Shown here: piece by piece, positions 1 through 34,730 of the stretch
How positions within the stretch are numbered: the stretch's first letter is position 1
Layout: each line of letters begins with the position of its first letter
Source: Planctomycetota bacterium
GTDB lineage: Bacteria; Planctomycetota; Planctomycetia; Pirellulales; UBA1268
Direction of reading: 5' to 3'
Length of the DNA stretch: 34,730 nt
NCBI GenBank assembly: GCA_018970605.1
Contig: JAGWWA010000019.1
Location: 1 to 34,730, forward strand
Made by a program: the position numbers and the translations under genes
Notes under the pieces: model-generated
The model's input: the letters and a program-made list of their open reading frames with translations, nothing else
What the model was told of the DNA's origin: nothing
The model's database searches: none

Positions 1-64
1 GTCCGCAAACTGCAGGCTCCTGCCCGCAGTGAAGAGCTCTCTGGATTCATTGACTGAATACACG

Positions 65-184
65 CCCGCCGGGGCATCCATGCCCCCGGCGGGCTGAAGT
101 CAGTGGCCCGCCCTCCGGGCGGGCAGTGCTGTGGCGCCGCGACCATCCATGCCCCGGCGGGCTGAAGTCAGTGGCCCGCCCTCC
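65..184. repeat. Direct repeat pair with GC hairpins
   Basis: Two near-identical copies of a roughly 41-base segment lie at 75-116 and 144-184, differing by one C. Each contains a 7-bp inverted repeat, GGCGGGC at 88-94 pairing with GCCCGCC at 106-112 in the first copy. The first copy also has an alternative 10-bp stem, CCCGCCGGGG (65-74) with CCCCGGCGGG (84-93), and GCCCGCC (106-112) can instead pair with GGCGGGC at 118-124. The competing pairings and the absence of any credible reading frame suggest a non-coding structured repeat. No function is assigned. Confidence 0.7.
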
Positions 185-186
185 CC

Positions 187-209
187 GTAGCACAGGTTTT
201 CAACCTGTG
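187..209. repeat. Short intergenic hairpin (AGGTT/AACCT type)
   Basis: CACAGGTT (191-198) pairs perfectly with AACCTGTG (202-209) around a three-base loop, preceded by GTAG. Similar GTAG-linked hairpins occur at 25411-25430 and 25732-25752, and a degenerate half copy follows at 226-243. No T-run follows, so it is not a typical terminator. It looks like a small dispersed intergenic repeat. Confidence 0.6.
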
Positions 210-308
210 GCGCCCACTACCGGCACCGGTTGAAAACGTGCTACGACGGCGCCCCGAGTGGGGGCAGCCGGCCTTGAGCCCGCGGCCTACCAACGCCGCC
301 CCCGTGAT

Positions 309-335
309 CCCCTCGCTGGCGCTCGGGGCTTCCTG
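309..335 (+). repeat. 27-bp dispersed box
   Basis: A box beginning CCCCTCGCTGGCGCTC and ending GGCTTCCTG occurs here, at 6825-6852 (one base different), at 5055-5081 in reverse orientation, and in degenerate form at 5129-5155. The 20-base core reads, on the other strand, as the right end of the 130-bp palindromic element, four bases, then the left end of that element. Three of the four boxes lie just upstream of an element copy. Confidence 0.65.
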
Positions 336-356
336 AATCCACCGCGCCGACAGCGA

Positions 357-488
357 GGGGCTGCCAGTGCCCCGGGAGCAGGCGTTGCTGACGAGCGCAG
401 CCATGAATGGCGGAGCGACGTCAGCATCGAGCGAACGGAGCCCAGGATGGGCGGAGTGAGCGTCCTGCGACGGGGCGATGGCAGCCCC
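357..488 (+). repeat. 130-bp palindromic element, copy A
   Basis: The ends GGGGCTGCCAGTGCCCCG and CGGGGCGATGGCAGCCCC form a long outer stem with only a two-base interruption, one position of which is a G-T wobble. Inside are two arms: an outer TGCTGACG/CGTCAGCA pair enclosing GCC-ATGAAT-GGC, and GCCC-AGGAT-GGGC. The plan matches copies B to F, but the arm-2 stem is inverted in sequence, showing compensating change. This copy is more diverged than the others. Confidence 0.8.
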
Positions 489-560
489 GAGCCCACGCAA
501 GAGCCCGCGGACTTCCTGCCGGTCGGCTTCCCCGAACCGCGGATGTCCGCCGGCATCCAC

Positions 561-569
561 TGCTATCAT
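561..569 (+). promoter_or_regulatory. Possible extended -10 promoter for the VOC gene
   Basis: TGCTATCAT is an extended -10 element (TGn followed by TATCAT) and would place a transcript start about 28 bases before the ATG at 604, just before the ribosome site GGGAG at 591-595. There is no convincing -35 hexamer, so the call rests on one motif and its position. Confidence 0.35.
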
Positions 570-603
570 CCGCATCCGTCACGCACCTCCGGGAGTCCCA
601 CCG

Positions 604-1140
604 ATGCATCGCCTCGTCCTCGCCGCCCTGCTCGCCTGCTCCGCCCTGCCCTGCCTCGCCGCCGAGCCCGCCGCGTTTCCACGCACCACGATCGACCTCG
701 GCTGCGTCGTCACCGACCTCGACACGTCGGTCCGCTTCTACACCGACGGGATCGGCTTCCGCGAACTCCCGGGCTTCTCGGTTGACGGGCCGCTCGCCGC
801 CGACGCCGGCCTCACCGACTCAAAGCCGCTCACGATCCGCGTGCTCGTGCTCGGCGAGGGCGATTCCGCGACCAAGCTCAAGCTCATGCAGGTGGCCGAC
901 ACGGCCCCGCGGCCAGGCGATAACGAGTTCATCCACTCACACACCGGTTTCCGTTACCTGACGATCATGGTGGCCGACACCGACGCGGTGCTCGCCAGGC
1001 TCGCGAAACTGGGCGTGAAGCCGCTTGCCAAGTCGCCGGTCGCATTGCCCGACCATCTCGCCAAAGGCATGCATCTGACGTGCGTCCGCGACCCCGACGG
1101 CAACCTCGTCGAACTGATCGGCCCGCGGCCGACCCGGTGA
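604..1140 (+). CDS. Secreted VOC (glyoxalase/bleomycin-resistance fold) protein
   Basis: The 178-residue product begins with a signal peptide (hydrophobic run about residues 4-15, ending CLAAEP) and then a single vicinal-oxygen-chelate domain. VOC hallmarks are the opening strand with LGCVVTDLDTSVRFYTD, the second half opening with YLTIMVADTDAVLARL, and the closing DPDGNLVELIGP. VOC proteins bind a metal and act as lyases, dioxygenases, isomerases or binding proteins; nothing here fixes the substrate, and export to the periplasm is less usual for the family. The ATG at 604 is chosen because GGGAG lies 8 bases upstream and because it gives a proper signal peptide; a longer frame from 478 would not. 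It is convergent with cysC with no gap: the TGA ends at 1140 and the cysC stop begins at 1141. Confidence 0.85.
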   Translation: MHRLVLAALLACSALPCLAAEPAAFPRTTIDLGCVVTDLDTSVRFYTDGIGFRELPGFSVDGPLAADAGLTDSKPLTIRVLVLGEGDSATKLKLMQVADTAPRPGDNEFIHSHTGFRYLTIMVADTDAVLARLAKLGVKPLAKSPVALPDHLAKGMHLTCVRDPDGNLVELIGPRPTR

Positions 1141-1818
1141 TCACCGCGGCGAAATCTTTCCATGCCGCTCCAGCCAGGCGATCACCTGGGCGGCCAATGC
1201 ATCGGGCGGATTCGCCGCCGAGTCGACCACCAGTTCCGGTGTCAGGGGTTCCTCGTAGGGATCGTCGATGCCGGTGAAGCCCTTGATCTCGCCGGCGCGT
1301 GCTTTCTTGTAGAGCCCCTTGGGGTCGCGGCCCTCGCAGACCTCGAGCGGAGCCTTCACGTAGATCTCCACGAAATCACCCGGCGCGAGCAGCCGGCGGA
1401 CGGCGTCGCGGTCGCGACGGTAGGGGCTGATGAAGGCGGTCAGGGCGATGATGCCGGCCTGGGCGAAGAGGTCGGCGACGGAGCCGATTCGCCGGATGTT
1501 CTCCTCGCGGTCGGCGGCACCGAAGCCCAACCCGAATCGCGCGGCAAACTCCTTCCCGTGCCGCTCCTCGAGCATCGCCGGTGCGGCGCTGAGGCCGTGG
1601 CGGACGTTGTCGCCGTCGAGCACGAACGTCCGGCACCCCCGGGCATGGAGGCCGCGGTCCACGGCGTTGGCCAGCGTGCTCTTGCCGCAGCCGGAAAGGC
1701 CCGTGAACCAGAGCACGCAGCCCTTGTGGCCCGCCGCCGCCTCACGATCGGCCCGGCTCACGGCGTGCTCGTGCCAGCGGACATCGACCACCTCGCCATC
1801 CCGCTTCGTCTCAGCCAT
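1141..1818 (-). CDS. cysC: Adenylylsulfate (APS) kinase
   Basis: APS kinase phosphorylates adenylylsulfate to PAPS in the cytoplasm, activating sulfate for reduction or for sulfo-transfer. The 225-residue product has the P-loop GLSGCGKST (residues 40-48), [10 protein letters not shown] (67-76), [10 protein letters not shown] (103-112) and the ISPYR motif with the conserved serine at 131. Between NVRHGL and DREEN there is an insertion of about 18 residues relative to the compact bacterial enzyme. The start at 1818 has the ribosome site GGAGAAGGA immediately upstream. The gene follows the PDZ gene by 29 bases and is probably cotranscribed with it. No sulfate adenylyltransferase (cysD, cysN or sat) is in the window. 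Confidence 0.93.
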
Positions 1819-1847
1819 GTTCCTTCTCCATGCCGGCCCGGGGCCAC

Positions 1848-2828
1848 TCACCACGCGTCGAGCCGCACCAGGCACTCGATCCGCTCAGGCTCACCGTCCG
1901 CCGTGCCATCGCGACGAGCGACATCGAGTCGCACCACGTCGCCAGGCGCGCGATCCCCGAGCCGCGTCGTCAGTTCTTCGAAACTCGTGACGTCGACGCC
2001 GTCGATCGACACCACCACGTCGCCGCTCCGCAGGCCCGCCTGATCGGCGGCAGAGCCGGGTTCCACGGTGCGGATTTCGCACCGCCCGCCAAACACGGTG
2101 GAACTCACGCCGAGCCTGCCCCCGCGGCGGACGTCGATCCGTGCATCGGGCAGCCGCTCGGCCAGGAGCCTGGCCTCGGCCGGCCCGGCCCCCGTCCCAA
2201 ACAAGTCGATCCGCTGGACACCCCGCAGGCTCCCGAGCACGGCAAGCGTGTCGGCATCGACCGGCACGCCGTGCATGCTCACCGCCGCCAGCCGCTGCAG
2301 GTCACCGATCAGACGAATATCGGCCGGCGCGCCCCGCCAGGCCGCATGGAACTCGACCTCGAGACCACGGCCGTCGACGGGTGGACGCTCACGAAAGGCC
2401 GCGCCGAGCGACTCGAGCCGTTCACGGGCCGTCGCGGCGCGGCCAAGGCGGTGAAACTCCGTCGCAGCGGCAGCCAGTCGTCGCACCGCTCCGCCGCCGT
2501 CGGCGGCGAGCCGCTCCAGGCTCTCCTCGGCGGCCACGACCGTGCCTTCGTCGTTGGCGTCGAGCATCTGCCGCAGCACCTCGATGCCGCGACTGGCCAC
2601 CTCGAGATCACCATCACGGATCGCCCGCTCCAGCGGTACGGTCGCGGCCTTTCCCTCGTCCACGAGCGACCGGGCGGCGAACTCGCGCCGGGCAAACTGG
2701 TCTGCTCCCAGCTGCCGGACCCATGCATCCACGTCGGCAGCCGCTCCAACGGGCGCACCGCCGATGCAGGCCGCTGCGAGCCCCGTCGCGAGCGGGCGGA
2801 TCAGCCACGTGGTCGGTCGGCCAGCCAT
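1848..2828 (-). CDS. Secreted PDZ-domain protein with HEAT-like helical region
   Basis: The 326-residue product starts with a signal or anchor segment (about residues 8-30, [15 protein letters not shown]). An alanine-rich helical region with repeats such as [19 protein letters not shown] and [15 protein letters not shown] follows, resembling HEAT or armadillo helices (about 40-130). The C-terminal 90 residues form a PDZ domain: [20 protein letters not shown], then [20 protein letters not shown]. There is no protease triad, so it is probably a scaffold or substrate-binding protein in the cell envelope. The start at 2828 has GGAGG four bases upstream, with a TATATT-like -10 a little further up. 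The gene is divergent from the radical SAM gene. Confidence 0.8.
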
Positions 2829-2913
2829 GAATCCTCCGGATCGTGCCGAATATAACAGCCGCCGGACGGCATCGGCCGCGGGTGTAGGATTGAACCATCC
2901 GCCCACACCGCCC

Positions 2914-4953
2914 ATGACGCTCCCGATCACGCCGCCGCCGCGCCCCTGCCCGCCGCTCCCCACGTCGCGGGCAGAGATGGCGGCGCGCGGCTGGGACTCC
3001 GTTGACGTGGTCCTCGTCAGCGGCGATGCCTACGTCGACCATCCGAGCTTCGCCAACGGACTCATCGGGCGGTTGCTTGAGGCCGCCGGATTCCGTGTGG
3101 CGGTGCTCGCCCAGCCCGACTGGAGCACCTGCGAGGCGTGGCGACAGTTCGGCCGCCCACGGCTCTTCTTCGGCATCTCGGCCGGCAACATGGACTCGAT
3201 GATCAACCACTACACGGCAAACCGGAAGGTGCGGAACGACGACGCCTACTCGCCGAACGGCGAGATCGGACGCCGGCCCGACCGGGCGACCCTCGCCTAC
3301 TGCCAGCGATCGCGCGAGGCGTTTCCCGGAGTGCCCGTCGTGGCCGGCGGCGTCGAGGCCAGCCTGCGGCGGATCGCCCATTACGACTACTGGAGCGACA
3401 CGGTCCGCCGCTCCATCATCCTCGACTCGAAGGCCGACGTGGTGGTCTTCGGCATGGGCGAGCGGACGGTGCTGGAGGTGGCCCGCGGTCTCGACGCCGG
3501 AAAAACCGTCAAGGATCTTCGCGGCATCCGCGGCGTGGCCTACAGGCTCGGCGCGAGCGAGCCGCCGCCGGTCGGCCCCGACACGCTCGAACTGCCGACA
3601 TACGAGTCGGTCACGAGCGACAAACTCGCCTTCTGCGAGATGACGCGGATCTCGCATCTCGAGACGAATCCGCACAATGCCCGCCGGCTCGTGCAGCGGC
3701 ACGGCCGCGAGGCGGTGGTGGTCAATCCACCGGCGCTGCCCCTTGAAGAGTCCGAGATGGACCAGGTCTACAGCCTCCCCTTCACGCGGAGGCCGCACCC
3801 GGCCTACGGCGCGGCGCGGATCCCGGCCTTCGAGGTCGTGGAGCACAGCGTGCAGATCATGCGGGGTTGCTTCGGCGGCTGCACGTTCTGTTCGATCACG
3901 GCCCACGAGGGACGAATCATCCAGAGCCGTTCGCAGGAATCGGTGATCACCGAGATCAAGCTCCTCGCCGCCCAGCCCGGATTCAAGGGAACGGTCTCCG
4001 ACATCGGCGGCCCGACGGCCAACATGTATCAGATGCGGTGCACGCGGCCCGAGGTGGAGGCGAAGTGCCGCCGGCTGTCGTGCGTGCATCCCACGGTCTG
4101 CAAGCTTCTCGGCACGAACCACGGCCCGCTCAAGGACCTGATGCGGGAGGCCCGCACGGTCGAGGGCGTGAAGCGGGTGCTCGTCGCCAGCGGAGTGCGG
4201 ATGGACCTCGCCCGCCGCGACCCCGAGTACCTCGAGGAACTCGCCGCCCATCACGTCGGCGGTCACCTCAAGGTGGCCCCGGAGCACACCGACCCCGAGG
4301 TTCTGAACCTCATGAAGAAGCCCTCGGCCGACGACTACGTCGAGTTCGACAAGGCCTTCAAGGACGCCAGCCGCCGCGTCGGCAAGAAGCAATACACCGT
4401 CCCCTACTTCATCGCCAGCCACCCCGGCAGTGGGATCGAGCAGATGATCGACCTGGCGGTGTTCCTCAAGCGCAACGGCTACAAGCCCGACCAGGTGCAG
4501 GACTTCATCCCCAGCCCGTTCGACATCGCGGCCTGCATGTACCACACCGGGCTCGACCCGATGACGCGGGAGCCGGTGACGATCACGAAGGGGCTCCGCG
4601 ACCGGCGGACGCAGCGGGCGCTCCTGCAGTTCTTCAAGCCGGAGAACTACTTCGAGGTCCGGCGGGCACTCGAACAGGCCGGCCGCCATGACCTGATCGG
4701 CTCGGGCTGCGACTGCCTGATCCCGGCACGGCCACCGAAGGAGGCACTCGACCGCAAGCGGAGCGAGGCGACGCGGGCTTTCACGGAGGAAACGTCGGGC
4801 GACCACTTGAGAGGCGGCCCCGCCGCGGGCCGCGAAGGGAGAGGCGGCCCCGCCACGGGCCGCGATCCCTCTGCGGGCAAGACACCCCGAAAGCAAGGCC
4901 GCCAACGGAAGAGCGTCGGCTATCGCCCCAAGCGGCCCGGACAGAGCCACTAG
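2914..4953 (+). CDS. YgiQ-family radical SAM protein
   Basis: The 679-residue product carries the radical SAM cluster motif CFGGCTFC (Cys319, Cys323, Cys326), which binds the 4Fe-4S cluster that cleaves S-adenosylmethionine. Family features include the N-terminal [51 protein letters not shown], and the late [18 protein letters not shown]. Length and order match the YgiQ/UPF0313 family, whose reaction is not established. The last 65 residues are a basic, low-complexity tail ending [12 protein letters not shown] and include a 30-bp tandem duplication (4809-4868). The ATG at 2914 is chosen because the longer frame runs antisense through the PDZ gene. Confidence 0.92.
4809..4868 (+). repeat. 30-bp tandem duplication inside the radical SAM gene
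   Basis: Two adjacent 30-base units (4809-4838 and 4839-4868), nearly identical, encode [10 protein letters not shown] and [10 protein letters not shown] in frame. Because the unit is ten codons, the duplication keeps the reading frame. It lies in the disordered, basic C-terminal tail, where length change is tolerated. Confidence 0.75.
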
Positions 4954-5054
4954 TAAACGTCGCGTGAGTCCCCACAGATAGGTAACCGGGTATCGTAGTA
5001 TCCTGGTCACGCGGACGTTTTCATGGGGAGCGCCGTCAACCATCGCCCATCCGC

Positions 5055-5155
5055 CAGGAAGCCCCGAGCGCCAGCGAGGGGATGGGAGTTGGTGTCAGAA
5101 GCGACCGTGGCGGTGTGTCGTGCCCGAACCCCTCGCTCCCGTTCGAGGCTTTCTG
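5055..5155. repeat. Two copies of the 27-bp box in opposite orientation
   Basis: A minus-oriented copy of the 27-bp box lies at 5055-5081 and a diverged plus-oriented copy at 5129-5155. They sit in the 369-base gene-free stretch before the methyltransferase gene. No gene-like frame is seen here. Confidence 0.6.
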
Positions 5156-5173
5156 ATGGGGTCGGCGAGGCGT

Positions 5174-5264
5174 GCGAGACGGTACCCGTGCCTGAAGCCG
5201 GCATCCGGAAATCAGAGGGCAGGAGGGCCGCAGCGAACGTCCGGCGACGGGGCTGGGCAGGCCC
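5174..5264 (+). repeat. Degenerate, shortened copy of the palindromic element (copy G)
   Basis: This stretch has a left end resembling CCCGTGCC, the second-arm hairpin in the form GGGC-AGGAG-GGCC, the conserved CGAACGTCCGGCGA string at 5232-5245, and a right end GGGGCTGGGCAGGCCC. The first internal arm is largely missing, so it is about 40 bases shorter than complete copies. It ends about 60 bases before the methyltransferase start. Confidence 0.65.
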
Positions 5265-5322
5265 GAACCTCAACTGACAGTCGCACCGATCGGATGCTCC
5301 CGGCAGCAACCCGGACAGTGAG

Positions 5323-6417
5323 TTGACCGTGATCAAATACCTCGGCTCCAAGCGGCTGCTGCTCGACCTGATCGGCGATGCCATCGAGCGGGTGGCACCG
5401 GGGCCGAGCGTCGTCGACCTTTTCAGCGGCACGTCGCGCGTGGGCCACGCCCTCAAGCGGCGTGGCTTTCGCATCGTCGCCAACGACCACAATGCCTACG
5501 CCAACACGCTGGCACGCTGCTACGTCGAAGCCGACCGTGATGACGTCGAACACGACGCTCTCCGCCTGATCGACGAGTTCAATCGGCTCCCAGGAACGCC
5601 CGGCTATTTCACAGAAACCTTCTGCGAGCGGTCTCGATTCTTCCAGCCCAGAAACGGCGCCCGCATCGACGCGATCCGCGAGGAGATCGCCGCCAAGGGG
5701 CTGCGGCCCGACCTCGAGGCGGTGGTGCTCGTGTCGCTTATGGAGGCGGCCGATCGGGTCGATTCCACGACCGGCGTGCAGATGGCCTACCTCAAGCAAT
5801 GGGCACCGCGGGCCTTCAACGACCTGGAACTCCGAATGCCCGACATCCTGCCGCGGCCGAAGGCGGGCCGAAGCGCAGCCCTCTGCCTCGACGCGCTCGA
5901 CGCTGCACGCCGCACGCCCGCCGACGTCGCCTACGTCGATCCGCCGTACAACCAGCACTCGTATCTGGGCAACTACCACGTCTGGGAGTCGCTCGTCCGC
6001 TGGGACAAGCCCGAGGTCTACGGCGTGGCCTGCAAGCGAGCCGACTGCCGGGAGCGGCGGAGCGTGTTCAACTCGCGGCCACGATTCGACGCGGCCATGC
6101 TGGAACTCCTCGCCGCCATCCGGGCCCCGGTGGTGGTCGTGTCGTTCAGCAACGAGGGCTGGCTTGCCCGCGAGCGGCTCGAGGCGATGCTTGCGGGGTT
6201 GTTTGGCGGCCAGGCTCACGTGGCGACGCTCGCCACCGACTACCGCCGCTACGTGGGCGCCCAGATCGGCATCCACAACCTGCAGGGAGAGAAGGTTGGG
6301 AAGGTGAGCCATCTCCGAAACACCGAATACCTCTTCATCGCGGCCGAACGACCACTGGCCGGTGCGATCGACGATCTGGCCGCCGCGGCGCGAACCGCCA
6401 GCCCGGCGGATGCGTAG
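5323..6417 (+). CDS. D12-class adenine-specific DNA methyltransferase
   Basis: This 364-residue enzyme should transfer a methyl group from SAM to adenine N6 in a specific DNA site. It opens with IKYLGSKRLLLDLI, the Dam/D12-class start that helps form the SAM pocket, then motif I DLFSGTSRVGHALK (about residues 33-46) and the catalytic DPPY at 206-209, followed by NQHSYLGNYH. Family proteins are usually 260-370 residues. The first codon is TTG at 5323; GTG at 5329 is equally possible, and the only ribosome site is a weak GGACAG. No restriction endonuclease or specificity gene is adjacent, so it looks like an orphan methylase, lying in repeat-rich DNA, which is compatible with transfer. Confidence 0.88.
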   Translation: MTVIKYLGSKRLLLDLIGDAIERVAPGPSVVDLFSGTSRVGHALKRRGFRIVANDHNAYANTLARCYVEADRDDVEHDALRLIDEFNRLPGTPGYFTETFCERSRFFQPRNGARIDAIREEIAAKGLRPDLEAVVLVSLMEAADRVDSTTGVQMAYLKQWAPRAFNDLELRMPDILPRPKAGRSAALCLDALDAARRTPADVAYVDPPYNQHSYLGNYHVWESLVRWDKPEVYGVACKRADCRERRSVFNSRPRFDAAMLELLAAIRAPVVVVSFSNEGWLARERLEAMLAGLFGGQAHVATLATDYRRYVGAQIGIHNLQGEKVGKVSHLRNTEYLFIAAERPLAGAIDDLAAAARTASPADA

Positions 6418-6450
6418 AAGCACCGGATCAGCCTCCCAGGAAAACTCTCC

Positions 6451-6741
6451 ATGCGCCTCGCTCGTTCGCTCGCCGTGCCGCTCCTCGCCGTCGCCGTGGT
6501 CGCCGCCGGAGGGCGATGCGCATCGGCCCGCAGCCCGCGCAATCCCTACTCGAGCTTCAACCTGTCGGGCATCAACTACGGGGCGATGCAGTGGGAGCGG
6601 GCCCAGCGGCAGGGCAAACGGGTCTGGCCGTACTACAACTCGCCGACACCGCGGTATTCCCGAGGGGGCAGCGTCGGTGTCGCAGGGGGTGTGATCGGCG
6701 GCGGCACTGTCCGCACCAGTTCCCGCGGCTGGCGGCGCTGA
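6451..6741 (+). CDS. Small secreted protein, unknown function
   Basis: The 96-residue product has a signal peptide ([20 protein letters not shown], cleavage probably near SARS). The mature part is rich in Tyr, Trp, Arg and Gly: GINYGAMQWERAQRQGKRVW followed by PYYN, then a Gly-Ser-Arg tail. I do not recognise a named family. The polar aromatic composition suggests an envelope-associated peptide. ATG 6451 has AGGAAA upstream. It follows the methyltransferase by 33 bases and may be cotranscribed, although its role seems unrelated. Confidence 0.7.
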   Translation: MRLARSLAVPLLAVAVVAAGGRCASARSPRNPYSSFNLSGINYGAMQWERAQRQGKRVWPYYNSPTPRYSRGGSVGVAGGVIGGGTVRTSSRGWRR

Positions 6742-6824
6742 GCGCGCGGGCGTCGATCAGCCGTCGCTCCGGATTCGTTCGGGGCCTGAGCGTGGTGGGG
6801 CCTGATGATGCTTCAGTCCCGCAT

Positions 6825-6852
6825 CCCCTCGCTGGCGCTCAGGGCTTCCTGA
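6825..6852 (+). repeat. 27-bp dispersed box
   Basis: This copy differs by one base from the box at 309-335. It precedes palindromic element copy B by about 27 bases, the same arrangement and similar spacing as the first box has with copy A. It falls in the 289-base gap between the small secreted protein and the GNAT-like gene. Confidence 0.65.
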
Positions 6853-6878
6853 TTGCCTCGGCATAGCGTTCGAGGCGA

Positions 6879-7010
6879 GCGGCTGCCCGTGCCAATCGAG
6901 CGGCGTAGGAAACCGAGCGGAGTCTGGAGGGCGAAGCGAGGTTTCCTGAGAGTGAGCGAAGGGCAGGATGCCCCGCAGCGAACGTCCAGCGAGATGGCAC
7001 GGGCAGCCCC
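6879..7010 (+). repeat. 130-bp palindromic element, copy B
   Basis: The ends GGCTGCCCGTGCCA (6881-6894) and TGGCACGGGCAGCC (6995-7008) are perfectly complementary over 14 bases. Internal arm 1 is closed by AGGAAACC/GGTTTCCT, with a decayed apical hairpin. Arm 2 is GGGC-AGGAT-GCCC. The conserved CGAACGTCC follows arm 2. The copy ends about 20 bases from the stop codon of the downstream minus-strand gene, where it could form the 3' end of that transcript. Confidence 0.85.
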
Positions 7011-7030
7011 GAGCAGCGTGGCGGACACAT

Positions 7031-8164
7031 TCACGCCTGCGGCGGGTCGTCCTGATACATGCGGTACTTCTTCGTGACGATCGCCCCGCCCCGTTCGAGC
7101 GTGCGTCGTGAGAGGTAGTTGCTCTCGAGCACCCAGGAGAACTCCACCGCCTCCAGGCCCCACGCGATGAACCGCTCGTAGAGTCCGCTCATCAACACCA
7201 GGCCGATGCCCCAGGCCTGATACTCCGGGACCACATTCGTGCTGATCGCCCGCAGCCGCTTGATGGCCTTCTTGTTCCAGAGCAGCCGCAGGAAGCCGAA
7301 CGGAAACAGCCGGCCGTCGATCGCCTTGATCCGTGGGTTGTAATCGAGCAGGCAGAAGACGGCTCCGACCGGCTTGCCCCCCACCTCCGCCACGATCGCG
7401 AGTTCCGGCTCGATGAGATACTTGAGACTGGCCGCCATGTGGTCCACCTCGCCGGGCGTGAGCGGCACGAAGCCCCAGGTTCCCCCCAGGCTCTCGTTGT
7501 AGATGTGGAGAAACATCCGCACCTCTTCGGCGAACCGGCTCTTGTCGAGCGGGCGCAGCGTGACGCCGAATCGCTCCTTCACTCCCTCGATCATCGTGGC
7601 GAGCTTCGGGTCGATGCCGTCGAGCATCGACGTCTCGCCGTAGAAGGCGAACATGTCCTCGACCTTGCCGAAGCCGGCATCCTCGACCAGGTGGGCGTAC
7701 CACGGCCGGTTGTGCGTCATCATGAAGAACGGGGGCGTGTCGAACCCGTCGATCAGCAGGCCGCATTCGTAGTTGAGCGTGGGGTTCGCCGGGCCGCGGA
7801 TGGAACTCATGCCCTGGGCATGCAGCCAGTCGCCCGCCGCCTGGAAGAGCGCCCGCGAGGCGGCCGTGTCGTCGTCGCACTCGAAGAAGCCGAAGAAGCC
7901 CCGCTGCTCCTTGTAGCGGTCGATGTGGCCGGCGTTGACGATCGCCGTGATCCGCCCCACGTCGCGGCCGCCGCGGGTGACCAGGAACGACCGGCTCTTC
8001 GACCGCTCGTAGAACGGGTGCTTGCGGAACCCGAGCAGTTCCTCCTGCGACATGATCAGCGGTGGCATCCAGCAGGGATCGTCCTGGTAGATCCGCCACG
8101 GCAGGCGGATGAACCGCTGCTGCTGGCCCCTCGTCTCGACCGGCTGGATGGCGATGTCGGCCAC
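7031..8164 (-). CDS. GNAT-superfamily-like protein of the GPANPTLNYECG type
   Basis: The 377-residue product resembles a broadly distributed bacterial family annotated as N-acetyltransferase-like. It has RFIRLPWRIYQDDPCWMPPL at the start, then SIRGPANPTLNYECGLLIDG (121-140), PPFFMMTHNRPWYAHL, and a C-terminal GNAT-like half with VPEYQAWGIGLVLMSGLYER. The acceptor substrate is unknown. I place the start at GTG 8164 because GGGAGG lies five bases upstream; an ATG at 8188 would add eight residues but would put that ribosome site inside the gene. It lies 93 bases downstream of the SAM methyltransferase on the same strand. Confidence 0.8.
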   Translation of the reverse strand: MADIAIQPVETRGQQQRFIRLPWRIYQDDPCWMPPLIMSQEELLGFRKHPFYERSKSRSFLVTRGGRDVGRITAIVNAGHIDRYKEQRGFFGFFECDDDTAASRALFQAAGDWLHAQGMSSIRGPANPTLNYECGLLIDGFDTPPFFMMTHNRPWYAHLVEDAGFGKVEDMFAFYGETSMLDGIDPKLATMIEGVKERFGVTLRPLDKSRFAEEVRMFLHIYNESLGGTWGFVPLTPGEVDHMAASLKYLIEPELAIVAEVGGKPVGAVFCLLDYNPRIKAIDGRLFPFGFLRLLWNKKAIKRLRAISTNVVPEYQAWGIGLVLMSGLYERFIAWGLEAVEFSWVLESNYLSRRTLERGGAIVTKKYRMYQDDPPQA

Positions 8165-8257
8165 GGAAACCTCCCTGTTTTCGTGCATCTTGGGTGGCCG
8201 CGGTCATGGCCGTCAAATCGGCCCGCGGCGACGGTGAGCCGCCGCGGCCGCCCGCCG

Positions 8258-8878
8258 TCAGGCCCTGCGGATGGTCGCAAACCACGCCCGGGCCCCCCCG
8301 GCCGTGAACTCCGCGCCAACGATCCCGGGCACCACCTCGAACCGCGACGGCTCGATCGATTCGATCTCCCAGCCCGCGTGAAACGCGTCGCGGAGTTCGT
8401 GCTCGGCGACCCGCCGCGGACCGTGGGTGCCAGGCTCCTCGGTGGCGAAGCAGAGCACGAACAGCCTCGCCCCGGGTTCGAGCAGCGCGGCGAGCGCCCG
8501 CACGTAGGCCGCGCGGCCGGCGTCGTCGAACGTATGGAAAAGACCACAGTCGGTCACCGCGTCGAACCGTTCAGGGATCGATCCGAGGTCGCGGGCATCC
8601 ATCCTCAGAAAGTTCACGGGCACGGCCCGCTCCGCCGCCTTTCGCCGTGCCGCCTCGAGCGGCGGCTCCAGGAAATCGACGCCGGTCACGGCACGGCCCT
8701 GCTCGGCAAGCCAGATCGCGAGGTCGCCGGTGCCGCAGCCGCTGTCGAGCACGCGGCCCCCGATTCCCTCGGAGGCCTCGGTGAACGCCCGCTGGGGGCG
8801 GCCGATGTCCCAGGGCGCACGGGGGGCGGCATAATAGGCGGCGAAGCGTTGCTCGGCCGGGACGGCGTCGTGGGTCAT
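8258..8878 (-). CDS. Class I SAM-dependent methyltransferase
   Basis: The 206-residue product is a compact Rossmann-fold methyltransferase. Motif I is VLDSGCGTGDLAIWL (43-57), followed by the acidic end of strand 2 in VTGVDFLEPPLEAARRKA, then MDARDLG and ERFDAVTDCGLFHTFDD. The pattern WDIGRPQ near residue 23 is typical of the thiopurine/tellurite-resistance-like subgroup of small-molecule methyltransferases. The substrate cannot be read from the sequence. The start is ATG 8878, and a TATGAT-like -10 lies about 13 bases upstream, in the 75-base region shared with the divergent response regulator gene. Confidence 0.85.
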   Translation of the reverse strand: MTHDAVPAEQRFAAYYAAPRAPWDIGRPQRAFTEASEGIGGRVLDSGCGTGDLAIWLAEQGRAVTGVDFLEPPLEAARRKAAERAVPVNFLRMDARDLGSIPERFDAVTDCGLFHTFDDAGRAAYVRALAALLEPGARLFVLCFATEEPGTHGPRRVAEHELRDAFHAGWEIESIEPSRFEVVPGIVGAEFTAGGARAWFATIRRA

Positions 8879-8953
8879 GACGGCATCATACCCGCACGCC
8901 CCACTCCCGGGCCGCCGGCGCCATCATCGGGCCTCTCCGCGAGCCACCACCGC

Positions 8954-9706
8954 ATGCCGCACATCCTGGTTGTCGAAGACGAGCAGCATCTCGCCTTCGG
9001 CATCAAGTTCAACCTCGAGGCCGAGGGCTACACCGTGACCACGGCCGGCGACGGGCCGGCGGCGCTCGACCTCCTTCCCAAGGCGACGCCCCCGGTCGAC
9101 CTCCTGGTGCTCGACCTGATGCTCCCGGGCATGAGCGGCTACGCGGTCTGCGAGACCCTCCGCGGCCGCGGCGACACGCTGCCGATCGTGATGCTCACCG
9201 CACGGACGCTCGTCGAGGACCGGATCCGGGGCTTCGACGCGGGGGCCGACGTCTACCTCCAGAAGCCCTTCGACCTCGAGGAACTGCTCTCCGTGATCCG
9301 CAGCCTGCTCTCCCGCCGCGGCCGCGACGATCGCGCGGTCGATCCCGCGGAGTCGGCCCCAGCGGCGACCGTGCGGTTTGGCTCGGCCGAGGTCAACTTC
9401 GACACCTGGGAGGCGACGTGCCGGGGCGAGCCGGTGAAGCTCACGAGTCTGGAAATGAAACTCCTCAAGTATCTCGTGCAGCACGAGGGCAAGGTGGTGA
9501 CCCGCGACGAACTGCTCACGAAGGTCTGGGGGATGAACCGGCCGCCGGCGACACGGACGGTCGACACCTTCATGCTCAACCTGCGAAAGACCTTCGAAGA
9601 CGACCCGTCGCGGCCGGTCCACTTTCTTTCGGTCCGCGGCACCGGCTACAAGTTCGTCAGCGACCGAGCAGTGCCGCCGCGGCCTTCCCCGGATCAGGCG
9701 TTTTGA
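8954..9706 (+). CDS. OmpR/PhoB-type response regulator
   Basis: The 250-residue product has an N-terminal receiver domain with the acidic pair Glu8-Asp9, phospho-acceptor Asp54 in VLDLMLPG, Thr82, and Lys104 in LQKPFD. A C-terminal winged-helix DNA-binding domain follows (about 140-243), with KLTSLEMKLLKYL and FMLNLRKTFEDDPSRPVHFL. It should bind DNA as a phosphorylation-dependent dimer. No kinase gene is adjacent; the nearest is at 14287-15219, five kilobases away, a plausible but unproven partner. The last 50 bases overlap the 3' end of trpC on the other strand. The start is ATG 8954; the longer frame upstream is antisense to two genes. Confidence 0.93.
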   Translation: MPHILVVEDEQHLAFGIKFNLEAEGYTVTTAGDGPAALDLLPKATPPVDLLVLDLMLPGMSGYAVCETLRGRGDTLPIVMLTARTLVEDRIRGFDAGADVYLQKPFDLEELLSVIRSLLSRRGRDDRAVDPAESAPAATVRFGSAEVNFDTWEATCRGEPVKLTSLEMKLLKYLVQHEGKVVTRDELLTKVWGMNRPPATRTVDTFMLNLRKTFEDDPSRPVHFLSVRGTGYKFVSDRAVPPRPSPDQAF

Positions 9707-10439
9707 GCAGCGATTCGCCGACGAGCATCGCGGCGATCCCCGCCACCTCGAGCCGCGCCACGTCGGCCCGCGTCTTGATGCCGCTCTCGGCCACGAGCAG
9801 CACGTCGTCGGGCACGTCTTCGCGGAGCCGCAGCACGGTATCGAGGTCGGTGGTCATCGACTTCAGGTCGCGGTTGTTGATGCCGACCAGCGTGGCCCCG
9901 AGATCGAGCACGCGGGAGAGATTCTCCGGGTCGTGAAGTTCCACCAGCGGCGTCATGCCGAGGTCGAGAATCTCACGGTAGAGGCTGCGGAGGTGGCAGT
10001 CGTCGAGGCATTCGGCGATCAGGAGCACGGCGTCGGCCCCGTGAGCCCGCGCCTCGATCACCTGGTAGCGGTCCACCACGAACTCCTTGCGGAGCACGGG
10101 CAGCGGCACGGCGATCCGGGCACTCTCGAGATCGACGAGGCTGCCGCCGAACCCGGGGCCATCGGTGAGGATGGAGAGGCAGCTCGCCCCGGCGTCACGG
10201 TAGCCGCACACGACCTCCTCGATCGTGGCGCCCGGGCGGATCTCGCCGGCCGACGGGCTCTTCCGCTTGAACTCCGCGATCAGCTTGATGGGCCCCGGCG
10301 CGGCGAGGGCCCCGAAGAAATCCCTCACCGCCGGCGCCACGGAGAGCCGCCCCTCGAGCGCCGCCGTCGGCACGCGGTCGCGGCACGCCGCCACCTCGAG
10401 CTTCTTTCGCGCCACGATCTGGTCGAGGATGTCGGACAT
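9657..10439 (-). CDS. trpC: Indole-3-glycerol phosphate synthase
   Basis: This enzyme closes the indole ring of 1-(2-carboxyphenylamino)-1-deoxyribulose 5-phosphate in tryptophan biosynthesis. The 260-residue TIM barrel has the expected catalytic groups: Glu56 and Lys58 in LIAEFKRKSPS, Lys118 in PVLRKEF and Glu168 in PLVELHD, plus GINNRDL and VAESGI for phosphate binding. Length is normal. It stands alone, without other trp genes, and its final 16 codons overlap the response regulator gene tail to tail. Confidence 0.96.
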   Translation of the reverse strand: MSDILDQIVARKKLEVAACRDRVPTAALEGRLSVAPAVRDFFGALAAPGPIKLIAEFKRKSPSAGEIRPGATIEEVVCGYRDAGASCLSILTDGPGFGGSLVDLESARIAVPLPVLRKEFVVDRYQVIEARAHGADAVLLIAECLDDCHLRSLYREILDLGMTPLVELHDPENLSRVLDLGATLVGINNRDLKSMTTDLDTVLRLREDVPDDVLLVAESGIKTRADVARLEVAGIAAMLVGESLLKTPDPGKAAAALLGR

Positions 10440-10752
10440 GCCTGAAGGATAGCCCGTCTGTGCTCAATCTCCAGAGGGACTGGCCTCCGGAGGGATTGCC
10501 GCCATCGGCACGACAACCGATGCCGAACCGCGGGCGATCCACGCTGGACACCGCATCGTGTGGCGGTTCGCCCCACGCCTCACGGCGTTGGCTTGGACGG
10601 CGGCCGCGCAAGGCTCTCGGAGGATCCGAGCGAGTTCGCTGCTCGAACGCTGCGGAGCGCCCGCCGCGTGGCACACGTCTCACCGGCTTCTGCGCGTGCC
10701 TCCGATCCGGCTGCTCCCCCTTCCGGAATCTCAAGAGAGGTTGATGCAGCGA
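10440..10752. other. Gene-free stretch before element copy C
   Basis: About 310 bases hold no frame I can recognise. Several local hairpins occur, for example CTCGGA-GGA-TCCGAG near 10617-10631. The stretch ends in GTTGATGCAGCGA just before copy C, which resembles the flank CCTGATGCAGCG before copy D. It may be decayed repeat material. Confidence 0.4.
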
Positions 10753-10883
10753 GGGGCTGCCCGTGCCAATCGAGCGGCGTAGGAAACCGAGCGAAGCCAG
10801 GATGGCGAAGCGCGGTTTCCTCCGAGTGAGCGTAGGGCAGGATGCCCGCAGCGAACGTCCGGCGAGATGGCACGGGCAGCCCC
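10753..10883 (+). repeat. 130-bp palindromic element, copy C (best preserved)
   Basis: The terminal inverted repeats GGGGCTGCCCGTGCCA (10753-10768) and TGGCACGGGCAGCCCC (10868-10883) are a perfect 16-bp match. Arm 1 is closed by AGGAAACC/GGTTTCCT, perfect over eight bases, and tipped by GCC-AGGAT-GGC. Arm 2 is GGGC-AGGAT-GCCC. CGAACGTCCGGCGAGA then leads to the right end. The two arms carry the same AGGAT loop. This copy is the clearest model for the family. Confidence 0.9.
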
Positions 10884-10981
10884 GAGCATCGTAAATGCCG
10901 CAAGACCACCTTGAACCATAGACGGCGTTGGGCGAACAACCACCAGCCATCGCATGCAACGCGCCGCGCCTGCAGCAGCCA

Positions 10982-12070
10982 TCAGACCCGCAGGAGGATG
11001 CCGCGACGATAGAGCCAGCGGGCCGTGAGGAGCATCAGGAGGAAGCCGGTGATGCTGCCAACCCAGGCCCACTCGGGCGACAGCGGCCCGATGAGCCGCT
11101 GGTTCACCGTGCGAAAGGCTCCCATGCCGGCCGCCAGATAGAGCGAGATCGGATTGGCACCGACCCAGACGAACGGCTCGCACCACCGCCGCCAACCGCG
11201 AACATCGATGATCCAATAAAAGCCGGCCAGCAGGATCGCGCTCCAGCCCGCAGTGACCAGCACGAAGCTCGACGACCAGAGTTTCTTGACGACGGGAAAG
11301 AACGGGTGCCATGCCCAGCCAGCCGCCAGCAGGGCGATGCCGACCAGCAGCAGACCAGCGACCTTCCGCCGTGGAGACATGTCGCGAGCAAGCCAGTCCC
11401 CGGCCAACAGCCCGAGCAGAGCCGTGCCGATCGCCGGGAGCGTGCTGAGAATCCCTTCGGGGTCGTGGTCGCCGTCGTACTTCCGACCCGGGAGCCAGAT
11501 GCTGTCCAGGTAGTTGGCGAGGTTTCTCCCCTCGGCGAAGTCCCCGGCTCCGAAGCCTGGGACGGGAACGAACGAGAGCAACAGCCAGTAGGTCGCAAGC
11601 AGCACGGCCGTGGCGATGGCCAGGCCACGCACGTCGAGCCAGATCGACAGCAGGCCGGCGACCGCGGAGGCGACGCCGATCCGCTGGATCACCCCCAGCC
11701 AGCGGACCTGGTCCCATCCGCGGCTCAGCCCGCCCGAATAGATCACGCCGAGCGCGAAGATCACGAGGGCCCGCACGAGCAGGTGTCTGATCACGGCCGC
11801 ACGCCCCTCCCGCTCCAGTCGCCGCGGCACGGAAAACGCCATCGCCGCACCGGAGATGAAGAGGAACAGCGGGAAGATGAGGTCCTCGAAGTGCAGGCCG
11901 GCCCACTCCACGTGCGCGAACTGTGTCTTCAGCACGGCGGTGAGCGAACTCCGCGGCAGAAACCTCCCCAGCACCGCTTCGATGGCGGCCGTCAGGCCCA
12001 GGATGCAGCACATGTCGAAGCCCCGGAGGGCATCGAGAGAGACGAGTCGTGGGTTCGCGACTGACTGCAT
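10982..12070 (-). CDS. Membrane acyltransferase (DUF5009 / heparan-alpha-glucosaminide acetyltransferase-like)
   Basis: The 362-residue integral membrane protein begins with the family signature VSLDALRGFDM (10-20), then FEDLIFPLFLFISGAAMAFS in the second segment, and has about ten hydrophobic segments. Related proteins move acetyl groups across the membrane onto amino sugars or other glycans, so a role in cell-envelope or glycan modification is likely but unproven. It starts 23 bases downstream of the purH stop and probably shares its transcript. No strong ribosome site precedes ATG 12070, consistent with reinitiation after purH. Element copy C lies beyond its 3' end. Confidence 0.85.
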   Translation of the reverse strand: MQSVANPRLVSLDALRGFDMCCILGLTAAIEAVLGRFLPRSSLTAVLKTQFAHVEWAGLHFEDLIFPLFLFISGAAMAFSVPRRLEREGRAAVIRHLLVRALVIFALGVIYSGGLSRGWDQVRWLGVIQRIGVASAVAGLLSIWLDVRGLAIATAVLLATYWLLLSFVPVPGFGAGDFAEGRNLANYLDSIWLPGRKYDGDHDPEGILSTLPAIGTALLGLLAGDWLARDMSPRRKVAGLLLVGIALLAAGWAWHPFFPVVKKLWSSSFVLVTAGWSAILLAGFYWIIDVRGWRRWCEPFVWVGANPISLYLAAGMGAFRTVNQRLIGPLSPEWAWVGSITGFLLMLLTARWLYRRGILLRV

Positions 12071-12093
12071 GAAGAGCCGCCGATGAACGCGAT

Positions 12094-13749
<1,656 letters not shown>

Positions 13750-13820
13750 GGCCCGATTAGACCAACGACGCGCAGGCTGAAAAGACCGCTGTGCTCCTCC
13801 ACGCCGAACCTACGGCCAGC

Positions 13821-13853
13821 CCCCACCGCTCACGCGATTGGGCTTCCTGATGC
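13821..13853 (+). repeat. Partial copy of the 92-bp repeat, joined to element copy D
   Basis: The first 28 or so bases of the 92-bp unit (CGCTCACGCGATTGGGCTTC then CTGATG) appear here and run directly into GCAGCGGGCGAGGGG, the left flank of palindromic element copy D. It therefore ties the two repeat families together. Confidence 0.7.
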
Positions 13854-13862
13854 AGCGGGCGA

Positions 13863-13991
13863 GGGGTGCCCGTGCCCTGGAGCCGGGCTTGGCGGCCAGC
13901 GAAGCCAGGATGGCGAAGCGCAGCCGGCATGCAGTGAGTGAAGGGCAGGATGCCCGAAGCGAACGTCCGGCCCCAGGGCATGGGCAGCACC
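13863..13991 (+). repeat. 130-bp palindromic element, copy D
   Basis: The left end GTGCCCGTGCCCTGG and right end CCAGGGCATGGGCAGCAC pair with one G-T wobble. The inner part of this stem (CCCTGG/CCAGGG) differs on both sides from copies B and C (CCA/TGG), a compensating change. Arm 1 keeps GCC-AGGAT-GGC, closed by GCCGGGCT/AGCCGGC with a bulge. Arm 2 is GGGC-AGGAT-GCCC, followed by CGAACGTCCGG. Confidence 0.85.
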
Positions 13992-14021
13992 GAGCCGAGC
14001 CGAGCGATCCGGATTGCCCCT

Positions 14022-14280
14022 ATCGCTCACGCGATTGGGCTTCCTGATGCCGATCGCAGGAAGCGTAACGCCGTCAGGCGTACGGCCATCCCATGCTAGA
14101 CCACCCAGCCCCCATCGCTCACGCGATTGGGCTTCCTGATGCCGATCGCAGGAAGCGTAACGCCGTCAGGCGTACGGCCATCCCATGCTAGACCACCCGG
14201 CCCCCATCGCTCACGCGATTGGGCTTCCTGATGCCGATCGCAGGAAGCGTAACGCCGTCAGGCGTACGGCCACCCCATGC
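14022..14280 (+). repeat. 92-bp tandem repeat array, 2.8 units
   Basis: Units start at 14022, 14114 and 14206 with an exact 92-base period and only a few differences. Each holds two hairpins: CTTCCTG (14040-14046) with CAGGAAG (14057-14063), and ACGCC-GTCA-GGCGT (14068-14081). The last unit is cut short by the 3' end of the histidine kinase gene. The near identity points to recent expansion. No protein-coding frame is credible. Confidence 0.92.
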
Positions 14281-14286
14281 CCGACG

Positions 14287-15219
14287 CTACCCCAGCGTGC
14301 GCGACGCCGCCGGCAACTCCACCTCGAAAACGGTGCCGGGAGGCGGCTGGCGACCGCGAACGAGCACCTTGCCCCGCATCTGCTTCACGAGAGCCTTCAC
14401 GAGAAACAGGCCCAGACCGGTGCCTGGCGTGGATCGCTCGAGTTCGCTGCCGAGGCGGTGAAACCGGCGGAAGATCAGCGGGCGGAGCGGGATCGGAATG
14501 CCCGGGCCGTTGTCGGCCACGGCAATCCGCACGCGGCCGGAGTTGGTGTGACTGACGGTCACCACGACCCGCGGATCGGGAAGCGAGTATTTCACCGCGT
14601 TGTCGAGCAGGTTGCGGATCACGATCTCGACGTCGGCGGTTTGACCCACAACCCTGAAAGGCCCATCCGCGGCGGCCTCGATGGCGATCGTGTCTTCGGC
14701 CACCCCGTGCCGTTGGACCACGGCGGCGCGGACGCCGTTGAGCACGGCTTCCACGTCGGCCGCATCGCCCCCCGCCTGCGGTCGGCGCTGGAGCGTCTTG
14801 GCGGCGTCGAGGAGGTGGTCGATCAGCGTGTCGAGTCGCTCCACGTCCTGGAGCATGATCCGGTGGAAGTCGGCCTGCTGCTCGGCGGGCACGGCCCGGC
14901 GGGTGAGCGTCTGCAGCGAGAGCTTGAGCGAGGCGAGCGGGCTCTTGAGTTCATGGGTCACGCTGTCGATGAAGTTGCTCTGCCGCTGCGACAGCGCGAT
15001 CGCCTTGACCGTGAGCGCAAGATAGACGATCACCCCGGCGAGCACGATGACGAGCAGGGCCACGCCGACGCCGAGGACGGTCCAGTAGAAGACCGCATTG
15101 CGCGAACCGAGAGCGGCCGCGATGCTGACGAGCACCCAGCCCACCGTCAGCGCGATCAACGCCGCGATCAACACCACCCCGAGGAGGATCGGCCAGCCGA
15201 ATGAGCGACGCGGTTCCAT
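14287..15219 (-). CDS. Membrane sensor histidine kinase
   Basis: The 310-residue kinase has two transmembrane segments (about 10-36 and 43-70) joined by a very short loop, so it has almost no periplasmic sensor domain. The dimerisation/phosphoacceptor domain has His89 in SVTHELKSPLASL. The ATPase domain has the N box NLLDN (203-207), DNGPG (236-240) and GTGLG (266-270). It lacks an adjacent regulator; the OmpR-type regulator at 8954-9706 is the only one in the window. ATG 15219 is preceded by AGGAAA. The tandem repeat array sits immediately beyond its stop codon. Confidence 0.93.
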   Translation of the reverse strand: MEPRRSFGWPILLGVVLIAALIALTVGWVLVSIAAALGSRNAVFYWTVLGVGVALLVIVLAGVIVYLALTVKAIALSQRQSNFIDSVTHELKSPLASLKLSLQTLTRRAVPAEQQADFHRIMLQDVERLDTLIDHLLDAAKTLQRRPQAGGDAADVEAVLNGVRAAVVQRHGVAEDTIAIEAAADGPFRVVGQTADVEIVIRNLLDNAVKYSLPDPRVVVTVSHTNSGRVRIAVADNGPGIPIPLRPLIFRRFHRLGSELERSTPGTGLGLFLVKALVKQMRGKVLVRGRQPPPGTVFEVELPAASRTLG

Positions 15220-15264
15220 GAGCCGGTTTCCTGGCGGTCGGCGCGCGGCGGCCTCGGCTGCCGT

Positions 15265-15819
15265 ATGCTGATGGCCGACATCATGACTTCTCCGCCCGCC
15301 GACCGCGAACCGTCAGCCTCCATTTCCCCCGCCCAGCGGTCCCGGCCGCCGCTCATCCTGACGGCTGGGCGAACGAGCGTGGTCTTCACCTGGCACGGCG
15401 ACCGCTGGCGGCACAGCGTCAGCATCGACGGTGTGCCCTTCGCCACGTCGAAGGAACACACGGCCGACGGCCGCGATCGGTCGTGGCCTGCATCACCGCC
15501 GCTCGTCGAACTCTCGCTGCTCGAAACGCCGACCGGCCCCGCGATCCTCGCGGTGGGCCTGGCCGGCCGGTCGCACTATTCGGCGAGCATCGTTCCTCAT
15601 CCAGTCGAGCCCGACACGTTGCTCATGGAAATCGCCTGCCGGATCAAGGAGCCGCCGGTGTGGCTCGGATCGACGTACGACGCGGCGGGCGAGGCCGTGC
15701 GGGTGACGCCGCAGGACACCCCGATTGCCGACCTTCCGGCCACGGTCTGCTGGTCGTATGCCATCGGCCCCGCAGGCATCCGAGCGGTGCCCCCAGCGGC
15801 CGCCCCCAGGTGCCGGTGA
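15265..15819 (+). CDS. Hypothetical protein, unknown family
   Basis: The 184-residue product has no signal peptide. After a polar N-terminus (about 30 residues) come beta-rich segments such as TSVVFTWHGDRWRHSVSIDG and LVELSLLETPTGPAILAVGL, ending with a Pro/Ala tail. I do not recognise it. Codon usage is like that of its neighbours, with third-position GC, so it is probably a real gene. Starts at 15265 and 15283 are both possible. It is divergent from the histidine kinase, with 45 bases between them. Confidence 0.65.
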   Translation: MLMADIMTSPPADREPSASISPAQRSRPPLILTAGRTSVVFTWHGDRWRHSVSIDGVPFATSKEHTADGRDRSWPASPPLVELSLLETPTGPAILAVGLAGRSHYSASIVPHPVEPDTLLMEIACRIKEPPVWLGSTYDAAGEAVRVTPQDTPIADLPATVCWSYAIGPAGIRAVPPAAAPRCR

Positions 15820-15913
15820 CGGCCGGTCGCGGCCGCATCTTGCGATCCCCGGTGCCATCGATCACATTCATGGCTTCGCCATCCCGTCCCCCCGTTCCCG
15901 GCCGCGACAGCCC

Positions 15914-16522
15914 ATGTTCGACGTCATCGAGCGACTCAAGGCGGAATGGACCGACAGGTACGTCGTGATCGATTCGCCAGCCCCCGAACTCGCGCGGTTC
16001 GCGCGGGCGACCGGCCAGGTGAAGACGGTCAACATGAACGGACGCTGCCTGGTCGAATTCGACCAGTTCAACAACATCGGCTGGTACGACATCGACCCGT
16101 CGTGCCTGAAGGTGGTGCCCAAGCCGCTGCCGAAGCCCGCCGAGCCGAAAGAGAAGTCGGCGAAGCCCGCGGCCAAGGCCGCGCCGGCGAAGGAGGCGGC
16201 CAAGCCCGCCGCCGCCAAGAAGCCCTCGACGGCCGACATCCTCGCCGCCGCTCGCGGCAAGGCGGCGACAGCAAAGCCGGCGGGTGAGGCCAAGCCTGCT
16301 GCCGGCGGCAAGCCCTCGACAGCCGAGATCCTGGCCAGGGCCCGTGGCGCCAAAGCCGCGGCGGCCCCTGCGGAAGCCATGATCGAGGAACCCGTGGTCG
16401 AGCAACCGGCACCGGCACCGGCCCCGGCGAAAGCGGCCGCTGCGAAATCCTCGAGTGGCAGCCTGCCGACGACCACCGCCGAGAAGATAGCCTGGTGCCG
16501 AGCCCATGACGCGAAGGGCTGA
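15914..16522 (+). CDS. Conserved-looking protein with Ala/Pro/Lys linker and repeated STADILAAARG motif
   Basis: The 202-residue product has a folded N-terminus (1-68) containing TGQVKTVNMNGRCLVEF and NNIGWYDIDP, reminiscent of small beta-barrel nucleic-acid or KOW-like domains, though this is only a resemblance. Residues 69-180 are an Ala/Lys/Pro linker carrying two copies of a short motif, KPSTADILAAARGKA (103-117) and KPSTAEILARARGAK (133-147). The C-terminus (184-202) is again ordered: LPTTTAEKIAWCRAHDAKG. The layout suggests a tethering protein with linear binding motifs. The cellular role is unknown. ATG 15914 is chosen because it begins the ordered domain. Confidence 0.75.
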   Translation: MFDVIERLKAEWTDRYVVIDSPAPELARFARATGQVKTVNMNGRCLVEFDQFNNIGWYDIDPSCLKVVPKPLPKPAEPKEKSAKPAAKAAPAKEAAKPAAAKKPSTADILAAARGKAATAKPAGEAKPAAGGKPSTAEILARARGAKAAAAPAEAMIEEPVVEQPAPAPAPAKAAAAKSSSGSLPTTTAEKIAWCRAHDAKG

Positions 16523-16589
16523 TCGGCCGCTCGCGCCTGCACGTGGCCCGCTCACCCGACTCGCACCTCGTTCCCCTCGGGAGTTTTCC

Positions 16590-17087
16590 ATGTCCTGCGG
16601 CGTCGCGTTCCAGACCACCCGTTTCCGTGCCATGAGCCTGCCGGTCGGCCTGGTTGTGCTGCTGGCGGTGGTGGGCTGCCGCCCGCTCTCGCAACACCCG
16701 CTCGTGAAGGAGGCCGCCGACGAGGTGCGGGGCAACGCCCGTGTCGCCGAGGCCCTCGGCAACCCGGTCACCTGCGGGACGAGCATCCGCGGCACTGCCA
16801 ACGAGACCGACGGCATCGCCGCGCTCGAGTTCGACGTCTCGGGTCCGTCTGGCAAGGGAGCGGTGGCCGTGGAGGGCAAGAAGACGCAGGGCACGTGGGG
16901 GGTGACGATGCTGGAGTTGCGGCCAGCCGCGGGGGCGAAGGTGTCGCTCACCGCCGACCTGGAGTCCCGCACGGGCACCGACACGCCGAAGTTCGACCCC
17001 GCCGCCAAGCCTGCGACGAGTTCCTCACCCCCCCCTCCTCCCGCCGATGTCGAGATCGTGCTGCCGCCCGGTCCGCCAGGGCAGTGA
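16590..17087 (+). CDS. Lipoprotein with Coa1/Tim21-like domain
   Basis: The 165-residue product has a lipoprotein signal, with the lipobox LAVVGC in MSLPVGLVVLLAVVGC. The mature part resembles the Coa1 (cytochrome oxidase assembly) domain: a short helix KEAADEVRGNARVAEALGNP followed by strands with GTANETDGIAALEFDVSG and GKGAVAVEGKKTQGTWGVTM. This family is small and membrane-tethered; assignment to oxidase assembly here would be guesswork. A Pro-rich tail ends the protein. ATG 16590 has GGGAG five bases upstream, but the later ATG at 16632 gives a more typical lipoprotein signal. Its final codons form part of a terminator hairpin. Confidence 0.75.
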   Translation: MSCGVAFQTTRFRAMSLPVGLVVLLAVVGCRPLSQHPLVKEAADEVRGNARVAEALGNPVTCGTSIRGTANETDGIAALEFDVSGPSGKGAVAVEGKKTQGTWGVTMLELRPAAGAKVSLTADLESRTGTDTPKFDPAAKPATSSSPPPPPADVEIVLPPGPPGQ

Positions 17088-17122
17088 CGAACGGCGAAGC
17101 CTTGCCGTCTGGCGGGGTTTTT
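17073..17122 (+). terminator. Rho-independent terminator overlapping the lipoprotein stop codon
   Basis: CCGCCAG (17073-17079) pairs with CTGGCGG (17109-17115), enclosing a second stem ACGGC (17091-17095) with GCCGT (17104-17108). GG and TTTTT (17118-17122) follow. The 5' arm lies inside the coding sequence and the stop codon (17085-17087) lies in the internal bulge, so translating ribosomes should influence folding. Confidence 0.8.
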
Positions 17123-17162
17123 CCGCTGCATTTCCTCATTCCATCCCCCGCGGCCCAAATGT

Positions 17163-17190
17163 TTGACTCGCGTGGGGACGCGTCCATAAT
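17163..17190 (+). promoter_or_regulatory. Sigma-70-type promoter
   Basis: TTGACT (17163-17168), a 16-base spacer, and CATAAT (17185-17190) match the consensus at five of six positions in each hexamer. The transcript should begin near 17197 and read into the 73-codon gene. It is the best housekeeping-type promoter seen in the window and lies just after a terminator. Confidence 0.7.
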
Positions 17191-17196
17191 GTCGAG

Positions 17197-17412
17197 GTTC
17201 CCGTCGCTCGTCGCGCCCGCCACGGCAATGCTGCCGTCCCGCCCGCGGGTTGCCTGATGAAAGTCCGCAGTCCGCCTCACGGCAGGCTCGTTGCGTCGTT
17301 CATCGGGCCTGCGTCAATCCAACGGGATCAAGGCAACCAGGGCCAGCGGGTCGTTCCGCCTGCCTGATGGCTGCCCGCTGAACTCGCATCGAAAAGGAGT
17401 GGTTTCGACCCA
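17197..17412 (+). other. Long structured 5' leader of the small gene
   Basis: About 215 bases separate the predicted transcript start from the ATG at 17413. Hairpins seen are ACGGCA-ATGC-TGCCGT (17222-17237) and the 7-bp pair CAGCGGG (17344-17350) with CCCGCTG (17374-17380), the latter ending 13 bases before the AAGGAG ribosome site. No known riboswitch class is recognised. There is no credible gene in this stretch. Confidence 0.5.
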
Positions 17413-17634
17413 ATGGCCCGGATCCGCAACGTCTTCGAAATCATCGAACTCTACGGTCACGACGAAAACTTCGAGCCGCAGTGCACGCCGGAATTCATTC
17501 CGACCACCGCGCCGGCTGGTTCCAAGCAAAAGATCGACATCCTCGCCGAACGCATCCAGCGGGGCATGCCCCTGTGGCACCCGGAAGATTCCACCGAGTC
17601 GTCCGCGCTCGTGGGCTGCGGTGCCGAAGACTGA
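17413..17634 (+). CDS. Small conserved-looking protein, unknown function
   Basis: The 73-residue soluble product, MARIRNVFEIIELYGHDENF at the start, then CTPEFIPTT, KQKIDILAERIQRGMPLWHP and a C-terminal Cys-containing acidic tail, has no recognised domain. Good codon usage, an AAGGAG ribosome site (with a rather long 13-base spacing), a strong promoter upstream and a strong terminator downstream all argue for a real, well-expressed single-gene unit. Its two cysteines (in PQCTP and VGCGA) could bind metal, but that is speculation. Confidence 0.75.
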   Translation: MARIRNVFEIIELYGHDENFEPQCTPEFIPTTAPAGSKQKIDILAERIQRGMPLWHPEDSTESSALVGCGAED

Positions 17635-17682
17635 CCTTCGCTCCTGCGAATGCGTCAGCGACGCACGCTCTGAAATCGCCAT

Positions 17683-17725
17683 CGACGCCCCCGCAGGTCC
17701 CGGCCTGCGGGGGCGTCGGCTTTTT
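17683..17725 (+). terminator. Strong Rho-independent terminator
   Basis: CGACGCCCCCGCAGG (17683-17697) and CCTGCGGGGGCGTCG (17704-17718) form a perfect 15-bp stem with a six-base loop, followed by GC and TTTTT (17721-17725). It ends the 73-codon gene. The T-run reaches the first base of the smpB stop codon (17725-17727), so the same stem probably also marks the 3' end of the convergent smpB transcript. Confidence 0.93.
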
Positions 17726-18264
17726 CACCGGCGGCCGCGGAGGGCCTGCTCGATGTCGCGCCGGGCTGTGTCCGCCTTGAGCTTCTGCCGCTTGTCGTGG
17801 GCCTTTCGGCCGCGGCCGACACCGAGCAGCACCTTCACGCGGCCGTTCTTGAAATACGCCTTCAGCGGCACGAGCGTAAGCCCCTTCTCGAACGCATGGC
17901 CGGCGAACTTCGCGATCTCGCGGCGATGAAGGAGCAGCTTCCGCGGCCGCTTCGGCTTGTGGTTGAGCTGATTGGCTTTCTCATACTCGGGGATATCGCA
18001 GCCGAGCAGCCAGACTTCGTTGCCGTCCACGCGGCCGTAGGCCTCGTCGAGGCTCATCCTGCCTCCGCGGAGACTCTTGACCTCGCTCCCCACCAGCGCG
18101 ATGCCGCACTCGAGGGTGTCGATGATCTCGTAGTCGTGGCGGGCCTTGCGGTTCTCGGCCACGACCCGCTCGGCAGGCTTGTCGTCCCCCTTCTTCGCCG
18201 CCTTGCTCTTGGGAGCGTTCTTCGGCGACGACGAGGTGGGTTTGGGGGGCTTGGCGGCGGACAC
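17725..18264 (-). CDS. smpB: SsrA-binding protein SmpB
   Basis: SmpB binds tmRNA and delivers it to stalled ribosomes for trans-translation. The 179-residue product has the family core: VAENRKARHDYEIIDTLECG, ALVGSEVKSLRGGRMSLDEA, NHKPKRPRKLLLHRREI, TLVPLKAYFKNGRVKVLLGV and the basic C-terminal tail GRKAHDKRQKLKADTARRDI. The first 32 residues are a Lys/Pro/Ala-rich extension not found in the 150-160-residue enteric protein. The first codon is GTG at 18264, with GGGAG ten bases upstream. No tmRNA gene is seen in the window. Confidence 0.95.
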   Translation of the reverse strand: MSAAKPPKPTSSSPKNAPKSKAAKKGDDKPAERVVAENRKARHDYEIIDTLECGIALVGSEVKSLRGGRMSLDEAYGRVDGNEVWLLGCDIPEYEKANQLNHKPKRPRKLLLHRREIAKFAGHAFEKGLTLVPLKAYFKNGRVKVLLGVGRGRKAHDKRQKLKADTARRDIEQALRGRR

Positions 18265-18359
18265 AGGCGATGCTCCCCGCGGGTGCGGGACTGGAATCGG
18301 AAGACTACACTTTACGTTCTTCGCCGCCCTACGTCCCCGCCCCCCGGATCCTTCCCCGC

Positions 18360-19583
18360 ATGCTCGCCATTTCCCGCCATCGGACGCTCAGCCTGACGCT
18401 TGTCACGCTGATCGGATTCGCGCCGTGGCCGCTCCACGCCGATCACGGCTTCGTGGCGGGTGACGCCAAGCCGTCGGGCGACGGCCCGGTGGTGCAGGTG
18501 CCCGGTGGCTGGATGGTGGCCTACGACGAGACGATCCCCGGCACGACCGTGACCTTTCGGATGATTCCGCTGCCCGGCGGCACGTTCCGCATGGGCAGCC
18601 CCGACGGCGAAGCGGATCGTGGGGACGACGAGGGTCCCCAGTTCGAGGTGACGATCGAGCCCTGTTGGTTTGGGAAGTGCGAAGTCACCTGGGCGGAGTA
18701 CAAGCGATACATGGCCGCCTTCGAGCTCTTCAAGGCGATGCGGTCGGCCAAGATCCGGCCGATCACGCCCGACAACGAGGCCGACGCCGTGACGGCGCCG
18801 TCGGCGCTGTACGACCCGACGACCACGTTCGTCAACGGCGAGGACGACACGCTGCCGGCCGTCACGATGACCCAGTTCGCGGCCCGCCAATACACCAAGT
18901 GGCTCAGCGGCCTGACCGGCCGGTTCTACCGGCTGCCCGCCGAGAGCGAGTGGGAATACGCCTGTCGTGCCGGCACGACCACGCTCTGGACCATCGGCGA
19001 CGACGTCGAGGATCTCGACGACGCGGCCTGGTTTGCCGACAACTCCGACGAGGCGCCGCACCCCGTCGGCCACAAAGCCGCCAACGCCTGGGGCCTCCAC
19101 GACATGCACGGCAATGTGGCCGAGTGGTGCGTCGACGAGCTCGTGGCCGGCGGCTACGGACGGCAGGCGGCGCTGCCGCAGCCGGTGGGCGTGGCCGACT
19201 CGATCACCTGGCCGCAGAAGCTCTATCCGCGGGTGCTTCGCGGGGGTGCCTACTACGACGAGGCCGCCCAGTGCCGCAGCGCTGCCCGCCGCGGCTCCCG
19301 TGATGCCGGCGGGACACGCGAAGAGCCCGACTGGAAGGACGTCGATCCCAACCTTCCCAAGAGCCCGTGGTGGTACACCGAGGAGCCCGCCCTCGGCGTC
19401 GGCATGCGGGTGGTCCGCCCGCTCGCCGAGCCGGACCTCGCCGTCCGTCGCCGTTGGTGGGACGCCGACACCGAGAGCATCAAGGCCGACACGGCCGACC
19501 GCGTGCAGCAGGGACGCGGCGCGCTGGGCATCGTCGATCCGAAACTTCCAGCCGACCTGAAGGCCGAGGGGATCACCGAATGA
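18360..19583 (+). CDS. Secreted SUMF1-domain (formylglycine-generating-enzyme-like) protein
   Basis: The 407-residue product has a signal peptide (residues 1-28, ending PLHAD) and an FGE-sulfatase/SUMF1 domain: MIPLPGGTFRMGSPDGEADR, FGKCEVTWAEYKRYM, LPAESEWEYACRAGTTTLW, GLHDMHGNVAEWCVDELV, VLRGGAYYDEAAQCRSAARR and the closing LGVGMRVVRPL. The two closely spaced copper-binding cysteines of a true formylglycine-generating enzyme are not both present: only one Cys occurs in QCRSAAR, two positions from the usual place. It is therefore probably a non-catalytic or different-function member. First gene of a four-gene operon; its TGA overlaps the next ATG. Confidence 0.9.
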   Translation: MLAISRHRTLSLTLVTLIGFAPWPLHADHGFVAGDAKPSGDGPVVQVPGGWMVAYDETIPGTTVTFRMIPLPGGTFRMGSPDGEADRGDDEGPQFEVTIEPCWFGKCEVTWAEYKRYMAAFELFKAMRSAKIRPITPDNEADAVTAPSALYDPTTTFVNGEDDTLPAVTMTQFAARQYTKWLSGLTGRFYRLPAESEWEYACRAGTTTLWTIGDDVEDLDDAAWFADNSDEAPHPVGHKAANAWGLHDMHGNVAEWCVDELVAGGYGRQAALPQPVGVADSITWPQKLYPRVLRGGAYYDEAAQCRSAARRGSRDAGGTREEPDWKDVDPNLPKSPWWYTEEPALGVGMRVVRPLAEPDLAVRRRWWDADTESIKADTADRVQQGRGALGIVDPKLPADLKAEGITE

Positions 19584-21943
19584 ATGCGATGAATGCGGCA
19601 AGCCTGACGACCCGCCTGCTCTGCGTCGCCGCAACGTCCGCGGCGCTCTTCTCCTCGCCGACACCGGCGGCCGACTGGCCCGATTGGCGAGGCCCCAGGC
19701 AAGACCGCCACTACGACGGCCCCCCGCTCGTGACTTCGTTCGATCCGGAGGCGGGAACGAACGTGCTCTGGAAGAGCGACGAAGCCGGCGGCATCTCCAC
19801 GCCGGTGATCATGCACGGCAAGCTCTACACGCTGGTCCGCCACAAGCCGGGCACGAAGGAGGAGGCGGAGAAGGTGCTCTGCCTCGACGCCGCCACCGGG
19901 AAAAAACTCTGGGAAAACGTGTTCAATGTCTATCTCTCGGACGTGCCGGCCGAGCGGGTCGGCTGGTCGGCGGTGATCGCCGATCCCGCGTCGAACACGG
20001 TCTTCGCGCACGGCGTCTGCGGCGCGTTCACGGCGATCGACGCGGCCACCGGAAAGACGAAGTGGCAACGGTCGCTCCATGAGGAGTTTGGGTTTCTCTC
20101 CACCTACGGCGGCCGCACGAACATCCCGGTGGTCTTCGAAGATCTCGTGATCGCCAGCGCCGTCGTCACCGGCTGGGGCGACACCGCCCGGCCCGCCCAC
20201 CGTTTCCTCGGGATGGACAAGGCCACGGGCGAGGTCCGCTGGATGAACGGCACGAAGGAGTTGCCCGAAGACACCACCTACAGCACGCCCTCGCTCGCCG
20301 TGCTCGGCGGCCAGGCGGCGCTCGTCTTCGGATCGAGCGACGGGAGCGTCTGGAACTTCCAGCCAAGGACGGGCAAGGCCGTCTGGAATTTCAAGCTCTC
20401 GCGTCGCGGGCTCAACGTCGCGCCGCTGGTCGATGGCGACAGCATCTTCATCTCCCAGGCGGAGGAGAACCTCGACAACACGTCCATGGGCTCGGTGACC
20501 CGGTTCAGAGGCGTGGGCTCGGGCGACATCACGCCCACGAACGCCGTCTGGCAGAAGAAGGGCGTGATGGACGGCAGGTCGATGCCGGTGGTGCTCGGTG
20601 ATCGCGTCTACTTCGTGGACGACGGCGCGAAGGTCTACACCTTCGACAAGGAGACCGGCGAGCCGATCGGCAAGCCGGTGAAGCTTCTCGGGACGATCGT
20701 GCGGGGCAGCCCGCTGGTGGCGGATGGCAAGCTCTATGTCTGCTCGACGAGCGGCTGGCACGTGCTCGAGCCGACGAAGGACGGCTTGAAGTTCGTCAAC
20801 CGGATGCGGCTTGAAGAGGAAGACGAGGTCACCGCCTCGCCCATCGCCTGCAGCGGCCTTCTCTACCTGACCACGGGCGCCCGGCTCTACTGCCTGGGCG
20901 AGACGATGGCGGGCTCGGCCTCATCGGGCCCGGCCAATCCTGGTCCTGACATCGTGTCCGCCGCCGCGGGCGGCACGCCAGGCGAGCCGGCGTGGGTGCA
21001 GGTCGTGCCGGCCGAGGCGCAGATCGCCGCCGGAGCGACGGTGCCCCTCAAGGTGCGGCTCTACGACGCCGCGGGCCGGTTTGTGAAGGAATCAGCCGCC
21101 GACTTCGCCGCATCGGCGGGCGGGATCTCGCAGGAGGGCGTCTACACCGCTCCCACCACGGGCCACGCCGCCGCGATCATCACGGCGAAGGTCGGCGATC
21201 TCGAAGGGAAGGCGCGGATTCGCTCGATGCCGCCGCTCCCCTGGCGTTTCGACTTCGAAGACATCCCACTCGCCGCGGATCCGAAGACGGGCGTGGTGAA
21301 GGGGGAACCGCCGCTCCCCTGGATCGGCATGCGATATCGCCACGCGGTCCGCGAGGTCGATGGCTCGAAGTGCCTCGTGAAGGTGACCACGATCCCCAAA
21401 GGCACCCGGAGCCAGGGCTGGATCGGGCCGATCGGGCTCCACGACTACTCCGTGCAGGCCGACTTCCGAGCCCAGGAGACCGGCGTGGAAAAGCCGGGGT
21501 CGCCCGCCTCCGACGCGCCGAAGTCCGCCGCCACCGACGCCGATGCCTTCGCCAAGAAGTTCGGCAACCCGGCGGCGCTCGAGAAGGCGAGGATGCCCGA
21601 CATGGGCCTCGTCGCACAGCGGTACACGCTCGACCTGATGGGTGCGAGCCAGCAGCTGCAGCTTCGCTCCTGGCCGCCGCAGGTAGCCACCTATTTCTCG
21701 AAGACGATCCCCTTCGCCTGGGAGGCGGGACGCTGGTACACCGTGAAACTCGAGGCCCGCACGAGAGACGGCGCGGCGGTGCTCCGCGGCAAGGTCTGGC
21801 CGCGGGGCGAGAAGGAGCCGGAGGCCTGGACGATCGAAGGCGTTCACGAGGCGGGCAACCTCCAGGGCAGCCCGGGTTTCTTCGGCAACTCGAAAGACTC
21901 CGAGATCTACATCGACAACGTGTTCGTGGAGGCGGTGAAATGA
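19580..21943 (+). CDS. Secreted PQQ-like beta-propeller protein with Ig-like and C-terminal LamG-like regions
   Basis: The 787-residue exported product starts with a signal peptide (1-31, ending PTPAADW). A PQQ/BamB-type beta-propeller (about 32-450) has blades such as VLCLDAATGKKLWENVF, AIDAATGKTKWQRSL and VYTFDKETGEPIGKPV. A bacterial Ig-like segment follows (about 470-550), VQVVPAEAQIAAGATVPLKV, then a C-terminal beta-sandwich-like region (553-787) ending GSPGFFGNSKDSEIYIDNVF. Such propellers bind partners or quinone, but no methanol-dehydrogenase active-site set is visible. ATG 19580 overlaps the preceding TGA (ATGA), with GAGGGG upstream. Coupled translation with both neighbours is likely. 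Confidence 0.88.
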   Translation: MNAMNAASLTTRLLCVAATSAALFSSPTPAADWPDWRGPRQDRHYDGPPLVTSFDPEAGTNVLWKSDEAGGISTPVIMHGKLYTLVRHKPGTKEEAEKVLCLDAATGKKLWENVFNVYLSDVPAERVGWSAVIADPASNTVFAHGVCGAFTAIDAATGKTKWQRSLHEEFGFLSTYGGRTNIPVVFEDLVIASAVVTGWGDTARPAHRFLGMDKATGEVRWMNGTKELPEDTTYSTPSLAVLGGQAALVFGSSDGSVWNFQPRTGKAVWNFKLSRRGLNVAPLVDGDSIFISQAEENLDNTSMGSVTRFRGVGSGDITPTNAVWQKKGVMDGRSMPVVLGDRVYFVDDGAKVYTFDKETGEPIGKPVKLLGTIVRGSPLVADGKLYVCSTSGWHVLEPTKDGLKFVNRMRLEEEDEVTASPIACSGLLYLTTGARLYCLGETMAGSASSGPANPGPDIVSAAAGGTPGEPAWVQVVPAEAQIAAGATVPLKVRLYDAAGRFVKESAADFAASAGGISQEGVYTAPTTGHAAAIITAKVGDLEGKARIRSMPPLPWRFDFEDIPLAADPKTGVVKGEPPLPWIGMRYRHAVREVDGSKCLVKVTTIPKGTRSQGWIGPIGLHDYSVQADFRAQETGVEKPGSPASDAPKSAATDADAFAKKFGNPAALEKARMPDMGLVAQRYTLDLMGASQQLQLRSWPPQVATYFSKTIPFAWEAGRWYTVKLEARTRDGAAVLRGKVWPRGEKEPEAWTIEGVHEAGNLQGSPGFFGNSKDSEIYIDNVFVEAVK

Positions 21944-23742
21944 CAATGAAGAAAAGTCTCACGGGCGCCGGGGTTGCCCCCGCCATGTCGCCGGACGTTT
22001 GCTCCGGCCATCCTGGCCTCCGCTCACTCCATGCTGGCTGCGCTTCGCCATCCATGGCTCCGCTGGCCAGCAAGGCCGGCTCCATGGCAGGGGCAACCCC
22101 TCGCAGATTCTTTCCGCGTTGGTTTCAGATGCTGGGCGTCGTCGTGCTCACTGCGTACGCGGCATCGGCCGCCGAATGGAACCAGTGGGGCGGCTCGCCG
22201 AGCCGCAACAACGTGCCCGAGGCGACGAACCTGCCCGTCGAGTGGGCGCCGGGCGACTTCGACCCCGATACCGGGGCATGGGATCCGAAGACGGCGAAGA
22301 ACGTCGCCTGGGTGGCGGCGCTCGGCAGCCAGTCATACGGCAACCCGGTGATCGGCGACGGCAAGGCGTTCGTCGGCACCAACAATGGCAAGGGCTGGCT
22401 GAAGCGGTATCCGCCGGCCACCGACCTCGGCTGCCTGCTCGCCTTCGACGCCACGAACGGCTCGTTTCTCTGGCAGGACTCGAGCGAGAAGCTTCCCACG
22501 GGCCGCGTTCACGACTGGCCGCTGCAGGGCATCTGCTGCGCGCCGCTCGTGGAGGGCGACCGGCTCTGGTACGTCACCAGCCGCGGCGAGGTGAAGTGCC
22601 TCGATACCGCGGGCTTCCGCGACGGCGAGAACGACGGCCCCTTCACCACCGAGAAGGAGCAGGGGCAGGACGAGGCCGACGTCGTCTGGGTGCTCGACAT
22701 GATGAAGCAGCTCGGCGTGTCGCAGCACAACATGTGCTCGTGCAGCGTGACGAGCGCCGGCGACTTCCTGTTCGTCAACACGAGCAACGGCGTGGACGAA
22801 GGCCACCTCAACCTCCCCAACCCCGACGCCCCGAGCTTCCTCTGCCTCGACAAGCGGGATGGTACGGTGCTCTGGGCCGATGGCTCCCCCGGCGCCTACG
22901 TGCTCCACGGCCAGTGGTCGAGCCCGGCCTACGCGGAGCTCGGCGGCGTGCCGCAGGTGCTCTTCGGTGGCGGTGACGGCTGGCTTTATTCGTTCGACGC
23001 CCGTGGGGACGCGGGCAAGCCGAAGCTCCTCTGGCAGTTCGACTGCAATCCGAAGGAGTCGAAGTACACCCTCGGCGGCCGTGCCGACCGAAATCACATC
23101 ATCGGCACGCCGGTGGTACACGACGGGCTCGTCTACATCGCCGTCGGCGAGGACCCCGAGCACGGCGAGGGCGTCGGCCATCTCTGGTGCATCGATCCGA
23201 CGAAGCGGGGCGACGTGTCGAGCGAGCTGGCGCTCTCGCTCGCCGACCCGAACAAGCCGCTGCCCCGGCGCCGCGAACAGGCCGTGATCAAGGAGCAGGG
23301 AGAAGTGGCCCGGCCCAACCCCAACTCGGCCGCCGTCTGGCACTATCCCGGCTTCGACGCGGACGGCAACGGCAAGCTCACCTTCGAGGAGACCATGCAC
23401 CGTACCTGCGGCACCGTGGCGATCCAGGATGGCCTGCTCTACGTCGCCGACTTCAGCGGACTCTTCCACTGCCTCGACCTGAAGACCGGCAAGCCCCACT
23501 GGACCCACGACATGCTCGCCGCCAGTTGGGGATCTCCGCTGATCGCCGACGGCAAGGTCTACATCGGCGATGAAGACGGCGACATCACGATCTTCCAGCT
23601 CGGCACGGAGCCAGAGGTGATCGCCGAAATCAACATGGGCAACAGCGTCTACTCCACGCCGATCGCCGTCGGCGACACGCTCTACATCGCCAACAAGAGC
23701 CATCTCTTCGCCATCCGGGAGGGCGCCGCGCCGGCGCCGTGA
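21940..23742 (+). CDS. Secreted PQQ-like beta-propeller protein with EF-hand loop and repeat-derived N-terminus
   Basis: The 600-residue product is a PQQ-type beta-propeller: VAWVAALGSQSYGNPVIGDG, CLLAFDATNGSFLWQDSS, FLCLDKRDGTVLWADGSP, FHCLDLKTGKPHWTHDM. A canonical EF-hand calcium loop, DADGNGKLTFEE (473-484), is inserted late in the propeller. The start overlaps the previous stop (ATGA) and has GGAGG seven bases upstream, so it is well supported. Residues 9-53 are encoded by palindromic element copy E, placed between the basic MTMKKSL and the hydrophobic LGVVVLTAYAASA signal core. An internal ATG at 22084 could start a shorter form (MAGATPRRFFPRWFQM) with a normal-length signal peptide. 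Confidence 0.88.
   Translation: MTMKKSLTGAGVAPAMSPDVCSGHPGLRSLHAGCASPSMAPLASKAGSMAGATPRRFFPRWFQMLGVVVLTAYAASAAEWNQWGGSPSRNNVPEATNLPVEWAPGDFDPDTGAWDPKTAKNVAWVAALGSQSYGNPVIGDGKAFVGTNNGKGWLKRYPPATDLGCLLAFDATNGSFLWQDSSEKLPTGRVHDWPLQGICCAPLVEGDRLWYVTSRGEVKCLDTAGFRDGENDGPFTTEKEQGQDEADVVWVLDMMKQLGVSQHNMCSCSVTSAGDFLFVNTSNGVDEGHLNLPNPDAPSFLCLDKRDGTVLWADGSPGAYVLHGQWSSPAYAELGGVPQVLFGGGDGWLYSFDARGDAGKPKLLWQFDCNPKESKYTLGGRADRNHIIGTPVVHDGLVYIAVGEDPEHGEGVGHLWCIDPTKRGDVSSELALSLADPNKPLPRRREQAVIKEQGEVARPNPNSAAVWHYPGFDADGNGKLTFEETMHRTCGTVAIQDGLLYVADFSGLFHCLDLKTGKPHWTHDMLAASWGSPLIADGKVYIGDEDGDITIFQLGTEPEVIAEINMGNSVYSTPIAVGDTLYIANKSHLFAIREGAAPAP
21970..22100 (-). repeat. 130-bp palindromic element, copy E, inside a coding sequence
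   Basis: On the plus strand the ends are GGGGTTGCCCCCGCCATG (21970-21987) and CATGGCAGGGGCAACCCC (22083-22100), paired at 17 of 18 positions with a G-T wobble at the other. Read on the minus strand it has arm 1 with GCC-ATGGAT-GGC, arm 2 GGCC-AGGAT-GGCC and the string AACGTCCGGCGA, as in the intergenic copies. It is wholly contained in the propeller gene and adds about 44 codons without a stop. Confidence 0.9.
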
Positions 23743-25412
23743 TCGTCATGCGCCGCGCCGTCCCCTCACTCGTCGCTTCCCTGCTCGCCATCGCCTGGAT
23801 GCTGCCCGTGGCAGCCACGGAGCCCGCATCCCCCGGCGATCTCGTCCGCTCGGCGAAACGAATCACGCTGCTTGGCGACTCGATCACCCAGGACGGCCGC
23901 TGGGTGGCCGATCTTGCGGCCTGGATGGAGGAGCGGGGGCTCACGGCCGAGGTGATCAACGTGGGCCTGTCGAGCGAGACGACCTCGGGACTCACCGAGG
24001 TGCTGCACGCCGGTGGAAAGTTTCCGCGGCCCGACCTCTTCGACCGGCTCGACCGCGTGCTGCGGGTGACGAAGCCCGATCTCGTTTTGGCGATGTACGG
24101 AATGAACTGCGGCACCTACCTGCCGCTCGACGAGGAGCGGTTCGCGAAGTTCCGGAGCGGGATCGAGCGGCTGCACGCCGCCGTCGAGAAGTCGGGCGCG
24201 AAGATCATCCACCTCACGCCCCCCGTCTACGACAAGCGGCCCGACAATCCCGGTCCGGCCGGTGACGCCGACTACGACGCGGTGCTCACTGCCTACTCCG
24301 ACTGGCTGCTTGCACGGCGGGCCGACGGCTGGGCGGTGATCGACGTGCACGGACCGATGAAGGCGGCGCTGGCGGAGCGCAGAAAGGCCGATCCTGCGTT
24401 TACCTTCACTCCCGACTGCATCCATCCGAACGACGACGGCCACTGGGCGATCTGCCGGGCGGTGATTGCCGGCCTCGGAGATACGCAGGCGGCGGCGAGC
24501 GCCGACCTGCCGACCACGCTGGCTCCGTTCCTGCCGGAGGTGACGACGCGAATGAAGCTGCTTCGCGACGCCTACCGGGAGGCGGCGGGCCATGCCCGCC
24601 CCGGCACGCCGAAGGGCCTGCCGATCGCCGCGGCCGAGGCGGAGGCCCGCCGGCTCACGGAGTCCCTCCGGTCCCGGCGGCTGCAACTCCGCGGCACGAA
24701 GCACGAAAGCGGCGAATGGCGGATGGCGATCGAGTGGCCGCGACCGAAGGTGGTGGCCCCGGGCCCCGCCCCTGAAAAGCCGGCGACGATTCCCGCCGAC
24801 GCCATCGTGCTCTTCGACGGCAAGGACATGTCGGCCTGGGAGAACGGCGGAAACTGGCCGGTGGCCGACGGCGTGGTGACCGTAGGCAAGGGAGCGATCG
24901 TGTCGAAGCAGCCCTTCGGCGACTGCCAGGTGCACGTCGAGTTTCGAATGCCGGCACCGGCCTCCGGGACGGGCCAGGGCCGGGGCAACTCCGGCATCTT
25001 CCTGATGGGCAAGTACGAGATCCAGGTCCTCGACTCGTTCGAAGACGGCACCGACGGTCCGCTCACCTATCCCGACGGCCAGTGTGGGGCCCTCTACAAG
25101 CAGCGGCCGCCGGCGGTCAATGCCTGCCGCAAGCCGGGCGAGTGGCAGACCTACGACATCCTGTTCACGCGACCGCGATTCGCCGCCGACGGCACGCTCG
25201 AAAAGTCGGGCCGCGTGAGTGTGCTCCACAACGGCATCGCGATCCACTCAGACACCGTGATCCTCGGTGAAACATTCTGGCACCAGCCACCGGGCTACCA
25301 GCAGCACGCCGACGCCTTGCCGCTCATGATCCAGGATCACGGCAACCCGGTGCAGTTCCGCTCGATCTGGGTCCGGCCCTTCGAACCGGTCGCACCGAAG
25401 CAGCTTCCGTAG
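23739..25412 (+). CDS. Secreted SGNH hydrolase fused to DUF1080 (LamG-like) domain
   Basis: The 557-residue product has a signal peptide (1-27), then an SGNH/GDSL hydrolase domain with catalytic Ser48 in LLGDSIT, the glycine and asparagine blocks in NVGLSS and YGMNCG, and the Asp/His block DCIHPNDDGH. SGNH enzymes are esterases, often removing acetyl groups from glycans. From about residue 355 there is a DUF1080 domain (AIVLFDGKDMSAWENGG, FGDCQVHVEFRMPAP, GNSGIFLMGKYEIQVLDSFE), which has a concanavalin-like fold and occurs in sugar-related hydrolases. GTG 23739 overlaps the previous TGA; ATG 23748 is nearly as likely. Last gene of the operon. Confidence 0.9.
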   Translation: MIVMRRAVPSLVASLLAIAWMLPVAATEPASPGDLVRSAKRITLLGDSITQDGRWVADLAAWMEERGLTAEVINVGLSSETTSGLTEVLHAGGKFPRPDLFDRLDRVLRVTKPDLVLAMYGMNCGTYLPLDEERFAKFRSGIERLHAAVEKSGAKIIHLTPPVYDKRPDNPGPAGDADYDAVLTAYSDWLLARRADGWAVIDVHGPMKAALAERRKADPAFTFTPDCIHPNDDGHWAICRAVIAGLGDTQAAASADLPTTLAPFLPEVTTRMKLLRDAYREAAGHARPGTPKGLPIAAAEAEARRLTESLRSRRLQLRGTKHESGEWRMAIEWPRPKVVAPGPAPEKPATIPADAIVLFDGKDMSAWENGGNWPVADGVVTVGKGAIVSKQPFGDCQVHVEFRMPAPASGTGQGRGNSGIFLMGKYEIQVLDSFEDGTDGPLTYPDGQCGALYKQRPPAVNACRKPGEWQTYDILFTRPRFAADGTLEKSGRVSVLHNGIAIHSDTVILGETFWHQPPGYQQHADALPLMIQDHGNPVQFRSIWVRPFEPVAPKQLP

Positions 25413-25430
25413 TGCAGGGTGACAACCTGC
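25411..25430. repeat. Short intergenic hairpin, AGGTT/AACCT type
   Basis: GCAGGGTGACAACCTGC forms a hairpin with one mismatch, beginning at the stop codon of the SGNH-DUF1080 gene. It is related to those at 187-209 and 25732-25752. No T-run follows. Confidence 0.45.
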
Positions 25431-25479
25431 GCATGCATCGTGCCGCGGCAACCCTGGAAGGGTCATGAGTGACAAGCGA

Positions 25480-25609
25480 GGGGCTGCTCATGCCCTCGAG
25501 CGGGCTATGGGAGCAAGCGCAGCCAGGATGGCGAAGCGCAGCGGACATGCAGAGAGTCGAGGCCTGGAGGGCCGAGACGAACGTCCGACGAGAGGGCATG
25601 GGTAGCCCT
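25480..25609 (+). repeat. 130-bp palindromic element, copy F
   Basis: The ends GGGCTGCTCATGCCCTC and GAGGGCATGGGTAGCCC pair along their whole length with two G-T wobbles. Arm 1 is GCC-AGGAT-GGC. Arm 2 is GGCC-TGGAG-GGCC, changed on both sides relative to copies B to D. The ACGAACGTCCGACGAGA string leads to the right end. It lies in the 371-base gap after the secreted operon, which has no gene. Confidence 0.85.
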
Positions 25610-25659
25610 GAGCCAGGCCAGACGTGGGCGAACCGCCCTGCATCTCCCGTGCCGAATAG

Positions 25660-25725
25660 GATTGCCTTGAGGGCCAATACGAATGTCCTGCAAGACGGCG
25701 TGGGTAGCCTTTCGCTACAGCGGAA
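25660..25725 (+). repeat. Right-end fragment of the palindromic element (copy H)
   Basis: The stretch reads GGGCCAATACGAATGTCCTG, then CAAGACGGCGTGGGTAGCC, matching the last 50 bases of copy F with scattered changes. The left half is missing. It is best explained as a decayed partial duplicate. Confidence 0.5.
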
Positions 25726-25731
25726 CCCTTC

Positions 25732-25752
25732 CGCAGGTTGACAACCTACGCT
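25732..25752. repeat. Short intergenic hairpin, AGGTT/AACCT type
   Basis: GCAGGTTGACAACCTACGC contains the perfect pair AGGTT and AACCT around GAC and is followed by TAC, the complement of the GTAG seen at 187. It is the same small hairpin type as near the left edge of the window, in the opposite orientation. Confidence 0.55.
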
Positions 25753-25783
25753 ACGAAGAAGGTTTCAAACCCGCGAGACGCGA

Positions 25784-27727
25784 TCACCGCGTGTAGGACG
25801 TCTCGATGACCGTCGCACCGGCGGACGTCGCCAACGTCGGCTCACCGGAGACGATGATCTCCTGCGGCGTTGACTCGTAAACCACCGGGTAAGGCTTCCG
25901 CCAGCCGGCGGCCAGCCAGCCGTCCTTGCGGGCGTCGAACTGCTCGATCGGCAGCGGGCCTGACTTCTCGAGTTCGCCCGGGAGCTTCAGCGGTTCCATG
26001 TCGACGACCTCCTTGAACACTTTGTTGAACCGCTTCTGGAGGATTCCCCGCAGCGAGGTCTGCTGGAGGTTGAGCTTCTTGCCGCCGCCGGGCACGAACC
26101 CCGGGGGGTAGATCTGCACGTCGCCATCGCGGACCAGACGAACGCCAGCGTGACCCGGCTCGATCCGGTAGGTCGCCCAGACGTCCATGGCGTCAAACTC
26201 CCGTTCACCCGAGGTGTAGCGGGTGCCGCGGACGGTCATCTTCACGCGATTGTCATCGACGTCGAGTTCGACCGGCCGCCGCTTGGCGAAGGTGATCGAC
26301 CACGGCTGCTGATCGGCATCGTTCTTGAGCTCAGCCGGCACGGCGATGTTGTTCTTCTTGAGCTGCTCTTCGACGAACTTCTGGGTGATCGTGCGGCCGC
26401 CGAGCGTGATCTCGGCCGAGTTGTTGACCATCGTCTCGTGCACGCGGGCCGAGAGGACCGCGTCGGGATCGACCGGCGGCGGCGAGGTGAAGGCGGCGAT
26501 CTGGTCGGCCAGCGACTTCCGGGCGGTCACCTGGAGCCGCGAGTGCGTGGTGGAAAGGTTGAGCATCTCCGGATACCAGCCCCGCTCCAGCAGCGGCCTG
26601 CGAAACTTCGCCTGATAGTCGCGGGACGCGCGGGAGATCGGATCGGCGGTCTGGCTCTCGAACTGCTCGCGGACCTTCGCGAGGGCCTTCCCCTCGGCGA
26701 TCGCCTCGGCCTGGGGCCGCATCTCGGCGATCTTCCGCGAAGCGATCTTGCGGATCAGCCGCTGGCCAAACTTCTTGTTGACGCCGATACCGGCAGTCTT
26801 CGTGTCGGTCGAGGCATGGGCGGAGACAGGGAGGGCGACGATCTGCTGGTCGTCGATCAGCATACGCTTGCGGGCGCCGAGCTTCGTCGTGCCCAGCGTT
26901 CGAACCGTCACCGGCCCCTGCGAGCCCTTGGTGTCGGAATGGTTGGTGGCGTCGAAGGCGATGTCGACGGTCGCCCGGTCAGTCGAGGGCACGAAGTCGA
27001 GGAACACGAGACCGTCGGTGCGGCCGGTGCCCCGTACCCGCGTGCCGAGCACCGTGTCATTGATCGGCGACACGTCGTTCACCGGACGATTGACGCCGCG
27101 GGCGAGCAGGCTTTCATCGACCTCGAGAAACAGATTCGGGCGGTTGACGGCGCTCCGAATCCGCGACACGGCCCCGGGCGCCTGGCCGGAATCCTCGAGC
27201 CGAGCCAGCAGCGGCCCGACCGGATCGAGCGGTTCGGGTGTGCCGGTGGCGGCGGCGGTGGCCACCGCCGCTGCGAGCTTGTCGAGCCGCTGGTTGTAGA
27301 CCTCGGCCGCCTGGGGATTGGTCGCGGCATCGGCTGCCTCGAGATAGCTTCCGACGGCACGGCGGACGGCAGCGAACTGCGGCATCTCGAGGCCGTTTTC
27401 GCCGGAGTCGAGCCGCCCGTAGAGTCGCTTGAGTGTGGTGATGTCGGCATGCGAGCCGGACGCAGCCTGCTGCTGGAGCGCGGGCCAGTCGAGATACGTC
27501 TTCCAGTTTTCACCACTCGCGCTGCGGGCCAGCAGCCGGTCGAGCGGGCCGATCGCTTCGCGGAGCTTCGACGCGGCCACCGCCAGTCGGCCCTCGGACA
27601 CCGGGCGAAAGGTCTCGCCGGCACCGAGCGGCTGGCTGCCGAGGGTGGCAAGATCGGCGGCGAACGACGACGCTCCCGCGAGTGAGAAGATCGCGACCGC
27701 GAGAGAGAGAGCGTGGCGAAGCGACAT
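25784..27727 (-). CDS. Large secreted protein, unknown function
   Basis: The 647-residue product has a signal peptide (1-23, LAVAIFSLAGASSFAA) and no transmembrane segment after it. The N-terminal third is helical and alanine-rich (about 40-165). The middle is predicted beta-rich, with NRPNLFLEVDESLLARGVNR and TVLGTRVRGTGRTDGLVFLD, and the later part contains PWSITFAKRRPVELDVDDNR and KMTVRGTRYTSGERE. I recognise no named domain; the mix of helical lead and long beta region resembles large exported proteins seen in planctomycetes. The start at 27727 has no clear ribosome site. It is convergent with the secreted operon and divergent from the next gene. Confidence 0.8.
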   Translation of the reverse strand: MSLRHALSLAVAIFSLAGASSFAADLATLGSQPLGAGETFRPVSEGRLAVAASKLREAIGPLDRLLARSASGENWKTYLDWPALQQQAASGSHADITTLKRLYGRLDSGENGLEMPQFAAVRRAVGSYLEAADAATNPQAAEVYNQRLDKLAAAVATAAATGTPEPLDPVGPLLARLEDSGQAPGAVSRIRSAVNRPNLFLEVDESLLARGVNRPVNDVSPINDTVLGTRVRGTGRTDGLVFLDFVPSTDRATVDIAFDATNHSDTKGSQGPVTVRTLGTTKLGARKRMLIDDQQIVALPVSAHASTDTKTAGIGVNKKFGQRLIRKIASRKIAEMRPQAEAIAEGKALAKVREQFESQTADPISRASRDYQAKFRRPLLERGWYPEMLNLSTTHSRLQVTARKSLADQIAAFTSPPPVDPDAVLSARVHETMVNNSAEITLGGRTITQKFVEEQLKKNNIAVPAELKNDADQQPWSITFAKRRPVELDVDDNRVKMTVRGTRYTSGEREFDAMDVWATYRIEPGHAGVRLVRDGDVQIYPPGFVPGGGKKLNLQQTSLRGILQKRFNKVFKEVVDMEPLKLPGELEKSGPLPIEQFDARKDGWLAAGWRKPYPVVYESTPQEIIVSGEPTLATSAGATVIETSYTR

Positions 27728-28015
27728 GCGAATGGGGTCCTGGGAGAGAATCCTGTGGGCGAATGGAAGACCGACGACGGCGCACGGCCGACCTCCCCTT
27801 CCTCGGGAGGCCGAAGTCTATCTTCGCGGGGCTGTCGGCCTCCACACCAAACCTCGCGACTACCACAGGCCCGAAAAAAAGCCGAAAACGACGAGGACGT
27901 GGCTGTCGGTTGCCGGTGCAACGCAAAGCGTGGTCCAATCCTGGCCCCTCCCTGCGGCCACCCCTTCCCGCCCCGGCCGCCCATCTCCCTCCGCCATTCC
28001 TGCCACGAGGTGATC
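27728..28015. other. Divergent intergenic region, no gene seen
   Basis: This 288-base region separates two divergent secreted-protein genes. It holds a perfect hairpin CCTCCC-CTTCCTC-GGGAGG near 27795-27813 and an unusual A-run (GAAAAAAAGCCGAAAAC) near 27880. No promoter pair is convincing on either strand. The long frames crossing it have no start or codon-use support. Confidence 0.4.
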
Positions 28016-28849
28016 ATGTTCCTTCGCGCCACTCTTGTTGCCCTGTGCTCGCTGCCCCTCGCCTCCGCGCCCGCGGCCACGCCACTGCGAACCAACACCG
28101 CTGCGAGCATGCAGGCGGTGCAGCGGATCGACGACTACACCGCCGCCACCGAGGCCGCTCGGGCCTCGGGAGCGATGCTGCTGGTGTCGGTCGAACCGCA
28201 CGGCGGCGCGAGCCCGCTCGACCGCCCCGGCCTCGAGGAGCGGTTTGCCGCGCGTGGCACGCCCTGGGTCTTCTGCCGCCCCGATGCCGCCACCGCGGCG
28301 ACTCTCGCAGCCGACCACGGGCTCGTCGAGATGCGGGGCGGGCCCGGCCTGTTCGTCGTGGACCACGCCCATGAGGCCTGGCAGGGCCGGATCGTGTCGG
28401 TGCTTCCGCAGACGCCGGGGAAATACTACCGCTTCGCCCCACACCATCTCGACGAACTCGCCTCGCTCCCGGCGGGCTCGCTGACGCAGCGGTCGATGAT
28501 CCTCGCGGTCCGCCTCCATCCGGAGCGTCCTCGGAGCACCGACGGCTTCTGCGATCCGGGGCTCTGCAGCGAGGCCGAGGCCCACTCCGCCCATCAGGCC
28601 CGCATCCGCCGGCAGGGCCATCACGGCTGGGAGACGCGATCGCAGCGGCTCGGCGGTGCCGCGGCCGAGGTCTGCGCCGAGAGCTGGGAAAACCAGGACC
28701 TGCTCGATTCCTGTGTGGACTGCGTGGCGAGCTGGCGGCAGTCATCGGGCCACTGGCGGGGCGTCAGCGGATCGCACTCGGCCTACGGCTACGACATCCG
28801 CCGTGGCAGCAACGGCATCTGGTACGCCACCGGCATCTTCCGCGAGTGA
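28016..28849 (+). CDS. Secreted protein with thioredoxin-like and CAP/SCP-like regions
   Basis: The 277-residue product has a signal peptide (1-21). Residues 35-150 look like a degenerate thioredoxin-like fold (DDYTAATEAARASGAMLLVS) without a CxxC motif. Residues 180-277 resemble a compact CAP/SCP domain: AHSAHQARIRRQGHHGWETR, AESWENQD, VASWRQSSGHWRGVSGSHS and NGIWYATGIF, comparable to the family's N-terminal helix, the W-x-x-S-x-GH motif and the final strand. Four cysteines (in FCDPGLC and SCVDC) could form disulfides. The CAP assignment is from motif order only. ATG 28016 has GAGGTG just upstream. Confidence 0.75.
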   Translation: MFLRATLVALCSLPLASAPAATPLRTNTAASMQAVQRIDDYTAATEAARASGAMLLVSVEPHGGASPLDRPGLEERFAARGTPWVFCRPDAATAATLAADHGLVEMRGGPGLFVVDHAHEAWQGRIVSVLPQTPGKYYRFAPHHLDELASLPAGSLTQRSMILAVRLHPERPRSTDGFCDPGLCSEAEAHSAHQARIRRQGHHGWETRSQRLGGAAAEVCAESWENQDLLDSCVDCVASWRQSSGHWRGVSGSHSAYGYDIRRGSNGIWYATGIFRE

Positions 28850-28927
28850 CGGATAGCCCGGTCGCTGGCATATCCGCGACGACCTGCCGGCTGCCGGGCG
28901 GCTCGTGCAGCAGGATCGCCACGTGAG

Positions 28928-30898
28928 TCACCTCCGGGTGCGGATGGGCGACGGCGGCAGCTCATCGGCCTCGAACGGCACCACGATCTCTTTCCGCATC
29001 GGCTGCATACACCGGAGCTCGTTGCACGCCTGGTAACCCACGACGATGCGAATCTGCTGCTCGCCGTGCACCGACGGCGTCACCTCGATGGCGTGCGAGA
29101 ATGTCACGTCGCCGGTGTAGATCCACGATTCCGATCCCAGGGGGTCTGCTTTCGCCTTCGGGCTCTGCCACTGACCGATCGGCCGTATCCCCTCCGGCAG
29201 TTCCAGCGTGAGCGACGTGGCCGTGTAGGGCGCCGCGGCCGGCTTGGCATAGATGTGCCAACCGGGACTCACTTCGGCACGCACGATGATCGTGGCCGTT
29301 CCGCCGCCGTCCATGACACGGCGTCGTGCTTCGGCCGTCCAGCGTACGTGTTCATCGCCCAATCCCGGCGGGGACACGCCCAGGCCTGCAGCTTCACTCC
29401 GCCTTGTATTCGTCCGTGCGGTCGGTGACGCCATGAACGTGAAGCCGCCGACTTCGGTGAAAAACAACCGCTCGCGATTCTCATCGAGCCACTGCCGCCA
29501 TTCGGCCGGTGTCTGGAACGCTTCGGTGGTGTACCTCTCGAGGACGCGCTGGGCGAGGTCCGGCTGCTCGCCCCGTTCAAGAAGCTCCACGCACGTGCCC
29601 AGCAGTCGCGCGTCGTTGTTGGGGATGCCCAACGACCGGGCGTCTTCATCGACGACCATCGCATACTTCGCGTACTCCAGCGGCACCGCGAGCAGGTAGC
29701 CGCGGTGCTTCCCGTAGTACTCGACGTACTTCCCCCAGTCGTCACCGAAACGTTCGCGCACAGTCGCGGGCACGACGTATTCCAGGAAGTCCGTTCGTTG
29801 GTACTCGGGTTCCTCGGTGAATCCCACTTCGAGCAACGCCTTCTCATGATCGGTAAGTTCGTCGCCGCGTTCCTGCTTCGCGCGCGTCTTCTCGACAGTC
29901 ACTTTGCATCGTGCATCGAGCTCGGCTCTCCACACGTTGCAAGCCGCCAAGCCTTCGTCCGACAGCCTGTACACCATGTCGTCGACATCGACCCGCGTGG
30001 GAATCCAAGGCTCGCCGTGCACCAGAGGCCGCTGACCCGCAAAGCGGCTGATGTAGTGGATCGCGTTCACGAACGCCAGCTTTGCCTCGTCGGTCATGAA
30101 GGTGGGTGACGCTACGAAGCCCCAATGCAGGAAGTTGCCCTGACGGGCGATGGCCACCGAATCGCGGCCCTTCATGCACTCGCCGCGAGAGATGGCCTCG
30201 CAGTCTGGCGAATCCTCCAGCCCCGGCACGATGACGCAGCCGGACAGAAAGTCCTTCTGGTCGCTGAAGCCTTCCGTCTGCACCCGCCACATCGGCATCG
30301 TGTCACCCAGGCTGCGCCCCGACGCGTAACAGCGGTACGACAGCGGTACGTTGACGGCGTGCATCGTGGGCTTCACCGCATGCGGCGTGGTGAAGATCGG
30401 ATGTCGCGGGTCGAAGTCGTGTGCGTGCGAGTTCAGGCACTGGCAGAGATGGTTGAACTTCCATCCCGGGCCTCGGCAGCCCAGCATGAACGGCCCCACG
30501 TCGCTGATCGTGATCGTGGGCCGATCGAAATCCTCGGGAAGCCGGATGACCTGTTCCCGGCCGTTGACGGTGCGAGTCTCCAGAGGCTCGGGCATCGCAT
30601 CGAGAATTGTCACGTCACATTCAGCGGACATCGCCGGGGTGTAGTCCGCAACTGCAATGGACTTCACTTCCGAGAAGTGTTCTTTCAAGAACGTGCCGAA
30701 CGCCGGCATCCGCTCGCGGACCAGTTCCTTCCAACGGTGGCTCGACTGGCCCTCCTCGGTGTACCACAGGGCCTTCGGCTCGACGGCAGGATCTGGCCCC
30801 ACGTAGAGCACGCTCAGCTCCCGATCGGGGGCTGCCGACGCCAGGGCAGCGCCCAGCGTGGCCAGAAGAACTCCGGCGAAAACCACGGGCCTCTGCAT
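28928..30898 (-). CDS. Secreted protein with N-terminal unknown domain and C-terminal DsbD-alpha-like domain
   Basis: The 656-residue product has a signal peptide (1-22). The first 250 residues (LSVLYVGPDPAVEPKALWYT, DVTILDAMPEPLETRTVNG) suggest a ThuA/glutamine-amidotransferase-like fold, a weak assignment. The middle is charged and helical. From about residue 545 there is a domain resembling the N-terminal periplasmic domain of DsbD: GWHIYAKPAAAPYTATSLTL, SESWIYTGDVTFSHAIEV, and the cysteine pair in GYQACNELRCMQP, which in DsbD carries reducing equivalents to periplasmic partners. No membrane segments follow, so it cannot take electrons across the membrane itself. Start 30898 has GGGGAGG five bases upstream. 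Confidence 0.82.
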   Translation of the reverse strand: MQRPVVFAGVLLATLGAALASAAPDRELSVLYVGPDPAVEPKALWYTEEGQSSHRWKELVRERMPAFGTFLKEHFSEVKSIAVADYTPAMSAECDVTILDAMPEPLETRTVNGREQVIRLPEDFDRPTITISDVGPFMLGCRGPGWKFNHLCQCLNSHAHDFDPRHPIFTTPHAVKPTMHAVNVPLSYRCYASGRSLGDTMPMWRVQTEGFSDQKDFLSGCVIVPGLEDSPDCEAISRGECMKGRDSVAIARQGNFLHWGFVASPTFMTDEAKLAFVNAIHYISRFAGQRPLVHGEPWIPTRVDVDDMVYRLSDEGLAACNVWRAELDARCKVTVEKTRAKQERGDELTDHEKALLEVGFTEEPEYQRTDFLEYVVPATVRERFGDDWGKYVEYYGKHRGYLLAVPLEYAKYAMVVDEDARSLGIPNNDARLLGTCVELLERGEQPDLAQRVLERYTTEAFQTPAEWRQWLDENRERLFFTEVGGFTFMASPTARTNTRRSEAAGLGVSPPGLGDEHVRWTAEARRRVMDGGGTATIIVRAEVSPGWHIYAKPAAAPYTATSLTLELPEGIRPIGQWQSPKAKADPLGSESWIYTGDVTFSHAIEVTPSVHGEQQIRIVVGYQACNELRCMQPMRKEIVVPFEADELPPSPIRTRR

Positions 30899-30922
30899 GC
30901 CGCCTCCCCTTCTTCTCAACGA

Positions 30923-30952
30923 ATCGTAGGTCAGGCGACAACGCCTCGGCAA
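30923..30952 (-). promoter_or_regulatory. Possible promoter for the DsbD-alpha-like gene
   Basis: On the minus strand TTGCCG (30952-30947), an 18-base spacer and TACGAT (30928-30923) lie 25 bases before the start codon and next to the ribosome site. Each hexamer matches four or five positions of the sigma-70 consensus. The 210-base gap here (30899-31108) has nothing else recognisable. Confidence 0.4.
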
Positions 30953-31108
30953 GCGACATGCCGTCGCGGGCAGCGCGTCCGGCGGCGACGCAACGTGATG
31001 AGGCGACCACCGTCGAACGGCTGAACATCGCGGTGCGTGCCGGACGACGATGCGGAAAGCGGCGTCACGACGAACGCATCGCGGCGTCCGGCACAAGGCC
31101 GCCGATCG

Positions 31109-31414
31109 TCACTCTTCCGCGGCCGCCGCGGGGAGCACGAAGATCTTCCCGTCGCCCATGCGGCCGGTGCGGGCGACGGAAGTGATCGCGTTGATGACTT
31201 CATCGACGCGGGCGTCGTCCACCCAGAGCTGGATTTCCACCTTTGGCAGAAAGGCGAGCGAGTATTCGCTGTCGCCGTAGGCGTCGAGATAGCTCTTCTG
31301 ACGTCCGTAGCCCTTCACTTCGCGAACGGTGCAGGCCTCGAGCGGTGCGAACTTCAGCGCCTCGAGCACCCGCTCCGCGAGAAACGGCTTCACGATCGCG
31401 ATCACTTCCTTCAT
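31109..31414 (-). CDS. PII-family nitrogen-regulatory-like protein, shortened C-terminus
   Basis: The 101-residue product aligns without gaps to GlnB/GlnK at its start: KEVIAIVKPF, then VKGYGRQKSYLDAYGDSEYS, the T-loop with Tyr46 and the uridylylation-site Tyr51 both present. TGRMGDGKIFV (83-93) is the nucleotide-binding B-loop. After IFV it ends in LPAAAAEE, lacking the usual VIRIRTGE segment whose two arginines contact ATP phosphates. PII proteins are trimers reporting energy and nitrogen state by binding ATP, ADP and 2-oxoglutarate. The shortened end suggests altered binding. It lies 131 bases downstream of the ferredoxin gene on the same strand. No glnA, amtB or glnD is near. Confidence 0.85.
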   Translation of the reverse strand: MKEVIAIVKPFLAERVLEALKFAPLEACTVREVKGYGRQKSYLDAYGDSEYSLAFLPKVEIQLWVDDARVDEVINAITSVARTGRMGDGKIFVLPAAAAEE

Positions 31415-31545
31415 GCGCTCATGCCGCCGCCCGGCTGGTTGGGCCAACCCCGCTCGCCCGGAGGTGCGAGCGGCGGTCGGCGCGGTGAACCTCGGCTTCA
31501 CCCCGCCGGCCCTTGAGCGGGTGGGCCATGGATGGCCCATCCCGA

Positions 31546-31893
31546 TCAACTAAAGAAGTTCTCGCCGAAGAGGTTGAGGGGCGGCTTGGTGGTGACGGTG
31601 ATGTCGCCGTTGACCCGGGTCTGGCAGGCGAGCCGCATCTGCGACTCGTTGCCGATGTAGGCGAGCGACACCGCCATCCGGGCCGACTCCAGCAGCCCCC
31701 GCTTGCTGCAGTTTTCCATCCCCTTGGTGACGAGCACCCGGCAGCTGCCGCACTGGCCAAACCCGTGGCAGTTCACCACCTGGTGAACGCCCGGATACAG
31801 CTGCACGCCGGCCCGAATCGCTTCCTTCCGAAGATTCGCCCCGGCCGGAACCTGGATTTCCTTCTTTTCGTTCGTGAACGTGATGGTGGGCAT
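31546..31893 (-). CDS. 2Fe-2S ferredoxin
   Basis: The 115-residue product is a 2Fe-2S ferredoxin with ligands Cys42, Cys48, Cys51 and Cys90 (NCHGFGQCGSC and RLACQ). The C-x5-C-x2-C spacing resembles adrenodoxin-type rather than plant-type proteins. The N-terminal strand pair TITFTNEKKEIQV is typical. It should carry single electrons in the cytoplasm; the partner is unknown. The start at 31893 has GAGAG upstream. A longer frame would overlap the divergent gene at 31976 and is not used. A weak TTGGAG-17-TACAGT promoter lies upstream. Confidence 0.9.
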   Translation of the reverse strand: MPTITFTNEKKEIQVPAGANLRKEAIRAGVQLYPGVHQVVNCHGFGQCGSCRVLVTKGMENCSKRGLLESARMAVSLAYIGNESQMRLACQTRVNGDITVTTKPPLNLFGENFFS

Positions 31894-31975
31894 GGGAAAC
31901 TCTCGATGGATCGTGGGGATTTCGCCGATACTGTAGCCGTCTCCCCGGCAACCTCCAAGCGACGGAACTCCCGCC

Positions 31976-32236
31976 ATGGCGGAACTGACAAAGTACCAGC
32001 GGTCGATCGTCAAGAACTACTACGAGAATCTCGACACCGCCCTGCTCCAGCGGCTGGGCGAGCAGGTGACCGACCTCTATCTGGCCGAGGGCAAGAAGCG
32101 AGAGAAGCTCTGGACGAGCATCGTCACGTCGCTCACCAAGCTCGAGGTTCCGAAGACGCGAATCGACCAGGTCCGCCAATCGGACGACGCCCGGAAGCTC
32201 GCAGGTCTGCTCCAGGAACTCCTCGCCAAGGATTGA
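31976..32236 (+). CDS. Small soluble protein, unknown function
   Basis: The 86-residue, mainly helical and charged product begins MAELTKYQRSIVKNYYENLD and ends GLLQELLAKD. No domain is recognised. Its coding frame is clean, with good codon use, and it is followed by thyX at 85 bases on the same strand. It is divergent from the ferredoxin gene. Confidence 0.75.
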   Translation: MAELTKYQRSIVKNYYENLDTALLQRLGEQVTDLYLAEGKKREKLWTSIVTSLTKLEVPKTRIDQVRQSDDARKLAGLLQELLAKD

Positions 32237-32321
32237 GAGCCCGGGTTGGCGGGCGGCGATTGACCGGGCCGGCTGACTGCCGCATCCTGTGGGACTTTCC
32301 CGCCTCGCAGGACCGCCGGCC

Positions 32322-33251
32322 ATGACCGCTCCCGACACACCGACCACCTCCGCCCGCGCTGCGGCCGTCGAGTCGCTCCGCTGGAAGAAGTTCCCCGTCC
32401 TCGACGACGGCTTCGTGGCCCTGGTCGATGTGATGGGCGACGACGGGTCGGTCGTGCAGGCCGCGCGGGTGAGTTACGGCGAAGGCACGCGAAAGGTGAG
32501 CGACGACCGCCAACTGATCCGCTACCTCCTCCGGCACGCCCACACCACGCCGTTCGAGATGGCGGAGATCAAGTTCGTGGTCCGCGTGCCGATGGACTGC
32601 TGGCGGCAGTGGATCCGGCACCGCACCGCGAGCGTCAACGAATACTCGACCCGCTACTCGCTCGCGATCGACTCGATGCAGGCGACCGGCAACGACGAGT
32701 GGCGGAGCCAGGCCACGAACAACCGTCAGGGTTCCTCGGGCCTCATGTCGGCCGAGGTCGGCGGCACGCTCACGCAGGCCGAGCACGAACTGCAGAGCTT
32801 CGCCCGAAAGATCTACGAGGAGCGGCTCGAGGCGGGCATCGCCCGCGAGCAGGCCCGCAAGGACCTGCCGCTCTCCACCTACACCGAGGCCTACTGGAAG
32901 ATCGACCTTCACAACCTGCTCCACTTTCTCGCCCTGCGGATGGACGCCCACGCCCAGGTGGAGATCCGCCGCTACGCCGAGACCATCGGCCACGAGATCG
33001 TGAAGCCGCTCTTCCCACTCGTCTGGGAAGCGTTTCTCGACTACCGCATGGAAGCGATGCGGCTCACGCGGCTCGACCGCGAGGTGATCGGCCGGCTCGT
33101 GGCCCAGTCCGCGGGCCGTGGCTTCCCGGCCTCGCACGACGCCTTCCTCGCCGCCCAGGATCCGTCGTGGAAGGATCTCGCCCGATCCCGCGAACGCGAC
33201 GAGTGCCTGGAGAAGCTCGTCTCGCTCGGCCTCGTCACCCGCCCTGCCTGA
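32322..33251 (+). CDS. thyX: FAD-dependent thymidylate synthase
   Basis: ThyX makes dTMP from dUMP using methylene-tetrahydrofolate and reduced FAD. The 309-residue product has the ThyX motif RHRTASVNEYSTRYS starting at residue 99, with the preceding LLRHAHTTPFEMAEIKFVVR, and ARKDLPLSTYTEAYWKIDLH in the second half. It is longer than the compact enzymes (about 220-250 residues) because of extensions at both ends, which is common among planctomycete and related homologues. ATG 32322 is chosen; GTG at 32289 would add eleven residues without support. It replaces the need for thyA, which is not in the window. Confidence 0.95.
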   Translation: MTAPDTPTTSARAAAVESLRWKKFPVLDDGFVALVDVMGDDGSVVQAARVSYGEGTRKVSDDRQLIRYLLRHAHTTPFEMAEIKFVVRVPMDCWRQWIRHRTASVNEYSTRYSLAIDSMQATGNDEWRSQATNNRQGSSGLMSAEVGGTLTQAEHELQSFARKIYEERLEAGIAREQARKDLPLSTYTEAYWKIDLHNLLHFLALRMDAHAQVEIRRYAETIGHEIVKPLFPLVWEAFLDYRMEAMRLTRLDREVIGRLVAQSAGRGFPASHDAFLAAQDPSWKDLARSRERDECLEKLVSLGLVTRPA

Positions 33252-33281
33252 TCCCCACCCGAGCCCCCTGGGAAACCGCCC

Positions 33282-33689
33282 ATGCCCACGCCCTCGCCTG
33301 CCGAAGAAGTGCTCGCCGCCACCCGTCGCCTGCTCGACGCCGTCGCCGCCGCCGACTGGAAGACCTACAAGGAACTCGTGGCCGACGACATCACCTGCTT
33401 CGAGCCCGAGGCCAAGGGCCAGCTCGTCGAGGGTCTGCCGTTCCACAAGTTCTATTTCGACCTCGCCGCGGAGAAGTCGAAGGGCACCGCGCACGTCACC
33501 ACCACGCTCGCCTCGCCGGTGGTGAAGATGCTCGGCAACGACGTGGCCGTGGTGTGCTACGTGCGGCTCGTGCAGAAGCTCGACGCCGCGGGCAGCCCGG
33601 TCGTGAGCTGCGGCGAGGAGACGCGGGTCTGGGTGCGGATGGCCAGCGGCTGGAAGCACGTGCACTTCCACCGCAGCGTGCCGGGCTGA
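33282..33689 (+). CDS. CaMKII-association-domain protein (SnoaL/NTF2-like fold)
   Basis: The 135-residue product matches the association domain of calcium/calmodulin-dependent kinase II: VLAATRRLLDAVAAADWKTY, then DDITCFEPEAKGQLVEGLPF, HKFYFDL, VVCYVRLVQKLDAAG, and ETRVWVRMASGWKHVHFHRS. In animals this domain assembles kinases into rings; free-standing bacterial copies have the same NTF2-like fold and unknown roles. No kinase domain is attached. It follows thyX by 30 bases and is likely cotranscribed. Confidence 0.9.
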   Translation: MPTPSPAEEVLAATRRLLDAVAAADWKTYKELVADDITCFEPEAKGQLVEGLPFHKFYFDLAAEKSKGTAHVTTTLASPVVKMLGNDVAVVCYVRLVQKLDAAGSPVVSCGEETRVWVRMASGWKHVHFHRSVPG

Positions 33690-33692
33690 GCC

Positions 33693-34730
33693 TCAGCGGC
33701 TCCCGAACGGCAGCACCTCGACCTCGGTGCCCGCATCGGCCCAGCCGCCGGCCGGCAGGACGACGAGGCCGTCGGCCACGGCGAGGCCCACGAGATCCGA
33801 CGAGCCCGTCCAGGGCAGCGGGGTGACGTCGAGCCGCTCGCCGTCGCGGGCGATGCGACACGGCAGATACACCGGGCGATCGGCCGCCGCCTTCGCCGCC
33901 GCCACGAGCACGCCGCGACGCCGCGGCAGGTGCCATGCCTCGCGCGGACGACCGTCGAGGATCGCGATCGCCGGCCGCACGAACAGCTCGAAGCACACGA
34001 GGCTGCTCGCCGGGTTGCCCGGCAGGCCGAAGACGAGCGTGGCCGGGCCATCGTTCCGATCGACGCGGCCGAACCAGACGGGCTTGCCGGGCTTGAGCCG
34101 CACCTTGTGAAACACCTTCTCCACGCCGCAGGCCGCGAAGGTGGCGGGCACGAGGTCGAGATCACCGGCCGACACGCCGCCCGAGAGCACGACCACGTCG
34201 GCGGCGAGGGCCTGCATCACCGCCGAGCGGATCGCCTCGGGGCGGTCGGCCGCGATGCCCAGCGGAATCGGCTCACCGCCGCAGGCCGCCACCGCCGCCG
34301 TGAGCATCGGCTCGTTCGAGTTGCGGGTGCGGCCGTGCGCCGGGACCTCGCGCACCGGCACCAGCTCGCTGCCGGTCGAGAGGATCGCCACCCGTGGCCG
34401 TGCAGCGGCCACCACGTGCGTCGCCCCCGCCTCGGCCGCCAAGCCCACGGCGGCGGGCGTGAGGATCGCGCCCGCGGGCAGCACCGCGGCGCCCGCGCGA
34501 AACGCCGCCCCGCGCGTGCCGACGTGCTGCCCCGCGCGAAACCTCGGCTCGCGAAGCCGCACGCGGCTGCCGGCATGGCACTCCGCAGTGCCGTCCACGG
34601 CCGACTCGATCGGCACCACGGCGTCGGCACCGGGCGGCACCGGGGCGCCGGTCATGATCCGGGCACATCCACCCGCCGGAATCGCACGTGTCGTCACGTC
34701 GCCGGCCGCGAGGTCGACCACGACATCCAG
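33693..34730 (-). CDS. moeA: Molybdopterin molybdotransferase (5' end beyond the window)
   Basis: MoeA inserts molybdate into adenylylated molybdopterin to form molybdenum cofactor. The visible 345 residues include GGCARIMTGAPVPPGADAVV, STGSELV, the TRNSNEPML motif, LSGGVSAGDLDLVPATF, VWFG and GLPGNPASSLVCFELFVRPA, ending with the C-terminal domain IV. The first codons are outside the window, and about 50-60 residues are probably missing given a usual length near 400. It is convergent with the CaMKII-domain gene, with three bases between their stop codons. Confidence 0.95.
   Translation of the reverse strand: MDVVVDLAAGDVTTRAIPAGGCARIMTGAPVPPGADAVVPIESAVDGTAECHAGSRVRLREPRFRAGQHVGTRGAAFRAGAAVLPAGAILTPAAVGLAAEAGATHVVAAARPRVAILSTGSELVPVREVPAHGRTRNSNEPMLTAAVAACGGEPIPLGIAADRPEAIRSAVMQALAADVVVLSGGVSAGDLDLVPATFAACGVEKVFHKVRLKPGKPVWFGRVDRNDGPATLVFGLPGNPASSLVCFELFVRPAIAILDGRPREAWHLPRRRGVLVAAAKAAADRPVYLPCRIARDGERLDVTPLPWTGSSDLVGLAVADGLVVLPAGGWADAGTEVEVLPFGSR

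What the first reader, a model, noticed from the sequence alone, without database searches (positions are those of the whole stretch)
357..25609. Dispersed 130-bp palindromic repeat family with covarying stems
Six complete copies (357-488, 6879-7010, 10753-10883, 13863-13991, 21970-22100 minus, 25480-25609) and two fragments (5174-5264, 25660-25725) share one plan: 14-18-bp inverted ends, an arm tipped by GCC/GGC, a second arm with a four-base GGGC/GCCC-type stem, and a conserved AACGTCCGGCGA string before the right end. The stems change on both sides between copies (arm 2 is GGGC/GCCC, GGCC/GGCC or GCCC/GGGC; the outer stem is CCA/TGG or CCCTGG/CCAGGG), and several differences leave G-U pairs. 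That is the pattern expected when a folded RNA, not just DNA, is kept. Length is nearly constant (129-132). No transposase is present, so copies are probably moved in trans.
Basis: seen in the sequence. Interest (0 to 1): 0.88.

Follow-up and report, generated by a model that had tools for sequence, protein, structure and literature searches.

The report
Mobile, fork-oriented structured DNA repeat
A freshwater planctomycete genome carries about 150 scattered copies of a 130-letter sequence that folds into a three-armed shape and has jumped into gaps between genes without an enzyme of its own; in one relative with a fresh burst, 69 of 70 copies that share a contig point the same way, which suggests that it spreads while DNA is being copied.

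Summary
In detail: six full copies and two fragments of one structured repeat. It is common: at least 147 matches in the 2.86-Mb genome and matches in 34 of 37 genomes of its family, against 0 of 23 genomes from other families of the order. Covariation survives a tree-based null: 6 of 8,911 column pairs pass, all in stems. In the outer stem G·U beats A·C 54:11, but not in the rest (47:35). Copies are intergenic, near random against gene direction (42 sense, 36 antisense), without target duplication, and polymorphic: one window site lacks it in 17 of 21 congeners. In one relative 69 of 70 copies sharing a contig are co-oriented; at home the bias is weaker (86 of 117) and in G028 not seen. The one Y1-like gene found at home is flanked by another small hairpin. 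Best reading: a non-autonomous ERIC/BIME-like mosaic element spread in trans at replication forks; the enzyme is inferred. No Rfam match.

The parts
357..488 (+). full copy 1 of the 130-bp element (family A)
   Evidence: R1 130.5 bits; z -7.05
6879..7010 (+). full copy 2
   Evidence: 128.5 bits; z -6.00
10753..10883 (+). full copy 3; 91-94% identical to seven other copies of the genome, homology stopping near the element ends in most
   Evidence: 142.8 bits; z -7.69
13863..13991 (+). full copy 4
   Evidence: 131.4 bits; z -6.15
21970..22100 (-). full copy 5; the site has no element in 17 of 21 congeners
   Evidence: 143.9 bits; z -7.82
25480..25609 (+). full copy 6
   Evidence: 131.1 bits; z -6.79
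5174..5264 (+). fragment: a short piece of the left end plus the right (3') half, middle missing
   Evidence: (5193-5267, E 2e-12)
25660..25725 (+). fragment: 3' end only, about 50 nt downstream of full copy 6, same direction
   Evidence: 25664-25710, E 8e-7
307..336 (+). family B small hairpin (REP-like, tail CTTCCTGA) upstream of copy 1, same direction
5127..5156 (+). family B-like hairpin (80% to the copy at 307) upstream of the fragment at 5174
6823..6852 (+). family B hairpin upstream of copy 2, same direction
13816..13853 (+). family B hairpin upstream of copy 4, same direction
14016..14291 (+). three tandem 92-nt units, each starting with a family B hairpin, downstream of copy 4

Best explanation
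A non-autonomous mobile element. Shown: about 136 bp with sharp ends; an outer stem of about 18-21 bp and two arms built alike (GC, a GNA/GNA internal loop, a tip stem); many diverse copies whose stems are kept by compensatory change; in the outer stem the '+' strand takes G-U far more often than A-C; intergenic; no target duplication; polymorphic between congeners; polar along the chromosome in some genomes, '+' mostly on the C-rich strand. Inferred: an enzyme supplied in trans recognises the folded single strand when it is exposed at replication forks and pastes copies into forks in one orientation, as IS200/IS605 elements do and REP systems are thought to do. The likeliest enzyme type is a Y1 (HUH) transposase of the planctomycete 'class 3' kind, whose probable own hairpin (family B) forms mosaics with this element. 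Selection against promoter damage would explain why divergent gaps are avoided.
For: At least 147 matches in the genome; 34 of 37 family genomes, own included. 6 of 8,911 column pairs pass E<=0.05 against a tree-based null: 4 in the R1 structure, 2 (29-75, 30-74) in the base of arm 1 of the MFE fold of copy 5. Outer-stem events G-U 54, A-C 11: p 2e-4 against rates of unpaired sites, 6e-8 against 1:1. Direct repeats at the ends equal shuffled pairings, 171 copies. Polymorphic site: element in own, G009, G008 and G011, a 3' remnant of about 45 nt in G005, none in 17 of 21 relatives. G060: 69 of 70 copies co-oriented in contigs with two or more, 72 of 73 with single-copy contigs; 0 of 20,000 random draws as extreme. 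'+' lies on the C-rich strand in 6 of 7 contigs sampled and opposite to the S3 ribosomal gene on contig C4. Own genome: 86 of 117 copies on the C-rich strand, contigs 33 to 12 with 6 ties, p 4e-5; 83 of 102 follow the contig majority, 73.8 expected, p 0.003. 72 element-B pairs within 100 bp, at 50 of 117 copies, all co-oriented. Y1 gene with inverted B-type hairpins on both sides; it matches NCBIfam IS200 and REP-transposase models below their cut-offs and ends YVRECQ, fitting the Y----Q signature of class 3 (PMC6006769 section 27).
Against: No Y1 gene examined is flanked by this element (0 matches in 10 loci of at most 1.5 kb either side). Y1 hits do not track the element: several element-rich genomes have none and G022 has four Y1 hits but no element match; one search also missed the weak home gene, so its zeros are soft. 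B hairpins with no element within 1 kb show no polarity (29 of 52, p 0.53), and element polarity fades if only contigs of stronger skew are used (60 of 83, p 0.004 at skew 0.02; 18 of 26, p 0.17 at 0.04). Polarity is weak in G018 (39 of 47, p 0.016) and not seen in G028 (10 of 13, p 0.49). At one site the own copy and three congeners' copies point opposite ways. Outside the outer stem G-U and A-C are near equal (47:35 events). The strand favoured by G-U is, by GC skew, not the lagging-strand template that Y1 enzymes use. No GTAG foot. The Y1-flanking hairpins are of the CTCGGGG subtype (40 of 137 B tags); the commoner subtype is CGCGATTGGG (78 of 137); they share only the tail and general plan.
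Confidence: 0.45

Rival explanations
1. The element moves through an RNA: the '+' strand is transcribed, folds, and is copied or joined into DNA at forks, so it would be a bacterial SINE-like retroelement.
For: G-U over A-C in the outer stem; sites unpaired in the model are about 79% purine on that strand (G 4026, A 3446, C 1126, T 802 branch exposures); of 27 partial copies 21 keep the 3' end, 3 the 5' end, 3 neither.
Against: No PF00078 hit in own, G008, G012, G013, G018, G028, G029, G032, all with many element matches (stricter filters). In 8 of the 10 places I read, the 3' fragment is part of a local [3' end + B] tandem duplication beside a full copy, not an independent truncated insertion. 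G-U excess missing outside the outer stem. No transcript was tested.
Confidence: 0.11
2. A functional polar chromosome signal (in the manner of KOPS or AIMS, names recalled), amplified because cells need it, not a selfish element.
For: 69 of 70 copies polar in G060; some polarity at home.
Against: Weak in own and G018, not seen in G028; no match in 23 genomes of other families of the order; the one site compared is not conserved between congeners.
Confidence: 0.08
3. A cis-acting mRNA element (3'-UTR stabiliser, attenuator or terminator).
For: Intergenic, strongly folded, 63 of 148 placed copies between convergent genes; ERIC is reported to act on mRNA in an orientation-dependent way (PMC2229807, passages).
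Against: 42 sense against 36 antisense; direction agrees with the majority gene strand in only 58 of 117 but with GC skew in a fixed sense in 86 of 117.
Confidence: 0.1
4. A classical MITE moved by a DDE transposase acting on its terminal inverted repeats.
For: Terminal inverted repeats of about 18-21 bp; no enzyme inside; two Eremiobacterota relatives lie inside longer inverted ends.
Against: No target-site duplication above shuffled pairings in 171 copies; polarity with respect to replication is not expected of double-strand cut-and-paste (general knowledge).
Confidence: 0.13

Closest known systems
REP / BIME / REPIN elements with RAYT (TnpA-REP)
   Same: High-copy intergenic palindromes, clusters and, in some lineages, inverted pairs; no enzyme inside; mosaics with other hairpins
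   Different: About 136-nt three-way junction instead of a hairpin of about 20-65 nt; no GTAG foot at the ends; no Y1 gene seen flanked by it (10 loci)
ERIC / IRU (127-bp enterobacterial palindrome)
   Same: Size, palindromic plan, intergenic
   Different: Copy 3 has no match in the E. coli genomes; branching, covarying fold; replication polarity in some genomes
Class 3 TnpA-Y1 with 'atypical secondary structures' (PMC6006769, section 27)
   Same: Reported principally in Planctomycetes, Acidobacteria and Proteobacteria, with structures in high copy (about 600 in Solibacter); the home Y1 ORF ends with a Y----Q motif
   Different: The home Y1 gene is flanked by hairpin B, not by this element; the CnGA foot described there was not recognised by eye on either repeat
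IS200/IS605-derived non-autonomous elements
   Same: No target duplication, strand-specific fold, replication polarity in some genomes
   Different: No IS with matching ends was found (not searched genome-wide); the ends are the base of one long stem, not two subterminal hairpins

Membership tests
REP / BIME (RAYT-associated) | High-copy intergenic palindrome | tested here: met
   at least 147 matches; 1 of 149 placed copies overlaps a called gene
REP / BIME (RAYT-associated) | GT[AG]G foot 5' of the hairpin | tested here: not met
   flank profile of 171 copies: only G at -1 is strongly conserved (92%), -4 to -2 mixed
REP / BIME (RAYT-associated) | Y1 transposase gene flanked by the repeat | tested here: not met
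   0 element matches in 10 Y1 loci; home gene flanked by B-type hairpins
Classical MITE (DDE) | Target-site duplication | tested here: not met
   direct repeats at the ends as in shuffled pairings, 171 copies
Classical MITE (DDE) | Terminal inverted repeats, no coding capacity | tested here: met
   18-21-bp outer stem; about 136 nt
ERIC | Sequence homology to ERIC | tested here: not met
   blastn of copy 3 against E. coli genomes: no match at 1e-5; not aligned to the ERIC consensus itself
IS200/IS605 derivative | Insertion polarity with respect to replication | tested here: inconclusive
   very strong in G060 (69 of 70), moderate at home, weak in G018, not seen in G028
IS200/IS605 derivative | Cleavage tetranucleotide and guide pairing | not testable with these tools
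   needs biochemistry
Class 3 TnpA-Y1 structures | CnGA foot and position beside the class 3 gene | tested here: inconclusive
   foot not recognised by eye; the gene's neighbour is hairpin B
Any Rfam RNA family | Match to its covariance model | tested here: not met
   0 matches at E<=1 in the window; in 6 element-bearing loci a tRNA and one sub-threshold match (18.4 bits, gathering 40), neither to the element
Retroelement | Reverse transcriptase available in element-bearing genomes | tested here: not met
   PF00078 hits in only 6 of 37 family genomes (G002, G009, G015, G017, G020, G023, stricter filters)

The most novel reading that the evidence does not exclude
A bacterial counterpart of a SINE: a branched RNA, selected as RNA, that is built into the nascent lagging strand at forks with host enzymes alone. 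This would fit '+' lying on the C-rich strand, the G-U tolerance of that strand in the outer stem, and the element-rich genomes in which neither a reverse transcriptase nor a Y1 hit was seen.
Probability: 0.08. Interest if true: 0.93.

Novelty: new variant of a known kind. Interest (0 to 1): 0.6.

Why it matters
How palindromic repeats such as REP, BIME and ERIC spread is still poorly understood. This family is large, seems young in one genome (31 copies there share an exact 31-nt core), hints at which strand folds, and in that genome runs almost entirely one way along each contig, so fork-coupled spread becomes directly testable. Related folds in Eisenbacteria and Eremiobacterota suggest use beyond Planctomycetes.

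Tried and rejected
Coding or Rfam explanation: rejected. Virus, plasmid, phage or E. coli origin: the 21-base core was absent from viral contigs; copy 3 unmatched in plasmids, phages, E. coli. Mutation bias as cause of the G-U excess: tested with rates at unpaired sites; the excess remains in the outer stem, but those sites are themselves under selection. 5' truncation as a sign of target-primed copying: 21:3 looked strong, but 8 of the 10 places read are local tandem duplications, so it is not used. A gene that travels with the element: none found. An exactly matching empty site: not obtained; the congeners' gaps could not be aligned by eye to the own flanks. The phylum-wide search scored only 11 candidates per genome with strict filters, so 1 of 294 (own) is weak evidence of absence. 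Matches of G061-G063 to R2 are partly by construction (four of their copies were in its alignment); R1, built from the window alone, gave 48-65 bits there, but these loci had been chosen by the 21-base core; 3 of the 104 core-bearing loci had no R1 match.

Rows dropped: antisense or overlapping duplicates of a better hit were removed before and what builds on them; one search kept 181 of 216 by length, then 101 below 90% identity (used in 66, 68); one search kept 171 of 179; one search left 67 of 216 unplaced at contig ends; one search used 139 of the 147 rows, the weakest eight left out, and for G018 and G028 only rows at E<=1e-12. In one search two of eight ORFs were in a frame that my gene caller does not support.
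Full report
What is there. The window is contig C57 of an unnamed 2.86-Mb, 75.8%-complete genome. The six copies are confirmed, z -6.0 to -7.8. None of the 30 genes called in the window matches a transposase family.

Abundance. Model R1, built from the six window copies, gives 147 matches at E<=0.001 in the own genome from 150 candidates scored, so 147 is a lower bound. Among 60 genomes, own included, it matches 34: 34 of 37 of the own family and 0 of 23 from 19 other families of the order (at most 55 candidates scored per genome). In 1.08 Mb of the own genome, in stretches picked because they hold copies, there are 117 distinct copies.

Structure. An outer stem of 18-21 bp, a short stem, then two arms of one plan: GC, an internal loop GNA/GNA, then a stem closed by an AGGAT-like loop. 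In 101 copies under 90% identity, 3,756 of 4,251 pair cells are Watson-Crick, 157 G-U, 57 A-C, 281 other; 92 more are gapped. Against a null that keeps the tree (own script after the idea of R-scape, 40 replicates), 6 of 8,911 column pairs pass E<=0.05: 88-96, 32-72, 35-69 and 47-56 in the R1 structure, and 29-75 and 30-74 in the base of arm 1 of the MFE fold of copy 5. Four copies of 163 nt carry a 27-nt hairpin extension at the arm-1 tip in two backgrounds.

Which strand folds. In the outer stem, changes away from Watson-Crick pairs lead to G-U 54 times and A-C 11 times; rates at unpaired sites predict 83:52, p 2e-4. In the whole structure the counts are 104 and 46, so outside the outer stem (57 and 11's slightly wider count) they are 47 and 35: no clear excess. 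The '+' strand is thus favoured as the folded one, by the outer stem. RNA fits by pairing chemistry; single-stranded DNA is not excluded.

Where copies sit. With a home-made gene caller: 63 convergent, 42 sense, 36 antisense, 7 divergent, 1 overlapping a gene, 67 unplaced. Gaps of at least 150 bp in the same contigs are 175 codirectional, 78 divergent, 71 convergent. Divergent gaps are avoided; direction against genes is near random.

Mobility. At 21970-22100 the element is in own; G005 keeps only about 45 nt of its 3' end at the same junction; G009, and G008 with G011, carry copies in the opposite direction; 17 of 21 congeners have none, 14 of them with gaps of 11-38 bp. Copies 91-94% identical to copy 3 mostly share no flanks; L006 and L007 share some. 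The boundary is G|C(G/T)(A/C)GGGG...CCCCGAG|C with no target duplication.

Polarity. G060 (Pirellulales M30B53) has 73 matches, 44 of them between 93.5 and 96.9 bits. In contigs with two or more copies 69 of 70 follow the contig majority (72 of 73 counting three single-copy contigs); contigs reach 405 kb; no random draw of 20,000 is as extreme. '+' lies on the C-rich strand in six of seven contigs by stretches sampled; C21 is near zero with the other sign. The one S3 gene, on C4, lies opposite to the neighbouring copies, as expected if '+' is the lagging strand. At home 86 of 117 copies lie on the C-rich strand, contigs 33 to 12 with 6 ties, p 4e-5 with both repeats masked; copies without B within 1 kb, 38 of 58, p 0.027; with skew of at least 0.02, 60 of 83, p 0.004; at least 0.04, 18 of 26, p 0.17; B without the element nearby, 29 of 52, p 0.53. 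By contig majority alone: own 83 of 102 (73.8 expected, p 0.003), G018 39 of 47 (34.0, p 0.016), G028 10 of 13 (9.5, p 0.49). Gene strand does not explain it (58 of 117).

Mosaics and a candidate enzyme. A small hairpin, family B, scored by its tail GGGCTTCCTG, lies within 100 bp of 50 of 117 copies; all 72 such pairs are co-oriented. Two B subtypes occur, CGCGATTGGG (78 of 137 tags) and CTCGGGG (40 of 137). Arrays of [element]-[B]-[3' end of element] recur (8 of 10 places read); in another array full copies alternate with a third palindrome. In G060 a second hairpin module precedes 30 of 31 copies read, and 0-3 tandem copies of the element's last 35 nt plus 7 nt follow. In both genomes these duplications begin near the 'GAACG' that follows arm 2; I cannot explain that. 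The only PF01797 match at home (24.9 bits) lies in a 163-aa ORF with inverted pairs of B-type hairpins, CTCGGGG subtype, on both sides. It fits NCBIfam IS200 (28.2 bits, cut-off 55) and REP-transposase (23.7, cut-off 80) models weakly. Its end YVRECQ fits the Y----Q signature of a class 3 group reported principally from Planctomycetes, Acidobacteria and Proteobacteria and flanked by atypical structures that can be in high copy (PMC6006769: section 27 and passages). So B is probably that enzyme's repeat, and the element may move with it; this link rests on adjacency and co-orientation alone.

Relatives elsewhere. An Eisenbacteria genome (6 matches, two inverted pairs) and two Eremiobacterota genomes (8 and 14) carry the same two-arm plan (see Tried and rejected for the bias). 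Some planctomycete MAGs carry inverted pairs about 23-27 nt apart.

What it is. It works like a REP/BIME or ERIC element, but fails the foot and enzyme-flank tests of REP, and copy 3 has no match in E. coli, plasmid or phage records. I call it a new variant of the palindromic non-autonomous repeat kind. Papers: PMC3733652 and PMC2229807, passages only; PMC3116915 and PMC8266576, listing only. PMC3733652 names REP families in R. baltica, a planctomycete; I did not see their sequences, so identity with parts of these repeats is not excluded. My searches listed no paper whose title or abstract start describes this element; the library is open-access only.

Noticed in passing
window 14016-14291: Three near-identical 92-nt tandem units, each beginning with a family B hairpin, after full copy 4.
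   Followed up: partly
window 84-116 and 152-184: Identical 33-nt direct repeat, starts 68 nt apart.
   Followed up: no
upstream of window copy 6; L187:4440-5080; other own loci: A third dispersed palindrome, family C (CAGGTTGAAAACCTG type), lies beside several copies and alternates with full copies in one array.
   Followed up: no
L188:608-1405: Y1 (HUH) transposase-like ORF with inverted pairs of B-type hairpins on both sides, a REPtron-like unit of possible class 3 type.
   Followed up: partly
L068, L088, L120, L155, L166 and others (M30B53): 0-3 tandem copies of the element's last 35 nt plus 7 nt follow the element; a similar breakpoint is seen in the own genome.
   Followed up: partly
L075:5538-5675, L161:2547-2683: Eremiobacterota copies sit inside inverted ends of the form AGGAGYCTGTCGG...CCGACAGRCTCCT, resembling IS ends.
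   Followed up: no
L182:9326-9488, L179:15263-15425, L274:15403-15565, L272:3320-3482: 163-nt length class with the same 27-nt hairpin extension at the arm-1 tip in two backgrounds, hinting at exchange between copies.
   Followed up: partly
window 5323-6417: D12-class N6-adenine DNA methyltransferase gene (PF02086, E 8e-32) between repeat clusters.
   Followed up: no
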